Source of the DNA: Brucella pseudogrignonensis
GTDB taxonomy: Bacteria > Pseudomonadota > Alphaproteobacteria > Rhizobiales > Rhizobiaceae
Direction: 5' to 3'
Length of the DNA stretch: 64,000 nucleotides
NCBI RefSeq assembly: GCF_002252525.1
Contig: NZ_NNRM01000015.1
Location: 1 to 64,000, forward strand
Shown: positions 1-64,000 of the stretch, piece after piece
Numbering within the stretch: position 1 is the stretch's first letter
Layout of the letters: every line of letters starts with the position of its first letter
The notes under the pieces: generated by a model
Databases searched by the model: none
The model's input: the letters and a program-made list of their open reading frames with translations, nothing else
Told to the model about the DNA's origin: nothing
Made by a program: the position numbers and the translations under genes

Positions 1-930
1 GCAGGCCCGCGCCACACGATAACGCATCATCACGTCATCAAAGGCAGCATCCATGTCGGCAAAGGTGGCGCGCTTCTGTTCGATGATTTCGCGACACCAC
101 AGGACATCGCCGATCTCTTCCCATACCCAGATCACATGAAGGTCGTTGCGTCGGCCTATATCGCGCCCGACATAGCAGGCGTTGCCCTGATATCCTTCCG
201 GGCTTCCTGCATTGTCGTCTTCGACCGATGAGATCAATTCGTATGATAGCCAGGCGCTCGCCTCATCGAGATACTGCAGCTCATATTCCTGCGCCCACGC
301 ATCTTCGTCGGCAATACCGGCGCGCAGCTCCTCGATGTTGCGCGGCAAGCCGTCCCTGACCGCCTGATAGATATCGACAACATGCCGTGACCAGGTATCG
401 TCATTGGCGGTGTCCAGCTCGAAGAATTTCCCGCTCTTGCCATTCGGTGTCGACGTGACACGCAGTTTCCAGTTGGCCGAGATTACCGGAAAGAGCGCCT
501 TCCAGATCGCGTTACTATCTTTGTGGAAGGCGAACTCATCCAGAAAAACGTTGGCAGAGAACCCGCGCGCTGTGTCGGGATTTGCAGGCAGAGCCGTGAT
601 ACGGGTGCCATGCGGTAATGTTACTTCCAGCGCCTTGTAGCTGCCGGTATCACCCTTCCAATCAAACTCGCTGGCGTCAAATGCCATGCCGTAAGCCTTG
701 GCGTGAGGGTATATTCCTTCCAACATGGCTTCACGGGCCTGCCGTTCACCACGGCTCAATATCACCCATCGTGTACGCTGGCTCTTTACGGCATGCTCAA
801 AACTGTCATCAACACACTCAAGTGTTGTGGTGAACGTCTTGCCTGTTTGACGGGCAAATTTGCCGATTTTGAAACGGCTTTTATCCGTGATCCAGCGGCG
901 CTGATAGCCGTAAAGCAAAGGCTGTGTCAT
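1..930 (-). CDS. Mu gp28-like terminase large subunit (partial, runs off the left edge)
   Basis: This is the N-terminal 310 residues of the DNA-packaging motor ATPase/nuclease. Residues 26-32 (ARQTGKT) form a Walker A-type loop and 128-133 (VFLDEF) a Walker B with its catalytic acidic residues. YVGRDIG at about 253-259 carries the first aspartate expected for the RNase H-like nuclease domain, which continues beyond the window. The ATG at 930-928 overlaps the stop of the upstream gp27-like gene (TGATG), so the two are probably translationally coupled. The phage packages by a headful mechanism in Mu; the same is inferred here. Confidence 0.88.
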   Translation of the reverse strand, partial: MTQPLLYGYQRRWITDKSRFKIGKFARQTGKTFTTTLECVDDSFEHAVKSQRTRWVILSRGERQAREAMLEGIYPHAKAYGMAFDASEFDWKGDTGSYKALEVTLPHGTRITALPANPDTARGFSANVFLDEFAFHKDSNAIWKALFPVISANWKLRVTSTPNGKSGKFFELDTANDDTWSRHVVDIYQAVRDGLPRNIEELRAGIADEDAWAQEYELQYLDEASAWLSYELISSVEDDNAGSPEGYQGNACYVGRDIGRRNDLHVIWVWEEIGDVLWCREIIEQKRATFADMDAAFDDVMMRYRVARAC

Positions 931-1505
931 CAGGATGCCCCATACGCTTCACGGATCATGCGCAGGATTTCTTCGCCATCCACCTTGCGGCCTGCTTTCT
1001 CGACAGCGTCGGTCGCGTCACCAACCGCTTTCGCCAGCTTGGCACTGGCTTCCTGTTCGGCCTTGCGGCGATGCTCAGCAGAATGGCGTTGCGCAACCAC
1101 GGTTTCCTTATAGGCGCGCGCCAGTTCCATGGCGTTCTTGGAATTAAGTCCATCGCCGTCGAGCAGCTCATCGATGAGCGTTTTGAGGAACTCACCAAGA
1201 ACGATATCGGACCGTCCTATTTCTTCAGGCGTGAGCTTCTCGGCGATACCGGCATAGATGTAACGGCGCTCTTCCAGTTGATCGGATCGACGGCGAAGAC
1301 GCGTGGATTTGCGATTAAAAGCCGACTTCGATATCGGCCCAATGCCTTTGACCTCCAGACGATCATTCAGCTCAAAAAGAATATCCGCCTGACTGCGGCG
1401 GCGTTCATTAAGCTGACTGATTGCCCAGACAACATCGTCTTGGGCTTCTTCTGGCAACAATTCCATGCTGTCGAGCCGGGAACGGCCACGCCTGTCATTT
1501 GCCAT
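930..1505 (-). CDS. DUF3486 family protein (Mu gp27-like, probable terminase small subunit)
   Basis: A 191-residue protein that matches the DUF3486/Mu gp27 family in length and position, directly before the large terminase. It begins with a basic N-terminus (MANDRRGRSRLD), followed by a predicted helix-turn-helix-like stretch where residues about 30-75 contain two arginine-rich segments. The C-terminal part (about 130-180) is a charged helix with coiled-coil character. In Mu this position supplies the small subunit that recognises the packaging site; that role is inferred from family and context, not from a motif. It lies 6 bases after the gp26-like gene. Confidence 0.8.
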   Translation of the reverse strand: MANDRRGRSRLDSMELLPEEAQDDVVWAISQLNERRRSQADILFELNDRLEVKGIGPISKSAFNRKSTRLRRRSDQLEERRYIYAGIAEKLTPEEIGRSDIVLGEFLKTLIDELLDGDGLNSKNAMELARAYKETVVAQRHSAEHRRKAEQEASAKLAKAVGDATDAVEKAGRKVDGEEILRMIREAYGAS

Positions 1506-1511
1506 GGTATG

Positions 1512-1817
1512 TTACTCCACGTCGCCCGGTCGCTGGATGCCTTCGAGGACGAGACGGCGCTCGACATGATCGCGGCCTGTCCTGGTCAATGTGGCGATAA
1601 GGGCTGTGCCTGCGGCACTGATGCGTACAGCGCCAGCTTCGGTTTCAAGCCAGCGCATCTGATTGCGCAGATATTCGCGGGTGCGTTTGTAGCCGAACAC
1701 CTCCAGCTCGCGTTCAAGCAGGCTGTCGTTCAGACTGGCATTCGTCTCCATCGCGAGCGCCTTCAGGATGATGAGGCGTACATTCTGATCGACAAAATCC
1801 TTGTAACCCGCCGTCAT
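1512..1817 (-). CDS. Mu gp26-like small protein with winged-helix appearance
   Basis: A 101-residue protein occupying the slot of Mu gp26 between the DUF2730 and DUF3486 genes. The middle (about residues 30-65) reads like a winged helix: a short helix, a helix ending in NQMRWL, then a beta-like strand GAVRIS. Similar proteins in Mu-like phages have been annotated as ArsR-like or as phage proteins of unknown function. No enzymatic motif is visible. It could assist DNA packaging, but this is only inferred from its neighbours. Confidence 0.65.
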   Translation of the reverse strand: MTAGYKDFVDQNVRLIILKALAMETNASLNDSLLERELEVFGYKRTREYLRNQMRWLETEAGAVRISAAGTALIATLTRTGRDHVERRLVLEGIQRPGDVE

Positions 1818-1819
1818 TC

Positions 1820-2137
1820 CTAACGTCCTTTCTGCATCAAAAATTCTTCAACACGGCGTGTCGTCCGTTCGGTCGCCTCTGACGACTTCGCCATTATGCC
1901 CATCTGGCCCTTGATCTCGGTGATCGCGAGCTGGAGCTGATGGACGGTTTCAGTGTTCGGCATGTGCGACAGATCATTCTCGACCTTCGACAGTCGGTGC
2001 TCGTGATCCGAAACCTTGGCCGACATCTCTTTCGCGCCCTTGCCGATGTAGCCGCTGACCACGCCGAGGAAGGCCGCAGCCGCCAGCAAGAAATTGATAA
2101 GCTGCCCGATCTGGGCCAGTGAGATATTCTCCAGCAT
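1820..2137 (-). CDS. DUF2730 family membrane-anchored protein (Mu gp25-like)
   Basis: A 105-residue protein with one hydrophobic segment at about residues 10-32 followed by a long charged helix with heptad-like spacing (about 40-100), typical of DUF2730/Mu gp25. This predicts an inner-membrane anchor with a cytoplasmic coiled coil. The function is unknown even in Mu. The ATG at 2137 overlaps by one base the end of the zinc-finger gene, and the gp26-like gene begins 2 bases downstream, so it is part of the same transcript. Confidence 0.75.
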   Translation of the reverse strand: MLENISLAQIGQLINFLLAAAAFLGVVSGYIGKGAKEMSAKVSDHEHRLSKVENDLSHMPNTETVHQLQLAITEIKGQMGIMAKSSEATERTTRRVEEFLMQKGR

Positions 2138-2364
2138 TAACGACGCCCCTTGGACTGCTCGCGTTCAAGTTTGCTCTGACAGTCCACACACCGGCGCGCC
2201 GATGGCAGGGCTGCAAGCCGCTCCGGTTCAATCTCTTCGCCGCAGCGGACGCAGATGTCCGATCCGTCCCCAATCAACGCAGCCGACGCGGCAGCGATTC
2301 CCGCGTCCCGTTCTTGCTCGGCGCGCAGATCGGCCAGTTCATGTGCCTTGTTGCCCGCTTCCAT
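2137..2364 (-). CDS. DksA/TraR-type C4 zinc-finger protein
   Basis: A 75-residue protein with four cysteines in the pattern C-x2-C-x17-C-x2-C (ICVRC ... RCVDC), the DksA/TraR zinc finger, preceded by a short alanine-rich helix. Full TraR/DksA proteins bind the RNA polymerase secondary channel; this one is about the size of TraR, so an effect on transcription is possible but unproven. The start at 2364 is chosen because it overlaps the stop of the outer spanin gene by one base, and the reading frame upstream of it is arginine-rich shadow sequence. Mu-like phages often carry such a gene here. Confidence 0.75.
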   Translation of the reverse strand: MEAGNKAHELADLRAEQERDAGIAAASAALIGDGSDICVRCGEEIEPERLAALPSARRCVDCQSKLEREQSKGRR

Positions 2365-2672
2365 CACTTCGGCCGCTCCGCTGGCACCGGCACCGCGTCG
2401 ATGGCGGCAATGGCTGCACCGCGCCGTTGTTCGCAGGCGGCAAGTGCGGCGCGATCCTTGCCCCAAAGCGGCGTCAGCTCTTTCGCCGACAGCGCGCGAT
2501 CAGGCAGAGTGACAGGCGGGTCGCATGGCTTGCGCGCTTCAGACGGCACTTGGCCCGTTACGAACTCAGTACGGAGGATTGGCCTTCCCTCCGAGGAACT
2601 GGTTGTTGAGCAACCGTGAGCGATCGACATCGATGCCACTGCCAGGAGTGTCAGAAAGTGCCGCATTGGCAT
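2364..2672 (-). CDS. Outer-membrane spanin lipoprotein (Rz1-like)
   Basis: A 102-residue lipoprotein precursor: an N-terminal signal with a lipobox at IAHGC (cysteine 21) followed by serine/threonine residues, then a proline-containing periplasmic part. Its first 107 bases overlap the 3' end of the inner spanin gene in another frame, the classic overlapping Rz/Rz1 arrangement. With its partner it would fuse inner and outer membranes in the last step of lysis. It is longer than many Rz1 proteins, but the lipobox and overlap make the call firm. Confidence 0.78.
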   Translation of the reverse strand: MPMRHFLTLLAVASMSIAHGCSTTSSSEGRPILRTEFVTGQVPSEARKPCDPPVTLPDRALSAKELTPLWGKDRAALAACEQRRGAAIAAIDAVPVPAERPK

Positions 2673-2973
2673 CCTCCAGTTCTAAAACCTTGTTGTTGAG
2701 GCGGTTGATTTCGGCTTGCGCTTTTTCCTGCACGGCCTGGGAGGCTTTCATCTGCTCGATGATGTTCTTCGCGGCAGCTTCATTGGCCTCGGCGATCTGT
2801 CTAGACCAATCCGCATCACGGGCTTTCTCGGCAGTTGCAACCGCATCGCTGATTGTATCGTGGAGCGCACGGGCAGCACCGAAAGCCAAGGTCGCCGCCG
2901 CCAGCAGTATGATGGCGGCAACAACGATCTGGGAGGTCCACTTGGCGAACCATGCGGAGAACCATGCAATCAT
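2566..2973 (-). CDS. Inner-membrane spanin (Rz-like)
   Basis: A 135-residue protein with one N-terminal transmembrane segment (about residues 12-34) and a long charged, alanine/glutamate-rich helical region (about 40-115) expected to form a periplasmic coiled coil. This is the i-spanin topology. The start at 2973 (MIAWFSAW) is chosen over a longer frame because upstream residues are cysteine/arginine-rich shadow sequence and because it overlaps the holin stop (ATGA). The C-terminus is encoded within the overlapping outer-spanin gene region. Confidence 0.75.
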   Translation of the reverse strand: MIAWFSAWFAKWTSQIVVAAIILLAAATLAFGAARALHDTISDAVATAEKARDADWSRQIAEANEAAAKNIIEQMKASQAVQEKAQAEINRLNNKVLELEDANAALSDTPGSGIDVDRSRLLNNQFLGGKANPPY

Positions 2974-3236
2974 GGCCGGTCCTCCCGTCGATCGGTGAAT
3001 AGTGCTTTTGCCTGCGCCCAATAATCGACAGAACCGAAGCCGCGATGGACACCTAGAACGCCGACGATCAGGGCGACCATGGATGGCACAACGATTGGAG
3101 CGATGGCGACGGCCTGCTCGGAGCCGAAAGAGGCAGCACCGACAAGAATGATGATGACAGCCCAGGCGAGATAGAAACTGCCCCACAGATAGCGACGGGT
3201 CGAGGTGTAGCCCGGTTCCTTGATCGGCTCGCTCAT
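2970..3236 (-). CDS. Putative holin
   Basis: An 88-residue protein with two hydrophobic segments (about residues 17-37 and 45-62) and a charged C-terminus (RREDRP), a topology typical of small phage holins. It sits between the endolysin and spanin genes, overlapping both by 4 bases. The expected role is timed permeabilisation of the inner membrane to release the endolysin. No specific holin family is recognised, so the call rests on size, topology and position. Confidence 0.65.
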   Translation of the reverse strand: MSEPIKEPGYTSTRRYLWGSFYLAWAVIIILVGAASFGSEQAVAIAPIVVPSMVALIVGVLGVHRGFGSVDYWAQAKALFTDRREDRP

Positions 3237-4069
3237 GCCACGTCCTCCGGCATAAAACGCTGAAGGCTGTTCATCGTCTTCGGCCCGACCAAGCCATCGG
3301 CAACCAGACGATGATCGCGCTGGAATGCCTTCACGGCCTGCTCGGTTCCCGGTCCGAAAATGCCGTCGATCGACAGATGGTAAAATCCAGCAGCACGAAG
3401 ACCACGCTGAAGATCGGCAACGGAAAGACCTCGCATGCCACGACGCAGCACGGTGTCTCCCGGCTGGAAGGCGATAGCGTCGGCGCTGATCTCCGCAACA
3501 ATGTCCTTGGCCTTGGCAAGATATGCTGCGCGGTCGCTCAAGCCGTTTGTGCCACCGTTGATGCGTTTGGTGATAGCGACAAGATCATCGCGGTCGGCGA
3601 GGTCATTTAGGTTGCGGGTGGACCAGAAATAGAAGACGGCCCATGCAGCCCATGGCCACGTCGCCACCAGTTCGGGTTTCAGCTCGAAGTTGGGCGCATC
3701 AGAGTGGTACTGCCGCATCCACATTGCGAAGGCGCGATAATTGGCGCGGCCGGTCAACTGGATCGGGCCACGGCCCTTGAAGCGTTTGCCGTCACCGGGC
3801 TGTGTATTGCCGAGATCGGCGCGACCTTCATATGCAGCTCCGCTGGCGTATTCTTCCATCGCACAGAAGCCGTCGCTCTCGTGGGCGAGCTGCGCGAGGA
3901 AATGAACGATGCGAAGCGCATTCGTTACCTGAAACCGCTTCAGCAGTTCCGGCAGCAAAGGCCCGAACGATGATATGATGGATTGCTGTTGTGCGATCTT
4001 TTTGACCGCGACGCGCGGAGCCAGCGCGGCCAGCACCGTGTGATTGATCTGGGATGCAAGGTCGGTCAC
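3233..4069 (-). CDS. Endolysin: GH19 (chitinase-like) muramidase with C-terminal peptidoglycan-binding domain
   Basis: A 278-residue lytic enzyme. The N-terminal domain has the GH19 hallmarks: a helix with HESDGF (Glu64 as likely acid catalyst), a second acidic cluster (MEEY, about 71-74) and the motif GRGPIQLTGR at 99-108. A single PG_binding_1 repeat follows at about 205-270 (GMRGLSVADLQRGLRAAG ... FQRDHRLVADGLVGPKT). No signal peptide is visible, so export depends on the holin. The start codon is GTG at 4069; a short frame ending at 4066 overlaps it (GTGA). Confidence 0.9.
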   Translation of the reverse strand: MTDLASQINHTVLAALAPRVAVKKIAQQQSIISSFGPLLPELLKRFQVTNALRIVHFLAQLAHESDGFCAMEEYASGAAYEGRADLGNTQPGDGKRFKGRGPIQLTGRANYRAFAMWMRQYHSDAPNFELKPELVATWPWAAWAVFYFWSTRNLNDLADRDDLVAITKRINGGTNGLSDRAAYLAKAKDIVAEISADAIAFQPGDTVLRRGMRGLSVADLQRGLRAAGFYHLSIDGIFGPGTEQAVKAFQRDHRLVADGLVGPKTMNSLQRFMPEDVA

Positions 4070-4182
4070 ATCACGCCCTCCGCGAAAAGCTCGTTGAAGT
4101 CCATGCCAAAGGTGGCAGGCACTACGAACTTTTTACGCGGAGTGGCGAAACCAACCCATGCCAACAGGCACAGGCATCAAGA
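4070..4182 (-). other. 113-base spacer before the lysis genes
   Basis: This gap separates the Mor-like regulator from the lysis cassette and is the natural place for a Mor/C-controlled lysis promoter. On the minus strand it also contains a short open frame of about 32 codons (TTG at 4164, stop at 4066) whose stop overlaps the GTG of the endolysin by 4 bases. That overlap is suggestive, but the frame has no clear ribosome-binding site and no recognisable product. Confidence 0.3.
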
Positions 4183-4566
4183 TTAATCTTGGTTGAGGGG
4201 AAACATCTCGATCTGACGATCATCGGACTTTTTCATCCGATACTTGATCGGTGAGCGCTGGAACAAGCGCTCAACACCGCTTTCAGTTATGCCCAACTTA
4301 CGGGCAATCTGTGCATTCGACAAGCCATCGTCGTCACGATAGCGGCGGGCGCGGAGATCTCGCACCAATGGCACACTTATGTAATCACCGCCATAGCGCC
4401 GCGAAAGCTTGCTTGCAATATCTTGACCAACCGTATCGATCAGTTGGGAACGTTCGGTATAGGAAGGCACATAAAGACGAACGCCAGCATGCTCTTCGGC
4501 CAGCCGGATTAATCCTTCCTCACCAAGCAGGCCGAGCAGTTCTCCTACAAGACGATGATCCTTCAA
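4183..4566 (-). CDS. mor: Mor-type transcription activator
   Basis: A 127-residue protein of the Mor/C family of Mu-like phages. The N-terminal half is the dimerisation part. The C-terminal part holds the DNA-binding helix-turn-helix, LSNAQIARKLGITESGVERL at about 82-101, followed by a basic tail. It lies between the early genes and the lysis/late genes, where Mor activates the middle promoter in Mu. Here it may control the lysis and head genes directly, as only one Mor/C family protein is seen in the window. Confidence 0.85.
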   Translation of the reverse strand: MKDHRLVGELLGLLGEEGLIRLAEEHAGVRLYVPSYTERSQLIDTVGQDIASKLSRRYGGDYISVPLVRDLRARRYRDDDGLSNAQIARKLGITESGVERLFQRSPIKYRMKKSDDRQIEMFPLNQD

Positions 4567-4784
4567 TGCTGCCTCCCGATCTCCGCAGAAAGCGCAAGTT
4601 GCTGCGCGGTAACGAGACGCAGGCGGGCTTCCAGCTCGACACGCTTATGGCAGTGCGGCCGGAGCGCGTGGATGCGTTGACGCAAGATATTGCGCTCAGT
4701 CTGGAGCCGCTCGATCTCTGCCAATTCCGGCGCGATGAACAAAGGCAGATTAACCAGAGGCGCGGATTGCTGAACCATCATCAT
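4563..4784 (-). CDS. Small unknown phage protein with coiled-coil appearance
   Basis: A 73-residue protein that overlaps the mor start by 4 bases (ATGA) and is therefore probably co-translated with it. After a hydrophobic start (VNLPLFIAP), the rest is a charged helix with regular leucines (about residues 18-70). No family is recognised. A role with Mor is possible but unsupported beyond coupling. Confidence 0.55.
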   Translation of the reverse strand: MMMVQQSAPLVNLPLFIAPELAEIERLQTERNILRQRIHALRPHCHKRVELEARLRLVTAQQLALSAEIGRQH

Positions 4785-4846
4785 GCCCTCACCATTGCCA
4801 AAACGCGGAAGGCGCGCTTTATTGGAGGAAATTTCTGGGGGTTGAT

Positions 4847-5167
4847 ATGAGACTGGTACTGGCTGGACTGGCGTTGTTTGGATATGTTGCTATTGCGTTC
4901 GCGGAAGACTTCAACGAAGAACGCATGGGTATTCACCTGGGCACTATCCTCGCAGCGGAACAACCGTGCGGTTTTTCTTACGATCAGACTGCCATTAAAA
5001 AGTACATCGCGGAAAACGTTCCGGCATCGTCCATCAGTTTTCCCGCAACTCTCATGAGATGGACCGAGGCACAGAAAAGCGACGTTTCTGATTTGGTAGG
5101 GGCCGAGAAGTCCGCTTACTGCGCTGCAACGGAACACACTGCAAAGTCGTTCGGATTTATTCAATAG
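4847..5167 (+). CDS. Secreted small protein on the opposite strand (possible lysogeny cargo gene)
   Basis: A 106-residue protein with a clear Sec signal peptide (about residues 1-19, ending AIAFA before EDF) and a mature part with two cysteines (in EQPCGF and AYCAA) that could form a disulfide in the periplasm. A GGAGG-like site lies upstream of the ATG. It is read against all surrounding phage genes, which is typical of 'moron' genes expressed from a lysogen. The family is not recognised. The antisense frame over the same region is cysteine/arginine-rich and lacks coupling, so it was rejected. Confidence 0.62.
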   Translation: MRLVLAGLALFGYVAIAFAEDFNEERMGIHLGTILAAEQPCGFSYDQTAIKKYIAENVPASSISFPATLMRWTEAQKSDVSDLVGAEKSAYCAATEHTAKSFGFIQ

Positions 5168-5235
5168 CCGCGCTACTCGGCCGGATTTCTTCCAGCAAGT
5201 TGATATCGTTTCTGATGTGGCGCGGACCGTGAAAA

Positions 5236-5877
5236 TCATGGCCGCGCCGCTTTTCTGATTTCTGCGCCAAGCGCGTTCATCACCGGCTGCCAGTTCTGCG
5301 GCTTCAGTTCTTCAAAATCGAACTGGTCATTGAGACCAAGAACCGCCCGAACGTATCGGGTGAAGCTGCCCGGCTCTGGCAGTCTGCCTTGCTGCGAAAG
5401 CACACTCCATTGCGCAGCGGCAACCTTCGCGCCGTCTGTTCGCCTCCAGCCCTGCATGAACATATCTTCCTGCCAGACTGGACCGACTTCGCGTTCGATC
5501 CACTTCTTGATGCTTTCGATCGCTATGCGCGCGTCGGCCCAATCATGAACAAAACGAACATGATCGATTTTCGTCTGACGCTTCACGAAGGCGATCAACG
5601 CTTCGTCAGTTGGATTGTCGAAAACACCAAGGTTCCATCCAGCGATCCAGAGCGCCTGAAGCTTACCGGCGAACTTGCCTTCAAGGCGCTTTCGAGACCC
5701 TTTTGAAGCGGGCTTGAAGCCTTGGCGACGAAACTCATCAATCAGCTTCAGCCGTTCGCCTTCGGTCATCGCTGCAGACGAATGTTTGCCGGTGACGCGA
5801 ATGCAGATCGCACGATAGGTATCGTCGTCCAGGTCAAGCTGCTTTTTCGCGACGTGTATGGCGGCGGTGGATTTCAT
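5236..5877 (-). CDS. gemA: GemA-like regulatory protein (Mu gp16, DUF1018)
   Basis: A 213-residue protein of the GemA/DUF1018 family. The N-terminal part (AAIHVAKKQLDLDDDTYRAIC) is the conserved family signature, followed by the GFKP motif near residue 53 and a second conserved domain around residues 65-130 (LWIAGWNLGVFDNPTDEALIAFV ... VRFVHDW). In Mu, GemA alters host gene expression and DNA supercoiling-related functions; its exact activity here is unknown. It follows the DUF550 gene by one base. Confidence 0.85.
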   Translation of the reverse strand: MKSTAAIHVAKKQLDLDDDTYRAICIRVTGKHSSAAMTEGERLKLIDEFRRQGFKPASKGSRKRLEGKFAGKLQALWIAGWNLGVFDNPTDEALIAFVKRQTKIDHVRFVHDWADARIAIESIKKWIEREVGPVWQEDMFMQGWRRTDGAKVAAAQWSVLSQQGRLPEPGSFTRYVRAVLGLNDQFDFEELKPQNWQPVMNALGAEIRKAARP

Positions 5878-5878
5878 A

Positions 5879-6256
5879 TCAATCCTCCCTCGGCGCGATT
5901 GGAACTGGTCCGGACCCGAACGGATTGAAGGTGTCAGCTTCCCGAATATGCTCTACGGCTTTCAACGGGTCCGCGCTTCTCCAGTCCGGCCACCGGCGAA
6001 TGAAGTTGCATGCCTGTTTCGCGATGATGATCTTGATGATCTGTTCGGGCGACAAATCGAGCCGCGCCATGCCGTTGAGTGCCAACAGGACAATGTCAGC
6101 CCATTCCTTCGGATCAGTTGGATTGGTCTCGATCTCGATCAGTTCCTTTCGGATATGATCGATTGTGCCTTCTGTGCGCCGTCCAGGGCCGAACGTGGCA
6201 AAATTCCAGCTGATGAACTCTTCTAACCAGACGGCATTTATGATGGGAGTAGTCAT
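5879..6256 (-). CDS. DUF550 family dATP/dGTP pyrophosphohydrolase (MazG-like fold)
   Basis: A 125-residue protein matching DUF550. It shows the all-alpha NTP-pyrophosphatase metal-binding pattern: E38-x2-E41 (KELIEIE) and E51-x2-D54 (EWADI), plus the conserved FIRRWPDW near residues 85-92. Related enzymes include MazZ of phages with modified adenine, which hydrolyses dATP/dGTP. No PurZ or DatZ partner is in this window, so a base-modification pathway is not implied; nucleotide-pool control or counter-defence is possible. The start at 6256 overlaps the gcrA-like gene by 4 bases, and the frame upstream is shadow sequence. Confidence 0.78.
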   Translation of the reverse strand: MTTPIINAVWLEEFISWNFATFGPGRRTEGTIDHIRKELIEIETNPTDPKEWADIVLLALNGMARLDLSPEQIIKIIIAKQACNFIRRWPDWRSADPLKAVEHIREADTFNPFGSGPVPIAPRED

Positions 6257-6786
6257 GCCACACCCGCCTTCGTTGGACGCACAAAGACCCGGCGATGATG
6301 GTGCTCGCAGAAGCTCGAACCGATTTTGACCGGATGGCCGCAGAACAGATGCTGTTCGCCCTTGGCTGCGTTGTTGACCGCGAACCGGCATTGGCGAAGG
6401 TTTAGGTCAGCTAACGGCAGGCCGAGTGGATCGATCGGTGTTTCGATCTCGGCGACATCCTCGCAAATGAACACGGGCTCCGGCTCAGCAACCGGCACGA
6501 CGACTGGTGCGGATTGTACGTACCGAGCTGGAGACCGAGCCGCTGTTTTCATGCGGCCTGATTTGTAAGGTGACGATTCCGCCTTCGGCTGACGCGCGCC
6601 GCCTACACCGGCCCGAAGCCCGATCTCACTCAGCATCTTGTCGCGGTGAATGACACTGATGATCGCATTGCGGCTGATACCGAGGCGCTTGCTCATCTGC
6701 CCTGCTGAGAGACCTTCGCGGAGCAGCTCGGCGACGACTAGTTTGCGATCTTCGGTCCAGGTGGTGGATTGAGGACGGTTGCTCAT
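6253..6786 (-). CDS. Phage-borne GcrA-family cell-cycle regulator homologue
   Basis: A 177-residue protein with the GcrA architecture. The N-terminal DNA-binding part (about 9-50) reads WTEDRK...LREGLSAGQMSKRLG-ISRNAIISVIHR, the homeodomain-like fold that in Caulobacter GcrA recognises CcrM-methylated GAnTC sites. A variable linker follows, then the C-terminal part CRFAVN...LFCGHPVKIGSSFCEHHHRRVF (about 133-168), which in GcrA contacts sigma-70. This phage copy could redirect host cell-cycle transcription or regulate its own genes by methylation state. ATGA overlap with the DUF550 gene shows co-translation. Confidence 0.85.
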   Translation of the reverse strand: MSNRPQSTTWTEDRKLVVAELLREGLSAGQMSKRLGISRNAIISVIHRDKMLSEIGLRAGVGGARQPKAESSPYKSGRMKTAARSPARYVQSAPVVVPVAEPEPVFICEDVAEIETPIDPLGLPLADLNLRQCRFAVNNAAKGEQHLFCGHPVKIGSSFCEHHHRRVFVRPTKAGVA

Positions 6787-6848
6787 GCTGCACCTGCCTT
6801 GTGATTATCCCGAGACTCAGCGATGTGTCCAACATTCGAACGAGGGGG

Positions 6849-7112
6849 ATGATGATGACCTGGACGGCAAACTTGGACTTGATGGCCGCGACGATGGCCT
6901 ACAATATCGTGGCTCGGAAGCTTGCGGTTCGCTGGCTTGAAACTCAGCCGCGCCAAGAAGAACTTGCTGCGTTGATCGAAGAGCTGAAAAATGCGGCTAA
7001 AGGCGCGCACTCCGAAAATTCGCTTCCTCCAGATATCGAACTTCGATTGGTCGAGAGAATGATTGTGCTGATTGAGGAGTTCTTTAAGGAACTCCCGTCC
7101 ATCGACTCCTGA
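6849..7112 (+). CDS. Small unknown protein read against the early operon
   Basis: An 85 to 87-residue acidic helical protein (AALIEELKNA ... RLVERMIVLIEEFFKELPSIDS). Three ATG codons in a row begin at 6849; the third, at 6855, is best placed behind the GAGGGGG sequence at 6842-6848. Its composition is protein-like, while the antisense frame at this place is rich in histidine and arginine. Like the gene at 4847 it is on + within a minus operon and may be expressed independently. The family is not recognised. A minus-strand gene here cannot be fully excluded (see findings). Confidence 0.5.
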   Translation: MMMTWTANLDLMAATMAYNIVARKLAVRWLETQPRQEELAALIEELKNAAKGAHSENSLPPDIELRLVERMIVLIEEFFKELPSIDS

Positions 7113-7226
7113 AGGCACAGCGAACAACTGAATTCCGGCCCCTGTGCAAATGATGCAAACTCCATCGATAATCATTCCGATGGCTGTGTGTTTCGTTTGG
7201 AAACTATTACTGGCCATTGCCGCACC

Positions 7227-7892
7227 TCACGCCTTGGCCATATCGATCGTGACTGCACGCCACTGATCGGTGATGGAGGACCGCTCGTAAAAGCGCACAT
7301 ACTCCTTGGAACCGGTGATGCGCATTGCCTCGCGAATGGCCCGCATGGCTTCCTGCCAACGTGGATCGTCAATATCGAGCCGCAGCAGCATGAAGATTTC
7401 GGAGCGGTTGACCTTGCCTTCCTTGTCGGTGTTGAAAGCCCGCGTAATGACTGCGCGAATTTCCGGCCGACTATCAGCGGCCCATTCGGTCAGGCATTCA
7501 TCCAACAGGCGCTTGGCCACCTGCAGCTGCGGTCCGAAATCCACGAAATCGGCAATCTGTACAGTGACACGCTTCAGGCCGTCGAAACTCTGATAGGTGC
7601 GGTTGCCCTTGGGGCCACCCTTGGTGACGCCATATTCCTGCTGGAGAAGCGCATCAAACTCGCCAAGATCAGTCATGGTGTGACCGCGAAACCGGCTGAT
7701 TTGTTCCGAAAGGCTGGATGCGTATCGCATGACTTTGCGGACAACTTCATCTTCCAGCTTGTCTGCGGGCTTGATCGCTTCCACAGGGACGAGGTTTCCC
7801 TTGGCATCGGCCATGTATGGCTTGTCGCCAACCATGGTCACGCCCTGTTCGGAGTTTCCTGCGAAAGCAGCAGTGGCAATTACTTCGGTCAT
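7227..7892 (-). CDS. DUF3164 family protein (Mu-like early gene)
   Basis: A 221-residue protein of the DUF3164 family, common in the early operons of Mu-like phages. The N-terminal part includes the characteristic stretch YMADAKGNLVPVEAIKPADKLEDEVV, followed by a charged helical domain with RTYQSFDGLKRVTVQIAD in the middle. Function is unknown; it is usually near MuB and GemA. The start at 7892 is chosen because an AAGGA site lies just upstream and the longer frame has no phage-like sequence. Confidence 0.78.
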   Translation of the reverse strand: MTEVIATAAFAGNSEQGVTMVGDKPYMADAKGNLVPVEAIKPADKLEDEVVRKVMRYASSLSEQISRFRGHTMTDLGEFDALLQQEYGVTKGGPKGNRTYQSFDGLKRVTVQIADFVDFGPQLQVAKRLLDECLTEWAADSRPEIRAVITRAFNTDKEGKVNRSEIFMLLRLDIDDPRWQEAMRAIREAMRITGSKEYVRFYERSSITDQWRAVTIDMAKA

Positions 7893-7917
7893 TGTCGTTT
7901 CCTTGTGTTCTGGTGGC

Positions 7918-8217
7918 TCAGGCGCGGTCAGCGCGCAGGGTGAAATCGGGTTTGAAGAGGACGATGTTGGAATCGGGCCGGAAGAGTTCGTCCAGGAGGG
8001 CCTGCCGCGTCCTGTCATCGGAGCGGCCCATGCCATTCCAGCGATGTCGGCTGATTTCATGCTCGCGGTTCATTGCGAGCGCGGCGCAGCCGTAAAGAGT
8101 GGCGGTAACAGCACGAACATCAGCCGGAGTGAGGAACACACCCTGATTTTCGTAGCGGAGGAACTCACGACGCCATTCGAAAAGGGTGTCGCTCAGTTCG
8201 TAAAGATCGGCATCCAT
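7918..8217 (-). CDS. Unknown early phage protein
   Basis: A 99-residue protein starting at 8217, 2 bases after the stop of the upstream HTH gene. It is predominantly helical and acidic-basic mixed (LYELSDTLFEWRREFLRYENQG), with a C-terminal stretch ALLDELFRPDSNIVLFKPDF. No family is recognised. Spacing to the neighbours indicates co-transcription in the early operon. Confidence 0.55.
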   Translation of the reverse strand: MDADLYELSDTLFEWRREFLRYENQGVFLTPADVRAVTATLYGCAALAMNREHEISRHRWNGMGRSDDRTRQALLDELFRPDSNIVLFKPDFTLRADRA

Positions 8218-8219
8218 GG

Positions 8220-8603
8220 TTATGCTCCTTCCTTCAAAAGGCTGTGCGGGCATCCACTCCGGCATGCCTGAAACATGCGGATGCGATGGGCGTTGGTTGT
8301 TGCAAAAGGCTTGCGCTGCCAGATCACGCATGTGTTGCGTGGCAGATCGCCGAGGACCGGGCAGTCAACGGTCTCTGCCATCAAGGCCCCACGAACAGCT
8401 TGTTCAACCCGGCCGATATCGCCGTTCTGATAGCTGTTGGAGAGAACCTGACTGACGGCGGAAGCCGAATAACCGACCTTGCGAGAAATCGCAGACTGGC
8501 TTTCATGGTCACAGGCTTCCGCCAGAATGACGATCCAGTCCGGGATGACATGTCCCCAGGCAGCGCGCGCCTTGTCGATGTTGGAGAGCTTGGCGGCAAT
8601 CAT
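8220..8603 (-). CDS. Early phage protein with helix-turn-helix and C-terminal cysteines
   Basis: A 127-residue protein. Residues about 36-58 (SAISRKVGYSASAVSQVLSN) form a convincing helix-turn-helix. The C-terminal half has four cysteines (CPVLG, NTCVIW, QACRSGC) and nearby histidines that could bind a metal ion. It overlaps the upstream gene by 4 bases. It resembles transcription-regulator-like genes placed after MuB in Mu-like phages of alphaproteobacteria. A DNA-binding role is inferred from the motif only. Confidence 0.6.
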   Translation of the reverse strand: MIAAKLSNIDKARAAWGHVIPDWIVILAEACDHESQSAISRKVGYSASAVSQVLSNSYQNGDIGRVEQAVRGALMAETVDCPVLGDLPRNTCVIWQRKPFATTNAHRIRMFQACRSGCPHSLLKEGA

Positions 8604-9223
8604 GGTTGCACCTCTTCGGTGACAACCGGGCCGACAATCTCATGACGGTTCTGATCAAAGACGCCCTTGGCGCGCAGAATAATCGGCGGCAGCGGTCCCG
8701 TGTTCATGTCCGGCGAAAGCCGATAGATACCGAGATTGCCGGATTTTCCTTTCTGCATCTCAATCAGGTAGCCAGCCTTGGCCAGAAACTTGATGTAGGA
8801 TTTTGCGGCCTCGATACCGATGCGAGTTTCATCGGTCGAAGCCCAGATGGAAATATCCTGCGCGGTGAAACCTTGTGCACCTGCGCTCATGCGCATGTGG
8901 TTCCACATGGCCTTCTGTTTGCTGACGCCTTCGATCACGGTGCCGTCGCGACGTACCTTGGGTGTCATCGACTGGCGGATGGCGACCTTGTAGGTCGCAG
9001 CATCCCGGTCAGAAGCAACAGGCTCGATAAAGCCAGCCTTCACCAGACGCCGCATGAAATCGTTGATGTCCGATTGTGGCGCGTTTGAACGATTGAACAC
9101 GTCGCGAGCGGTAAAGGTGCGTTCGGCTACTGCGTAGTCCATCATGACCGTCCAATAGTGATCGAAGCCACGCTTGGGGCTTTTGCCTTTAACGGCGGTA
9201 ACCTTGAGAACGATGCCCATCAA
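8600..9223 (-). CDS. Unknown early protein with two winged-helix-like modules
   Basis: A 207-residue protein. Two stretches look like winged helices: about 22-80 (FTARDVFNRSNAPQSDINDF then RRLVKAGFIEPV) and about 105-165 (MWNHMRMSAGAQGFTAQDIS then YIKFLAKAGYLIE). The repeated phrase 'KAGFIEP / KAGYLIE' suggests an internal duplication. It sits between MuB and the HTH gene with 4-base overlaps on both sides. No family is named with confidence; DNA binding is likely. Confidence 0.55.
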   Translation of the reverse strand: MMGIVLKVTAVKGKSPKRGFDHYWTVMMDYAVAERTFTARDVFNRSNAPQSDINDFMRRLVKAGFIEPVASDRDAATYKVAIRQSMTPKVRRDGTVIEGVSKQKAMWNHMRMSAGAQGFTAQDISIWASTDETRIGIEAAKSYIKFLAKAGYLIEMQKGKSGNLGIYRLSPDMNTGPLPPIILRAKGVFDQNRHEIVGPVVTEEVQP

Positions 9224-9984
9224 GCAGCCCTCCGGTTGCGGGAGGGAACGGCGCCGGTGCAGAAATAACCCGCACCATGCTCCTGATATTGCGCAAGGCT
9301 GATTTCCTTCAGGCCGAGTTCGTCGGCGGTGTTGGCGATGGAATGGAGGGTATTGCAGATGCGACGGACGCGGCCGTCACCTTCCATGCGCGCCTGATCG
9401 AGAAGATCATCCCTGACATCGATGTGACGGCAGAACGTCCGGGCAAGTGTGCGCGTGTCGTCCAGATCGCAAGGCTGCGCATACCCCCATTCAAGCACGA
9501 GATCGCGGAACCGATCGACACGCTCCAGCTTTTTCGGAAACAGCTCTTCACCGATCAGCAGCACCGGAACGTTGCTTTTCTTGGCGATCATGCGCACCAG
9601 TTCGATCATGTTCCGATCGACCAGCTTGTCGGATTCATCAATGATGAGCGGACGCTTCGGATCGCGCGCCAGAATGCCTATGATGTCGTCTTCCAGATCG
9701 GAAAGCGTACCCCGTGCATCTGGATGGCCAAGCTCCGACAAGATCGCGGTGAGCAGCTTCTTTTTAGTCCAGGTGTCGGAAACCTCGACATAGGCCGCAG
9801 CCGTCTTGTTCATGGCATAGAGCGCGGCGACGCTCTTGCCATAGCCGGAGAACCCGGCGAAGACGCCGAGGTTGGGCTGCAACGGATGACGATTTTGCAG
9901 CGAGCGGACCAGAGTGAGGCATGCCGCCACATTCTTGATCGGCGCTGTATCGCCTCCATTGACAAATTGTTCGCTACCAGTCAT
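9220..9984 (-). CDS. MuB-like transposition ATPase
   Basis: A 254-residue AAA ATPase. Walker A is GFSGYGKS at 44-51 and Walker B is PLIIDESDK at 112-120, followed by a sensor-like region (VPVLLIGEE, about 139-147). In Mu, MuB coats target DNA, recruits MuA and provides target immunity. It lies directly downstream of the transposase with a 60-base gap that holds a hairpin. The short N-terminus, compared with Mu MuB, lacks the separate HTH domain seen in the longer form. Confidence 0.87.
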   Translation of the reverse strand: MTGSEQFVNGGDTAPIKNVAACLTLVRSLQNRHPLQPNLGVFAGFSGYGKSVAALYAMNKTAAAYVEVSDTWTKKKLLTAILSELGHPDARGTLSDLEDDIIGILARDPKRPLIIDESDKLVDRNMIELVRMIAKKSNVPVLLIGEELFPKKLERVDRFRDLVLEWGYAQPCDLDDTRTLARTFCRHIDVRDDLLDQARMEGDGRVRRICNTLHSIANTADELGLKEISLAQYQEHGAGYFCTGAVPSRNRRAA

Positions 9985-10017
9985 TTTTTAACCTCGTCAT
10001 TTGGGAAGTGCTTCTTG

Positions 10018-10046
10018 AAACCCCGCGCCAACGGGGTTTTATTTTT
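10018..10046 (+). terminator. Hairpin with T-tract between transposase and MuB genes
   Basis: AAACCCCG at 10018-10025 pairs with CGGGGTTT at 10032-10039 around a 6-base loop, and TTTTATTTTT runs to 10046. As written, the T-tract follows the stem on the + strand, so it would terminate a rightward transcript. The genes here are read leftward, where the same stem lacks a T-tract and could only pause or attenuate. It is inside the MuA-MuB gap and touches the MuA stop codon. Confidence 0.55.
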
Positions 10047-12309
10047 AGCGAGCGATCTTCAGCGCTTGCTCCAGTCCAAAATCCTTTGCTGTGTCCTTGA
10101 TGGTTCGGTATGCCGCCGTGGCCTGAAAGCGGACGAGCTGCGCAGCAGTGTCTGCATCCAGTTCGACGCCAGCGGCGATCTTGGTTTCAAGGTCCATCGC
10201 CCATTTGAAGCGGCGCGCATTGGCGCTTAGACCCGCATCGGGATCGAGATGGACAACCGTCGATGACTTCCGATCCTCGGCCTCGCGCTTGATCGCTTCA
10301 TGCAACTCTGCCGCCTTTTCGTTGAGCGGCTTGGGCTGGATACCTGCCTGCGGAAGTGTGGCGGCATCGATGGCGGCGGCAATGGCTGGTGTCGAATGCT
10401 GCTCTTCGCGCTTCGGCAACTGGATGACGTTGGCGGTCTGGCCAGCTTTTTCAGCTGCTTTGCGCTTGGCAAGGCGAAGGGTGCGTTCGATACCGGATGG
10501 ACCCTTTTTCAGTTCCCGGATATCGGCCTTGATCTCGCGTTCGCGTTGACGAACGATATCGGCGGCAATGTCCTTCTGCGCCTTCACGTATTCCTGCGGA
10601 TTGACGCCTGCCAGCTCTGGGCAGATCGCCACGTCGAGGAACTCACCGCCTTCAGCGGAGAATACATACATCTTGCCCATATCGAGCGGATCGCGGCGGC
10701 AGAACACTTCCGTACCAACCATGATCGTGCCGGAAACGTAATGCAGGCCGTTGTCCTTGATGCCCTGTTTGGTCATCTTGCGCAGGCCGTTCTTACCGGC
10801 AACCGGCATCAGCAGTGTATCAAGCGCGCGTTCGTCGATGCGACGGATCGGCGTTGTGGAAGCCTGGGCGACTTCGTTCGGTGTCCGCCCCTTCAGGCCG
10901 CTATGGGCGCTTTCGTGGTAAACGAACTCCAGCCAGTCATCGATATGCCGCTGGAGCTGCGCGGCCGTAAGCGATACTTCGAACAGTTCATGTTCATCTG
11001 CGCCGAGGCGCTGTGCGAAGCTTTTCCGGCCTTCGATTGCCTTACGATCGGCAACAGAGTGCCCGATATAACCCGGCAGCTGCGGGCAGACATTATGCTG
11101 GAACGTCTTGATTACGCGCTCGACATGGCCTTTCTGCTCCGGGCTGTATGCGTCCGAAATGTCGGCGGTGATATCGAGATTGCTGAACAGGCGCTTGGTG
11201 GCGATGGCTACGAAATCGGAGCCATTGTCCGTCTTGATAACGGTGGCGGCCCCCATCTGCAGAATGGCCTTGCGGATAAGCAACGCAACAGCTGATGCGC
11301 GCGGCGTCTTCGAAAGGGTGATGACCAAGCGGCGGGTTGCAATGTCGATGCAGGCATACATCGAATAGCGCCCATCCACGCACAGGGCATCAACGGGCGA
11401 TGCGTCGATCATCCAGAGCGCGTTAGGCTCATCAACATGGCGATAGGTGCCCGTGCCGGACAGCTTCATGGTGGAGCGGAACTTGTCGGGGTCTGTGATC
11501 TTGGTCAGGACCAGCTTTTCCGCTGCCTTCAGGTTTGCAATAAAATGCTGGAAGGTACGAACTGGCGGCAAAGGCTTAACCTCGCCGTTGCGGTCGGTTA
11601 GCTTGGGTCCGAAATGGTCCTCGCAATATCCACGGATGATATCGGCGGACAGGTGCGGATTGGACGCAAGCCACGCGAGTATGAATGCCCGAACCTCGCC
11701 ATTATTGGCGGTCTCAAGCAAACCTTTGCCCTTGCGGGCCTCAGAACGATCAACGGCAAGAGCATCTTTCGCGCCTTTTGCCTTGACTGACCGCCAGCGG
11801 AAGACCGAACGCTGTGAAATACTCGGCAAAAGTTCCTTAACCCATGGGTCCACCTGGATCATGCCAACATTGTAGCGGTCGCAGAAAATGAACATTGAGC
11901 CTTGCACGCTCAGTGAAAGACCCTTTGAGAACAATTCAAAGGCGGCGACGACAGCAAGACGAGCATCTCGCTCACGCTGTGCGCGGTCCGTCAAAGAAGC
12001 TGTAAGCTCGCTGGCTTGTTGCCGCGGCAAAGTCGATTTTTCGACCCTCCCCGTAACCATGTAGCGCTGGACGTAAGTGATCTGCGCAAGTGTGGGAAAT
12101 AGCAGGTAATGGTACTCGTATGCCTTCGTACCTGCACGTTTACGGTACCAAATTGGGCTATCTTCCCAATTCTGCCGATGTGCCATTTTTGCCACCCCAA
12201 CTTCGGTTGAAGGAAGGCCTGGCAATGCTTCTTCAGCGATCTCACGAGCCGTCAGCCACTCTTTCAAGCAACCGGTGTCCGAAACGATTGGGCGTGATAG
12301 CTCGTTCAT
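10045..12309 (-). CDS. MuA-like DDE transposase
   Basis: A 754-residue transposase, slightly longer than Mu MuA (663). The N-terminus (about 15-75) is the Mu-type DNA-binding HTH (WLTAREIAEEALPGLPSTEVGVAK ... YRKR). The catalytic rve core runs from about 290 to 420 with Asp302 (WMIDASP), Asp361 (IKTDNGSD) and Glu397 (GHVERVIKTF). A Mu-specific C-terminal barrel follows (about 480-570), then a long charged tail, the likely MuB-contacting region. The start ATG overlaps the previous gene (ATGA). All catalytic residues are intact, so it should be active for replicative transposition. Confidence 0.95.
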   Translation of the reverse strand: MNELSRPIVSDTGCLKEWLTAREIAEEALPGLPSTEVGVAKMAHRQNWEDSPIWYRKRAGTKAYEYHYLLFPTLAQITYVQRYMVTGRVEKSTLPRQQASELTASLTDRAQRERDARLAVVAAFELFSKGLSLSVQGSMFIFCDRYNVGMIQVDPWVKELLPSISQRSVFRWRSVKAKGAKDALAVDRSEARKGKGLLETANNGEVRAFILAWLASNPHLSADIIRGYCEDHFGPKLTDRNGEVKPLPPVRTFQHFIANLKAAEKLVLTKITDPDKFRSTMKLSGTGTYRHVDEPNALWMIDASPVDALCVDGRYSMYACIDIATRRLVITLSKTPRASAVALLIRKAILQMGAATVIKTDNGSDFVAIATKRLFSNLDITADISDAYSPEQKGHVERVIKTFQHNVCPQLPGYIGHSVADRKAIEGRKSFAQRLGADEHELFEVSLTAAQLQRHIDDWLEFVYHESAHSGLKGRTPNEVAQASTTPIRRIDERALDTLLMPVAGKNGLRKMTKQGIKDNGLHYVSGTIMVGTEVFCRRDPLDMGKMYVFSAEGGEFLDVAICPELAGVNPQEYVKAQKDIAADIVRQREREIKADIRELKKGPSGIERTLRLAKRKAAEKAGQTANVIQLPKREEQHSTPAIAAAIDAATLPQAGIQPKPLNEKAAELHEAIKREAEDRKSSTVVHLDPDAGLSANARRFKWAMDLETKIAAGVELDADTAAQLVRFQATAAYRTIKDTAKDFGLEQALKIAR

Positions 12310-12773
12310 CGACGTGCCTTCTTTCGCTGCGCAGACAACATCTGCCGTCGCGCTTGTAATTCTTCGATGTGATCTTCGAGAAGCTTGTCTTCGATCAGAT
12401 CAGCGTATTCATTTTCGATAACCGTCAGGCCGAACATGCCGGGGACAAAGCCGAGCAGTTCCTTGGCGCCGGTTGCGTGAACAAGGGCGATGAAGGCATC
12501 GAGCGGAATGCGGTGTTCCTCGCTTGCTTCCGATGCCCATTTGTCGAGCATGGCAGCAGAGATTGATCGCTTGAGGTACTTGGACATACTCGCGGCAATC
12601 TCGCTGCGGCCTGTATTGTCGTCCCGCGCATCTCGAAGAGCGCGTGAAACGAGCCGTGCGATCTGATTGTCAAGAGAGCCGCGACCGGTCACGCCTTCTT
12701 CATAGCGAATCGCCACTTGTGGTGGCGTCCACTCGAATAGGTCTTTCGTGAGAGCATCGCGGCGCTTGTTCAT
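12306..12773 (-). CDS. Unknown early phage protein upstream of the transposase
   Basis: A 155-residue protein overlapping MuA by 4 bases and the ParB-like gene by one base. The centre (about 55-115: EIAASMSKYLKRSISAAMLDKWASEASE...IPLDAFIALVHATG) resembles the DNA-binding layout of phage CII-like regulators, and the C-terminus is a charged helix ending in basic residues. It is a common companion of MuA in Mu-like phages of alphaproteobacteria, but its role is not known. Confidence 0.58.
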   Translation of the reverse strand: MNKRRDALTKDLFEWTPPQVAIRYEEGVTGRGSLDNQIARLVSRALRDARDDNTGRSEIAASMSKYLKRSISAAMLDKWASEASEEHRIPLDAFIALVHATGAKELLGFVPGMFGLTVIENEYADLIEDKLLEDHIEELQARRQMLSAQRKKARR

Positions 12774-13624
12774 CAGTTTGCGACCCTGCGCTCAGCGAAC
12801 CAACGAAGGATTGCAGCTTCATTCAGCTTGAAAAATGCATCTTGCTCGGCTGGTTTGAGCCGCGCGAAACTGTCGGATATCTTTTCCCAACGCGCTTGTT
12901 CGTTGACTGGTGGAATACCGTCCAGAATGGCTACCGCATCTGGAACGGTCTGCGCTTTTCCATCAAGTATGATCTCGATAATCTTGGAAGCGCGCTCATA
13001 TGGTTCTGCAGCGATTGCCAGCAAGGCCTGCTGATTGTTCGCCAGAGACTGATGCAAGGTGATACGTTCGCGCAAGTCGGCAGATATGCTGGCGATTTTT
13101 GTTGCACGAAAAACTTCACGACTGTTGATGTTAAGGAAGCGCTGCGCAGCATCTGAAAAGCTCAATGCAAATTCATTGCTGACATCGATAATTTCGGCGT
13201 CGGCGGGATTGACTGACAAGTTGTCACTTAATTCGGATTTGGTTTTTCGGCCCCGCTTTACAGGATGCGCCGTGCGCCAGATTGTGCACCAGTCAGCGAC
13301 ATCAACGCTGCGTTCCAGTGCTGTCAGGCTATGGCGGTAGAAGTTTTCAGCAATGCCTACAAGGCGTGTTTCGGCTTCGTCCTTGAACTCATCAGGTTCG
13401 CGAATGATGACCATAACATCGCGAGCGAGCAGCTTGCAGGCAGCAAGACGCTTTGCACCGAACACAAGCTGGAAGCGATCAGTCTGCGTGGCGATAACTT
13501 CGATCGGTTGACGTTGACCGATCCGAAGAATGCTGTCCGCGATTGCACGAGCAGCGTCATCAGGCACGCTCTTATAATCGGCAGATACATCGATGAGCGC
13601 GGAAGGAATAATGTCGTGTTTCAT
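12773..13624 (-). CDS. ParB N-terminal domain protein of the early operon
   Basis: A 283-residue protein. Residues about 5-95 form a ParB/Sulfiredoxin-like domain with LRIGQRQPIEVIA, then LVFGAKRLAACKLLA, which corresponds to the GxRR-type CTP/nucleotide-binding box (here GAKRL), and AENFYRHSLTALE following. The C-terminal part is helical. Such proteins occur between Ner and MuA in alphaproteobacterial Mu-like phages. A partition role makes little sense for an integrated transposable phage, so regulation or DNA bridging is more likely. Confidence 0.75.
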   Translation of the reverse strand: MKHDIIPSALIDVSADYKSVPDDAARAIADSILRIGQRQPIEVIATQTDRFQLVFGAKRLAACKLLARDVMVIIREPDEFKDEAETRLVGIAENFYRHSLTALERSVDVADWCTIWRTAHPVKRGRKTKSELSDNLSVNPADAEIIDVSNEFALSFSDAAQRFLNINSREVFRATKIASISADLRERITLHQSLANNQQALLAIAAEPYERASKIIEIILDGKAQTVPDAVAILDGIPPVNEQARWEKISDSFARLKPAEQDAFFKLNEAAILRWFAERRVAN

Positions 13625-13673
13625 GTTGGTCTCAATGATTTGTCAGGGAAAAGCAAAATGGCTGACGGAATCC

Positions 13674-13976
13674 CTAGGCGGCTGACTGTGTACCGTCAGC
13701 GCGCGGGTGACTTTTTGCCCTTCCGTTGCAACTCTTGTTGCTGGTAGTGTGCAACTCGTCGTGACGGCCGCGTGTGTAGCTGTCAGGGAAGAGTTCGCGG
13801 AAAGGAACCTGAAGTGCAGTGGCAATTGCTTCCGCACCGGGACGGCTCGCACCGATCATGCCAGCGCGGCAAGCGCTGGCGTAGAGACCGGCATCGCGGG
13901 CAATGCCTGTCAGGGTCATTCCTCGGCGTCTGATTTCCGCGAGGATTTCGTGGCGGTCCCACTTCTTGGTGGTCAT
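13674..13976 (-). CDS. ner: Ner-like DNA-binding regulator
   Basis: A 100-residue protein whose first 68 residues match Ner/Nlp: KWDRHEILAEIRRRGMTLTGIARDAGL as the helix-turn-helix and GAEAIATALQVPFRELFPDSY as the following helices. In Mu, Ner represses both the early and repressor promoters at the switch to lytic growth. It is the first gene read leftward from the operator region. The C-terminal 30 residues are a low-complexity polar tail longer than in Mu Ner (75 residues). Confidence 0.87.
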   Translation of the reverse strand: MTTKKWDRHEILAEIRRRGMTLTGIARDAGLYASACRAGMIGASRPGAEAIATALQVPFRELFPDSYTRGRHDELHTTSNKSCNGRAKSHPRADGTQSAA

Positions 13977-14167
13977 GACAACTCCTTTGGTCGGTTGCCC
14001 TGGCAGGGGCGGTCGGCTGCAACGTGTTCAAACAAGAGCCACCACTAATGTTGCATTATATCGCTAATTTATCAAGCCATATGTCGCGAATTATGAGTTT
14101 GGTTTCCTGAATTAGCGAAATCGCGCCGAAATGGAGGCATATTGTTGATTTTATTGGTTTATTTGCG
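13977..14167. promoter_or_regulatory. Early operator and divergent promoter region
   Basis: An AT-rich 191-base region between ner (leftward) and the c repressor (rightward). It holds three copies of a 9-base motif: TCGCTAATT at 14061-14069, TCGCGAATT at 14084-14092 and the inverted form AATTAGCGA at 14110-14118. These are likely repressor and/or Ner binding sites controlling the lysis-lysogeny switch. Spacings between starts are 23 and 26 bases. Which protein binds which site cannot be told from sequence. Confidence 0.6.
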
Positions 14168-14884
14168 ATGCTTGCGAAGAAAACGGATACTAAACAAAGT
14201 TTGGATCAGCATGATATTGCCGATCTGTCGATTTCTGAGCGCCTGAGGGAGCTGGTGCCAGACCGCCAAGTTTCCGAATCGGCACGACGTTGCGGTATTG
14301 CTCAGCGGACGTTCGCTTCTTATTTGCAAGGCACGATGCCGACTGTTCCGAAATTGGTTCAGCTGGCCGAAGGGCTGGGGGTAAATCTCGCTTGGTTGGC
14401 AACAGGCGTCGAACCAAAATTCCCGCCTGATAAAGCATTCATTCAGCCTTTCAGCGACCAAGAGGCACCGGGCTTTACGCTTGTTCCGCGTCTCGATGTT
14501 GAAGCATCGGCGGGACCAGGCGCGCTTGCGCACAACGAGCAAGCCATTGATTATCTTGCATTCCAAGAGAGTTGGCTGAGGGCACGGAAAATCAATCCAT
14601 CATACGCGCGGGTGCTGACAGCCAAGGGTGACTCGATGGAGCCGACTATCCGCAACGGAGACGTCTTGCTTGTCGATACATCAATCAACCATATTCTGGA
14701 CAACACGATCTATGTCATCGTATATGGCGATATATTGCTAGTGAAACGCGTGCACAGTCGATTGAACGGTACGGTTCAACTGATTAGCGATAATCCGCTA
14801 TATCCACCTGAAGAGGTCACCGCTGGCGAGATAGAGCAATTGCATGTTGCTGGTCGTGTAATGTGGTTCGGGCGGTCGATTTAA
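14168..14884 (+). CDS. c repressor: HTH plus S24 (LexA-like) peptidase domain
   Basis: A 238-residue phage repressor. The N-terminal HTH (about 23-65: ISERLRELVPDRQVSESARRCGIAQRTFASYL) is followed by the S24 domain with the catalytic pair Ser156 (KGDSMEP) and Lys193 (LLVKRV). This predicts RecA-stimulated self-cleavage, so the prophage should respond to DNA damage, unlike Mu itself, whose repressor lacks this domain. The ATG has no good ribosome-binding site nearby; GGAGG at 14133 is about 30 bases away. It diverges from ner across the operator region. Confidence 0.9.
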   Translation: MLAKKTDTKQSLDQHDIADLSISERLRELVPDRQVSESARRCGIAQRTFASYLQGTMPTVPKLVQLAEGLGVNLAWLATGVEPKFPPDKAFIQPFSDQEAPGFTLVPRLDVEASAGPGALAHNEQAIDYLAFQESWLRARKINPSYARVLTAKGDSMEPTIRNGDVLLVDTSINHILDNTIYVIVYGDILLVKRVHSRLNGTVQLISDNPLYPPEEVTAGEIEQLHVAGRVMWFGRSI

Positions 14885-15068
14885 ATTTGATGCCAAAGAG
14901 TCGCCCTGCCATTTGATCTTGCGCCGCCGATTTACATAATGGCTTCTAATCGCGCTTCTTCAAATCTCGCAAGCCTCTGTTTTAATTGAGACTATCCCGC
15001 GAGGTACCGCAGAATCCCATATAATCCCGCAGTATACCTATCACTGCCATATGATATTGCGGGTTACA
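14885..15068. repeat. Prophage left end with CCCGC-type transposase-binding repeats
   Basis: Noncoding DNA between the repressor and the end of the prophage. The last 75 bases hold repeated sequences of the type ATCCCGC: TATCCCGCG near 14994, AATCCCATA near 15013, AATCCCGCA near 15024, and the inverted copy ATTGCGGGTTACA up to 15068. In Mu, three MuA sites sit within about 180 bases of the left end; these repeats fit that role. The terminal dinucleotide pairs TG/CA as required. A 5-base target duplication should be found at the other end, outside the window. Confidence 0.55.
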
Positions 15069-15415
15069 CAAATCCAAACTCGCCGAAGCTCTACGGTACT
15101 CGATCAAGCGTCGTGACGTCTTCGAACGCTTTCTGACCGACGGCCGTGTCGAGCTCGACTCCAACATCGTCGAGCGAGCGATCAGACCTCAGGCGATCAC
15201 AAGAAAAAATAGTCTCTTCGCCGGCAGCGACGGCGGCGGCAAGACATGGGCGACAATCGCGACACTTTTGCAGACGGCAAAAATGAATTCTGTCGATCCC
15301 CAGGCCTGGCTCACGCAGACGCTCGAGCGCCTTGCAAACGGCTGGCCTAGCAGCGAAATCCATACCCTTATGCCGTGGAGCTACAAGGCCTGAACGGCCT
15401 CAGCTTGCCGCTTAC
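15069..15415 (+). mobile_element. IS66-family element remnant (right end with terminal repeat)
   Basis: The right-hand 347 bases of an IS66-type element. The outer end reads GTAAGCGGCAAGCTGAGGC on the reverse strand (15397-15415), the typical IS66 inverted repeat. Eight bases after it (15416-15423) would be one copy of its target duplication. The left part is displaced by the prophage, which interrupted the element. The sequence outside the prophage's other end should contain the rest. Confidence 0.85.
15070..15393 (+). pseudogene. IS66 transposase (TnpC) C-terminal fragment
   Basis: The open frame encodes KSKLAEALRYSIKRRD, then FLTDGRVELDSNIVERAIRP, the conserved end of the IS66 transposase catalytic domain including the motif N-x2-VERAIRP, then SLFAGSDGGGKTWA and the IS66 C-terminal tail ending at the TGA at 15391. 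There is no start: the 5' part was separated by prophage insertion. The frame is otherwise undamaged, so the insertion of the prophage seems to be what inactivated it. Confidence 0.88.
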
Positions 15416-16068
15416 ATTGCAACTATGGTCAGTCCGATAAGAGCTTCGGAGACCTCCAACCTGCGAGCAAGATCGGAGGATCCCCATACGAGCCAATCCG
15501 CGCCTATTGTGATGACCGCAATACCACCAATCATGACGGCGACGTTCAACCATCCGCTCCGCGGAGCGTCGCGCATCGGGCGTGGCAGGACTGGCAACTC
15601 TTTGTCGGGTGGCGAACTTCTTAAGCGCGCGCTTCGAACGACCAGGACGATATAGCCGATACCACCAAGCAGGAACACAAGGCCCTCGGCTCTCGACAGA
15701 TAACCATCAGCTGCAAACACCCAGAACGCCAGTGCGGCGGCTATCATTGCAGGGAGTTCAAGCCCAACGGAGACCGGTTCCAAAACAACGGGCCGAGCGA
15801 TAGCACATAGTCCAAGGATGAACAGCAGACCGAAGGTGTTGGTGCCGGCGATGTTCCCGACGACCAACCCTCCTTCTCCCGTCAACGCGGCATTGATGCC
15901 CACCGCCAGCTCAGGTGTGCTTGTCCCGATCGCAACAAATGTGAGCCCGATGACGAGCGGGGATATGCTCAGCCGGCGCGCGAGCGTCGACCCGCTGCGC
16001 ACCAGTATATCCGCTCCGCCGACCAAAGCGAGGAGGCCAAGCGCGCACCAGAGAATTGCGGCCGTCAA
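15412..16068 (-). pseudogene. CaCA-family Ca2+(Na+)/H+ antiporter, 3' end cut off by IS66
   Basis: A membrane exchanger of the calcium/sodium antiporter family; family members have about 310-320 residues, while only 218 remain. The first alpha repeat (IGLTFVAIGTSTPELAVGI, about 41-59) with its metal-binding Glu is intact. The second begins as SEALIGLTIVA and is then cut: the last codons ATG TAA come partly from the IS66 end (GTAAGCG). Since the second repeat carries the other transport Glu, the protein cannot work. The start is TTG at 16068. It follows the nitroreductase gene in the same direction with a 70-base gap. Confidence 0.85.
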
Positions 16069-16138
16069 GGCTTGTGTCTCTGCAGAAGCACCGGATATGC
16101 GGCAAGGCCTGCATGCCGCTCTATGACCACGCTCCGGA

Positions 16139-16801
16139 TCAGCCGATTTCGCCTAAGGGCTGGATATATGTCACCGAAAGATGATCCGGGAACTTCAGCG
16201 CTGTTTTAATAGCTTCGCGGTCCACCGTACCGAGGAGGCATGTGCCGAGCCCTTCGGCAGCGCAGAACAGATAGACGTTCTGGGCCATGATGGCTGAGTT
16301 GACGCGTGCGGCGATAACCAGTTCTTCGGGCGCAGACTTGGCCAGGTCACCGGCGGCAGCGGCAAGTTTCTCGGCATCAGAGACATAGATCAGCACCACG
16401 GGCGCCCTGCGTACGAAAGCCGTGGGGCTGACATCCGCGCGAATATCTGTATCGGCCACTTTGTTGAGAGCGTTTGCCACGGGGTCGTAGAGACTGACGC
16501 CATCTTCCAGCGCGACGTAGATATCGACGTTCTTCGCACCGTGCCAGGCGGGCGCTGTGCGTCCATCACCGTCCGCGCGGTTGACACCATTGGCCGCCCA
16601 CAGTGCTTCGAGCACCTTTTCGCGCGCAACGTCACCACGCCCGAAGCGCTTGGTAGAGCGGCGCTGTTTCAGGGCTTCCTGCACGGAGACGGTTGCAGCG
16701 CCGCCGGAGGCCACCTGCGCATTGGCTGTCCCGACGATACCTGCGGACGCTGCCGCACTGGTTCCTGCGAGAAACAATCTTCTGGAGAGCTGTCGTGTCA
16801 T
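16139..16801 (-). CDS. Tat-exported nitroreductase-family flavoprotein
   Basis: A 220-residue protein. A twin-arginine signal is seen at residues about 4-13 (SRRLFLAG) with cleavage near ANAQVA (about 30). The mature part has the nitroreductase fold: KQRRSTKRFGRGDVA (FMN phosphate contacts), then a C-terminal EGLGTCLLGTVDREAI segment. Periplasmic nitroreductases of this small type have unknown electron partners; SagB-like and BluB-like members also exist. It is the last gene of the nqr operon, so it may take or give electrons linked to Nqr flavins. Confidence 0.82.
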   Translation of the reverse strand: MTRQLSRRLFLAGTSAAASAGIVGTANAQVASGGAATVSVQEALKQRRSTKRFGRGDVAREKVLEALWAANGVNRADGDGRTAPAWHGAKNVDIYVALEDGVSLYDPVANALNKVADTDIRADVSPTAFVRRAPVVLIYVSDAEKLAAAAGDLAKSAPEELVIAARVNSAIMAQNVYLFCAAEGLGTCLLGTVDREAIKTALKFPDHLSVTYIQPLGEIG

Positions 16802-16832
16802 GATATCGGTCCTTTTCTTTTCCGGGGCTTTG

Positions 16833-17228
16833 TTATGTCCACTGCCGTGAAAGGGCGTTGAGGACGTCGGTACGGCTGATCTGGCCGACAAGTCGGCCAT
16901 GGCGGGTGACGGGGAACCGCCGGTACGAGCTTGCGACAAAGCGCTCACACGCTTCGACGATGTCGATACCCGCATCGAGCGTCTCGAGTTCGGTGCTCAT
17001 ATAGTCGGCGACACTGCCACCCCATTGTTTGTAGTAGGAGGCGTTGAGTGCGGCCTTCAGGCAATCGCGTTTGGACAGAACGCCGACGAGATCGCCGGCG
17101 CCGTCGATGACGCATGCACCCGACACGCCGTTTTGCATGAGCACGGACACGGCCCGTACTATCTCCATGTCCGGCGTTAGCGTGATCAGGTCCGTGCGCA
17201 TATGATCGGCGACCGTGTCGAGTTTCAT
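16833..17228 (-). CDS. Two-CBS-domain protein
   Basis: A 131-residue protein made of two CBS motifs (about 8-62: TLTPDMEIVRAVSVLMQNGVSGACVIDGAGDLVGVLSKRD; and 76-131: ETLDAGIDIVEACERFVASSYRRFPVTRHGRLVGQISRTDVL). CBS pairs bind adenosine nucleotides and act as energy sensors. The size and organisation match Hrp1-type stand-alone CBS proteins. It overlaps nqrM (ATGA), placing it in the Nqr operon, where it might sense ATP/AMP and adjust Nqr activity; this is inference. Confidence 0.85.
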   Translation of the reverse strand: MKLDTVADHMRTDLITLTPDMEIVRAVSVLMQNGVSGACVIDGAGDLVGVLSKRDCLKAALNASYYKQWGGSVADYMSTELETLDAGIDIVEACERFVASSYRRFPVTRHGRLVGQISRTDVLNALSRQWT

Positions 17229-17386
17229 GTCCCGCTTCCTTCGGATCGTTCGCAAGCATGGCATTTGCCGCCGCAGGCCGCGCCGCCGCACGATCCCTTG
17301 AGCGGTGCGCGGCCGGCAAAAAGGCCGGCGGCCAGCGCGAGCATGGCAAGCCCGGTCAGAAGAACAGCGGCGAAAATGGTCTGCAT
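17225..17386 (-). CDS. nqrM: NqrM, Nqr maturation factor
   Basis: A 53-residue membrane protein with one N-terminal transmembrane helix (about 3-24) and the signature LFAGRAPLKGSCGG-AACGGKCHAC (about 20-44) with four cysteines. NqrM is required for assembly of Nqr, probably for delivering iron to the NqrD/E intramembrane cluster. It is shorter than typical NqrM (about 70-80), but the cysteine pattern and place right after apbE make the call strong. It would be missed by size-limited gene calling. Confidence 0.88.
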   Translation of the reverse strand: MQTIFAAVLLTGLAMLALAAGLFAGRAPLKGSCGGAACGGKCHACERSEGSGT

Positions 17387-17390
17387 GGCT

Positions 17391-18365
17391 TTATGCCCTC
17401 CCCTGGTCGATGAACAACCTGTTGGCTCTGGCCTTAAGACCTCCCGCCTCGCGAAGCAGATAAAGCGCGGGCAGACGGTTGGCGGAGGCGAATGCAAGGC
17501 CGCCTTCAGGACCCATTACCAGAAGGGCGGTCGCAAACGCGTCGGCCTCCAGCGCTGTCGGGGCCAGAACGGAAACCGAGGCGACGCTGTTGCGAACCGG
17601 CTCTCCGGTTGCGGGATCGATCGTATGACTGTAGCGGCGGCCCGCGATCTCATAGGCATTGATCGCATCGCCCGAGGTCGCCATCGCCACGCCTGTCAGG
17701 GGAAGCGTCGTGTGGACACCGGTGCGAAGCGGGTCCGCAATGCCGACGCGCCATGGACGGCCGTCAGGGCGCGCACCGAAACCATAGACTTCGCCACCCA
17801 CCTCGATCAGGAAACTCGGCAGCCCTTGATCTCTCAGGTGTCCTGCAAGCCGGTCGACGGCGTAGCCCTTGGCTATGCCGCACAGATCGAGCGAAAGTTC
17901 CGGCTCTGCTTTGGAGAGGCCTTCGGCACTGACGGCAAAAGCGGTGTAGCGACCGGACCGCCCGGCAGCGATCGGCCCGAAACCGTAACGATGGACAGCG
18001 GGCCCGACGGCCGGATCGAACGCGCCGCCGGTCAATCGCGCAATCTCGAGTGCCTTGCTAGCAACCGTCCGAAGCGGCTCGGAGGCTGCGAACGGTGTGA
18101 TTTCCGAACGGCTGTTGAAGCGCGAAAGCTCCGAACCCGCACGAAACGGGCTCATCGAATGATCGATCCCGGCCAGTAAGTGCCGGAGATCCGCGCCAAT
18201 CTTGCGGGCATCGGCATCGGCCGGAACGGTGACCTGCCATCGTGTGCCGAAAGCGCGCCCGGAGATGCGCGTGAGATCATCGGCACCGGCTCGGGCCAAA
18301 GACGGCAAGGACATCAGTCCGGCCAGGGCTCCCAGTCCAAATACGATCTCGCGCCTTGTCGTCAT
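17391..18365 (-). CDS. apbE: ApbE, FAD:protein FMN transferase
   Basis: A 324-residue flavin transferase that attaches FMN to a Ser/Thr of target proteins such as NqrC. A signal-like N-terminus (about 1-27, ending ARAGA) indicates periplasmic location, preceded by a possible twin-arginine (TTRREIVFG). Conserved stretches are FGTRWQVTV, SPFRAGSELSRFN, GAFDPAVGP, DLCGIAKGYAVDR, IEVGGEV and the C-terminal YSHTIDPATGEPV with ALEADAFATAL. It lies 4 bases after nqrF. Its presence shows that covalent flavin attachment is still used here. Confidence 0.93.
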   Translation of the reverse strand: MTTRREIVFGLGALAGLMSLPSLARAGADDLTRISGRAFGTRWQVTVPADADARKIGADLRHLLAGIDHSMSPFRAGSELSRFNSRSEITPFAASEPLRTVASKALEIARLTGGAFDPAVGPAVHRYGFGPIAAGRSGRYTAFAVSAEGLSKAEPELSLDLCGIAKGYAVDRLAGHLRDQGLPSFLIEVGGEVYGFGARPDGRPWRVGIADPLRTGVHTTLPLTGVAMATSGDAINAYEIAGRRYSHTIDPATGEPVRNSVASVSVLAPTALEADAFATALLVMGPEGGLAFASANRLPALYLLREAGGLKARANRLFIDQGRA

Positions 18366-18369
18366 GCTC

Positions 18370-19590
18370 CTAGATCCCGAAATCGTCATTGAAGATGCTC
18401 TCGCTCTCCACACCGCATTCATCGAGCATCGCGTAGATGGCCTCGATCATGAGCGGAGGGCCGCACAGATAATATTCGCAGTCCTCCGGCGCCGGGTGAT
18501 CCTTCAGATAGGCGCGGAAGACGACATCATGGACAAAGCCTAACTCACCGTCCCAGGGGTCGTTTCTGGCTGGTTCGGAGAGGGCTGGCACCCAGCGGAA
18601 GTTCTCATGACGCCGGGCAAGCTCGTCGAATTCGTCGGCGTAGAACAGTTCGCCACGGCTTCGCGCGCCGTACCAGAAGCTGATCTTGCGGCGGCTTCCC
18701 TGACGCTCGAGCATGTCCGTTATGATGGCGCGCAAGGGCGCCATGCCGACGCCGCCGCCGATAAACACCATCTCGCGCCCGGTATCCTGCGCCCCGAAGT
18801 GACCATACGGGCCCGCCACTTCGATCGGGTCGCCCTCGCGCAGACCGAACAGCCATGACGAGACGATGCCGGGAGGTGCATGCGGTTTGGCTGGCGGTGG
18901 CGTGGCCAGACGGATGTTGAGCACGATCATGCCGACATCCTTGGGTCGGCTGGCAACCGAATAGGCGCGAGAGACGGGCTGAGGGCTTTGCGACGAGAGC
19001 TTGTCAATTCCGAGTTTTTTCCATTCGGCGGCATGCTGCGGTTCAAGCGCGATGCCGGAGAAGTCGAGACGATAGGCCGGTGCGGTGACCTGCACGAAAT
19101 TGCCCGCACGAAAGTCGAATTCCGCGCCCTCCGGCAAGGCGAGCACGATTTCCTTGATCAAAGGCGTGACACTGCGCGACGATGCCACGCGGCAGTTCAT
19201 CGTGGTGATGCCGAGCACCTCGTCCGGGACGGTGACGGCGAGGTCGTTTCGCACCACGATCTGGCAGGCGAGCCGCATTCCAGCCCGAACGTCGGCAGGA
19301 GAAAGCCGGGCGCGTTCCGTCGGCAACGGCTCTCCCGTACCCGTGACGCCGCTGACGCGGCACAGGCCGCACGTTCCCGCGCCGGCGCAGCCCGAGGGCA
19401 CGGCGATGCCGTTGGAATTCAAAATATCGAGAAGCTTGAAATTCGCCAGAGCGCCAATCTCACGCCCGCCGTTAACGGTGACCGCCACGGGTCGCGACGG
19501 CAGCAGATACTCCCGAACCTTATGGACAACGGCTGCCAGCGCGACGAGCAGCAAGGAAATGAAGCCGATGCCGAGCAGGATCTCCGTCAT
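18370..19590 (-). CDS. nqrF: NqrF, NADH-oxidising FAD/2Fe-2S subunit
   Basis: A 406-residue subunit that takes hydride from NADH and passes electrons to the other Nqr flavins. One N-terminal membrane helix (about 4-24) is followed by a ferredoxin domain with Cys68, Cys74, Cys77 and Cys109, the FAD-binding motif RAYSVAS, and the NADH-binding [11 protein letters not shown]. The C-terminus [10 protein letters not shown] is conserved. All redox ligands are present. It overlaps nqrE by 4 bases. Confidence 0.95.
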
Positions 19591-20189
19591 AGCACGCGCA
19601 CTCCCACAAAGGCGGAGAACGCCATGGACAGGAGACCGGTGACGATGAAAGCAATGCCGAGGCCCTGCAATCCTTCGGGGACATTGGCATAGCGCAGCCT
19701 CTCGCGGATCGCCGCGAGCGCGACGATGGCCAGCGCCCAGCCGATCCCGGTGCCGATCCCATAGACCGTGCTTTCAGTGAGATCATATTGCCGCTCGACC
19801 ATGAACAGACTGCCGCCGATAATGGCGCAGTTGATGGCGAGCAGCGGCAGGTAGATGCCAAGCGCGCCGTAGAGGGCGGGCACGTAACGATCGAGCAGCA
19901 TCTCGATGATCTGCACCATCGCCGCGACGATGCCGATGAAGGTGATCAGCCGCATGAAACCGAGATCGACATCCGGCAGCCCCATCCACGCGAGCGCCCC
20001 GGCACTCAGGATATAGGCGTGCAGCAGGTAGTTCACCGGCACGCTGAGCGATTGCACGACGATCATCGCAACACCCACGCCGAAGGCTGTTTCCACGCGC
20101 TTGGAGACGGCGAGGAAGGTGCACATGCCGAGGAAGAAGGACAGCGCGAGGTTTTCTTCGAAAATGGAGCGCTGGAACAGTTCGATCAT
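19587..20189 (-). CDS. nqrE: NqrE, membrane subunit
   Basis: A 200-residue protein with six hydrophobic segments. The cysteines that ligate the intramembrane 2Fe-2S cluster shared with NqrD are present: [11 protein letters not shown] (Cys23) and [10 protein letters not shown]. Length equals that of Vibrio NqrE (198). It overlaps nqrD and nqrF by 4 bases each, supporting equimolar translation. Confidence 0.95.
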
Positions 20190-20845
20190 GTCTCAGTCGT
20201 CCTTTGCTGCTCGCGCAACTCGAATTCAGGCGCTTCCCTCTGGCCCCGGCGCAGGCTGCGAACAGCCCAGACCAGAAGGCCAAGGATGATGAATGCGCTC
20301 GGCGCGAGCAGCATAAGACGGAGTGGCTGGTACCAGCCACCGTCGGCCACGAGTGGCAGCAGGCCGACGCCGAACAGGCTTCCGGCGCCGAACAACTCGC
20401 GGATGGCGGCGACAGTGAGCAGCACCAGGCTGTAGCCGAGTGCATTGCCGACGCCATCCACGATGCTGGGAACGACCGGATTGTGCAGCGCATAGGCTTC
20501 GGTGCGCCCGAGCACGATGCAGTTCGTGGCAATCAACGAGACAAACACCGTCAGCCGCTGGCTCATCTCATAGGCAAAAGCCTGCAACATCTGGTCGGCG
20601 ACGATGACCAGCGAGGCGATGATGGTGATCTGCAGGATGATGCGCACGGAGGACGGGATGTGTCGGCGGATGGCGCTGATGACGCCTGCCGACAGGCCGA
20701 GCACGACGGTCAGGGCGATCGACATGGTGAGAGCGGTGGACATCGATGTCGTGACCGCCAGTGCCGAGCAGATGCCGAGGATATGGACGGTGACGGGGTT
20801 CTTGTCGATGAGCGGATCTGTCAGGTTGCGGAAAGGGATAGTCAT
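20186..20845 (-). CDS. nqrD: NqrD, membrane subunit
   Basis: A 219-residue protein with six hydrophobic segments and the family motifs [11 protein letters not shown] (Cys26) and [14 protein letters not shown], carrying the two cysteines that complete the NqrD/NqrE cluster. The C-terminal tail (about 195-219) is charged and longer than in Vibrio NqrD (210). It overlaps both neighbours by 4 bases. Confidence 0.95.
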
Positions 20846-21660
20846 TCGATCTCGCCTTTCTTCAGCCTGTCGAGAAACGGCCCGAAGCCGTGCTCGCCCA
20901 TCCAGAATTCGAGCATGTCCGAGATCGCATAGCTCGTGACGCTGGCGCCGGAGATGCCGTCGACTTCATTGGGGCCGCTGGCATTGCCGCGCACCACGGA
21001 AATGGCGAAATCGCCATCGTCGAAGATGCGCTTGCCTGCCCATTGCGCCTGCCAACCGTCCTCGGCGACGCGGGCGCCGAGGCCGGGCGTCTCACCCTGC
21101 TCATAAACCGTGAAGGCGGCAACGGTGTCGAGATCGGCCTCCAGCGCCAGATAGGCCCGGATGGTCGACTGGTAGCCGGCGCCGCGGACCGGAAGCACAA
21201 CGAGCGCCAGTTCCTCGCCGCGGCGCAGAAGATAGACAAGCGCGTGGTTTTCGCGGCGGCTGAGACCAGCGAGGTCGTCAGCGCGCGGCAGGGCCGAACT
21301 TCGCTCTGCGTCCGCCGCCGCCGCTCGCTGATCGAAGCTTCCCGGATCGACATCGGCGGCGACCGTTCCGCTTGCGAGGTCGATGACGAGCGTTTCGACG
21401 CCGCTTGCGCCAGATTCCTTCAATATCTCCCCGATGCCCGGAACGTTTTCCAGCATCTGCACCATGCGGCCCTGTTGCTGGGCGACGATATTGGCCTGCT
21501 GGATCGGCCGCAGGACGACCGCTGCGATGGAGACGGTAAAGCCGCAGCCAATGGCCACCAGAAGCGACATGCCGATCGTCTTGACGCCATCGGTGTTCGG
21601 ACGGTTCAGAAAGCGGCGCCACATGCCCGGGCGCGGGCTGGGAGGACGAGCGTCAGCCAT
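20842..21660 (-). CDS. nqrC: NqrC, covalent-FMN subunit (acceptor Ser in place of Thr)
   Basis: A 272-residue subunit with one membrane helix (about 30-50) and a periplasmic FMN-binding domain. The flavin attachment motif reads DGISGASVTS, with Ser240 at the place of the usual acceptor Thr of S-G-A-T. The rest of the domain (GETPGLGARVAE, near 189) is normal. ApbE is encoded in the same operon. Nqr's NqrC lies between NqrF-derived electrons and NqrB; with Ser as acceptor the reaction is chemically possible. It overlaps nqrB by 8 bases. Confidence 0.92.
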   Translation of the reverse strand: MADARPPSPRPGMWRRFLNRPNTDGVKTIGMSLLVAIGCGFTVSIAAVVLRPIQQANIVAQQQGRMVQMLENVPGIGEILKESGASGVETLVIDLASGTVAADVDPGSFDQRAAAADAERSSALPRADDLAGLSRRENHALVYLLRRGEELALVVLPVRGAGYQSTIRAYLALEADLDTVAAFTVYEQGETPGLGARVAEDGWQAQWAGKRIFDDGDFAISVVRGNASGPNEVDGISGASVTSYAISDMLEFWMGEHGFGPFLDRLKKGEIE

Positions 21661-22459
21661 GTCGCCTTGCCCTCCGCCTTACATGGATCGCCACGACCAC
21701 GTAATCGATCAATGGTGCGAAAATGCTGCTCATCAGGATCGCGAAGATCGCGGCTCCAAAAGTCGATCCGGCCTGCGAGAACAGGCCGATGAGCACGCCG
21801 GTCAGAATGCCCTGTGCAAAACGACCTGGATTTGTCGTGCAGGAACATACAGGATCTGCCGCCAGAAAGAGGATCGCGCAGCCGATCGCACCCGAAAGCA
21901 GGTTGACCGACGGATCGCTTCCCTGCGCCCAAACCATGAGGGCCATCGTGCAGTAGGCCGCAAGCAGCAATCGCCATGACGCCTGGCCGCTGAGGAGCAG
22001 GAGAACCAAAGCCGGAAGCAATGCCGCCAGAGGAATGTTTGGCCCGGCTCGATAGTCGATTTCAGTGAAGGAGAACATCACGAAGGCAAGGGCGGCGACG
22101 GCAGGATGCACGAAATTGCGCCCGCGCCCACCGAACACCTGTTCGGCGATCACCACGCCGAAGCTGACGCCCAAAGCGAGCTGCCAGAGCGGCGCATCGG
22201 CCGGGACAAGAAGGGCGATCAGCGTGGCGGCGACAATACCGTCAAGTCCCGGCCTGAGACCCCGGACACGTGTGAAGACATGCTGCCACGCAAGGGTCAG
22301 GCTGACAGAGATCAGCAGCCGCGCTGCGAACTGTTCCGTATCTGCGACAAGCGCGGACACGACCGGGACGATCACGCCGAGCAGCGCGGGCGTGGCGCTG
22401 TCGGACAACAAGGTGCGGCCGACGCGGCCCGCCTGCAGGTCATGGAAGAAGGCGATCAT
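21653..22459 (-). CDS. nqrB: NqrB, compact form without the covalent-FMN motif
   Basis: A 268-residue integral membrane protein with about eight hydrophobic segments. Typical NqrB has about 410 residues and attaches FMN to a Thr in an S-G-A-T loop. No such motif occurs here; the expected loop region reads FTEIDYRAGPNIP and is short. The C-terminus (ILMSSIFAPLIDYVVVAIHVRRRARRHG) is clearly NqrB/RnfD-like, as is DPVCSCTTNPGRF. The gene order leaves no doubt about identity, but electron transfer and ion coupling may differ from Vibrio Nqr. It overlaps nqrA by 4 bases. Confidence 0.85.
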   Translation of the reverse strand: MIAFFHDLQAGRVGRTLLSDSATPALLGVIVPVVSALVADTEQFAARLLISVSLTLAWQHVFTRVRGLRPGLDGIVAATLIALLVPADAPLWQLALGVSFGVVIAEQVFGGRGRNFVHPAVAALAFVMFSFTEIDYRAGPNIPLAALLPALVLLLLSGQASWRLLLAAYCTMALMVWAQGSDPSVNLLSGAIGCAILFLAADPVCSCTTNPGRFAQGILTGVLIGLFSQAGSTFGAAIFAILMSSIFAPLIDYVVVAIHVRRRARRHG

Positions 22460-23703
22460 ATCGCTTCCTCCAACTCATCGAGCGTCGCACGCAACAGGGC
22501 GCCATAATCCGTGCCCGACCCGTCGACATGGCTCAGGAGCGCCAGATCCTCTTCCACAAGTTCCAGCGCACCAAGTTTCGCGGCGGTTTCCACATCGCCC
22601 GTGCTGATGGCGCGCAGGAACGGCGCGGGCAGGATCCCGCAAGGCGCGGCCCGTTCATGAACGGCATTGGGAATGAGCGGCGCCGGAAATTGCTCGTTGA
22701 ATGAGGTCAGGTAGCGCATGAGAAAGGAGCGCCGGAGCGGATGCCTGTGTGGGATGGCGGTGGCCTGCACGTCATAACGCCGCAGGAAATGCTCGACCGT
22801 TCCGCCGAGCGGAGAGCCCGAAAGCAACTGAACCGAGGGACCGGTGAGCGAGGCGCCGAAAAGATCTTTCAGATTCGCGCCTGCGGGAGCGACAACGAGG
22901 CGCGGACTGCACGTCCCCGGTCCGGTCAGCGCAACGACGCGCCGTGTCCATATCCGGCCCGTATCGAGCAGGCATCCCAGCGCGATTACGTCCTGATAGC
23001 CGATGTGCCAAACCATCCTGTTTACACCGACAGGATTGAGATGATGGATATGGGTTCCAACCAGACCCGCCGGATGCCTGCCCGCGAAACAGACAGCCTT
23101 GACGGCTTCGGGAACGGCCGGGGAGGCATCGGCCCCGTGACAGACGTAAACGGGACCGTCGGTCAGGTGACGCAGCGCCTCCGCGCCGAGACGAAACCAT
23201 GATTCGAAGCGCCTTATGACGGGGGCCGGATCACCTGCGAGCGGCGCGGTATCGGTGGCTGTTACGAAAATCGCATCAGGAGCCTGCCGGGGATCGGCGA
23301 GCCGACCGAATGGCCGGGTGCGAAATGACTGCCAGCAACCGCTTTGGAGCAGGAGCGACTGCATGGTCATGCGATCTGGCCGTGAGGGCCTGTCGAATTC
23401 GACGGCGGCTTCGTCCTCGACGTCGATAATAATGGAATCGAGGCTTCTACGCGCGCCGCGCGAGATTGCGCGGATTGTTCCAGCAACAGGGGCTGTAAAC
23501 GTCAGATGAGGGCGGTGACGATCCGTAAACAGCCGCTCGCCGGCTCGCACGGCTTGTCCGATCGCGACATCGATAACCGGGCGCAGGCGCGGGTAATCTT
23601 CTCCCATAAGCGCAACCGAGCGAGCCACGACCGCATCTTCAATCGTGTCTATCGGCTTGCCTTCCCATCGAAGATCGATCCCGCCCCTGATATGTACCTG
23701 CAA
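22456..23703 (-). CDS. nqrA: NqrA, ubiquinone-reactive peripheral subunit
   Basis: A 415-residue soluble subunit. The N-terminal biotinyl-like domain is recognised by HIRGGIDLRWEGKP and LTFTAPVAGTIRAISRGARRSLDSIII; later motifs include VGTHIHHLNPVG and NPVGVNRMVWHIGYQDVIALG. I prefer the TTG at 23703 as start because GGGAGGGG lies 5-7 bases before it and the protein then begins like other NqrA proteins. An ATG at 23757 would add 18 residues without similarity. First gene of a ten-gene operon with mostly 4-base overlaps. Confidence 0.9.
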   Translation of the reverse strand: MQVHIRGGIDLRWEGKPIDTIEDAVVARSVALMGEDYPRLRPVIDVAIGQAVRAGERLFTDRHRPHLTFTAPVAGTIRAISRGARRSLDSIIIDVEDEAAVEFDRPSRPDRMTMQSLLLQSGCWQSFRTRPFGRLADPRQAPDAIFVTATDTAPLAGDPAPVIRRFESWFRLGAEALRHLTDGPVYVCHGADASPAVPEAVKAVCFAGRHPAGLVGTHIHHLNPVGVNRMVWHIGYQDVIALGCLLDTGRIWTRRVVALTGPGTCSPRLVVAPAGANLKDLFGASLTGPSVQLLSGSPLGGTVEHFLRRYDVQATAIPHRHPLRRSFLMRYLTSFNEQFPAPLIPNAVHERAAPCGILPAPFLRAISTGDVETAAKLGALELVEEDLALLSHVDGSGTDYGALLRATLDELEEAI

Positions 23704-23774
23704 AAAATACCCCTCCCACGTAAGCGATGCTGGACGTTTCCCTTCCCGATCGGACATCAACCGGGCGTGGCCAC

Positions 23775-24305
23775 CTAGGCGTTGCCTGACCCGGTTACAT
23801 TTTCGGACAAGGCGATCCTCAGCTTCTCTTCCTGCTCTGGCGACAGGGACGTCTTGAGAACTCGACCACGCAGGCCTTCGAACTCCGCCAGCACCTTTTC
23901 CGGCTGGACCTTGCGGACAAGAACGAACAGCGCAGACGAATTGCTTGGAATGGTCTCGCCCAGAGACTTGATGAACGTATCGTCGATGCCATAGTCGGCA
24001 AGGGAGCCGGACAAGGCGCCGACACCCGCTCCCGTCAGGCCGCCAATGGCGATGCCGGCAAGCGGATTGAGAAAGAGCAGGCCCACAAGGCCGCCCCAGA
24101 TCGTTCCCGAGAGAAGGCCCGATGTGGCGCCGAGAGCCGCCAGGTTAAGGCTCTGCTTGAGATGGACCTTGCCTTCGCCGTCACGAACGACGACGACGGC
24201 ATCTTCCAGATCGACCAGATATTCTTTTCTGAGAGCAGCGAGCTTGAGAAGCACCTTGTCGGCTTCATCAACCGTATCGAAACCGACGACGACCAGATCG
24301 GACAT
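23775..24305 (-). CDS. DUF1269 membrane-associated stress protein
   Basis: A 176-residue protein of the DUF1269 family. The N-terminus (SDLVVVGFDTVDEADKVL) and C-terminus form a ferredoxin-like fold, and between them is a glycine-rich hydrophobic hairpin (about 65-110: GLLSGTIWGGLVGLLFLNPLAGIAIGG) that could insert in membrane. It starts with a good AGGAGA site. It lies 71 bases before nqrA in the same direction and 76 bases after the universal stress gene. DUF1269 proteins commonly accompany stress and storage genes; function unknown. Confidence 0.83.
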   Translation of the reverse strand: MSDLVVVGFDTVDEADKVLLKLAALRKEYLVDLEDAVVVVRDGEGKVHLKQSLNLAALGATSGLLSGTIWGGLVGLLFLNPLAGIAIGGLTGAGVGALSGSLADYGIDDTFIKSLGETIPSNSSALFVLVRKVQPEKVLAEFEGLRGRVLKTSLSPEQEEKLRIALSENVTGSGNA

Positions 24306-24381
24306 GTTTTCTTCTCCTGTGTTGTAATCTCTTTTTGCCGACGGCCTGCGGGGCCCACCCACCCTGTTGGACGATCACGTC

Positions 24382-25230
24382 TTATCGCGAAAGAAAGATC
24401 GGGATTTTCGGATTGGCCAGAATGGTGCGTGTTGCGCTGCCGAAAACGAACTCGGTGATCCGGGACTGCCCATAGGCGCCCATGACCACCAGGTCGGCGC
24501 CAACCTCTTCCGCGCGCGACAGGATCAGATCACCGGCATTGCTGCCTTCCAGGCGGTCAAGCGTCACCCTGATCCCATGGCGCGCGAGATGGAGAGAGAT
24601 ATCGCTTCCGGGGTCCTCCCCCAGAAGCCGCGCGACCTTGGGCTCGGGAACAACGACGACGTGGACGGCGCGAGCGGTGGCCAGGAACGCCATCGAATCG
24701 GCAATGGCGCGGGCCGCTTCCCGGCTGGCATTCCATCCAACCACGATCGTCTCGGGCACGGCGCCATCGCTTTGCCAGAATGTGGGCAAAAGGATCGAAG
24801 GGCGACCGGAGGCGAAGATGATATCCTCCGAGACGGTGAGAGCCGTCTCAGCGCGGTCCGGGTCACGCCCCGTTCCGACGATCGCCAAGGCTGCGTGGCG
24901 GGCGTGCAGCATCAGCGCCTCGCCCGTTTCACCGGAACATATGCGAAGCTCGCAATTCACGCCGGTAGCGGACGCTACATCCGAAAGGAGCCCCCGCAGC
25001 TGCTCTTCGGCGTCATGCCGGCGCCCTTCGAAGGAGGTTATCATGCTGTTGATCGCCTGCCCTCGGGCGAAGCCATGGGAGGGAGTGGCGATTAAATCTT
25101 CCGGCACGAAGGCCACAACGACATGCGCATCCCATGCGCTTGCGAGTGAGACAGCATAATCAATATAAACCCGACAAACAGAAACATCGGCTGTATCGAT
25201 ATAAACGACAATATCTTTTGGCGTCTTCAT
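24382..25230 (-). CDS. Tandem universal stress protein
   Basis: A 282-residue protein made of two Usp domains (about 5-140 and 155-282). The C-terminal domain keeps the ATP-binding pattern G-x2-G-x9-G-S (MGAYGQSRITEFVFGSA), while the N-terminal one is degenerate (GTGRDPDRAE). The start at 25230 follows a strong GAGGGGGG site. A GTCAAC-N4-GATGAT palindrome sits 53 bases upstream, the same distance as before the tetR-phaC operon. Likely a hypoxia or stress-induced ATP-binding regulator. Confidence 0.9.
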   Translation of the reverse strand: MKTPKDIVVYIDTADVSVCRVYIDYAVSLASAWDAHVVVAFVPEDLIATPSHGFARGQAINSMITSFEGRRHDAEEQLRGLLSDVASATGVNCELRICSGETGEALMLHARHAALAIVGTGRDPDRAETALTVSEDIIFASGRPSILLPTFWQSDGAVPETIVVGWNASREAARAIADSMAFLATARAVHVVVVPEPKVARLLGEDPGSDISLHLARHGIRVTLDRLEGSNAGDLILSRAEEVGADLVVMGAYGQSRITEFVFGSATRTILANPKIPIFLSR

Positions 25231-25282
25231 TCCCCCCCTCGTCACCAAACATCAGCTTTACCCTAATGAACATACTCCGTGA

Positions 25283-25298
25283 GTCAACAGCTGATGAT
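25283..25298. promoter_or_regulatory. Regulon palindrome site 1 (before universal stress gene)
   Basis: GTCAACAGCTGATGAT: matches GTCAWC-N4-GWTGAY. It is 53 bases before the start codon at 25230 and thus in or near the promoter of the universal stress gene. Confidence 0.6.
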
Positions 25299-25369
25299 TG
25301 AGAGGGCGAAAATCCTTTTTCTTGTGCCTCACGATTGTGTCAGGGAGTCCGGCGGGCCAGCGTTCAGCC

Positions 25370-25558
25370 TTACCGTGTGCGGGGACGGTGGGCCGCAGGG
25401 TCGTTCTGAGGCGTGATTTCATTCGGGGCTGTGTTTTCCCCTTCCGGCGCGGATCTGGTCTCGTCTGTCTTTTTCAGGGCGCGGCTTGGAGAGAGTTCGT
25501 GCTGTTGCATCCGGCGTTTCTTTCGGACCTCCACGGTGAACGGTGTTGTTTGCTTCAT
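25370..25558 (-). CDS. Small basic unknown protein
   Basis: A 62-residue polar protein (MKQTTPFTVEVRKKRR...), without hydrophobic segments, rich in charged residues and proline. A GGAGG site lies 12 bases before the ATG at 25558. The N-terminal phrase FTVEVRKKRR looks deliberate, whereas the C-terminal half is low complexity. It begins 22 bases after the HdeD gene in the same direction, so it may be its operon partner. No family is recognised. Confidence 0.45.
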   Translation of the reverse strand: MKQTTPFTVEVRKKRRMQQHELSPSRALKKTDETRSAPEGENTAPNEITPQNDPAAHRPRTR

Positions 25559-25580
25559 TGTCGTTTCCAACCTCCGGTTC

Positions 25581-26168
25581 TTATTCGTGATTGCGGTCGA
25601 TCCTGAGGGACCGTCGCAGCGCGAGCGCCAATGCGCTCAGGGCACAGCCGGTCACCATGACGTCGATCGCCAGCAGTGCGCCGATGATCCACAAACTGTT
25701 GACCGGCCAGCCCGCAAGGATGACAAGTGCAACAAGCACCGTCGCGGCGCCGGCCGCCGCGAGCCATAGCCAACCGGAAGCCGGGCGGATCGCCAGACCG
25801 GCGGCAGTCCTGACAATGCCTGCGACGAGCATGCTGAGAGCCATCAGTAGTGTCAGGAAAGTGGATGCCAGGACCGGGTTCCAGAATGTCATCACACCGG
25901 CCGCGACATAAAGCACACCGACAACGAGCAAACCGACAGTTTGGCCCCATCGCTTCATCTGAAATGCGAAGACGATATGCGCCGCACCCGCCAGTAGCAT
26001 CGTGACACCGACAAAGAGGACGGAAACGACCGTGGCCAGCAACAGGTTGGAGAGGGCGACAAGAGCTATCAACACGAGCACGATGCCGGCGACCAGCAGC
26101 CATCGCCATCGCGATCGCAACAGTTGCAGGTCGGCGGCGTCGAGGCTTGCGGTGTAATTGAATATCAT
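25581..26168 (-). CDS. HdeD-family (DUF308) membrane protein
   Basis: A 195-residue protein with six hydrophobic segments arranged as three repeated pairs, matching HdeD/DUF308. The N-terminal cytoplasmic helix LDAADLQLLRSRWRWLLVAG and the C-terminal WPVNSLWIIGALLAIDVMVTG are characteristic. HdeD is linked to acid resistance in Escherichia coli, but its molecular action is unknown. A close paralogue, frameshifted, is at 38243. An AGGAGA site precedes the ATG. Confidence 0.88.
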   Translation of the reverse strand: MIFNYTASLDAADLQLLRSRWRWLLVAGIVLVLIALVALSNLLLATVVSVLFVGVTMLLAGAAHIVFAFQMKRWGQTVGLLVVGVLYVAAGVMTFWNPVLASTFLTLLMALSMLVAGIVRTAAGLAIRPASGWLWLAAAGAATVLVALVILAGWPVNSLWIIGALLAIDVMVTGCALSALALALRRSLRIDRNHE

Positions 26169-26216
26169 AAGTATTCTCCTGCGATAGTTGCGTGAAGAAA
26201 GCTGCTTCGCGTCGTG

Positions 26217-27335
26217 TCAGTTTCCGCCGACGATCTTGCCGGCAAGGACAAACGGGCTGGAAAGGACCGCGCCAGCCGAATTGAATACAAACGCTCCGGC
26301 TTGCCTGAGATTTCGGGGGTCGCTCGTTCCATCCCGGCCCGAAAGCTTCGGATAGTAGGCAGCGAGACCGACGAAACGATTGTGGCGGAAGCTGTCTGAG
26401 GCCTCGATATCCGATATATCGATCACCTGCACATTCGCCCTGCGCGCCGCCTCCTCGATTTTCGGATCCGTCACGTCAATCCTGCCCAGGCGCTGACGTT
26501 CTGTGGATAGAAATTCCGAGACCTTCAGCGCCCTGTCATCCTTGGAAACAAGGATTGTCATCGGCGGGTTCAGTGTCCCGATCGTCGCAAGCTGTGCCTG
26601 GAACACGTCGACATCGATATCGGGCGCCGCAAGCACGACCTGCAGTCGACGGATCGCCGCGTCCTTGCCGGTAAGCCGCAGTTGGCGCACGGCTTCCGTC
26701 GTCAGCCATCCCCCCATGCTGTGGCCGACGAGCGTGATGGGACCCTGGGTCTGTTTGCGCGCCAGGGTGCTGAGCAGATCCGCCAACTGGTCCCGCGAGA
26801 ACGTCACCGCGTCCTTGTCGGCGACGTAGCCGCTCAAAGCGCCTTCGGACGGCCAGGCAAACAGGATCGGGGCGGCATCGACGCCGGCGTCAGCTGTCAT
26901 CTGGGCTATGCGATACACGGCCTCGGTGAAATTGGTGTTGTAGCCATGCACGAACACGCCGACACTCGGCGGTTTGCCGTTGTGTTTACGCGTGACTTCC
27001 GCCTCGAATGTCGCCGCGTCGAGAATGTGCTGGTCGACGGTGACAAAATCCGTCTTCGGGTTCGGCTTCGATTTCGGCCATTCGACATTGCCCGTCTTGT
27101 GACCTGGCGGGATGGAGACCCTGTAGCGGATATAGCTAACCTCGCGGCTACGACCCGACGTGTAGATACCGTTCTCATCACGCTTGCGCGTGGTCGCCAC
27201 ATAAACCGTCGTGAGCTTGGCCCCCGGAACGGCTTCGGCCCTCTGGGCGAGCAGTTCCGGGCCGGGGCGGCCGGCACAGGCTGCAAGCAGGCTTGTGAGA
27301 AGAAGTAGCGTAAGGCGTAGACTGAATTCACGCAT
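26217..27335 (-). CDS. Alpha/beta-hydrolase lipoprotein (DUF900)
   Basis: A 372-residue protein with a lipoprotein signal (lipobox LLAAC, cysteine at about residue 20), placing it on a membrane facing the periplasm. The DUF900 hydrolase has TVYVATTRKRD, VGVFVHGYNTNF (oxyanion region), the nucleophile elbow GHSMGGW and a likely acid in SKDDRAL. The substrate is unknown; family members act as esterase/lipase-like enzymes. The start at 27335 gives a proper signal peptide; the longer frame does not. Confidence 0.85.
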   Translation of the reverse strand: MREFSLRLTLLLLTSLLAACAGRPGPELLAQRAEAVPGAKLTTVYVATTRKRDENGIYTSGRSREVSYIRYRVSIPPGHKTGNVEWPKSKPNPKTDFVTVDQHILDAATFEAEVTRKHNGKPPSVGVFVHGYNTNFTEAVYRIAQMTADAGVDAAPILFAWPSEGALSGYVADKDAVTFSRDQLADLLSTLARKQTQGPITLVGHSMGGWLTTEAVRQLRLTGKDAAIRRLQVVLAAPDIDVDVFQAQLATIGTLNPPMTILVSKDDRALKVSEFLSTERQRLGRIDVTDPKIEEAARRANVQVIDISDIEASDSFRHNRFVGLAAYYPKLSGRDGTSDPRNLRQAGAFVFNSAGAVLSSPFVLAGKIVGGN

Positions 27336-27453
27336 TGACTGAACCGATTTCTTACTTATGCATTCGAAGCATCGCGCTCTCGATATGACAGAGTTCACCC
27401 TGTCGCCGCGCGAGCGGCGACCCCGACTTAGTTTGCATCAGCCCGCCTTCTGG

Positions 27454-28227
27454 CTAGGCCGTGATGTGGAAACCGTTGTCGGCGTATACCACCGACCCCG
27501 ACAGAGGCGTTGCCGCCTCGCTTGCCAGGAATGCGGCGATACGCCCAACCTCAGCGATGCTCACGAGGCGTCGCGATGGTGTTCTCTCACGCACCGTGTC
27601 GATGAGCTCATCGAAACGCTCGATTCCGGAAGCTGCCCTGGTGGCGATCGGCCCGGTGGACAGGCAATGGACGCGGATGTCCCGCGCTGCGAGATCGGCG
27701 GCCAGGTAGCGTACGCTTGCTTCCAGGGCCGCCTTCACCGGTCCCATCAGATTGTAGTTGTCGACGACGCGCTCAGCCCCGAAAAAGCTGACGGTTATCA
27801 AGGATCCGCCTTCCTTCATCAGCGGGGCGGCGAGCCGCGCCATTCGGATAAAGGAATGGCACGATATATCCATGGCCTGCGCGAAACCGTCAGCGGAGCA
27901 GTTGACGATGCTCGTCTGCAAGTCCTGTCGTGGCGCGAAGGCGATCGAATGAAGCAAGAAATCGAGGCGGCCCCATTCATTTGCTATGGTGTCGAAAACC
28001 GCCTCGAGCTGCCCATCAATGCGAACGTCACAGGGCATGAACAGCGACGCGCCCAGGGCATCGGCGACCGGGCGTACGAACGGGACAGCCTTATCGTTGA
28101 GATAGGTGACCGCCAGATCGGCGCCGGCAGCCTTGAACGCGGTTGCACAGCCGGCTGCGATGGAGGAATCGTTGGCGATGCCGACGACGAGGCCACGTCT
28201 TCCGAATATATCAACGATCGCAGCCAT
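27454..28227 (-). CDS. fabI: Enoyl-ACP reductase, FabI type
   Basis: A 257-residue NAD(P)H-dependent reductase for the last step of fatty-acid elongation. The cofactor-binding region has the FabI form GIANDSSIAAGCA, the dinucleotide acidic contact follows in CDVRIDG, and the catalytic Y-x6-K is YNLMGPVK in the phrase GAERVVDNYNLMGPVKAALE. It is last in the tetR-phaC-maoC/pta-ackA-fabI operon (3 bases after ackA). As an extra FabI in a non-fatty-acid operon, it may serve a stress form of lipid synthesis or a 3-hydroxyacyl pool for polymer synthesis. Confidence 0.92.
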   Translation of the reverse strand: MAAIVDIFGRRGLVVGIANDSSIAAGCATAFKAAGADLAVTYLNDKAVPFVRPVADALGASLFMPCDVRIDGQLEAVFDTIANEWGRLDFLLHSIAFAPRQDLQTSIVNCSADGFAQAMDISCHSFIRMARLAAPLMKEGGSLITVSFFGAERVVDNYNLMGPVKAALEASVRYLAADLAARDIRVHCLSTGPIATRAASGIERFDELIDTVRERTPSRRLVSIAEVGRIAAFLASEAATPLSGSVVYADNGFHITA

Positions 28228-28230
28228 CGC

Positions 28231-29406
28231 TCAGCCTCCCGAGATTCTCAAGGCGTCAGTGGCGATCACCTGCTCCTCATCGGTCGGGATGACAAGGACG
28301 GTAAGACGACTGGCAGGACTGCTGATGACGGGACCGCTCCCGGCGTTCGCTCCAGGATCGAGATCAATGCCGAGCCACATCAGCCGGGTGCAGATATCAG
28401 CTCTGATCGTCGGCTGATGCTCGCCGATCCCGGCGGTGAATACGAGAGTGTCGAGGCCGCCCAGCGTCGAGGCAAGCCGGGCAATCTCACCGGCGACCCT
28501 GAAGGTGAACAGCTCGATTGCTTCCTTGGCTTGCTGCTCATCACTCTCCAGAAGCACGCGGCTGTCGGCGCTGATGCCGGAAGCGCCCAGCAGACCCGAA
28601 CGGTGATAGAGGAGATCCTCGATTTCGCCAGGATCTCGCCCGGCCTTTAAGAGGTGTATGACCACGCCGGCGTCGAGCGCCCCGCAGCGCGTCGCCATCG
28701 GTACGCCGTCCAGCGTTGAGAAACCCATGCTGGTGTCGCGGCTGACGCAGTTGTGCATCGCGCAAAGACTGGCGCCGGAACCGAGATGGGCGACGATGAC
28801 CTTGCCCGCCGCCTGCTCCGGCCATTTGCTGATAAGCTGGTTGGCAATCGATCGATAAGAAAGGCCGTGGAAGCCATAGCGTTTGATACCCTCTTCGTAG
28901 AGCTGCCGCGGCAGGGCGAAGCGGCGGACGACGTCGGCATGCGAGCGGTGGAAAGCCGTGTCGAAGGAGGCGGTCTGCCTGATTTCTGGCCGAAGGCGCG
29001 CGATCGCCCGGACAAGGCGCAGCGCCTGGGGCTGATGAAGCGGCGCAAGCGGTATCAGCGCTTCCATCTGCGACATCGCCTGATCGTTGATGAGCACCGG
29101 TCCGTCAAACAGGTCACCGCCGTGCACAACGCGGTGGCCGATAGCGGCGATGCCGGATAAATCATAGTGCCAGGACAGCCGGTCGAACGCTTCGCGCAAG
29201 ACCTCGTCCAGTTCTTCCTCCGCTTTGGCTTCCAGCTCAACATCGAAGCGATCCGGGCCTTCGGAAAGCTCGAAGCGCAACGGGGCCTTGCGGAAATCGA
29301 TCATTCCCTTGCCGATTCGCGTGAGGCCACCGCCTTCAACGGCGAACAGGCCGATCTTGACCGTGGAGGAGCCGGCATTGAAGGTGACAAGCAGTTGCTG
29401 GCTCAT
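28231..29406 (-). CDS. ackA: Acetate kinase
   Basis: A 391-residue ASKHA kinase converting acetyl phosphate and ADP to acetate and ATP. Motifs seen: FNAGSSTVKIGLF (phosphate 1), GHRVVHGGD, DTAFH, YGFHGLSYRSIA, AHLGSGASLCA and FTAGIGEHQP. It overlaps the MaoC-Pta gene by 4 bases. Together with phosphoketolase and Pta it gives substrate-level ATP synthesis. Confidence 0.94.
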   Translation of the reverse strand: MSQQLLVTFNAGSSTVKIGLFAVEGGGLTRIGKGMIDFRKAPLRFELSEGPDRFDVELEAKAEEELDEVLREAFDRLSWHYDLSGIAAIGHRVVHGGDLFDGPVLINDQAMSQMEALIPLAPLHQPQALRLVRAIARLRPEIRQTASFDTAFHRSHADVVRRFALPRQLYEEGIKRYGFHGLSYRSIANQLISKWPEQAAGKVIVAHLGSGASLCAMHNCVSRDTSMGFSTLDGVPMATRCGALDAGVVIHLLKAGRDPGEIEDLLYHRSGLLGASGISADSRVLLESDEQQAKEAIELFTFRVAGEIARLASTLGGLDTLVFTAGIGEHQPTIRADICTRLMWLGIDLDPGANAGSGPVISSPASRLTVLVIPTDEEQVIATDALRISGG

Positions 29407-30815
29407 GAGATGGCCCCCGTTCCGGGTACCTGATTGCGGGCGACGAGCAGTCTTGCGAGCGTTGCCGAGGCGATGCGCGCCGAAAGCGGATCGGAGCGGC
29501 TGGTCAGCACGATCGGCACGCGCGCGCCGAGCACGATGCCGGCCGCGGTCGCCCCCGCGAAATAAATCAGTTGCTTGGCGAGCATGTTGCCAGCCTCAAG
29601 GTCCGGCACGAGCAGGATGTCGGCCTCGCCCGCGACGGGAGAGACAATGCCCTTCGTCTTCGCCGCATCGAGATCGATGGCATTGTCGAAGGCAAGCGGG
29701 CCATCGACACGTCCACCGATGATCTGGCCACGCGCCGCCATGACGGTCAGCGCCGCGGCGTCAAGGGTGGATGGCATCTTCGCGTTGACGGTCTCGACTG
29801 CTGCGAGCACCGCCACGCGCGGCTCTTTGACGCCAAGAGCTAGAAGAAGGTCGATAGCGTTCTGGCAGATGTCGCGTTTCTGGTCGAGCGTCGGCTGGAT
29901 GTTGATCGCAGCGTCGGTGACGATCAGCGGCTTGCCATAGGCCGGGACGTCGAAGGCGAAGACGTGGCTGACGCGCCGCTCCGTTCTGAGACCGGACCCG
30001 GTGGCGAGGACGGCGCCCAGAAGCTCGTCGGTATGCAGGCTGCCCTTGACCAGAACCGAAACCGTACCGCCGACCGCGAGTTCCACGGCGCGCGCGGCTG
30101 CCGCATGGCTGTGCGCAACGTCCTCGATCGCCATGTCGCCGAGATCGATCCCTGAGGCTTCGGCGGCTGCGCGAATCTTCGCCTCCGGCCCGACCAGCAG
30201 CGGGTCGAACAGGCCCTGTTGGCGGACCTCGACCGCAGCCAGGATTGCTCCGGCGGAGCACGGGTGTACAATGGCGGCCCGAACCGGGGGGAGACTACGA
30301 GCTTCGGCAACAAAAGCCTCATATCGGCTTGCTCGCCCTGTATCCTGCAATGCGACGGAGGAGGGTGTTGCGGTCCATTCGACCGACTTGTCGGGCGCGA
30401 TCACCATGGCCTTACCGGTCAGGACAAGTTCCGCTTTCTGATTTGCGCAGATCGTCTCCAGTGCAACAGTGCGATTGTCCGGGTTTTTCTGCACCACCCG
30501 CACGGTTGCCGTGATCGTGTCGCCGGCGGCGACCGGCTTCACGAAACGGAAATCCTGTCCCAGATAGATCGTCCCTGGCCCCGGAAGCCTTGTGCCGATC
30601 ACCAGAGAGACCAGCGCGCCTGTCCAAAGCCCGTTGGCAACGATATCGTTGAAGAACGTCGTTGCCTCCGCTGCCCCGTCACCAACTGCCGGCCTTTTGC
30701 CGAGCATCGCTGCCAGCAGATCGATGTCGGTATCACCTGCCACCCGTGTGAGGCTTGCGGTATCGCCGACCTGTAAATCGGCGAAGGTATGATTTGTCAG
30801 TAATTTTTCCGCCAT
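29403..30815 (-). CDS. MaoC-like hydratase / phosphate acetyl(butyryl)transferase fusion
   Basis: A 470-residue two-domain protein. Residues about 1-145 are a MaoC-type hotdog domain (SLTRVAGDTDIDLLAAMLG, then GTRLPGPGTIYLGQDFRF), and about 165-470 a PTA_PTB domain (HPCSAGAILAAVEV, KGSLHTDELLGAVL, VTDAAINIQPTL, IVLTSRSDP). The transferase half interconverts acetyl-CoA and acetyl phosphate and is paired with ackA. The hydratase half may act on short enoyl-CoAs linked to polyhydroxybutyrate. The start at 30815 excludes unrelated upstream residues; phaC ends 7 bases before. Confidence 0.92.
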   Translation of the reverse strand: MAEKLLTNHTFADLQVGDTASLTRVAGDTDIDLLAAMLGKRPAVGDGAAEATTFFNDIVANGLWTGALVSLVIGTRLPGPGTIYLGQDFRFVKPVAAGDTITATVRVVQKNPDNRTVALETICANQKAELVLTGKAMVIAPDKSVEWTATPSSVALQDTGRASRYEAFVAEARSLPPVRAAIVHPCSAGAILAAVEVRQQGLFDPLLVGPEAKIRAAAEASGIDLGDMAIEDVAHSHAAAARAVELAVGGTVSVLVKGSLHTDELLGAVLATGSGLRTERRVSHVFAFDVPAYGKPLIVTDAAINIQPTLDQKRDICQNAIDLLLALGVKEPRVAVLAAVETVNAKMPSTLDAAALTVMAARGQIIGGRVDGPLAFDNAIDLDAAKTKGIVSPVAGEADILLVPDLEAGNMLAKQLIYFAGATAAGIVLGARVPIVLTSRSDPLSARIASATLARLLVARNQVPGTGAIS

Positions 30816-30822
30816 CGCACTC

Positions 30823-32604
30823 TCACTTCTGGAACACGTAGGCACCGGGCGCTTCTGCAATGGCAGGAAAACCCCTCTCGGCGGCACCAAGCTGAGGCGG
30901 GGCTACACGAACCTTGCCTGAATGTGTAGCCAGCCACGGCAGCCACGCCTCCCACCAGGAACCGCCCCTCTCCTCTGCCTCTGCTGCCCATTCGTCGGGT
31001 CCGAGGCAGATGTCGGCTGCCAGCCTGGTCGCGATGCGATAGCGGCGACCGCGATGGCCCGGCTCGCTGACAATGCCTGCGTTGTGCCCGCCGCTGGCGA
31101 GAACGAAGGTAACATCGGTATCGGCTAGCTGGTGGATCTTGTAGACCGATCTCCATGGCGCGACATGATCGCGTTCCGTTCCCACGACGAACATCGGCAC
31201 GCGGATATTCTGCAGCGCCGCCGGACGGCCATCGATGATGAAGCGGCCGGATGCAAGCTCGTTGTCCAGGTAGAGACGCTGGAGGTATTCGGCATGCATG
31301 CGGTAAGGCATGCGCGTGGAATCGGCATTCCAGGCCATAAGGTCGTTCATCGGCGTGCGTTCGCCCATGAGATAGTCGTGGACCAGTCGCGACCAGACGA
31401 GGTCATTGCTCTTCAGGATTTGAAAGGCGCCGGCCATCTGGCTCGCCGACAGATAGCCCCGATCCCACATCATGCTTTCAAGAAAATGCATCTGGCTCGG
31501 ATCGATGAACAGCGCCAGTTCGCCGGGTTCGGAAAAATCCGTCTGGGCTGCGAAAAGGGTGAGCGTTGCCAGCCTCCCGTCGCCGGCGCGCCCCATCGCA
31601 GCCGCCGCCATCGCGAGAAGCGTACCGCCTAGACAATAGCCAGTGGCGTGGATCTTGCTGTCGGGAACGATGGCGGCGATCACGTCGAGCGCGGCCATGA
31701 CACCCAAACGGCGATAATCGTCCAGCGTCAGATCGCGATCGTCTGCCCCAGGGTTTCGCCAGGAAACGGCAAACACCGTGTGCCCCTGCCCGACCAGATA
31801 GCGTACCAGGGAGTTCTCCGGCGACAGGTCAAGGATGTAGTATTTCATGATCCAGGCCGGCACGATCAGCACCGGCTCCGCCACCACGGTGTTGGTCGTG
31901 GGGCTGTACTGGATCAGTTCGATCAGATGGTTTCGGAAGATGACCTTGCCGGGAGTGATCGCGACATCCCGGCCCGGTGCGAACCCTTCCGCACCGACGG
32001 GCGGGCGGCCGCCTGCAAGCCTGTTCACATCTTCGAACCAGTTCTGGAACCCCGAGAGGAAGTTTGCCCCTCCAGTGGTGATGGTTTTGTTGATCACCTC
32101 GGGATTAGTGAACGGGTTGTTGGAGGGCGAGAACATGTCGAGCACTTGCCGCGCGGCGAAGGAGACCACGTCCTCGTGGTGAGGAGCGACGCCCGGCACC
32201 TCCCGCGTCGCATTGTGCCACCACTGCTGGGCGAGCAGGAACGCCTGGGCATAGGCCGCAAAGGGGAGTCCCTTCCACGCCTCCCCGGTGAAGCGGTAGT
32301 CGCCCGGCAAGGACTCGATGCAGGATGGAGTGTCGTCACCGAGACTGGCGGCGCAGAGATAGCCCGACAGCCGGGCGCTTTTCCGCACCCCCTTGTCGAT
32401 AAGCTCCAGACGCTTCCCCGGCGCCGAGGCCAGATGAATCGACCAGTCGAACAATGCTAGCGCCAGCGCCGCGGGCGAAAGCCCGCCGGTGATCCGCGCG
32501 CTCCAGGCTTCGCGCATCCGATCAATGGCGCGGAAGGCCTCCGTGCCGAGAGTATCGTGAGGGACATCTGCCGCCCTCATTCCTGACCTGCTCAAATCAT
32601 TCAT
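30823..32604 (-). CDS. phaC: Class I poly(3-hydroxyalkanoate) synthase
   Basis: A 593-residue synthase that polymerises 3-hydroxyacyl-CoA at the granule surface. The nucleophile is Cys324 in GYCLGGT, with Asp in GTERDHVAPW and His in SGGHNAGIV completing the triad. The N-terminal domain and PAWIMKYYILDLSPENSLV, WRNP motifs are typical of class I. The start at 32604 overlaps the tetR stop by one base. It is unusual in being joined to pta-ackA-fabI; the reductase and thiolase lie at 60-62 kb. Confidence 0.95.
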   Translation of the reverse strand: MNDLSRSGMRAADVPHDTLGTEAFRAIDRMREAWSARITGGLSPAALALALFDWSIHLASAPGKRLELIDKGVRKSARLSGYLCAASLGDDTPSCIESLPGDYRFTGEAWKGLPFAAYAQAFLLAQQWWHNATREVPGVAPHHEDVVSFAARQVLDMFSPSNNPFTNPEVINKTITTGGANFLSGFQNWFEDVNRLAGGRPPVGAEGFAPGRDVAITPGKVIFRNHLIELIQYSPTTNTVVAEPVLIVPAWIMKYYILDLSPENSLVRYLVGQGHTVFAVSWRNPGADDRDLTLDDYRRLGVMAALDVIAAIVPDSKIHATGYCLGGTLLAMAAAAMGRAGDGRLATLTLFAAQTDFSEPGELALFIDPSQMHFLESMMWDRGYLSASQMAGAFQILKSNDLVWSRLVHDYLMGERTPMNDLMAWNADSTRMPYRMHAEYLQRLYLDNELASGRFIIDGRPAALQNIRVPMFVVGTERDHVAPWRSVYKIHQLADTDVTFVLASGGHNAGIVSEPGHRGRRYRIATRLAADICLGPDEWAAEAEERGGSWWEAWLPWLATHSGKVRVAPPQLGAAERGFPAIAEAPGAYVFQK

Positions 32605-33218
32605 TATGTCTCCCGACTGATCGGCACGGTGGCCCTCATGGTCTGGCATTCCTTGTCTTCGTTCATGATGAACTCGACAATCTGGGAGACCAGAGCCATC
32701 AGTTCACGATCACTTCCGCTCTTCTGGAGGGCTGGTGTGCCGATGACGTCACGAAGAATACTGACCCCGGCCAGAAACGCGGCGACCATTGACGCGCGCC
32801 GCTCGGACATGAGCGGGCATTTGGAAGCGAACGGCTTGACGAACCCGTCGTCGATGAGCTCACGAAAAACACGCGATGCCTCTGGACTGGAAAAAGATCG
32901 CGCGAGGATGTCAAAAGGCCGGATTTCGTTGGCGCCCTTCTCAGCGAGGATGTCTTGCGCGAGCGTCATATGCAACTCGCTCGCCTCGCCGACGAGCCAG
33001 GCCTCCGGTTGAAGTATCGCCTTGACTGCTGCCCGGAACAGCTCTTCCTTCGAACCGAAGGAACGATGAACATAGGCCATGTCGACACCGACATCGGCGG
33101 CAATGTCTCGCAACCCGGTTTCCTCATAGGAGTGGGTGGAGAAGCGAAGTATCGCGGCTTTCAGGATGCGCTCACGGGTGGTGTCTTCCGGGACGGGCCG
33201 GATCATTCGGTTGGGCAT
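32604..33218 (-). CDS. TetR-family regulator heading the phaC operon
   Basis: A 204-residue regulator. The HTH is in residues about 15-60 (TRERILKAAILRFSTHSYEETGLRDIAADVGVDMAYVHRSFGSKEELF), with a variable ligand-binding C-terminal part. It is the first gene of the tetR-phaC-maoC/pta-ackA-fabI operon, so it probably represses its own operon. The chosen start gives a normal TetR N-terminus. A GTCAAC-N4-GATGAC palindrome is 50 bases upstream, but that site also occurs before unrelated genes, so it is likely bound by another regulator. Confidence 0.9.
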   Translation of the reverse strand: MPNRMIRPVPEDTTRERILKAAILRFSTHSYEETGLRDIAADVGVDMAYVHRSFGSKEELFRAAVKAILQPEAWLVGEASELHMTLAQDILAEKGANEIRPFDILARSFSSPEASRVFRELIDDGFVKPFASKCPLMSERRASMVAAFLAGVSILRDVIGTPALQKSGSDRELMALVSQIVEFIMNEDKECQTMRATVPISRET

Positions 33219-33267
33219 AATTTCTCCAAATAAACGGTTGTCCAGTCTATCGGCGCAACGAAAGGCA

Positions 33268-33283
33268 GTCAACAGCCGATGAC
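33268..33283. promoter_or_regulatory. Regulon palindrome site 2 (before tetR-phaC-pta-ackA-fabI)
   Basis: GTCAACAGCCGATGAC: matches GTCAWC-N4-GWTGAY with both outer bases paired. It is 50 bases before the start codon at 33218, in the only long gap of this operon's upstream region. Confidence 0.6.
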
Positions 33284-33406
33284 CGACGCTGTGATGTGCT
33301 CTTCGTTTCGCGTTTTTTCACAAACTCGGAGTAATCGCGCCAAATTACCTTGAGAGAGGAGCGCTTGATCGCGAGTCATTTAAAATGTTCAAACCCTTGC
33401 TTTCGT

Positions 33407-34429
33407 TCAGCGCCGCAGGGTTGGTCGTTCCCACGCATTGGCCATGCTTTCGAGCGTCGCCGTCATCAGCGCTGCGACTGCGGTTCCGACGAAGGTCAGT
33501 GCCAGGCGGGTTAACGCTGCATAGGAAGGTTCCTGCGTGGTAAGGGCACCAACGATCAGTGACAGAGCGGCCGATGCGCTGAACTGGTAGACCATCGGAG
33601 GATGGCGGCCGATCATCATCATGGTGGCGAAATATAGCACCGTGAGAAAGACCAGACCGACCAGCATGAAGAAATGGGCGTTCAGGGTCATCAGGAACAG
33701 GGCGACACCCGCTGCGGATGCACCTAGCACCGTCGCAAAGATCCGTTCCCGGGCCTCTGCAAACAACTGCTCGCGTGTCGGGAAACACAGCACGAATATC
33801 GCGGCGATCGCCATCATCATGTTGGACATATCGATGAAGCTGTAGAGCCAGAAGCTGAGCCCGAGCAGGACGACCGCCCGGATGAGCGCCGATCGCACGT
33901 GATTGCCCGGTGCGGGCGTATATTCGTCGATCATTTTCTCCTGGGTAGCCGGCGGAATGAGGAGGTAAAGGACCGGAATCGCGATCAATGCGAGGATGCC
34001 CGCCTCGACCACCGAATCACTTAGGGCGTCGAGCGCAGTGATGGAGTTCATACCCAGGATAGAGGCGAGGCCAACGGACACCAGGATCAGCATCCCCATC
34101 GGGTTGCCGGTGCTCTGGATGAGATAGAACGCGACGAAATAGAGGCTGCCGACCGCGATCAGGAACGCCACCGGCCAAGACATGAGAAGGGTGAGCACGC
34201 CGCTTGCCAACCAAATCATCATGATGAGCGCCAGAGGACCTCCTATGGCTTTCTTCGGATCGAAGGCCTTGCGCATGCCGGCCATCAGGCCAAACGGCAG
34301 GGCCGCCATCAGCGCCGGCATAGAGGGCATGACAAAGGGTATCGCGCCCACCGAGATCACCGCAAGCAGCGCCATGCGCAAAGGAAAATTTGGGTCGTCG
34401 CGAAAGCTCGGCCGGGGCGAAACATACAT
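33407..34429 (-). CDS. DUF2955 (FUSC-like) membrane protein of an export pair
   Basis: A 340-residue protein with about nine to ten hydrophobic segments in two sets separated by a loop (about 170-185), the layout of DUF2955/FUSC-type proteins. These pair with HlyD-type adaptors such as the one encoded 9 bases upstream, and are thought to export small aromatic or toxic compounds. No substrate can be read from the sequence. An outer-membrane channel gene is not present nearby. Confidence 0.8.
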   Translation of the reverse strand: MYVSPRPSFRDDPNFPLRMALLAVISVGAIPFVMPSMPALMAALPFGLMAGMRKAFDPKKAIGGPLALIMMIWLASGVLTLLMSWPVAFLIAVGSLYFVAFYLIQSTGNPMGMLILVSVGLASILGMNSITALDALSDSVVEAGILALIAIPVLYLLIPPATQEKMIDEYTPAPGNHVRSALIRAVVLLGLSFWLYSFIDMSNMMMAIAAIFVLCFPTREQLFAEARERIFATVLGASAAGVALFLMTLNAHFFMLVGLVFLTVLYFATMMMIGRHPPMVYQFSASAALSLIVGALTTQEPSYAALTRLALTFVGTAVAALMTATLESMANAWERPTLRR

Positions 34430-34438
34430 GGCCCCACC

Positions 34439-35608
34439 TCAATACAGATAGGACAGAAGCGACTGGGCGCGGTGCAGGGCCATTGCGATCCACGCTGACG
34501 GATTGCTTTCGCCTGCGGCGTAGACCACGACGGTGGCCTTCGCGCCCACCCTGACGGTGCGAGGCCATTCCGAAAGCGCTCGATCGAGTTCAATGCGCAC
34601 GGGAAACCGGCGGGCCGGCTCGAACCAGCGCGTTTCCGGCTCGTTCTGCACCAGACCGCTGGATGCGGTCCGTCCGGTATCGATGCCCCAGCCGACGCTG
34701 TGTACGGTCCCGGTAAAAATCTGCCCCGGCAAGGCATCGAAAAGCAGGCCCACCTTGTTGCCCGGCTCGATATTGGCGAGCTGGTTCTCGCGCATATCGG
34801 CCGTGATCCAGGCTCCCCTTCCGTCGATGAAGGTGAGAGCGGCCGAACCCGCGCTCACGTACTGGCCGACTGCTAGATCGAGATTCGTGACCACGCCGAG
34901 CGTCGGTGCCACGACCCGTGTGTAGATCAGGTCGAGCTGCGCCCTTTCCAGCTTGAGTCGAGCGGCCTTGATGCGCGGATTGCTGGCGCCCGCCGCCCCC
35001 AACTCGGCTTCCGCGCTAGACAGATCAGCCTCCGCCGCATCGACCTCCGCCTGCGCGACCTCGAGTTCCGCGCGAGATGCTTCCTCCTGCTTCCGCGCGG
35101 CAACACCACGCTGGACAAGGCTTTGCGTCCTGGCGTTCGAGGTCTTGGCGTTTTCGAATTTGGCCCTGGCCTGCGACACCTTGGCCTGTGCAGCGATCAG
35201 CGCCGCCGACGAGGCGTTGATTGACTGGGTCGCCTGTTCGAGTTCGACTTCCGCCTGCTGGACCGCGATCTCGAACGGGCGCGGGTCGACCACGTAAAGA
35301 AGATCGCCCTCCTGGACAATCGTATTGTCCTCAACGTGGACGCTGATTACCGGGCCTGAAACACGGGGCGCTAGTCGGGCAATGTAGCCGCTGACCGTGC
35401 CGCGGTCGGTATAGGGGGCGAGCTTGTCGGAAACGGCGTACCAGGCTACGAAGGCGACCATGAGCCCGATAACGAGCACGCCGACCCGGACTCCCGTCCT
35501 GGTCGGCCCCGCCTCGACCGGAGCGTCAGCCAACGCTTCGGGGGCACGGTCGGCGGGCCTGTCCTCAGAAGAGCCTGTCGGCAGGTCATGTTGGTTCTTA
35601 TCATCCAT
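34439..35608 (-). CDS. HlyD/EmrA-type membrane-fusion protein
   Basis: A 389-residue periplasmic adaptor: a polar N-terminus, one transmembrane helix (about 40-60), a biotinyl-lipoyl half motif (VSGPVISVHVEDNTIVQEGDLLYVVDPRPF), a long alpha-helical coiled coil (about 110-215) and the second half-lipoyl and beta-barrel domain (VVAPTLGVVTNLDLAVGQYVSAG). It lies 9 bases before the DUF2955 gene and 37 bases after gltS. Exports with its partner across both membranes, together with an unlinked TolC-type protein. Confidence 0.88.
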   Translation of the reverse strand: MDDKNQHDLPTGSSEDRPADRAPEALADAPVEAGPTRTGVRVGVLVIGLMVAFVAWYAVSDKLAPYTDRGTVSGYIARLAPRVSGPVISVHVEDNTIVQEGDLLYVVDPRPFEIAVQQAEVELEQATQSINASSAALIAAQAKVSQARAKFENAKTSNARTQSLVQRGVAARKQEEASRAELEVAQAEVDAAEADLSSAEAELGAAGASNPRIKAARLKLERAQLDLIYTRVVAPTLGVVTNLDLAVGQYVSAGSAALTFIDGRGAWITADMRENQLANIEPGNKVGLLFDALPGQIFTGTVHSVGWGIDTGRTASSGLVQNEPETRWFEPARRFPVRIELDRALSEWPRTVRVGAKATVVVYAAGESNPSAWIAMALHRAQSLLSYLY

Positions 35609-35645
35609 TTTTTTCTCTTGGGGTTCGGACGAAACGTAGCCGGCG

Positions 35646-36845
35646 CTATCCTGCGAATATGGCGATCACGACCGCATTGACGAGGTCGATGAAGAAGCCG
35701 CAGACGAGCGGCACGACGATGAAGGCCCTGTGCGCCGCGCCATATTGCTGGGTGACGGCCGTCATGTTGGCGATGGCAGTGGCAGTGGATCCGAGCGTGA
35801 TGCCTCCGAAGCTGGCAGATATCACGGCCGCTTCGTAGTCACGCCCCATGGCGGGAAAGACGATGAAAACCGTGTAGACGATCGTGAGCGCGATCTGCAC
35901 CGCGAGCGCGGCGACGACAAAGGTGAAGACGCCGCTCAACTGCCACAGTTGCAGGCCCATCAGCGCCATCGTCAGGAACAGGCCGAGAGAGAGGTCGGAC
36001 AGAAGCGACAATCCTTGTCGCACGCCGGGCCAGATGCGGGTGATGGCCGCCCCGGCTGCCAGCGGCATCAGATTGCGGATTGCAATGCCGGCCAGCAGGC
36101 AACTGACGAAGGTCGGGAGTCTGAAGCCCGTCAGCGCGATCAGGGAGTCGAGCGCCATGCCGAGCATGACCGCGACATTGAGCGCCAGGATCGCCCAGAG
36201 CAGGCAGAAATAGTCCATCTTCGGCTCCGGCTCCTCATGGGCGGCGCCGACGTCGATATCTGCGTCGCCCGAGGTGACGATTCCATTGCGGCGGATCAGC
36301 AGGGCGGCCATGGGGCCGCCGATCACACATGCCGCGATCAGCCCGACCGTGTTGCTGGCGATGCCGAGCTCCATCGCGTTGGCGATCCCGAGGTCCCCGA
36401 CGAAGATCGGCGCCCAGGCGACCGTGGTGCCGACCCCGCCCGTCAGCGAGACGGACCCGACCATCAGGCCGGCCTTCGGATCGAGCCCGAACAATGCGGC
36501 GATCCCCATCCCCGTGACGTTCTGGATGAGCATGAACGCGGTTGCGAGCGCGAGCAGCACGATGAGCGGCCTGCCGCCCTGCAAAAGGGTGGCCGTATCC
36601 GACTTCAGACCGATGCTGGCGAAGAACAGCAGCAGCAGGTGGTCACGCACGCCGAGTTCGAACTGGATTCTCCAGCCCGCAATCCAGTAGGCCAAAGCCA
36701 CTAGCAAGGCGCACAAAATGCCGCCGACAACAGGCTCCGGTATCGAGTACTTTCGCAGCACCGCGATGTTCATCGTCAAGATCTTGCCCACGATGAGGAG
36801 CAGGACCGCAATCGTGAAAGATAGAAAGGGGCTAACTTGAATCAT
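35646..36845 (-). CDS. gltS: Sodium/glutamate symporter
   Basis: A 399-residue transporter with about eleven hydrophobic segments and two inverted repeats. Family sequences include KYSIPEPVVGGILCA, FFASIGLK, GGVGTTVAWAP and, in the second half, SLGLFLTMALMGLQLWQL and SASFGGITLGSTATAIANM. It imports glutamate with Na+, and the Na+ gradient could be supplied by the Nqr complex encoded on the same strand. It may be the first gene of a three-gene transcript with hlyD and DUF2955. Confidence 0.93.
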   Translation of the reverse strand: MIQVSPFLSFTIAVLLLIVGKILTMNIAVLRKYSIPEPVVGGILCALLVALAYWIAGWRIQFELGVRDHLLLLFFASIGLKSDTATLLQGGRPLIVLLALATAFMLIQNVTGMGIAALFGLDPKAGLMVGSVSLTGGVGTTVAWAPIFVGDLGIANAMELGIASNTVGLIAACVIGGPMAALLIRRNGIVTSGDADIDVGAAHEEPEPKMDYFCLLWAILALNVAVMLGMALDSLIALTGFRLPTFVSCLLAGIAIRNLMPLAAGAAITRIWPGVRQGLSLLSDLSLGLFLTMALMGLQLWQLSGVFTFVVAALAVQIALTIVYTVFIVFPAMGRDYEAAVISASFGGITLGSTATAIANMTAVTQQYGAAHRAFIVVPLVCGFFIDLVNAVVIAIFAG

Positions 36846-36960
36846 CTTTTTCGGCGGACTTCCATTGATTGATTTCTGGCGGGACCATCCCTAAGCGTGC
36901 GCAGACAACCCATTCCAGTGGTGGCCTTTCGATTCCATGCGTTTGCAGAAGAGGCTCGGG

Positions 36961-37323
36961 TCATCGGCTTACTGCCGATCCGAGCGCGTTACCTGCCGCG
37001 CGGCCAAGTCTTTCGACCTGCTCGCCGATGCTGCGCCGCATAGTCGATTCGAAAACAGTGATCGGCGCACTGACGGCCACGCTCGCCGCTACGCCGACGG
37101 TCTGCGCTGCTTGCATCGCCCCCGCCCCGAGGTGGTCCCCCAGACCAACGTCGGCATCGATGCTCGCGTGTCTCGTCGCCGCCCCCAGCGCACCCACCTG
37201 CGTGACGCCTTCAACCGTGGCTCTGCTCGGAACCATTGTGTCCTGAGATCGGGAGGCACAGTCCGAAACAGGCAGCCAGCGTGTTATTGCGCGGCGTTTT
37301 CCGATCGTGTGGATGCCACTCAT
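36961..37323 (-). CDS. Small unknown protein coupled to a TetR gene
   Basis: A 120-residue protein whose start overlaps the end of the TetR gene (ATGA), implying coupling. The second half (about 45-120) is rich in alanine, glycine and valine with a likely amphipathic helix (GAGAMQAAQTVGVAASVAVSAP). The first 45 residues are basic and less protein-like. No family is recognised. Between it and gltS (36846-36960) there is no further gene. The overlap is the main argument for it being real. Confidence 0.45.
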   Translation of the reverse strand: MSGIHTIGKRRAITRWLPVSDCASRSQDTMVPSRATVEGVTQVGALGAATRHASIDADVGLGDHLGAGAMQAAQTVGVAASVAVSAPITVFESTMRRSIGEQVERLGRAAGNALGSAVSR

Positions 37324-37976
37324 AGTTCCATCTCAATTCCTCGGACGAAGATATCGATGGTGCGTTCAAGGGCGGCCCGGTCTATCCCCGCGATCCCCGG
37401 CGGCGTCCGCTGAAGAACGGCCTGCCGCAGTTGCGGTATCATCGTGATGGACAGGAATATCTCCGCATCACGGGCCAGACCGGGTTCACTTGCACCGTGG
37501 TCGCGCAGCACGGCCATTACCTCCTCGCGGATCGGCGGCATTCCATACTGGCCGACGAGACTCGCCAACTTCGGAAACTGCCACGACTCGCCAACAACAA
37601 CTCTTTCCAGGGAAATGATGAGCGGATCAGTCGCTACTTCTAGAATGCGCAACGACAAAGCCAGCAGCTTGTCCCGCGGAGTCTTGCCCGACAACTGCTC
37701 CGTGACGATATTCGATAGGCCCGTGTTTACAACATCGAGGACAATCGCTTCGAAAAGTGCGGCCTTGCCTGGATGGCGCGAATAAAGAGTCCGCTTGGAA
37801 ATTCCAATTTCCGCGGCGATCGCGTCCATGCTCGTCTGCGCAAACCCGTCTCGCAGGAACAGCTTGCGCGCAGCCGCCATGATCCGGGCCGATATGCGTT
37901 CAGACTCCGCCGGTGTCGGCCGTCCGCCGTGGTGGCTCGCCACACGCGCGTGATTGATCTTGTCGGTCCGCGTCAT
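37320..37976 (-). CDS. TetR/AcrR-family regulator
   Basis: A 218-residue regulator with the N-terminal HTH at about 26-70 (RISARIMAAARKLFLRDGFAQTSMDAIAAEIGISKRTLYSRHPGKAALF) and a TetR_C-like ligand domain. A perfect inverted repeat of the type TetR proteins bind lies 144 bases upstream of its start, toward the divergent HdeD-like gene. It might therefore control itself and the HdeD gene, or the gltS-hlyD-DUF2955 exporter. Confidence 0.9.
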   Translation of the reverse strand: MTRTDKINHARVASHHGGRPTPAESERISARIMAAARKLFLRDGFAQTSMDAIAAEIGISKRTLYSRHPGKAALFEAIVLDVVNTGLSNIVTEQLSGKTPRDKLLALSLRILEVATDPLIISLERVVVGESWQFPKLASLVGQYGMPPIREEVMAVLRDHGASEPGLARDAEIFLSITMIPQLRQAVLQRTPPGIAGIDRAALERTIDIFVRGIEMEL

Positions 37977-38119
37977 TGAAGCGCTTTCTGCAACGTTGCC
38001 TTATGAACGGAGGGGCTTGCGGGCAAAGTCGGCCCTTTCTGACGTCACAGGGATTGGCAGGGAATGCCCCCGGAGACGGAACACTCCTTCAGTTGGCGTT
38101 CCTTGACGAGTTGGCTTGT

Positions 38120-38140
38120 TAAACGATACGGTGTCGTTTA
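38120..38140. promoter_or_regulatory. Perfect inverted repeat, probable TetR operator
   Basis: TAAACGA at 38120-38126 and TCGTTTA at 38134-38140 form 7-base perfect arms around a 7-base spacer. The site is between the divergent TetR gene (start 37976) and the HdeD-like gene (start 38243). A repeat of the half site (TGTTTA) follows at 38144-38149. Confidence 0.62.
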
Positions 38141-38242
38141 CTCTGTTTAGCGGGGAATCTCAACCGGTTTGCATCTAGGGTTTTAGGGTGGGGTGCGGCG
38201 ACCGCGAATCGCTCTGCGCTGCACAGACATAAGGAGAGCTGC

Positions 38243-38820
38243 ATGGCAGCATTGAACTCATTAAAGCTCACTCGGGACGATCTCGAACGTCTGCGATCGA
38301 GATGGGGGTGCTGGTCGGCGCAGGCATCGCCCTTGCGGCAGTTGGAGTACTGGCTCTCGCCAATGTCCTTATGGCCACTGTGGCGTCAGTTTTCTTCGTC
38401 GGTGCGATGATGCTCGTCGGAGGCTCCGTGCAGGTCATCTGCGCCTTCAACGTCAAAGGTTGGAGACAGTTCGCCGGCTGGCTGCTGATCGGTGCCTTTT
38501 ACATCGTCGCCGGTCTGTTCGCATTTGCCAACCCGCTTTTCGCCTCGACGATCCTGACGCTGCTTTTTTCTCTGAGCATCATCACGGCGGGCGCTATGCG
38601 TATCGTTACCGGCTTTGCGTTGCGACCCGCGCAAGGATGGGGCTGGCTCGTGCTGGCGGGTATTATTGCATTCGTCGCCGGGGCGATCGTTATTGCCGGA
38701 TGGCCTGTCAACAGCCTGTGGCTGATCGGGGCGCTGCTGGCGTTCGATCTCCTTTTCAACGGCTTGGCCATGATCATTTTTGCCTTTGCGCTGAGACGGC
38801 GACCACAGTCACCCGCTTGA
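38243..38820 (+). pseudogene. HdeD-family membrane protein with a frameshift near its N-terminus
   Basis: The N-terminal helix (MAALNSLKLTRDDLERLRSRW, from the ATG at 38243 with an AAGGAGA site) is in one frame, while the rest of the HdeD protein (VLVGAGIALAAVGVLALANVL ... to 38820) is in another. The break is at a run of five G (38305-38309); one more G would restore a single frame that aligns end to end with the HdeD paralogue at 25581. Either a slipped base or assembly error, or a genuine mutation. A remaining ORF from the ATG at 38302 lacks the N-terminal helix and would still hold all membrane segments. Confidence 0.85.
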
Positions 38821-38854
38821 GTTTCTTTTGCCACCTTTTGGGAGGGCGCGTGCC

Positions 38855-39109
38855 ATGGAGACGGGAATGCACGACCGCATTAGGCCGGGCCTCGCCCTCC
38901 CGACCGACAGCCGCTCACGCTCGCGTGTCGGCGGCGCCTTGCTGGTCCTCGTCGTCGTGTCGGTATCGATCTGGACGATGCTGGCGATCTGGCATCAGGT
39001 TGAGCCACCAGTCACCTGGCCATCCCTCGCCGCCGCGGCGGCGGCGCTCGCAATCCTACGCCCGAACCATCCGCTCAAGACAAATCGGCGTCCACCGTTG
39101 ACATTTTAG
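38855..39109 (+). CDS. Small membrane protein after HdeD
   Basis: An 84-residue protein with a basic N-terminus and one or two hydrophobic segments (about 34-52 and 62-72). A GGGAGGG site precedes the ATG at 38855. It is 34 bases after the HdeD gene and probably cotranscribed. The family is not recognised. Its stop codon lies inside a regulon palindrome (39109-39124). Confidence 0.5.
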   Translation: METGMHDRIRPGLALPTDSRSRSRVGGALLVLVVVSVSIWTMLAIWHQVEPPVTWPSLAAAAAALAILRPNHPLKTNRRPPLTF

Positions 39110-39124
39110 TCATCGAGTGATGAT
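39109..39124. promoter_or_regulatory. Regulon palindrome site 3 (before the HlyD-RbbA exporter)
   Basis: GTCATCGAGTGATGAT: matches GTCAWC-N4-GWTGAY. It lies 418 bases before the hlyD start at 39542, and 77 bases before a small reading frame beginning at 39201, so the transcript may have a long leader. Confidence 0.5.
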
Positions 39125-39541
39125 ATGCTCGCGATTTCAAGACAAGCGTTGATGAGGCTGGGGCAAATAGCAGTTCTTCACGCAAACACTCTGGTGAACC
39201 ATGAAGAACGTGCAAAAAAACCCGTCTACGGCGAGCTTTCTATTAGGTTTGAATCTCGAGACCACAAGGCAGATTAGTTGCAAGCCGTGCGAAGGCAGCA
39301 GATCGCTGCGACGACTCATTCTCGCCCGACTTCCTCGCTCTCTCGATTATCGCGCGCAATCAACCACTCGTTCGCAACCGGGGAGGGAAGCGGGACCGTC
39401 TCGTATTTGCCCGAGCGCGGCTTTCCGTGACCAACACAGGCTCTTTTCCATGGCAATGACATTTCGCATGATGACCTCAGATAATCTCCATAGCCATCCG
39501 CGGTACGCTCGTGCGGCCGCTCCGCGAGGGGAGGTCCGCGC
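39125..39541 (+). other. 417-base upstream region of the HlyD-RbbA operon
   Basis: Noncoding or weakly coding. An open frame of 114 codons runs from 39201 to 39545 and overlaps the hlyD start (ATGA). Its first 40 residues look possible, but the remainder is arginine/serine/proline-rich and it has no clear ribosome-binding site. It might be a leader peptide or a long untranslated leader containing regulatory RNA. No stable terminator was seen by eye. Confidence 0.4.
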
Positions 39542-40609
39542 ATGAAATCTCTCAAGAACTGGATTGTCGCGATCGTCGTCCTTGCCGGCGTCGCCGGCGC
39601 TTATTACGGCTTGCGCATTTATGACGGATCCGGGCTTCCGGCCGGGATCGCCGGCGGAAACGGTAGGATCGAGGCCACCGAAATCGACATTTCCACGAAG
39701 ACCCCCGGACGCATCAAGGAGATTTTGGTCGACGAAGGCGCGTTCGTCAGCGCCGGCCAGGTGCTGGCCATCATGGATACCCAGCAACTGGAAGCGCAGC
39801 GGAAGCAGGCCGAAGCCTCGTTGCAGCGCGCTATCATCAGCGTCGACACCGCGAGAAGCCTTCAGTCCCAGCGCGAGGCGGAGCGGGAAGCTGCCGCAGC
39901 GGTGATCGGCCAGCGCGAAGCTGAACAGGATGCCGCAGAGCGCAAACTCGCACGCACCGAGCAACTGATCAGAACCAATACGACATCCCTGCAAACACTT
40001 GACGATGACCGGGCATCGGCACAGAGAGCACGGGCAGCTGTCGCGGCTGCGAAGGCGTCGCTTTCCGCGTCCGAGGCCGCCATCGGCGCCGCCAAGGCCC
40101 AGATCATCGATGCGGAGGCCTCCGTCGTGGCTGCGCAGGCGGCCATCGAAAGCATCGTTGCGGATATCAATGACAGCACGCTGAGATCACCCCGCGAAGG
40201 GCGCGTACAGTACCGCGTTGCCCAGCCTGGCGAAGTGCTGTCGTCTGGTGGCCGCGTCCTCAATATCGTCGATCTCAGCGACGTTTACATGACCTTCTTC
40301 CTGCCGACCGAACAGGCGGGCCGCATTCAGATGGGATCCGAGGTTCGTCTGGTTCTCGACGCCGCCCCTCAATACGTCATCCCCGCTACGGCAAGCTTCG
40401 TGGCGGACGTCGCACAATTCACACCCAAGACCGTCGAGACCGAGGAGGAGCGGCAAAAACTGATGTTCCGCATCAGGGCGAAAATATCGCCTGAACTGCT
40501 GCGCGAGCATATTCAGTACGTCAAGACTGGGCTCCCCGGTATGGCCTATGTCCGCATTGCGCAGGATGCCGAATGGCCTGCACATTTCACCGAGGCCCTG
40601 GTGAAATGA
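39542..40609 (+). CDS. HlyD-type adaptor of the RbbA exporter (YhiI-like)
   Basis: A 355-residue periplasmic adaptor with an N-terminal signal anchor (about 6-26), a lipoyl-like half motif ([30 protein letters not shown]), a long alanine-rich coiled coil (about 80-215), and the second half with [21 protein letters not shown]. It overlaps the ATPase gene by 4 bases. The gene trio hlyD-rbbA-permease matches yhiI-rbbA-yhhJ of Escherichia coli. Confidence 0.9.
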
Positions 40610-43392
40610 GCAGTTTATCGCCGGGAGAGAACGACGCGCAGGGATCTCCTTCCGCCGTCGTCAAAATCAGGGATGTCAGCCTGTCTTACGGCAAGACTCG
40701 CGCGCTTGATGCTGTCAGCCTCAACATTCCCGCCGGCATCATGGTCGGGCTGATAGGTCCCGACGGCGTCGGAAAATCCAGTCTGCTCAGCCTGATTGCG
40801 GGCGCGCACAAGGTTCAGGACGGCCATATCGAGGTGCTGGGCGGCGACATCGCCGACAAGAAGCACCGCGACCGGACCTGCCCGCAGATCGCTTACATGC
40901 CCCAGGGCCTCGGAAAAAACCTCTACCCGACGCTGTCGGTGTTCGAGAATATCGAGTTCTTTGCGCGCCTGTTCGGCCAGGACAAGCGTGAGCGTGAGAT
41001 CCGCATCGGCGACCTGCTCCGGCGCACCGGGTTAGCCCCCTTCCCCGATCGCCCTGCCGGTAAATTGTCGGGCGGAATGAAGCAGAAGGTTGGACTTTGC
41101 TGCGCCCTGATCCATGACCCGGATCTGCTGATCCTCGACGAACCGACCACAGGCGTTGATCCCCTGTCACGCAGGCAATTCTGGGAGCTGATCGACGATA
41201 TCCGCCGCGACCGCCCGTCGATGAGTGTGGTTGTCGCGACCGCCTATATGGAGGAGGCGCAGCGCTTCGACTGGCTGGTGGCGATGGATGACGGCAAGAT
41301 CCTTGCGACCGGAACGCCGCAGGAGTTGCTCGCGCGCACCGGAGCGGCCAACCTCGATGCCGCGTTCGTCGCCCTTCTTCCGGAAGAGAGACGTTCCGGT
41401 CACCACGAGGTGGTCATACCGCCCCGATCCGACGAGGGGCGGGCGGACTTCGCCATCGAAGCCGAACACCTGACCATGCGGTTCGGCGACTTCACCGCCG
41501 TCGACAATGTCAGCTTCCAGATTCCGCGCGGCGAAATCTTCGGCTTCCTCGGCTCGAACGGCTGCGGCAAGACCACGACCATGAAGATGCTTACCGGCCT
41601 CCTGCCGGCGACCGAGGGAACCGCAAAGCTGTTCGGCCACGAGGTCGATCCGAAAGATATCGAGGTCAGACGGAAGGTCGGCTATATGAGCCAGGCTTTC
41701 TCGCTCTACACCGAGCTTACGGTCCGCCAGAACCTCGACCTGCACGCCAGGCTGTTCAGCCTGCCGCCCGATAAAATCCCGGCGCGCATTGCGGACATGG
41801 CCGAGCGCTTCGACCTCAATGAAATCATGGATACGTTGCCGGATGCGTTGCCGCTCGGCATCCGGCAGAGATTGTCGCTCGCCGTAGCGATGATCCACGC
41901 GCCCGACATTCTGATCCTGGACGAACCAACATCGGGCGTCGATCCGGTGGCGCGCGACGGGTTCTGGCAGATCCTCTCCGACCTGTCGCGCAAGGATGGC
42001 GTGACGATCTTCGTTTCGACCCATTTCATGAACGAAGCCGAGCTTTGCGACCGTATTTCACTCATGCATGCCGGCAAAGTGCTTGTCAGCGACACGCCAC
42101 GCGGCATCATCGAAAAGCGTTCAGCTGGGACGCTGGAGGAAGCCTTCATTTCCTATCTGGAGGAGGCTATCGGCGACAAGACTTCACCTGCGTCCGCCCC
42201 AATCGCGCAGCGTGAAGAGGCGGATGAAGCCGCCGCGCCCCCGCCGGCTTCATCCGCCAGCTCGACTTTCAACCTACGCCGTATGCTCGCCTATACGCGG
42301 CGGGAATCGCTCGAATTGCGCCGGGATCCGATCCGCGCGACGCTCGCCATTCTCGGCAGCGTCATTTTGATGTTCGTCGTGGGCTTCGGCATCAACATGG
42401 ATATCGAGAACCTGTCCTTTGCCGTGCTCGACCGGGACGACACCACGATCAGCCGCGACTACACACTCCAGATCGCCGGATCCCGCTATTTCACGGAGAA
42501 GGCGCCGATCGTCGATTACAACGACCTCGATCGACGCATGCGCAATGGCGAACTCAGCCTCGCACTGGAGATCCCGCCAGGCTTCGGGCGCGATGTCGCG
42601 CGGGGCACCAAGGTCGAAATCGGCGCCTGGATCGACGGTGCAATGCCTTCGCGGGCCGAGACTGTGCGGGGTTATGTGCAAGGCATGCATCAGACATGGC
42701 TCACCCAGAAGGCACGTGAACTCTATGGCGACGCGGCAACCACCGGCACCTTCCAGATCGCCCTTCGATACCGCTACAATCCGAGCGTCGAGAGCCTCAA
42801 GGCCATGGTGCCGGCCGTCATCCCGATGCTGTTGATGATGATCCCCGCCATGCTCGCCGTTCTGAGCGTCGTGCGCGAAAAGGAACTCGGCTCTATCATC
42901 AATTTCTACGTGACGCCCGTCACTCGGGTGGAGTTCCTCCTCGGCAAGCAGTTACCCTATACCGCGCTTGCCATGCTCAACTTCTTCATGTTGACGGCCT
43001 TCGCGATCTTCGTGTTCCGGGTGCCGGTGACAGGCAGCTTCCTGACGCTGACCGGTGCTGCACTTCTCTACGTCACGGCGGCGACCGGGCTGGGACTTCT
43101 CATTTCCACCTTCATGAGCAGCCAGATCGCTGCGATCTTCGGGACCGCGCTGATCACACTCATTCCGGCCGTCCAGTATTCCGGAATGATCGATCCGGTC
43201 TCCTCCCTAGAGGGGGCCGGCGCATTTATCGGACAGATCTATCCGGCGACCTACTTCGTCACAATCGCCCGCGGTACGTTCTCCAAAGCGCTGGAGTTCC
43301 GCGATCTCGCAGCGTCCTTCATCCCGCTCCTGATCGCTGTCCCGGTTCTTCTCGCCAGCAGCGCGGCGCTCCTCAAGAAACAGGCGGGGTGA
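40606..43392 (+). CDS. rbbA: RbbA-type ABC transporter: two ATPase domains fused to a permease
   Basis: A 928-residue protein. The first ATPase domain has Walker [10 protein letters not shown], signature LSGGMKQK and Walker [13 protein letters not shown]; the second has [21 protein letters not shown] and a divergent signature LPLGIRQR. The C-terminal third (about 560-928) is an ABC-2 permease with several membrane helices. RbbA was described as a ribosome-associated ATPase, but the fused permease and neighbours suggest export. It overlaps hlyD and is followed after 3 bases by a second permease. Confidence 0.93.
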
Positions 43393-43395
43393 TCC

Positions 43396-44508
43396 ATGCG
43401 CTTGGCCAATATCCTTCAACTCGGCGTCAAGGAGCTACGCGGTCTCGCCCGGGACCCTATGCTTGTCGTCCTTATCCTCTATGCCTTCACCCTGTCGATC
43501 TACACGGCCTCGACCTCGATGCCCGAGACGCTCAACAAGGCAGCCATCGCCGTCGTCGACGAGGACCAGTCGCCTGTCTCCTCCCGGATCCTGACCGCGT
43601 TCTATCCGCCTTATTTTTCCATTCCCAAGATCATATCGCAGCATGAGATGGACAGTCGCATGGATGCGGGGCTCGACACCTTCGCCCTCGACATTCCCCC
43701 GAATTTCCAGCGTGATCTGCTTGCCGGTCGAACGCCGACGATCCAGCTCAATGTCGACGCCACCCGCATGTCGCAGGCCTTCAGCGGCGGCGGCTATATC
43801 CAGTCCATCGTTTCCAGCGAAGTCAACGAGTATCTCGACCGCTACCGTGGAACCACCGAGGTTCCTGTGGATCTCGCTCTGCGTTCTCGCTTCAACCAGG
43901 AGCTCAACAAGGGTTGGTTCGGCGCCATTTCCAATGTGATCTCATCGATCACGATGCTTTCGATCGTGCTCACGGGCGCGGCGCTCATACGTGAACGCGA
44001 GCATGGCACCATCGAGCATCTTCTCGTGATGCCGGTGACGCCGACAGAGATCATGCTGAGCAAAATATGGTCGATGGGGCTGGTCGTGCTTGTTGCCTGC
44101 GCCGTGTCGATCGTGTTCGTCGTGCAGGGGGTTCTTCAGGTGCCGATCCAGGGTTCCGTCGGCCTTTTTCTGGCGGGTGCAGCGTTGCAGCTCATCGCCA
44201 CCACATGCATGGGAATTTTCCTTGCCACCATCGCCGGCTCGATGCCGCAGTTCGGCCTGCTGCTGATGCTGGTCCTGCTTCCTCTTCAGGTCCTTTCGGG
44301 CGGCCTCACACCGCGCGAAAGCATGCCGCAGATCATTCAGGACATCATGCTCGCGGCGCCAAACACCCACTTCGTGATCCTTGCACAATCGATCCTGTTT
44401 CGCGGCGCGGGCCTCGATGTGGTCTGGCCACAGCTGCTGGCTCTCGTGCTGATCGGCGCGGCGCTCTTTGTGTTTGCGCTCCGCCGCTTCCGAACCTTCT
44501 TGCAATAA
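43396..44508 (+). CDS. ABC-2 type permease (YhhJ-like)
   Basis: A 370-residue membrane protein: one N-terminal helix (about 20-40), a large periplasmic loop (about 45-170), and five C-terminal helices, with the ABC-2 motif EREHGTIEHLLVMPVTPTEIMLSKIW at about 197-222. It is the second permease half for RbbA, whose own fused permease is homologous. The gene begins 3 bases after rbbA, completing the exporter. Confidence 0.92.
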   Translation: MRLANILQLGVKELRGLARDPMLVVLILYAFTLSIYTASTSMPETLNKAAIAVVDEDQSPVSSRILTAFYPPYFSIPKIISQHEMDSRMDAGLDTFALDIPPNFQRDLLAGRTPTIQLNVDATRMSQAFSGGGYIQSIVSSEVNEYLDRYRGTTEVPVDLALRSRFNQELNKGWFGAISNVISSITMLSIVLTGAALIREREHGTIEHLLVMPVTPTEIMLSKIWSMGLVVLVACAVSIVFVVQGVLQVPIQGSVGLFLAGAALQLIATTCMGIFLATIAGSMPQFGLLLMLVLLPLQVLSGGLTPRESMPQIIQDIMLAAPNTHFVILAQSILFRGAGLDVVWPQLLALVLIGAALFVFALRRFRTFLQ

Positions 44509-44593
44509 GTGAGGCCGCGGTGATCCGCGCAGCCTTATCCAGGTAATCGATCGAAATACAGCAGCGATTTATTCGAACGGGAGGTTTGTCGTC

Positions 44594-45634
44594 ATGCAAG
44601 GACTTATGAAAGCTGCAATTGTTCATGAATTCGGAAAGCCACTGTTGATCGAAAACGTTCCGATACCCGTACCCGGCCCGGGCGAACTGCTGGTGAAAGT
44701 GGCCGCCTGTGGCGTGTGCCACACCGATCTGCATGCCGCCTCCGGCGACTGGCCGGTCAAGCCATCCCTGCCCTTCATTCCCGGCCATGAGGTAGCAGGC
44801 ACCGTCGCGGCACTCGGTCCAGGTGTCACGGACTTTGTAATCGGCGATGCCGTCGGCATCGCATGGCTCCATGACGCCTGCATGCGGTGCGAACATTGCG
44901 AAACCGGCTGGGAGACGCTTTGCAAGCATCAACACAATACGGGCTACAGCTGCGATGGAGGCTTCGCGGAATACGCGATTGCCAATGCTGCATTCGCCGC
45001 AAGACTGCCTGACGACGTTGATTTCGCGGCGGTCGCGCCTATTCTCTGCGCCGGGGTCACGACTTACAAAGGGCTCAAGGAAACCGAAGCGCGACCCGGG
45101 CAATGGGTCGCAATCTCCGGCATCGGCGGCCTGGGCCAGGTAGCCATCCAATACGCCAAAGCAATGGGACTGAAGGTCGTTGCACTGGATTTGGCGTCTG
45201 AGAAGCTCACATTGGCCAGAAGAACCGGAGCCGATCTGGCGCTTGACGCGCGGTCCCCGGACGCCATCGCCGAGGCCCTCGAAGCAACAGGCGGCGGAGC
45301 ACACGGAGTGCTCGTCACCGCGGTATCGCCTCCGGCGTTCTCGCAGGCGCTCCAGCTCGTTCGACGAAAAGGCACCGTTGCTTTGGTCGGATTGCCGCCA
45401 GGCGAATTCGCGACCCCTATTTTCGATGTCGTCCTGAAGCGCATAACCGTGCGGGGCTCAATCGTCGGCACGCGCCGGGATCTTGACGAGGCCATCGCCT
45501 TTTTTGCCGAAGGCAAAATCAAGGCTCAGGTCACGCCGGCGCCGCTTGAGGACATCAACCGGATATTTCAGGAGCTGAAAGCCGGCCGCGTCGACGGCCG
45601 TGTGGTTCTCGACATGACAGGCAAGGCAGCCTGA
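44594..45634 (+). CDS. Zinc-dependent alcohol dehydrogenase (AdhP-type)
   Basis: A 346-residue medium-chain dehydrogenase. Catalytic zinc ligands are in CGVCHTD, GHEVAG and later Cys, and the structural zinc site is the cluster CMRCEHCETGWETLC. The NAD-binding motif is GIGGLGQVAIQYA. It probably reduces acetaldehyde to ethanol or oxidises alcohols, fitting a fermentative island. A GGGAGG site lies before the ATG. No regulon palindrome was seen directly upstream. Confidence 0.92.
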   Translation: MQGLMKAAIVHEFGKPLLIENVPIPVPGPGELLVKVAACGVCHTDLHAASGDWPVKPSLPFIPGHEVAGTVAALGPGVTDFVIGDAVGIAWLHDACMRCEHCETGWETLCKHQHNTGYSCDGGFAEYAIANAAFAARLPDDVDFAAVAPILCAGVTTYKGLKETEARPGQWVAISGIGGLGQVAIQYAKAMGLKVVALDLASEKLTLARRTGADLALDARSPDAIAEALEATGGGAHGVLVTAVSPPAFSQALQLVRRKGTVALVGLPPGEFATPIFDVVLKRITVRGSIVGTRRDLDEAIAFFAEGKIKAQVTPAPLEDINRIFQELKAGRVDGRVVLDMTGKAA

Positions 45635-45671
45635 TCAGTTTGGCGCTGCGGTTTTTGAAAAGGGGTTAGAC

Positions 45672-46322
45672 ATGATCACATCCGACATCATGACGCGGGA
45701 CGTTGCCACGATCAGTGTGGATGCTCATGTGCGTCACGCTGTTTCAGTCATGCTGGAGCGTGGCGTCAGCGGTCTGCCGGTGACGGATAGCGACGGAAAG
45801 CTCGTTGGGATCATTACGGAAGGCGATCTGATGTCCCGCAAGGAGATCGGAAGGTCTTTGCTCGATCGGCAGGACCATCCGATGACCGATGAGAACGATC
45901 TTAAAAATTACATTCATTGCAACAGCTGGCGCGTTGGTGATGTCATGTCCCCGGAAGTTGTGACAGTAGCTGATACCACCTCCTTGGCGACGGTGACCGA
46001 GATGATGCTGAGCCGCAACATCAAGCGTATTCCGGTAACGTCCGACCGTGCGGTTATCGGGATCGTCAGCCGCCGCGACCTTTTAAAGGCGACCTCCTTT
46101 TCGGGTATCGAACACATTGCGCGTGGAGACGAAGGTATCAGGCTTGCAGCTTCGGCGCGTATCCGCAATGACCTCGGATTTGATCCGGAAAGGCTGAAGA
46201 TCGACGTGCACGGCGGGACGGTCGCGGTCACCGGAGTACATTTGACAGATCTTCAACTCCGGGCCGTGAAATGTGTCATCGAGGGCATACCGGGTGCGAG
46301 CTTCTCCGGCAAACCGACTTGA
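45672..46322 (+). CDS. CBS-pair protein with C-terminal BON domain
   Basis: A 216-residue protein: CBS 1 (about 8-58, VRHAVSVMLERGVSGLPVTDSDGKLVGIITEGDL), a linker, CBS 2 (about 92-145, VMSPEVVTVADTTSLATVTEMMLSRNIKRIPV ... IVSRRDLL) and a BON domain (about 157-212). The CBS pair likely senses adenosine nucleotides and BON may contact membrane or another protein. It is 37 bases after the alcohol dehydrogenase and may be cotranscribed. Confidence 0.9.
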   Translation: MITSDIMTRDVATISVDAHVRHAVSVMLERGVSGLPVTDSDGKLVGIITEGDLMSRKEIGRSLLDRQDHPMTDENDLKNYIHCNSWRVGDVMSPEVVTVADTTSLATVTEMMLSRNIKRIPVTSDRAVIGIVSRRDLLKATSFSGIEHIARGDEGIRLAASARIRNDLGFDPERLKIDVHGGTVAVTGVHLTDLQLRAVKCVIEGIPGASFSGKPT

Positions 46323-46535
46323 TATTGTCTTCGCCCAAACCGATGTTGATCGATATCTACGCTTGGCATCCGGTATACCTTACCTGACTGCGCCGGATAT
46401 CGAAGCGCGGCTCCTTTCCCAGAATTCGGTCAGCAAGCAGACAATGCAGCGCGAGATCGTTGACCGACGCCTTGGTTGAACACAACAGCCCAGGAATCAG
46501 CCTTCGGGAAAGTGCCATAGCGTTGAATTCTACTA

Positions 46536-46551
46536 GTCATCATCTGTTGAC
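46536..46551. promoter_or_regulatory. Regulon palindrome site 4 (before the arginine deiminase operon)
   Basis: GTCATCATCTGTTGAC: matches GTCAWC-N4-GWTGAY. It lies 133 bases before the permease start at 46684 and overlaps the FNR/FixK-like site by five bases. Confidence 0.6.
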
Positions 46552-46560
46552 TCAGATCAA
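46547..46560. promoter_or_regulatory. FNR/FixK-like anaerobox
   Basis: TTGACTCAGATCAA fits the FNR/FixK consensus TTGAY-N4-RTCAA. It is 124 bases before the arginine deiminase operon. Such operons are under Anr/FNR control in Pseudomonas, so low-oxygen induction is likely. Confidence 0.65.
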
Positions 46561-46683
46561 TTCCCTGGCCTAGAAAATAAGCAATGGTCACTTTGGCTCG
46601 ATGGAGAAGCCTTTCTCTGTTCCGGAGCATTCGCTTGCGGTCAGATGCCAGCTTAGCTTGTCAACTATTTCCTGGGAGGGGGT

Positions 46684-48117
46684 ATGAGCACTGTTTCTGA
46701 AGCACCGGAGGAACGACGTTTTCAGTTCCCAACCGCATTCACCATCCTCTTTGGCTTGATCGTTCTAGTCGCCGCACTCACATGGATCATACCGGCCGGG
46801 CAGTACGACCGTGTTCAGAATGCGGCCCTGAACAAGCAAGTGCCCGTCGCCGGGACCTATGCGGTCGCTGAGCCGGCGCCGCAGGGGATAGTCGACATCA
46901 TCATGGCGCCAATCCGCGGGTTCTACGACCCCGCAGCCGGCACCGCAAACGCCATCGATGTCGCTCTTTTCGTCCTGGTGATTGGCGGGTTCATCGGGGT
47001 CGTCACCTCGACAGGCGCGATAAATGCCGGAATCGAGCGCGCTATGGCCAAGCTCAAGGGACGGGAAAAGTGGATGATCCCGTTCCTGATGGCGCTGTTT
47101 GCCTTCGGCGGCACCACCTATGGAATGGCCGAAGAAACGCTCGCTTTCTATATGCTGCTGATCCCGATTATGATCGCCGCGCGATATGACGCGGTTACCG
47201 CCGTCGCCATCATCCTCCTTGGAGCAGGCGTTGGTGTCTTGGGGTCCACGGTCAACGCATTTGCCACCGTTATCGCCTCTGACGCGGCCGGCGTGCCGTT
47301 CACGCAAGGGCTGGTTTTGCGCGTCGTCATTCTCGGGCTGAGCTGGCTCGCCTGCGTTGCCTACGTCATGCGGTATGCGGAACGGGTTCGGCTCGATCCG
47401 AGCAAATCGCTCGTCTACGACATGAAAGCCGACAACGAGAAGCTTTTCCTCAGCGCTCATCACGAGGGGACGATCGACTTCACCCTGGTACACAAGGTCG
47501 TGCTTGCGGTCTTCGGCATCACCTTCGTGGTGATGATCTGGGGTGTGCTCAAGGGCGGCTGGTGGATGGGCGAGATGAGCGGTCTCTTCCTCGCCTCCGC
47601 CATTGTCATAGGCGTCATTGCGCGAACGGGTGAGAAGAACTTCACGGATGCCTTCGTTAACGGAGCACGCGACCTTCTCGGTGTTGCCCTGATCATAGGT
47701 CTGGCGCGCGGCATCGTTGTCATCATGGATGAGGGCAAGATTACCGACACCATACTGCATTGGGCCGAAGGTTCGGTCGCAGGCCTCGGCAAGGTCGCCT
47801 TTATCAACGTGATGTACTGGCTTCAGATCCTGCTGTCGTTCTTCGTGCCGTCGTCGTCGGGTCTTGCAGTCCTGTCGATGCCGATCATGGCCCCGGTCGC
47901 CGATTTTGCCGGCGTGGGCCGCGATCTGGTGGTCACTGCCTATCAGTCGGCGAATGGCATCGTGAATCTCATTAATCCGACCTTCGCCGTGGTCATGGGT
48001 GCGCTCGCCATAGGTCGCATCCCATACGAACGGTGGCTGCGCTTCATGTGGCCGCTTCTCGTGATCCTCACCGTCATCATCATGGCGAGCCTCAGCATCG
48101 CCGCCATCATCGTCTGA
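46684..48117 (+). CDS. YfcC-family permease, probable arginine/ornithine transporter
   Basis: A 477-residue protein with about twelve hydrophobic segments. The phrases [23 protein letters not shown] and [21 protein letters not shown] are typical of the YfcC/DcuC-like group. As first gene of the arcABC operon it takes the place of ArcD and most likely exchanges arginine for ornithine; this is inferred from context. It is 11 bases before arcA. Confidence 0.85.
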
Positions 48118-48128
48118 AGGAGATTGTC

Positions 48129-49355
48129 ATGCCCCACGCCTACGGAGTCCATTCCGAGGTCGGCAAGCTTCGGCGCGTTCTGGTCCATCGACCTGGGGCA
48201 GCGCTTGCCCGGCTCACCCCGTCGAATTGCCACGAACTGCTCTTCGACGACGTCATCTGGGTCAAGCAGGCCCGCGTCGAGCATCTGACCTTCGTGGACG
48301 CCATGCGCCATCGCGGCGTCGAGGTCGTGTTTCTGCGCGAGATGCTGGTAGAAACGCTACAGATTCCCGAGGCTCGCCGATGGCTTCTTGAACGGCGGGT
48401 CAATGACGACACGGTTGGCGTCGGCTTCGCCGATGATCTCAGGGCGCATCTGATGGAGATCGAGGCGGACGCCCTTTCCCTGATCCTGCTGGGCGGACTG
48501 AGCAAGACGGAGTTACCGATCAAAAGCGCCGGCCTTCTCGCCGAAACGCTGCGGCCGGAGGATTTTGTCCTGCCGCCGCTTCCCAATCACCTCTTTACCC
48601 GTGACACGACCTGCTGGATCTATGGCGGCGTCACGCTCAATCCGATGCGCTGGAACGCGCGCAAGCTCGAGACCGTCAACATCGCCGCCATCTATCGCTT
48701 CCACCCGGATTTCCGCGACATGGGCTTCCCGGTCTGGTGGGGCGATCCCGACAAGGACCACGGCCTTGCCACTCTCGAGGGGGGCGACGTCATGCCGATC
48801 GGCAACGGAACGGTTCTTGTGGGCATGGGCGAGCGGACGACACCACAGGCCGTCGGTCAGCTCGCGCGGTCGCTGTTCGCACAGGGCGGCGCGGAAAGAG
48901 TGATCGCCTGCAAACTGCCTATCGAGCGCGCCTCCATGCACCTCGACACCGTCTTCAGCTTCTGCGACCGCGATCTCGTGACGCTGTTTGCGGATGTCGC
49001 CCACAAGATCGAGCCCTATTCCATTCGTCCGGGCGAGCGCGAAGGCACGATCGATGTACGCAAGGAAGAGCGGCCGCTCGTAGAGGTCGCGGCCGAGGTG
49101 CTGGGGCTGAAGCAGTTGCGCGTGGTCGAGACGGGCGGCGATGCCTATGTCGCTGAACGCGAGCAATGGGATGACGGCAACAACGTCGTGGCGCTCGAGC
49201 CTGGCGTCGTCGTCGCTTACGACCGCAACACCTACACCAACACCCAACTGCGCAAGGCAGGCGTAGAGGTCATCACCGTGCCGGGCGCCGAACTCGGCCG
49301 CGGCAGGGGTGGCGGTCATTGCATGACGTGCCCCCTCATCCGGGATCCGGTTTAA
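48129..49355 (+). CDS. arcA: Arginine deiminase
   Basis: A 408-residue enzyme hydrolysing arginine to citrulline and ammonia. Motifs: [18 protein letters not shown], the FTRDTTCWI segment, THLEGGDV-like [10 protein letters not shown], and the catalytic Cys398 in [10 protein letters not shown] near the C-terminus. The start at 48129 removes a histidine-rich shadow. First enzyme of an ATP-yielding pathway. Confidence 0.95.
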
Positions 49356-49367
49356 AGGAGGTCTATC

Positions 49368-50369
49368 ATGCCCGTTAACCTGAGAGGTCGCAGTGTCCTG
49401 AAGCTGCTCGATTTCACGCCGGACGAGATCCGTTTCCTGCTCAAACTGTCAGCTTCGCTCAAGCAGGCGAAATATGGCGGCTACGAGGAGCAACGCCTGA
49501 AAGGCAAGAACGTCGCGCTGATCTTCGAGAAGGATTCGACGCGCACACGCACGGGTTTCGAGGTGGCCGCCTATGACCAGGGCGCCCACGTTACCTATCT
49601 CGGGCCAACCGGCACCCAGATCGGCAAGAAGGAGTCGATGAAGGATACCGCCCGCGTTCTCGGGCGGATGTATGACGGCATCGAGTATCGCGGCTTCGGA
49701 CAGGAACAGGCGGAAACCTTGGCGGCCTATGCCGGCGTTCCGGTCTACAACGGACTGACCGACGAGTTCCATCCGACGCAGATTCTCGCCGATTTCCTGA
49801 CCATGCGGGAATACACGCGCAAGCACCTGTCCCAGGTAAGTTTCGCCTTCCTCGGTGACGCCGGAAACAACATGGGCAACTCGCTGCTGGCAGGCGCCGC
49901 GCAGATCGGCATGGATGTGCGCCTCGGCGCGCCGAAAGCCTGCTGGCCTGAGGACCATTTGGTGCGTCAGTGCCAGGAGATCGCAGCCAGGACCGGTGCG
50001 AAGATCGCCCTGACCGAAGATCCTTACGAGGCCGTCAACGGCTGCGATTTCGTCTACACCGATGTGTGGGTGTCAATGGGGGAGCCGGACTCGGTCTGGA
50101 AGGAACGCATTGAACTGCTCACACCCTATCGTGTCACCGCTGGCATCATGGCGGCGACGGGCAATCCGCATGCGAAATTCATGCACTGCCTGCCCGCGTT
50201 CCACAATCGCGAGACCGAGGTCGGCGAGAAGATCTTCCAGCAATACGGCATCGACAGCATGGAAGTGACCGAAGAGGTCTTCGAGTCCGAAGCGTCCATC
50301 GTCTTCGACCAGGCGGAAAACCGAATGCACACGATCAAGGCCCTGCTGGTCGCAACCTTGGGGTCGTGA
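49368..50369 (+). CDS. arcB: Ornithine carbamoyltransferase (catabolic)
   Basis: A 333-residue transferase splitting citrulline with phosphate to ornithine and carbamoyl phosphate in this pathway direction. Conserved: [14 protein letters not shown] (carbamoyl phosphate binding), [14 protein letters not shown], and [10 protein letters not shown] with the ornithine-binding cysteine. It begins 12 bases after arcA and ends one base before arcC. Confidence 0.95.
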
Positions 50370-50370
50370 C

Positions 50371-51297
50371 ATGAGGGTCGTGATAGCACTGGGCGGCAAT
50401 GCGCTCCTCAAGCGCGGCGAGCCAATGACGGCCGATGCGCAACGCACCAACGTTCGCAAGGCGGCCGCAGCGATGGCCGATCTGGCGCGCGACCATGACA
50501 TCGTGGTCGCCCATGGAAACGGACCACAGGTCGGTCTCCTCGCCTTACAGGCGGCGGCCTACAAAGACGTCGACCCCTATCCGCTCGATGTCCTGGGTGC
50601 AGAGAGCGTCGGCATGATCGGCTATCTGGTCGAGCAGGAGCTGACCAATGCGATGCCTGCGGGTTCAAGGATCGCGACACTGCTGACCCAGATAGAGGTG
50701 GACCGGGACGATCCCGCCTTCGCTCGCGCGGAAAAGCCGATAGGTCCGGTCTACACGCAGAACGAGGCGCTAAAGGCGAAAGAGGCACATGGCTGGCCTG
50801 TGGTAGAAGAAGCGCAGGGCCGCTGGCGCCGGGTCGTCCCGTCACCACTACCTCAGCATATTACCCAGATCGAGACGATCAGGCTCCTTGTCGAGGCTGG
50901 CGTCACTGTCATCTGCGCCGGCGGTGGAGGTATCCCGGTCATGCGCGAAGCCGATGGGACGCTTCGGGGACTGGAAGCGGTGATCGACAAGGACAGAGCA
51001 GCCGGGCTTCTCGCCAAGGCGCTCGGGGCCGACGCTTTCCTGATGCTGACCGACGTGGACGCTGTTTATGAGGGGTGGGGAACGGTCGATAGGCGGCCGA
51101 TCCGCAAAGTAACGCCTGCCGAGTTGACCAGCGACGTGTTCGCGGCCGGGTCCATGCGACCGAAAGTCGAAGCGGCGTGCGATTTTGCGAACGCGGGCGG
51201 GATTGCTGGAATAGGCCGGCTTGAAGATGCGCGCGGGATTCTGGAAGGGCGGCAAGGCACGTTGGTGACGCTTCAGGCGATCAATCAAGCGAGCTGA
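50371..51297 (+). CDS. arcC: Carbamate kinase
   Basis: A 308-residue kinase making ATP from carbamoyl phosphate and ADP. Motifs include VIALGGNALLKRGEPM at the start, AHGNGPQVGLLALQ, and CAGGGGIPV in the middle, with a nucleotide part LTDVDAVYEGWG. It is the ATP-yielding last step of the arginine deiminase pathway. Confidence 0.95.
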   Translation: MRVVIALGGNALLKRGEPMTADAQRTNVRKAAAAMADLARDHDIVVAHGNGPQVGLLALQAAAYKDVDPYPLDVLGAESVGMIGYLVEQELTNAMPAGSRIATLLTQIEVDRDDPAFARAEKPIGPVYTQNEALKAKEAHGWPVVEEAQGRWRRVVPSPLPQHITQIETIRLLVEAGVTVICAGGGGIPVMREADGTLRGLEAVIDKDRAAGLLAKALGADAFLMLTDVDAVYEGWGTVDRRPIRKVTPAELTSDVFAAGSMRPKVEAACDFANAGGIAGIGRLEDARGILEGRQGTLVTLQAINQAS

Positions 51298-51399
51298 TAT
51301 CGCAAGTATTCATTGGCGGCGTTTCGACAGGCCCGCTCTTGCGTTTGCGTCGCACAATATATGCGTACGGCCGTGTTCTGCATTACTGAGGAGTGAGAT

Positions 51400-51735
51400 G
51401 TGCTGGATTCTGAAACTGCGATAGCTGGGCTTGACCAGGCGGTCGCACTGGTCGTGCCGCGGGAAATGCGGGAAGCCTTGTTCATTGCTGCCGCTCACGC
51501 ATGGAATACCGGCGAGGTCACCTTCGACCACGACCTTGCCATGGCGGTCGACGCTGTGGCGGAGATCCTCGCCCTTCCGCGCAAGGAAGTCATCGACTTG
51601 ATGATACAGGAATGGCTCCACGCCTCGGAGGGCTTCGTTTCAGTCGAAGACCGGCCGGATATCATATTTCGGCCTTCGCACATTCGTTCTGCCGAACAGG
51701 GCATGCCTACGGGCGTCCCTCCCATTGATAGCTGA
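51400..51735 (+). CDS. Unknown small helical protein
   Basis: A 111-residue protein, start GTG at 51400 behind GAGGAG. Helical, with DHDLAMAVDAVAEILALPRKEVIDLMIQEWLHASEGF; looks like a small all-alpha regulator or adaptor. No known family. It overlaps the second universal stress gene by 11 bases, so the two are coupled. Confidence 0.55.
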   Translation: MLDSETAIAGLDQAVALVVPREMREALFIAAAHAWNTGEVTFDHDLAMAVDAVAEILALPRKEVIDLMIQEWLHASEGFVSVEDRPDIIFRPSHIRSAEQGMPTGVPPIDS

Positions 51736-52639
51736 CGACCGAGCGCTCCGCGAACTGAAGGTGAGGACGGCATGGAGAACATGCCCCCCGAGACATATAC
51801 TTTTCGCAACGGATTTCTCGGCCCGTTGCGACAGGTCACAGGAGCGCGCCATTCAGTTGGCTCTTCAGTGGCAGGCGCGTCTGACGGTGGTTCATGTGAT
51901 CGAAGACGAAGACGACTTCCTTGAGCAGCCTGAGATGAGCTCTGTTCCGCGCGCCGTTTCGCGCAACGCTATACGCCTGCGTGAAGAGCTTACAGGTATT
52001 GATGGGCTCATAAGCGCCGTCGTCGTCAGACGAGGCCGTCCACTCGTCGAGATCAAGGAGATCGCTTTATGGGATAAAGCTGATCTGATCGTCACGGGAA
52101 TATCGCGCAACGAAACCGATGGTCGGTCCTTATTGGGCAGCACGACGACGTCTCTATTGCGAGAGAGCGGACTGCCCGTGCTTGTGGTGAAAAAGAAGTC
52201 GGTCGATACAGGCGACCGGATTGTCGTAGCGACAGATGTTTCCCCGGCTGCGTCTGCCGTGCTCGAAACCACTGTCAGGTTCTTCCGACCTGAAACCCTT
52301 ATTCTGTTCCATGCATTCGATCCTCCGTTCAAGAACTGGGTCGAGAACAAAGAGGCTTATAGTCACCAGTTCTCAAAAGATATCGCCCAACGAGCCAGAG
52401 ACACCCTGGATCAATCTCTGATGACAGGCGGAGCTTGCCAGGTTCAAGTCGTCACGCTGGAGGGCGATCCAGCGGGGCAACTGGCTGAATATGTCGACGA
52501 TAACGATATTGATCTGGTGATTGCCGGCACAGAAAGCAGGAGCACGATCCTGAACCTGTTTATCGACAGTGTGGCAGGCAATATTCTCCATGAGGTCCAG
52601 TGTGACATCATGATCGTTCCTAGCCATGCTCATCTTTGA
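51725..52639 (+). CDS. Tandem universal stress protein with degenerate ATP sites
   Basis: A 304-residue protein with two Usp domains (about 20-155 and 162-304; each starts with a phrase such as RHILFATDFSARCDRSQ or DRIVVATDVSPAASAVL). Neither domain keeps the G-x2-G-x9-G-S/T ATP-binding loop: the equivalents read TGISRNETDGRS and AGTESRSTILNLF. It may bind no nucleotide and act as a partner of the other Usp protein. The start is TTG at 51725, uncertain: no strong ribosome-binding site is seen and GTG at 51761 is an alternative. Confidence 0.85.
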   Translation: MIADDRALRELKVRTAWRTCPPRHILFATDFSARCDRSQERAIQLALQWQARLTVVHVIEDEDDFLEQPEMSSVPRAVSRNAIRLREELTGIDGLISAVVVRRGRPLVEIKEIALWDKADLIVTGISRNETDGRSLLGSTTTSLLRESGLPVLVVKKKSVDTGDRIVVATDVSPAASAVLETTVRFFRPETLILFHAFDPPFKNWVENKEAYSHQFSKDIAQRARDTLDQSLMTGGACQVQVVTLEGDPAGQLAEYVDDNDIDLVIAGTESRSTILNLFIDSVAGNILHEVQCDIMIVPSHAHL

Positions 52640-52872
52640 AGCATACCGCAGGCATCGAACCTGAGAAGATCCACGTCGTGCTCCGCGGGCACGGTTTCGA
52701 TAGTGAGAAGCCGAGCCCAAGGAGCCGTTGGATATCCGGCAAGGGCTTATAGTCATGTGGATTCCTCGCCGTGGACCGTCAGGGGGTGGAACGCGAGCTA
52801 TCGGGGCGTCATGCGAAGCCTGTTACGATCATTAGTTTCTCTATCGAAGATGCCCTAGTGCCACCGGCTGTC
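52640..52872. other. Convergent spacer between universal stress and P-type ATPase genes
   Basis: A 233-base gap between converging genes. A weak stem (CGTGC near 52676 with GCACG near 52688) is the only hairpin seen. No gene recognised. Confidence 0.35.
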
Positions 52873-55713
52873 TCAGGCGGCAACGAAGTCCCGCTTCTTG
52901 TTGTAACGTCGGGTGATCCACTTCCGGATTTCGCTGAACCAAAGGACGCTGCTGCTCATCGCAAGGCAGAGCAACCATTGATCAAGTGACAAAGGCACCG
53001 TTCCGAACGCGGCGTTGAGAAAGCTCACATTGACGACTGCTATCTGCAGGACAACAGACAAGCCGACCGCCGCCCAAAGCCACCTGTTCGCGAACAAATA
53101 GCTGAACGCGCTGCTGGATTCTGATCGGGCGCTGAAGCAATTGAACAGTTGGGAGAAAACCAACACGGTGAACCCCGCCGTGCGTGCTCGTTCCAGGCTC
53201 TGAGACCCTTCGATGAGCCCGCCGGGCAGATAGAAATCCATGGTCAGAAGCGCTGCCAGCGCCATCACCAGGCCGAGCGCGATAACGCTCCGCCACATTT
53301 GCGCGTCGATTGCGTGCTCGTTGGATTTGCGAGGCGGTCGCGCCATCACGTCGTCCGTTTCCGGATCGATACCCATGGCAAGAGCAGGGCCGGAGTCCGT
53401 GATCAGATTGATCCAAAGGATTTGAGTTGCCAGCAGCGGAAGAACCAGTTCGCCACCGCCGGCGTCAGCCAATCCTATCATGCCCGCTCCGATGACGCCG
53501 AGGAAGACGGTCAGCACCTCGCCCATATTGGAAGACAAGAGATAGCGCAGGAATTTGCGTATATTGTCGAAGATTCCGCGTCCTTCCTGCACGGCGTCGA
53601 CGATCGTGGCGAAATTGTCGTCGGCCAGCACCATATTGGCCGCTTCCTTGGTAACTTCCGTCCCGTTGATTCCCATTGCGATGCCGATATCCGCCGCCTT
53701 CAACGCCGGCGCGTCGTTGACGCCGTCGCCCGTCATCGCCACGACATTGCCATCGGCCTGCAGAGCATCGACGATGCGCAGCTTGTGCACGGGAGCGACG
53801 CGGGCATAGACCGAAATCGTGCGAACTGCCGCCGCGAACGCGGCATCGTCCATTGCGTCGAGATCGGCCCCGGTCAAAGCCTTCGCGCCGCGATCGACGA
53901 TGCCAAGCAAAGCGGCTATGCGCGATGCCGTACGCGGATGGTCGCCGGTGATCATCATCACGCGTATTCCGGCCCGGCGGGCTTTCGATATGGCGACGGC
54001 CGCTTCTTGCCGAGGCGGATCGATGATCCCGACCGTGCCGACAAAGATCAGATCATGTTCAAGGTCTTCGCCCTCCTCCGTGTCTTCGCCATCGGCCAGC
54101 GGCCGATAGGCGACCGACAGAGTGCGCAAGGCGTCGTCGGAGAGCCGTTCAACTTCGGCGGCGGCATGCGCGCGCTGTCCGGCGTCGAATGGAACGACAT
54201 CCATACCGATCCGTACATGCGTACAACGAGCCATCAGAACATCCGGTGCTCCCTTGGTAACGAGAATCCGCTCGCTGCCATGCTCATGGTCGATCTCGAT
54301 GGTCGACATCATCTTGCGGTCTGAACTGAACGGAATTTCGTTGATGCGTTCGAAGCGTCGCCTGCGGCGGTCGTCAATTTCGAGCTTACGCTCGGCAACC
54401 AGAAAAGCGGCCTCAGTGGGATCGCCCTGAATTTCCCAGACTCCGTTCTCCGCCTGGCGCAGGGCAGCATTGCCAGCCAGACTGCCGCCGCTCAGAACCA
54501 CGATCTGCTCGGCGCGCAGAGGCCCCTTGAAACCTCCACCGCCCTCAACTTCCAGATTGCCGACAGGCGCATACCCGACGCCAGTGACACGGCTGCTGCC
54601 GGACGCCGTTACGATGCGCTCGACCGTCATTTCGGATCGGGTCAGCGTTCCTGTCTTGTCCGAACAGATGACGGAAGCCGAGCCGAGCGTCTCGACCGAC
54701 GAGAGCGTCTTGACCACGGCTTTTCGTCCCGCCATGCGTTGGACGCCAAGCGCGAGCACCAGGGACAATATGGCGGGGAGGCCTTCCGGGACTGCGGCGA
54801 CGGCCAGCGAAACGCCCATCAGCAAAACGGAAATTACGTCGGAAGGGCCGTGGATGTCGGAAACCAAAAGCACTGTCGCGACCACGACGATGGCGATGGC
54901 GACAACGGCAATCCCGAGCGCGCGGCCGACCCGGGCGACCTCCTTCTGCAAGGGTGTCGTTTCCTCCTTGCTGGCGTCCAGCATCTGCGCAATGGTGCCG
55001 ATTTCGGTCCGCATTGCGGTTCCGGTGACAATTGCACGACCAGTTCCCTGAACCACCGCGGTCCCTTTGAACACCATGCAGAAACGCTCGGCCAGCGGGG
55101 CAGGATGATGCAGAATGGCTGCATCCTTGAGGATGGCCTCGCTTTCGCCGGTGAGCGAGGCTTCCTGCACGCGAAGGCTTGCTGCGCTAAGCAACCTTGC
55201 ATCGGCTCCGACGGCGTCACCCTCCTCAAGCAGCAGGATGTCGCCCGGCACAAGCTCGGCGCAGGGAATGCGGATTCGCTCGCCGTCCCTCAGAACGGAG
55301 GAGGTAACGGCGGTCATTCGCGCCAGCGCGGCCACGGCATCAGCAGCTCTTGTTTCCTGCACGAAGCCAAGAGCTGCATTCGCCAGGACCACCATGGCTA
55401 TCACGACTGCGTCGATAGGCCAGCCCGCATGCCCGTCAATAGCCCATGCCGCGAGGGCGATAATAATTGCTCCGAGCAGCAGATACACGAGTGGATCCCG
55501 GAACTGGGAAAGCAGGCGCTGCCAGATAGGAATCGGCGGCACCGCACGCAGTTCGTTGGGACCATTTTCTGCCAGCCGGCGTGCTGCTTCCGTTCTTGTC
55601 AGACCGCGCTGGGCGTCACTGGCGAGTTTGTCTACGACTTCCTCCGCGACGCGGAGCGAGTAGTCATCCGGTGTCTGCGGGGCGCGACCGCAGGGATTTC
55701 CGTCGCCCTTCAT
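52873..55713 (-). CDS. P-type ATPase, Ca2+ type (P2A)
   Basis: A 946-residue cation pump. It has the N-terminal cation-ATPase domain, TGES in the actuator, the phosphorylation motif DKTGTLT, and TGDGVNDAPALK in the P domain. Ca2+-type transport residues are present: PEGLPA in helix M4 and WINLITDS in helix M6. About ten membrane helices. It resembles CtpF-type ATPases found among hypoxia-induced genes of mycobacteria. Ca2+ export is most likely; Mn2+ is possible. The upstream region has an inverted repeat at 55856. Confidence 0.93.
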   Translation of the reverse strand: MKGDGNPCGRAPQTPDDYSLRVAEEVVDKLASDAQRGLTRTEAARRLAENGPNELRAVPPIPIWQRLLSQFRDPLVYLLLGAIIIALAAWAIDGHAGWPIDAVVIAMVVLANAALGFVQETRAADAVAALARMTAVTSSVLRDGERIRIPCAELVPGDILLLEEGDAVGADARLLSAASLRVQEASLTGESEAILKDAAILHHPAPLAERFCMVFKGTAVVQGTGRAIVTGTAMRTEIGTIAQMLDASKEETTPLQKEVARVGRALGIAVVAIAIVVVATVLLVSDIHGPSDVISVLLMGVSLAVAAVPEGLPAILSLVLALGVQRMAGRKAVVKTLSSVETLGSASVICSDKTGTLTRSEMTVERIVTASGSSRVTGVGYAPVGNLEVEGGGGFKGPLRAEQIVVLSGGSLAGNAALRQAENGVWEIQGDPTEAAFLVAERKLEIDDRRRRRFERINEIPFSSDRKMMSTIEIDHEHGSERILVTKGAPDVLMARCTHVRIGMDVVPFDAGQRAHAAAEVERLSDDALRTLSVAYRPLADGEDTEEGEDLEHDLIFVGTVGIIDPPRQEAAVAISKARRAGIRVMMITGDHPRTASRIAALLGIVDRGAKALTGADLDAMDDAAFAAAVRTISVYARVAPVHKLRIVDALQADGNVVAMTGDGVNDAPALKAADIGIAMGINGTEVTKEAANMVLADDNFATIVDAVQEGRGIFDNIRKFLRYLLSSNMGEVLTVFLGVIGAGMIGLADAGGGELVLPLLATQILWINLITDSGPALAMGIDPETDDVMARPPRKSNEHAIDAQMWRSVIALGLVMALAALLTMDFYLPGGLIEGSQSLERARTAGFTVLVFSQLFNCFSARSESSSAFSYLFANRWLWAAVGLSVVLQIAVVNVSFLNAAFGTVPLSLDQWLLCLAMSSSVLWFSEIRKWITRRYNKKRDFVAA

Positions 55714-55855
55714 TCAGCAGTCCCTTCTGTGATCTCTCCATGTCTCGTTTCCAGGCAGGCACCAACCAATTGATCAGCGGGCCTGCTGGGGAGACATCGA
55801 CCTCATGCCCACAAGGAGCGTTTTAGCCCATCCGAGTGGGGAAGAATGTCATCGA

Positions 55856-55873
55856 GACAGGTGACGACCTGTC
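55856..55873. promoter_or_regulatory. Inverted repeat GACAGGT-N4-ACCTGTC
   Basis: Perfect 7-base arms with a GACG spacer in the 272-base gap between phosphoketolase and the P-type ATPase. It is 143 bases before the ATPase start. GTCATC half-sites flank it on both sides (55848 and 55871), but they do not form the regulon palindrome. An operator for a dimeric regulator is likely. Confidence 0.5.
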
Positions 55874-55985
55874 ATCAAGCCGCACAAGTGGCTACACGAA
55901 TGATCCGCCCCGGCTTGGAAGCGATGCAAGGTAAGGCACCGAACAGTATCAGCATTCTCCGGTTCCTGAGATGATTTCGTCAGCG

Positions 55986-58331
55986 TTAAGGCCACGTCCA
56001 GTCCCGGATTTCGGGCATATCTTCTCCATGTTCATACACATACGCCTTGTGCAGGACGAGCTTCTCCTGGAGTGCTGCAACGATCTCCGCTCCCTTCTCC
56101 TTCAGGACGGGAAGACGCTCGATCGCCTCGATGGCCAGATGAAACCGGTCCAACTCGTTGAGGACGGCCATATCGAAGGGCGTCGTCGTGGTCCCCTCTT
56201 CGATAAAGCCGCGCACATGGAAATTTGGATGGTTGGCGCGTTTGTAGACAAGGCGATGGATAAGGTAAGAATAGCCGTGATACGCAAAGACCACCGGTCG
56301 GTCGCGTGTGAAGATGCTGTCGAACTTCTCGTTAGAAATACCATGCGGGTGGTGTTGCGGCGATTGCAGCGCCATCAGGTCCACGACGTTCACGACTCGG
56401 ATGCGCAGATGTGGCAGAGCCTGCCGCAAGAGGTCGACAGCGGCGAGCGTTTCCATGGTCGGCACGTCGCCGGCGCAGGCCATCACGATGTCTGGCTCCA
56501 ATCCGTCCTCGGTTCCAGCCCAGTCCCATATTCCAAGGCCCGCCTCGCAGTGCTGCTCGGCCTCCGTCATGGTCAACCATTGAGGCGCGGGCTGTTTGCC
56601 AGCGACAATGACATTCACCCGATCCCACGTCTTGAGGCAATGATCGCCGACCCACAACAGGGTATTCGCATCCGGGGGCAGATAGACGCGGACGATGTCG
56701 GCGCTTTTGTTTGCAACGAGATCGATGAAGCCGGGATCCTGATGGCTGAACCCGTTATGATCCTGCCGCCATACATGAGAAGTCAGAAGATAGTTTAGCG
56801 AGGAGATCGGCTTGCGCCATTCCAGTTCGCGCGAAACCTTCAGCCATTTGGCGTGCTGGCTGAACATGGAGTCCACAATGTGGATGAACGCCTCGTAGCA
56901 AGAGAAGAACCCATGGCGGCCAGTGAGCAGGTAGCCTTCAAGCCATCCCTGGCACAGATGCTCGGACAGTACTTCCATAACGCGCCCGTCGGGCGACAGA
57001 TGATCGTCAGTTTCGAGCGTTTCGGCCATCCAGACCCGGTCCGTCGCTTCGAACACGCTGCCGAGCCGGTTGGAAGCCGTCTCGTCCGGCCCGAACACAC
57101 GGAAGTTCCGCTCGTCATCGTTGAGCCGTAGGACGTCGCGTAGATAATCGCCGAGAACTTTCGTCGCCTGCGCTTCCGCCGCGCCGGGCCGGCCGACCTC
57201 CACGGCATAGCTGCGGAAGTCGGGTGTACGCAGTTCCTTGCGCAGAAGGCCGCCGTTGGCATGCGGATTGGCGCCCATGCGCCGCGGACCCTTGGGTGCC
57301 AAGGCCTTGAGCTCTGCCTTCAGTGCGCCCCTTTCATCGAACAAGTCCTCCGGGCCGTAGCTCCGCAGCCATTCCTCGAGGATAGCGCGGTGTCCTTCGT
57401 CCTCGCGGCAATTCGCGACCGGCACTTGATGAGAGCGCCAGTGGTTCTCCACCATCTTGCCGTCCACGACCTTAGGTCCTGTCCAGCCCTTGGGGCTGCG
57501 CAGAATGATCATAGGCCACTGCGGGCGCACCGATGACGAGGATGCCTTCCCTCGGATCGCAGCGAGCCGATCGAAGACAGTGTCGAACACTCCGGCCATC
57601 TGCTGGTGCATTTCAGCGGGCTCGCTACCCTCGACAAAGAACGGCTCATAGCCGTAGCCGATGAAAAGATGCTGCAACTCGTCGTCGGAAAGCCGCGCAA
57701 GAACGGTGGGGTTGGCGATCTTGTAGCCGTTGAGGTGCAGGATGGGCAGAACCATTCCGTCACGGGCCGGATTGACAAATTTGTTAGAATGCCATGCGGC
57801 CGCGAGCGGTCCGGTTTCTGCCTCGCCGTCGCCTACCACGCAAGCCACCACCAAATCGGGATTGTCTAGCGCGGCGCCGTAGGCATGAACCAGCGCATAA
57901 CCCAGCTCACCGCCTTCATGGATCGAGCCTGGCGTCTCCGGCGCAACGTGGCTCGGAACGCCGCCTGGAAATGAGAATTGCTTGAACAGCCGTCTCATTC
58001 CGGGCTCATCATCACCTATCTCGGGATAGGTTTCGGAATAGACGCCTTCCAGCCAGGTATTCGCAACCATGCCGGGGCCACCGTGCCCAGGCCCGCAGAC
58101 ATAGAGGATGTCCGCGTCGCGCTCGGTGATGATCCGATTCAAATGCGCATAGATGAAGTTGAGCCCCGGGGTCGTTCCCCAATGCCCAAGGAGGCGCGGT
58201 TTGACATGCTCCGGTTTCAGCGGTTCGCGGAGTAACGGATTGTCCATCAGATAAATCTGGCCAACGGATAAATAATTGGCCGCACGCCAGTAGCGATCGA
58301 TTAGCGATAATTTTCTGGTATCAAGCGACAT
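55986..58331 (-). CDS. xfp: Phosphoketolase
   Basis: A 781-residue TPP enzyme converting xylulose 5-phosphate (and possibly fructose 6-phosphate) with phosphate to acetyl phosphate. The TPP motif is [18 protein letters not shown]. Other conserved parts: [12 protein letters not shown] and [17 protein letters not shown] near the N-terminus. The start at 58331 gives the normal [20 protein letters not shown] beginning. Its product feeds acetate kinase for ATP or Pta for acetyl-CoA and PHB. A regulon palindrome sits 141 bases upstream. Confidence 0.94.
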
Positions 58332-58897
58332 AATGTTCCTTGTTGCATCCACGTTGCTAAGCGCGAGATCGTGTTGGGACTTAAGAACTGGAAGCGATCT
58401 GCGCAAATATCACTGGCGATACAACTCGCGAGTGAACGACTGACCGCACGGTATATTTCTAACACCCAATGGTCAACGACTGATGACGATAGCTGATGCT
58501 GCGGGTATGTCACCTGATATTTGCATCGCGCTCCGGCGTCGAAATCAACAGGATCGGTTGTTCGGAGGCGGTTAGTCGGTCCCTCCTTCGCACCAATGCC
58601 CCTTAGGTTTCATTCCCTGAGAGCAGCCTTCCCGGTCGCCAGAAAGAGGCTGGAAATCATCTCGGCGGCGGCGCTGATGAACAGAGGTCCCCGCTAGCCT
58701 GAGAAATAGCCGAAGACCCATTGGCGCGGAGCATCGATAACTCGTGATAAACTGATGCAGGGCCGCTGAAACTATGGTGATTTAACCCGACGGACGTCTT
58801 CAGTTTCCACGATTCTGACGATCTGAATGTCCTCCTTTGCTGATTTCGTTTTCCCCCTCAAGGCAAACAGCAAGGTCACCTATGCCCTCTCGCACCG
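58332..58897. other. 566-base gap upstream of phosphoketolase
   Basis: Contains the phosphoketolase promoter region with palindrome site 5; beyond about 58520 I see no gene. Codon-like patterns are broken and the following segment is the IS5-type transposase remnant, so this looks like decayed DNA. Confidence 0.45.
58472..58487. promoter_or_regulatory. Regulon palindrome site 5 (before phosphoketolase)
   Basis: GTCAACGACTGATGAC: matches GTCAWC-N4-GWTGAY with both outer bases paired; 141 bases before the start codon at 58331. Confidence 0.6.
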
Positions 58898-59041
58898 CGC
58901 TACCGCCAGCGAGATCTCGTCGAGCGCTTTTCCAATCGCATCAAAAGCTTTGGACGAATCGCAACCAAGCACGACAGGCACGCACAAAACCGCCTCGCCG
59001 CGATCAAGCTCGTAGGAGGTCGTAGCTGGTGTCAAACGTAA
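58898..59041 (+). pseudogene. IS5-family transposase C-terminal remnant
   Basis: The frame encodes RYRQRDLVERFSNRIKSFGR followed by IATKHDRHAQNRLAAIKLV, which matches the end of IS5-type transposases (usual form ERFFNKLKQFRRIATRYEK). The phenylalanine of ERFF is replaced by serine. It stops at 59041. No start, catalytic core or terminal repeats were found; a relic of past IS activity at the border between phosphoketolase and the PHB cluster. Confidence 0.75.
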
Positions 59042-59192
59042 CGGGTCGACGGATTACCCTGTTAACTCCGCCGAAATGTTCGTTGATCCGCCTCGATCCG
59101 CGATCCCGGATCGACGGCGCCCGATGCGCAAGCGGTCATTGTTTTGAACGCTATTGACAAGCCGAACCCGATTTACATATGGTTCGCGCACT

Positions 59193-59208
59193 GTCATCAG
59201 CTGATGAT
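59193..59208. promoter_or_regulatory. Regulon palindrome site 6
   Basis: GTCATCAGCTGATGAT: a complete palindrome TCATCAGCTGATGA with G before it. First of a tandem pair, 492 bases before phaP. Confidence 0.6.
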
Positions 59209-59214
59209 TGAGTC

Positions 59215-59230
59215 GTCATCTACCGATGAT
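59215..59230. promoter_or_regulatory. Regulon palindrome site 7
   Basis: GTCATCTACCGATGAT: matches GTCAWC-N4-GWTGAY. It starts 22 bases after site 6, about two helical turns, allowing two dimers to bind the same DNA face. Confidence 0.6.
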
Positions 59231-59294
59231 AAAGAACGGCATCTAATTGATCGTAACTATAGTTTAAAGTTGTTCTTAGAATCTGGAGTCATGC

Positions 59295-59366
59295 ATGAGC
59301 ATCAAGGCGATTAATATTGAAACATATTCCGAACTACGGCGAGTAATACAAGTCTTATGGGCTTAA
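59295..59366 (+). CDS. Possible 23-residue small protein after the tandem palindromes
   Basis: ATG at 59295 preceded by GGAG at 59285-59288. The product (MSIKAINIETYSELRRVIQV...) has balanced, protein-like composition and starts 65 bases after palindrome site 7, a spacing close to that of sites 1 and 2. It may be a true small protein, or the 5' remnant of a larger gene. Short length makes chance occurrence possible. Confidence 0.35.
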   Translation: MSIKAINIETYSELRRVIQVLWA

Positions 59367-59699
59367 TTAAATATAGAACTTTTGTTCCCGGCTCGCTACC
59401 CTTAGCGCTGCAGACTTAGGTCTGTCTCTGGCCCGTTTGGAGGAGCTTGTGGGCATTCCCTCATCCGGACTGGTACATGCCAGCCGCAGATTTCTGTCAC
59501 GATCTCGACAAAAAGCAGGTTTGCTGGGAGCCAAATACAGGTCCAGCCAAAAGATCACGCGGCAGCTCGTCCCACATGCCTCGCCGCAGCATCCCATTTT
59601 CGGCTTCGCCGATGCGAGATGCAAGCGACTCCGCCGGGCGATCGAAGCGATGGTCTAAAATCCCGCCCCCGGGCAAATCAAAACCGAAGGAAGGTTTCC
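59367..59699 (+). other. 333-base region before phaP
   Basis: An open frame on + from about 59380 to 59658 gives a protein-like stretch (LATLSAADLGLSLARLEELVG, later HPIFGFADARCKRLRRAIEAMV) but its only candidate starts are TTG/GTG without a good ribosome-binding site. It may be a decayed gene. An AAGGAAGG site at 59687-59694 serves phaP. Confidence 0.4.
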
Positions 59700-60149
59700 A
59701 TGAGTGTCGACGTCGTGCCCCTTAAATTGCACAAAGCCAACCTTGAATTGCAGATTCAGATCAACCGCCTCCTCCAGGAGGGCGGCAAGCGGTGGGTCGA
59801 TGTTGCTTCCCAGGCGAGCGCCGAAGGCATCGCCGAGGTCAAGGCCGAGATCGAAGGCCTTCGCAAAGCCGAGAACTGGCAAAGCCTCGCGACACTGCCA
59901 GGCGAATCGTTCTGGCGGCAGTTACAGCAGCGTGTCGGAGATACGCAAGAGCTTACCCAAGTGGCGATCAGCAATCAGGCGGCGTTCACCAGTGGCCTCC
60001 AGGAGGCGATCGAAACCTGGCAGAAAGCTGTCAGCGAGACTGTGGGCGGCGTGGGTTCGGCGCAACCGATCCGGGACATCTTCAAGCAGTGGGCCAACCT
60101 CTGGCCTGTTCCGGGCGTGAAGACTTCTGAAAAATCCGCTGGCGCGTGA
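59700..60149 (+). CDS. phaP: Phasin
   Basis: A 149-residue amphipathic, helical protein of the phasin family that coats PHB granules. The first 60 residues contain LHKANLELQIQINRLLQEGGKRWVDVASQ; the C-terminal part has the typical QEAIETWQKAVSETVGG helix. The start at 59700 follows AAGGAAGG. It is 3 bases before phbB, so the two are cotranscribed. Confidence 0.88.
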   Translation: MSVDVVPLKLHKANLELQIQINRLLQEGGKRWVDVASQASAEGIAEVKAEIEGLRKAENWQSLATLPGESFWRQLQQRVGDTQELTQVAISNQAAFTSGLQEAIETWQKAVSETVGGVGSAQPIRDIFKQWANLWPVPGVKTSEKSAGA

Positions 60150-60152
60150 ACG

Positions 60153-60899
60153 ATGTCGACTGAACCAAGGACTGCTTTGGTGACCGGTGGCATGGGAGGC
60201 CTGGGCGAGGCAATCGCCCGGGCTCTACACGACGCAGGCCACAAGGTGCTCGTGACCCATGCACGCGACGAGGGTTCCGCCCGCGAATGGCTATCCGCCG
60301 AGAAAGCCAAAGGCTACAGTTTCGTTTCCTACGACGTGAATGTCGCCGATTTCAAGTCATGTCTGCGCATGGCCGAGCGCATCGGCACCGACGGCCATCG
60401 GGTCGACATTCTCGTCAACAACGCGGGCATCACCCGCGACGCCACGTTCCGCAAGCTCGAGAAGGAAAACTGGGACGCGGTCCTGCGGGTCAATCTCGAC
60501 TCGCTGTTCAACGTCACCAAGCCTCTCATCGACGGTATGCTCGAACGCGGCTGGGGGCGGATCATCAACATCTCATCGATCAACGGGAGCAAAGGCCAGT
60601 TCGGGCAAACTAACTACTCTGCCGCGAAGGCAGGTATCCATGGCTTCACCAAGGCGTTGGCTCAGGAAGTTGCCAGGAAGGGAATTACCGTCAACACGGT
60701 CTCGCCCGGCTATCTCGCCACCAAGATGGTGACAGCGGTCCCCGAGGATGTTCTCGCCAAGATCGTCGGCGCCATCCCGGTCGGGCGCCTCGGTGAACCC
60801 GACGAAATCGCGGCGCTCGTCGCCTTCATCGCAAGTGACGCCGCCGCCTACATGACCGGCAGCAACATCGCGATGAACGGCGGCCAGCACATGTACTGA
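60153..60899 (+). CDS. phbB: Acetoacetyl-CoA reductase
   Basis: A 248-residue short-chain dehydrogenase making (R)-3-hydroxybutyryl-CoA with NADPH. Cofactor loop TGGMGGLGE, NNAGITRD, and the catalytic Ser-Tyr-Lys in ISSINGSKGQFGQTNYSAAKAG. The PGYLATKMV segment is typical of PhbB. Supplies monomer to the phaC synthase at 31 kb. Confidence 0.94.
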   Translation: MSTEPRTALVTGGMGGLGEAIARALHDAGHKVLVTHARDEGSAREWLSAEKAKGYSFVSYDVNVADFKSCLRMAERIGTDGHRVDILVNNAGITRDATFRKLEKENWDAVLRVNLDSLFNVTKPLIDGMLERGWGRIINISSINGSKGQFGQTNYSAAKAGIHGFTKALAQEVARKGITVNTVSPGYLATKMVTAVPEDVLAKIVGAIPVGRLGEPDEIAALVAFIASDAAAYMTGSNIAMNGGQHMY

Positions 60900-60904
60900 C
60901 GCCG

Positions 60905-60955
60905 CGCCGGCACGCACGGGGCGAAAGGTCCCGCGTCGTCCCGTGCGTGCCGGCG
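60905..60955. terminator. Strong 16-base-pair hairpin between phbB and phbA
   Basis: CGCCGGCACGCACGGG at 60905-60920 pairs perfectly with CCCGTGCGTGCCGGCG at 60940-60955, leaving a 19-base loop. There is no T-tract; the sequence then leads to the AGGAG site of phbA at 60961-60965. It may be an RNase-protected processing point that sets different mRNA levels, or an attenuator. Confidence 0.7.
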
Positions 60956-60971
60956 ACTTAAGGAGTTGAGA

Positions 60972-62156
60972 ATGACGAAGGACGTCGCCGTACTGGCAGC
61001 AACACGGACCGGCATCGGTGCCTTCCAGGGCAGCCTTGCCAACCTGCCGGCCTCCGATCTCGGTGCCGCGCTGATCCGCAGCGTGCTCGAGGAGACGGGA
61101 ATCGCCCCCGAAGAAATCGATGAGGTCATTCTCGGGCAGGTCGTTTCGGCCGGAGGCGGACAGAATCCGGCGCGCCAGGCCGCCCTCAAGGCCGGCCTCC
61201 CCCATGCGGTGCCGGCACTCACGTTGAACAAGGTCTGCGGCTCGGGCCTGAAGGCGGTCCATCTTGCGGCTCAGGCGATCCGCGCCCGGGACGCCGATCT
61301 CGTTCTGGCCGGCGGCCAGGAGAACATGTCGCTTGCCCCCTATCTGCTGCCCAGGGCCCGCACGGGACTTCGGCTCGGCCATGCACAGATCGAGGACAGC
61401 CTGATCCGGGACGGTCTCTGGGACGCCTTCAACGATTGTCACATGGGCATCACGGCCGAGAACCTCGCGGAGCGCTATTCGATCACGCGTGAGGATCAGG
61501 ATGCGTTTGCCGCCGCCTCGCAGAACAAGGCCGTCACCGCGAGCGCTTCCGGCCGTTTCCGCGACGAGATCACACCGATCACCATTCCACAGCGCAGGGG
61601 TGACCCGGTCGTTTTCGACACCGACGAGCAACCGCGCGCGGACACGACGGCAGAAGGACTCGCCAAGCTCAAGCCGCCCTTTAGGAAGGACGGCACGGTG
61701 ACCGCTGGCAATGCCTCGACGATCAACGACGGCGCCGCCCTGCTCGTACTCGCCAGCGCGGCCAAGGCGAAGACCCTCGGGCTGCCCGTGCTGGGTTGGA
61801 TCAGAGGATATTCCAGCGCCGGCGTAGATCCCGCCATCATGGGCATTGGCCCGGTCAGCGCCACGCAGCGCACGCTCAAGCGGGCCGGCTGGACCATCGG
61901 CGATCTCGATCTCATCGAGGCCAACGAGGCTTTCGCGGCACAGGCGCTGGCTGTGAACAAGGAGCTCGGCTGGGATACTTCGAAGGTCAACGTCAACGGC
62001 GGCGCGATCGCGCTCGGGCATCCCATCGGCGCCTCGGGGGCGCGCATCCTTGTGACGCTCATTCATGAGATGCAACGACGTGGCGCGCGGAAAGGTCTGG
62101 CGACGCTGTGCATCGGTGGTGGACAGGGCGTGGCTCTGGCGCTGGAGGCGAACTGA
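60972..62156 (+). CDS. phbA: Acetyl-CoA acetyltransferase (beta-ketothiolase)
   Basis: A 394-residue thiolase condensing two acetyl-CoA. The nucleophile cysteine is in [11 protein letters not shown], the His is in [14 protein letters not shown], and the second Cys in CIGGGQG. The ATG at 60972 follows AGGAG; a TTG two codons earlier is less likely. First committed step for PHB. Confidence 0.95.
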
Positions 62157-62222
62157 ACCGTCAGGTTGAGGCGCGAGCCTTCGTCCTGTCCTTGTCAAAT
62201 GGCGATGCATCGGAGGAAACCC

Positions 62223-64000
62223 ATGTCCGAGCCAACAACCTCAAAAACGCAATGGTCGGATTTGCATGGCGATCCTTTGGCGCTGCTGCAAGCGGCCTAT
62301 GCCTATGGGATCGATGCATGGCAGCGCTCGATCCTGTATGCGGATATTGAGAGACAGGTGGGCGACCAGTATCGCGACAAGCTGCGGGACGGCAGTCCCG
62401 GCGTCCTCAACTTCCCCTTCGAATCCGTCATGTCGGGGGCGGACCTGCCGCGACCGACCAACTATGCGCTCGTGCGGATCGTACCGTCCGGCGGCCAGAA
62501 GGCCGACGAGACGCGGCGCCCGTTCATCGTAATCGACCCGCGCGCCGGGCATGGGCCCGGCATCGGCGGCTTTAAGCCCGACAGCGAGATCGGCGCCGCG
62601 ATCAAGGCTGGTCACCCGTGCTACTTCGTGGGCTTCCTGCCCGATCCCGTTCCCGGCCAGACCATCGAGGATGTCATGCGCACCTTCTCGGCCTTCGTCG
62701 AGCGAGTCGGCGGGTTGCATCCCGGAAGCAAGGGCAAGCCGGCGGTGATCGGTAATTGTCAGGCCGGCTGGCAATTGCTGATGGCGGCGGCGGTCTGGCC
62801 AGACCTGTTCGGGCCGCTGATCGTAGCCGGCACGCCGCTGTCCTACTGGGCGGGCAACAATCCGATGCGCTATGCCGGCGGCCTGCTCGGTGGGAGCTGG
62901 CTGACCGCGCTGACCGGCGACATAGGCGCCGGCCGATTCGACGGCGCATGGCTCGTGCAGAACTTCGAGAACCTCGATCCCGCCAACACGCTCTGGTCGA
63001 AGCAGTACAACGTCTACGCAAGCGCCGACACCGAGGCCGAGCGCTATATCGGTTTCGAGAAATACTGGGGCGGCTACGTCTTCCTCAACGACGTCGAGAT
63101 GCAGTACATCGTCGACAACCTGTTCATCGGCAACAAGCTCTCGACCGCGCAACTCATGACCTCCGACGGCTTGCGCATCGACCTGCGCAACATCCGCTCG
63201 CCGATCGTCGTCTTCTGCTCATACGGCGACAACATCACCCCGCCTGCGCAGGCCCTGGGCTGGATCACCGACCTTTATCGCGATGACGACGAGGTGCTCA
63301 GCCACGACCAGACCATCCTCTACACCACGCATGACAGCATCGGCCATCTCGGCATCTTCGTCTCCAGCAGCGTCGGCAAGAAGGAGCACCGCAAGTTCGC
63401 GAGCATGATCGACCAGATCGACCTCTTCCCCGCGGGCATCTATCGGGCGACGGTCGACGCCACGCCCCAGGACGTCCGCGACTTCGCCGACTCCCACCTG
63501 ATGTCGGTCAGGCGCAGCAGCATCGGGGAAGTTCGCGACATTGTCCGTCCGGATCCGGAATCGGACTGCCGCTTCGCCGCGGCCGCCCGGGTCTCCGACA
63601 TCAACCTGGCTCTCTACCGCAACACGCTGCAGCCCTGGATACGGGCCTTCTCGACGTCCTACTCCGCCCGATGGCTGCAGGCGCTTCATCCGCTGCGGGC
63701 ATCGTTCGAACTATGGTCGAGCGACCATCCGCTGGCGAGCACCGTGAGCGAGCTCGCCAGCGAGGTTCGCCAGAACCGTCAGCCGGTGCCTTCCGACAAT
63801 CCGTTCCTCGTCATGCAGCAGGACCTGTCGCGTGCAGTCGAGCATTTCTTGGATCGATATCGCGACCACCGGGACCAGATCTACGCGATGTGGTTCGATG
63901 TCCTGTACGGCTCGCCGGGACTGAAGGCTCTCGCCGGACAGACGATGGACGACGCGCGTCCGGCCCGGCCCCATCCAGGTGATACCCCCGAGCACCGCGA
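62223..64000 (+). CDS. DUF3141 protein, PHA-synthase-like alpha/beta hydrolase (partial, runs off the right edge)
   Basis: At least 592 residues of an alpha/beta hydrolase-fold protein. The elbow is GNCQAGW with Cys179, as in PHA synthases (GxCxG) and unlike serine hydrolases; CSYGDNITPPAQALGW and HDSIGHLGIFVSS supply the likely Asp and His. It starts behind GGAGGAAA at about 62212, 66 bases after phbA. DUF3141 proteins often lie with PHB genes; a depolymerase or an unusual synthase are both possible. No stop in the window. Confidence 0.85.
   Translation, partial: MSEPTTSKTQWSDLHGDPLALLQAAYAYGIDAWQRSILYADIERQVGDQYRDKLRDGSPGVLNFPFESVMSGADLPRPTNYALVRIVPSGGQKADETRRPFIVIDPRAGHGPGIGGFKPDSEIGAAIKAGHPCYFVGFLPDPVPGQTIEDVMRTFSAFVERVGGLHPGSKGKPAVIGNCQAGWQLLMAAAVWPDLFGPLIVAGTPLSYWAGNNPMRYAGGLLGGSWLTALTGDIGAGRFDGAWLVQNFENLDPANTLWSKQYNVYASADTEAERYIGFEKYWGGYVFLNDVEMQYIVDNLFIGNKLSTAQLMTSDGLRIDLRNIRSPIVVFCSYGDNITPPAQALGWITDLYRDDDEVLSHDQTILYTTHDSIGHLGIFVSSSVGKKEHRKFASMIDQIDLFPAGIYRATVDATPQDVRDFADSHLMSVRRSSIGEVRDIVRPDPESDCRFAAAARVSDINLALYRNTLQPWIRAFSTSYSARWLQALHPLRASFELWSSDHPLASTVSELASEVRQNRQPVPSDNPFLVMQQDLSRAVEHFLDRYRDHRDQIYAMWFDVLYGSPGLKALAGQTMDDARPARPHPGDTPEHR

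Follow-up and report, generated by a model that had tools for sequence, protein, structure and literature searches.

TetR proteins normally respond to a small molecule, and the FNR/FixK box has the consensus TTGAT-N4-ATCAA. Many TetR proteins of the AcrR type repress through palindromes that lie over promoters, and some of them have many targets (PMC6790063). In E. coli, the gene for CecR (YbiH) is found with YbhGFSR (PMC7190983, PMC6790063). The lxa (low-oxygen-activated) locus of Burkholderia cenocepacia is a gene cluster linked to low oxygen, and the regulator suspected there belongs to the CRP family, as a relative of Anr and FixK (PMC6127331, PMC9104464, PMC3759415); an example of an FNR/FixK-type box is given in PMC9104464.

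The 64-kb stretch of DNA analysed here (the window) carries an island of mobile DNA, with genes for fermentation, storage polymers and stress, that resembles each of these systems in part. As in the lxa locus, compared by description, genes for universal stress proteins, central metabolism and transport are clustered, but for lxa a CRP-family regulator is suspected, and the palindrome is not found in the passages compared. As in autoregulated AcrR-type repressors, the window encodes a TetR-family protein with a TetR_N helix-turn-helix, an all-helical fold and a palindrome in its own promoter region; it differs from them in falling below every named NCBIfam TetR cut-off. A TetR gene beside an HlyD-ABC exporter, as for CecR, is found in distant homologues (L053-L055, L067, L068, L121, L122), whereas in the window the exporter makes up one unit among six, most of the others being concerned with energy metabolism. 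No description of the window TetR or of the palindrome operator was found among the literature matches listed, and only in that sense is the regulon new. Seven palindromes in the window are very probably operators of this TetR-family repressor, predicted from sequence, and would switch six transcription units of the island together.

The palindrome and its seven sites

The sites and neighboring units are as follows, with the extents of the units at sites 1, 3, 4, 5 and 6-7 being predicted.

17391..25230, minus strand: usp, DUF1269, NQR genes and apbE, putative unit of site 1
25283..25298: site 1, GTCAACAGCTGATGAT, putative operator before usp-DUF1269-nqr/apbE (minus strand)
26217..32649, minus strand: phaC-(MaoC-Pta)-ackA-fabI-DUF900 hydrolase, downstream of tetR, probably a single operon as judged from spacing; ackA is named from gene position and annotated relatives
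32604..33218, minus strand: tetR, TetR-family repressor, proposed binder of all seven sites (Pfam, motif before homologues, fold model)
33268..33283: site 2, GTCAACAGCCGATGAC, putative autoregulatory operator of tetR (minus strand)
39109..39124: site 3, GTCATCGAGTGATGAT, putative operator of the hlyD-rbbA unit, between -35 TTGACA and -10 TGATAT in alignment
39201..46322, plus strand: orf, hlyD, rbbA, ABC permease, zinc alcohol dehydrogenase and CBS protein, putative unit of site 3
46536..46551: site 4, GTCATCATCTGTTGAC, putative operator before dcuC-arcA-argF-arcC
46547..46560: FNR-like box, TTGACTCAGATCAA, with one mismatch to TTGAT-N4-ATCAA; it has the right arm of site 4 in common and is weak alone
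46684..51297, plus strand: DcuC-family carrier, arginine deiminase, ornithine carbamoyltransferase and carbamate kinase-like genes, putative unit of site 4
52873..58406, minus strand: phosphoketolase (xfp) and cation-transporting ATPase, putative unit of site 5
58472..58487: site 5, GTCAACGACTGATGAC, putative operator before phosphoketolase (minus strand)
59193..59208: site 6, GTCATCAGCTGATGAT, first of a tandem pair in the xfp / phasin-phaB gap
59215..59230: site 7, GTCATCTACCGATGAT, second of the pair, 22 bp after site 6
59619..60899, plus strand: phasin (start unsure) and short-chain reductase, putative unit of sites 6-7, 389 bp from site 7

All seven 16-mers listed in the initial annotation are present without mismatch. 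In the strict scan of 64 kb, GTCAWC-N4-GWTGAY is found at these seven places (10 strand matches) and at no eighth. One hundred dinucleotide shuffles give a mean of 0.08 places and at most 2, and the earlier chance estimate of 0.25 copies per 64 kb was thus conservative. With two mismatches allowed there is no excess in the window (34 places vs 30.5 expected), so the signal is confined to the strict motif. Genome-wide the pattern occurs at 8 places, and its symmetric form RTCAWCNNNNGWTGAY at 10, with 7 in the window in both cases. The three places of the symmetric form outside the window all lie within open frames (487, 237 and 322 codons). None of the window sites is covered by a frame of at least 100 codons, the longest covering frame being 70 codons; frames of at least 100 codons are frequent in the DNA analysed, and a frame alone does not prove a gene. 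The sites are intergenic, as had been stated, and site 2 touches only an over-long TTG reading of tetR. In 297 genomes of the same family the pattern turns up as background a few times in each genome, and among the places listed there is no second island of equal density. All 26 sites on annotated plasmid stretches lie outside the listed genes (hand count).

The distances of 53 and 50 bases first given for sites 1 and 2 from their start codons are correct by that way of counting. From site 2 to the conserved ATG of tetR there are 49 bp, a spacing that is unchanged in all 10 sequences whose TetR identity is 70-100%.

Conservation before orthologous units

The site 1 16-mer is identical in 4/4 sequences in an alignment with three relatives, while the upstream region has diverged. 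In rearranged islands the palindrome is kept before the orthologous usp, hlyD, yfcC/dcuC and xfp units; the hlyD site of L046 is mismatched. A palindrome before xfp is found at the same place as site 5 in L114 and L117, and L117 also retains one site of the xfp / phasin-phaB gap. A pair of palindromes 22 bp apart is also found in Kaistia, beside different genes. A lack of conservation upstream of orthologous operons had been named initially as evidence against a regulon; this is not what is seen, since the palindrome recurs before usp, tetR, hlyD-rbbA and dcuC/yfcC-arc in related islands. Intergenic and conserved in this way, the palindrome is predicted to be the regulatory element tying these units into one regulon, as proposed.

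Isolated matches elsewhere in genomes do resemble background within genes. However, there is hardly any chance that the island sites are likewise fortuitous, or a mobile repeat with no regulatory role: seven are seen where 0.08 are expected, only the 16-mer is kept while its flanks have diverged, and this conservation refutes both explanations for the island.

The palindrome accompanies a TetR gene

The protein encoded at 32604-33218 scores above the Pfam cut-offs for TetR_N (PF00440, 39.8 bits, cut-off 24) and TetR_C_16 (PF17920, 38.9 bits, cut-off 26.2), and its predicted structure is an all-helical TetR fold. No named NCBIfam TetR family is above cut-off; the best is PsrA (37.6 bits of 300), and the CecR model gives 29.3 bits of 365. 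The genome holds one homologue of the protein at E 1e-20. In an alignment inspected by eye its cysteines are not conserved as a redox sensor would have them.

A perfect palindrome is found at or just upstream of tetR in 27/29 homologues of at least 76 bits (26/28 without the window), down to about 32% identity, the 76-bit cut having been set after the list was seen. The distance to tetR is 42-57 bp in 22 of these 27; in the others it is 21 bp (L052), 86 bp (L062) or 185 bp (L067 and L068), or the palindrome overlaps the estimated start (L066). Below 76 bits only one of nine homologues has the palindrome. L060 has the same helix-turn-helix as its motif-bearing sisters yet no motif, and the Streptomyces homologue (L125) has none. 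These counts leave out an identical copy (L042, omitted from all counts), another tetR copy, L056, that carries a site but seems to be broken, and five paralogues picked by the motif (L119-L123). Among 29 plasmid records with a TetR match, 20 were fetched. The others are H28, H30 and H31, whose match figures equal those of an A. tumefaciens plasmid that is among the 20, a Sphingopyxis twin (H39), three Paracoccus records (H41-H43) and the weak H48 and H49. A Pta match is present in 57 other genomes, 40 of which gave one stretch each; L067 and L068 were chosen for their presence in both the Pta and TetR lists.

By stretch, the palindrome is found in 22/22 with a TetR homologue vs 2/45 without (Fisher p 1e-15); loci that are related do not count as independent in this comparison, and the 45 include L006, which comes from the window's own contig, outside the window. 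L072 has three sites and no TetR match within its 83.6-kb plasmid, and L081 carries a single site on a stretch that lacks the TetR. Five outlying places or clusters (10 sites), selected from the pattern listing for nine other TetR-bearing genomes before the remaining places were fetched, each have a TetR homologue (34-51% identity) at 46-56 bp from a site. The remaining outlying places, 27 in those nine genomes and 2 in this genome, have no TetR homologue, the best match being a chance one of 29.6 bits; 25 of the 29 are within frames of at least 100 codons, as background would be.

According to the initial annotation, the window encodes no matching regulator. This is to be corrected: the TetR gene carries site 2 in its own promoter, and the comparative tests single out its product as the predicted regulator. 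It is highly improbable that the sites belong instead to one of two other regulators in or adjoining the island, an AefR-like TetR (37320-37976) or a LysR beside conjugation genes (L006:3447-4400). The AefR-like gene has no palindrome before it and its protein is found in 4 (L043-L046) of 22 other motif-bearing stretches; LysR has a match in one of the 22, weak at 32%.

Promoter geometry and proposed repression

The downstream arm is the -35-like GTTGAY in 19/23 tetR sites and GATGAC in the other 4. At hlyD the alignment places the palindrome between -35 and -10. Downstream of the tetR sites there is no distinct -10 peak, and a spacer of 17 is no better than other distances; because the -10 signal does not stand out, the promoter reading rests on the -35-like arms and the hlyD alignment. 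Outside hlyD the downstream arm can serve as the -35 element, TTGAC in many promoters. Both arrangements would suit a repressor.

The motif RTCAWC-N4-GWTGAY is very probably what one clade of TetR-family repressors uses as its operator, with the cognate protein encoded in the window. A TetR dimer would bind the 16-bp palindrome and block RNA polymerase at tetR and at least five other units (usp-nqr, hlyD-rbbA, dcuC-arcABC, phosphoketolase and the phasin/PHB genes). TetR would be freed by a small effector, and the survival island would be turned on as one; the effector might be an acyl-CoA, a fermentation or lipid intermediate, or a toxicant that is exported. A mobile low-oxygen/stress island would in this way gain a candidate regulator and a readable operator code, and the regulon could be recognized in genomes from a single 16-bp pattern together with one protein family.

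Relation to FNR/FixK boxes

The gene content of the island fits low-oxygen survival. Low oxygen as a putative signal is read from this content and from FNR-like boxes (TTGA-N6-TCAA) that share an arm with 10/52 distinct palindromes. The same observations would fit binding of the palindrome by a CRP/FNR-type oxygen-responsive activator (FNR, FixK, Anr) of altered specificity, encoded elsewhere in the genome. A TTGAC arm used as -35 would also put the palindrome centre near -40, the position of a class II activator. This explanation is nevertheless improbable. FNR/FixK boxes are likewise short palindromes, able to share an arm with the TetR-associated one, but their arms run differently, as first noted, and a pattern search for the consensus TTGATNNNNATCAA finds none in the window; TTGAT-N4-ATCAA boxes are likewise absent from L006 and L039-L041. 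A core activator should have other sites, whereas only 3/10 genomic places are off the island, all in long frames. The palindrome, moreover, tracks the TetR gene through the alphaproteobacteria and to a Paraburkholderia. FNR/CRP is rejected as the main cause on the absence of the consensus from the window and the position of site 3 between -35 and -10.

Repression by TetR may be combined with an FNR/FixK-type activator, the two competing at some promoters for a half-site that they have in common, and opening would then need both signals; such dual control is possible but rather doubtful. A TCAA partner at FNR spacing is found for 10/60 eligible GTTGA arms vs about 0.2 by simple arithmetic, a count that related rows inflate and that divergent -35 elements could imitate. 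Palindromes overlapped by a perfect FNR box occur in L067 and L072, but are limited to these two Rhodobacterales rows; of the window sites, site 4 alone has such a box, and that with one mismatch. Perfect boxes are about equally widespread with TetR (4/22 stretches, 5 boxes in 654 kb) and without it (9/44, 20 boxes in 931 kb).

With repression by TetR as the preferred reading, one may ask whether the same island is under FNR in some hosts and TetR in others, as an exchange of control on mobile DNA. Tentatively, an efflux-operon repressor could have captured a mobile anaerobic-survival island, FNR control being replaced by, or fused through the shared half-site with, TetR operators in the TetR-bearing lineage, so that a chemical signal, in place of oxygen or besides it, would open a conjugatively moving anaerobic/storage programme. 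This capture is given lower weight because FNR boxes are not clearly rarer where TetR is present, and the same counts do not bear out a clean swap of FNR boxes for TetR sites.

The striking cases of FNR boxes are found in two plasmid islands, L070 with three and L071 with five.

Palindromic sites in the island and the genome

The initial annotation proposed a palindrome, GTCAWC-N4-GWTGAY, as the mark of a low-oxygen/stress regulon. The seven 16-mers are indeed found at 25283, 33268, 39109, 46536, 58472, 59193 and 59215 (sites 1 to 7), with no other match in the window. They give 10 strand matches at 7 places, where shuffled sequences have a mean of 0.08. In the genome (5,531,562 bases, 53 contigs) this form occurs at 8 places and the symmetric-ended form RTCAWCNNNNGWTGAY at 10, 7 of them within the island described below; the backwards-read pattern, a control, occurs at 1. 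The three non-island places lie inside open frames of 487, 237 and 322 codons, the third in an apparent phage region (by eye), and none of the seven island sites is covered by an open frame of at least 100 codons. The layout of the window is as follows.

1-14.9 kb, adjoining the island on its left: Mu-like prophage (Mu Gp27, GemA, Mu transposase, DUF3164, CI-like repressor)
From ~15.4 kb: island, beginning with Na/Ca exchanger, nitroreductase, ApbE and NQR genes, usp, HdeD-like proteins
Island, continued: tetR (32604-33218, minus strand)-phaC-MaoC/Pta-ackA-fabI (ackA named from position and annotated relatives), then HlyD-RbbA exporter
Island, continued: DcuC and arginine deiminase pathway, cation ATPase, phosphoketolase, phasin, short-chain reductase
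Beyond the island: DUF3141, LysR
Beyond the island: second PhaC and trb/tra-like conjugation module (by eye)

One 10-kb piece matches Shinella sp. PSBB067 NZ_CP069303 at 100% identity, and related islands are found on plasmids of Shinella sumterensis, Agrobacterium pusense and Pseudorhizobium flavum that are typed conjugative. Identical TetR rows come from L041:28672-29286 (the Pseudorhizobium plasmid) and L047:10001-10606 (another Rhizobiales genome), which points to recent transfer.

Association with the TetR gene

It had been stated that no matching regulator is encoded in the window. The comparative evidence instead makes the TetR-family protein of the window the most likely regulator: 49 bp separate site 2 from the conserved ATG of its gene, and the palindrome accompanies this gene across homologues. 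Homologues were collected blind to the motif (ten loci, 38-95% identity, and 29 plasmid records), and a perfect palindrome is upstream in 18 of the 18 TetR loci first examined. A class-wide scan of 385 genomes added seven homologues, five with the palindrome (it is missing in L060 and L065); Paracoccus, Paraburkholderia and weaker plasmid matches were then included. Among homologues of at least 76 bits, 27/29 have a perfect palindrome at the start or no more than 300 bp upstream; the count includes the window's own gene, and the cut was picked post hoc from the list. Below the cut, 1/9 has one. In 22 of those 27 the distance to the first aligned position is 42-57 bp. By arithmetic from motif rates, a chance perfect match in such an upstream stretch is ~1e-4. 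On the TetR tree, which has many weak forks and contains related rows, the motif requires 3 changes versus 9.1 with shuffled labels.

The motif is found in 22/22 stretches with a TetR homologue and 2/45 without (L072 and L081). Since TetR-centred and Pta-centred stretches were differently chosen, the cleaner subset is nine plasmid islands found via DNA or Pta similarity: the motif is in 5/5 with TetR (L039-L041, L067, L068) and 1/4 without (L069-L072). The palindromes form a real, conserved network of predicted operators of a TetR clade.

Near versions of the palindrome are found in Massilia (one mismatch), Sphingomonas and Novosphingobium (two each). The more distant homologues L129 (GTCAACAAGCGTTTAC), L128 and L131 have near-version operators, a hint that operator and HTH may drift together.

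Conservation in related islands and outlying matches

The rearranged islands of the three conjugative plasmids show that the motif is kept before orthologous units. A perfect symmetric palindrome precedes usp, tetR and hlyD in 3/3 each (in A. pusense the hlyD site is flanked on its other side by a second tetR) and yfcC-arc in 2/3, the exception being A. pusense, which has another antiporter and no site there. All 4/4 aligned usp sequences share an identical palindrome, and the DNA upstream of it has diverged. Seven sites persist within 27 kb in Kaistia defluvii, two of them spaced 22 bp apart as sites 6 and 7 are, though next to a different neighbour; a Hyphomicrobiaceae MAG keeps six, and the Rhizobium rosettiformans hlyD site has one mismatch. 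In annotated plasmid stretches 26/26 sites are outside listed genes (hand count; PLSDB gene tables are incomplete).

Two operators 39-40 bp apart precede tetR at L063:2051-2106, L064:1385-1440 and L066:14913-14967, with one member mismatched in the L063 and L064 pairs. A second, apparently broken tetR copy (two-piece match) with a perfect operator lies close to virB genes on the Shinella sumterensis plasmid named above (L056:14503-14948).

Nine other TetR-bearing genomes have 71 pattern places, 34 of them in already known TetR loci. Five outlying places or clusters (10 sites, three genomes), hand-picked from the listing, each have a TetR homologue (34-51%), and in each case a site precedes it by 46-56 bp; hlyD-rbbA is also present at L121 and L122, phaC-fabI-pta-ack at L122 and L123, phaC at L119, and neither hlyD-rbbA nor phaC at L120. 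For fairness, the remaining 27 and two of this genome were then examined. No TetR homologue is near any of these 29 (the strongest match, 2 kb away, scores 29.6 bits), and 25 are inside frames of at least 100 codons. Most isolated matches are thus background, and the putatively functional ones accompany the TetR gene.

Promoter geometry and the TetR protein

In gene direction the downstream arm is GTTGAY in 19/23 tetR sites, and also in the printed usp, dcuC/yfcC and xfp sites, so the degenerate W is not random. TTGAC is a -35 consensus. The hlyD promoter TTGACA-N17-TGATAT encloses the palindrome and is kept in the window, L039 and L041; this -35/-10 interval is a position expected of a repressor. 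No clear -10 peak was found over the tetR sites.

The predicted model of the protein has a standard TetR fold, nearest to 2guh, a match that points to no ligand. The window TetR scores below the cut-off of every NCBIfam TetR family, and the clade is without a family name there. Several distant homologues are back to back with hlyD or rbbA, which is like E. coli CecR-YbhGFSR (PMC7190983, PMC6790063); the best guess, because of this arrangement, is that the clade descended from an ancestral efflux switch.

FNR boxes

The island gene content resembles that of low-oxygen loci. No FNR box (TTGAT-N4-ATCAA) is found in the window. Three plasmid islands have neither TetR nor motif: perfect FNR boxes number 3 in Bosea L070 and 5 in Paraburkholderia L071 (<0.01 expected each), all outside listed genes by eye and one before groL, and Shinella H4-D48 shows no more than an FNR-like box between pta and phosphoketolase. 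A general swap of FNR boxes for TetR sites is unsupported, because FNR boxes are in 4/22 stretches with TetR versus 9/44 without. An FNR-like TTGA-N6-TCAA box shares an arm with 10/52 distinct palindromes, and shared TetR/FNR control is possible. At L067:29807-29831 and L072:26035-26059, both before phaC, a TetR palindrome and a perfect FNR box are fused via a common TTGAT arm.
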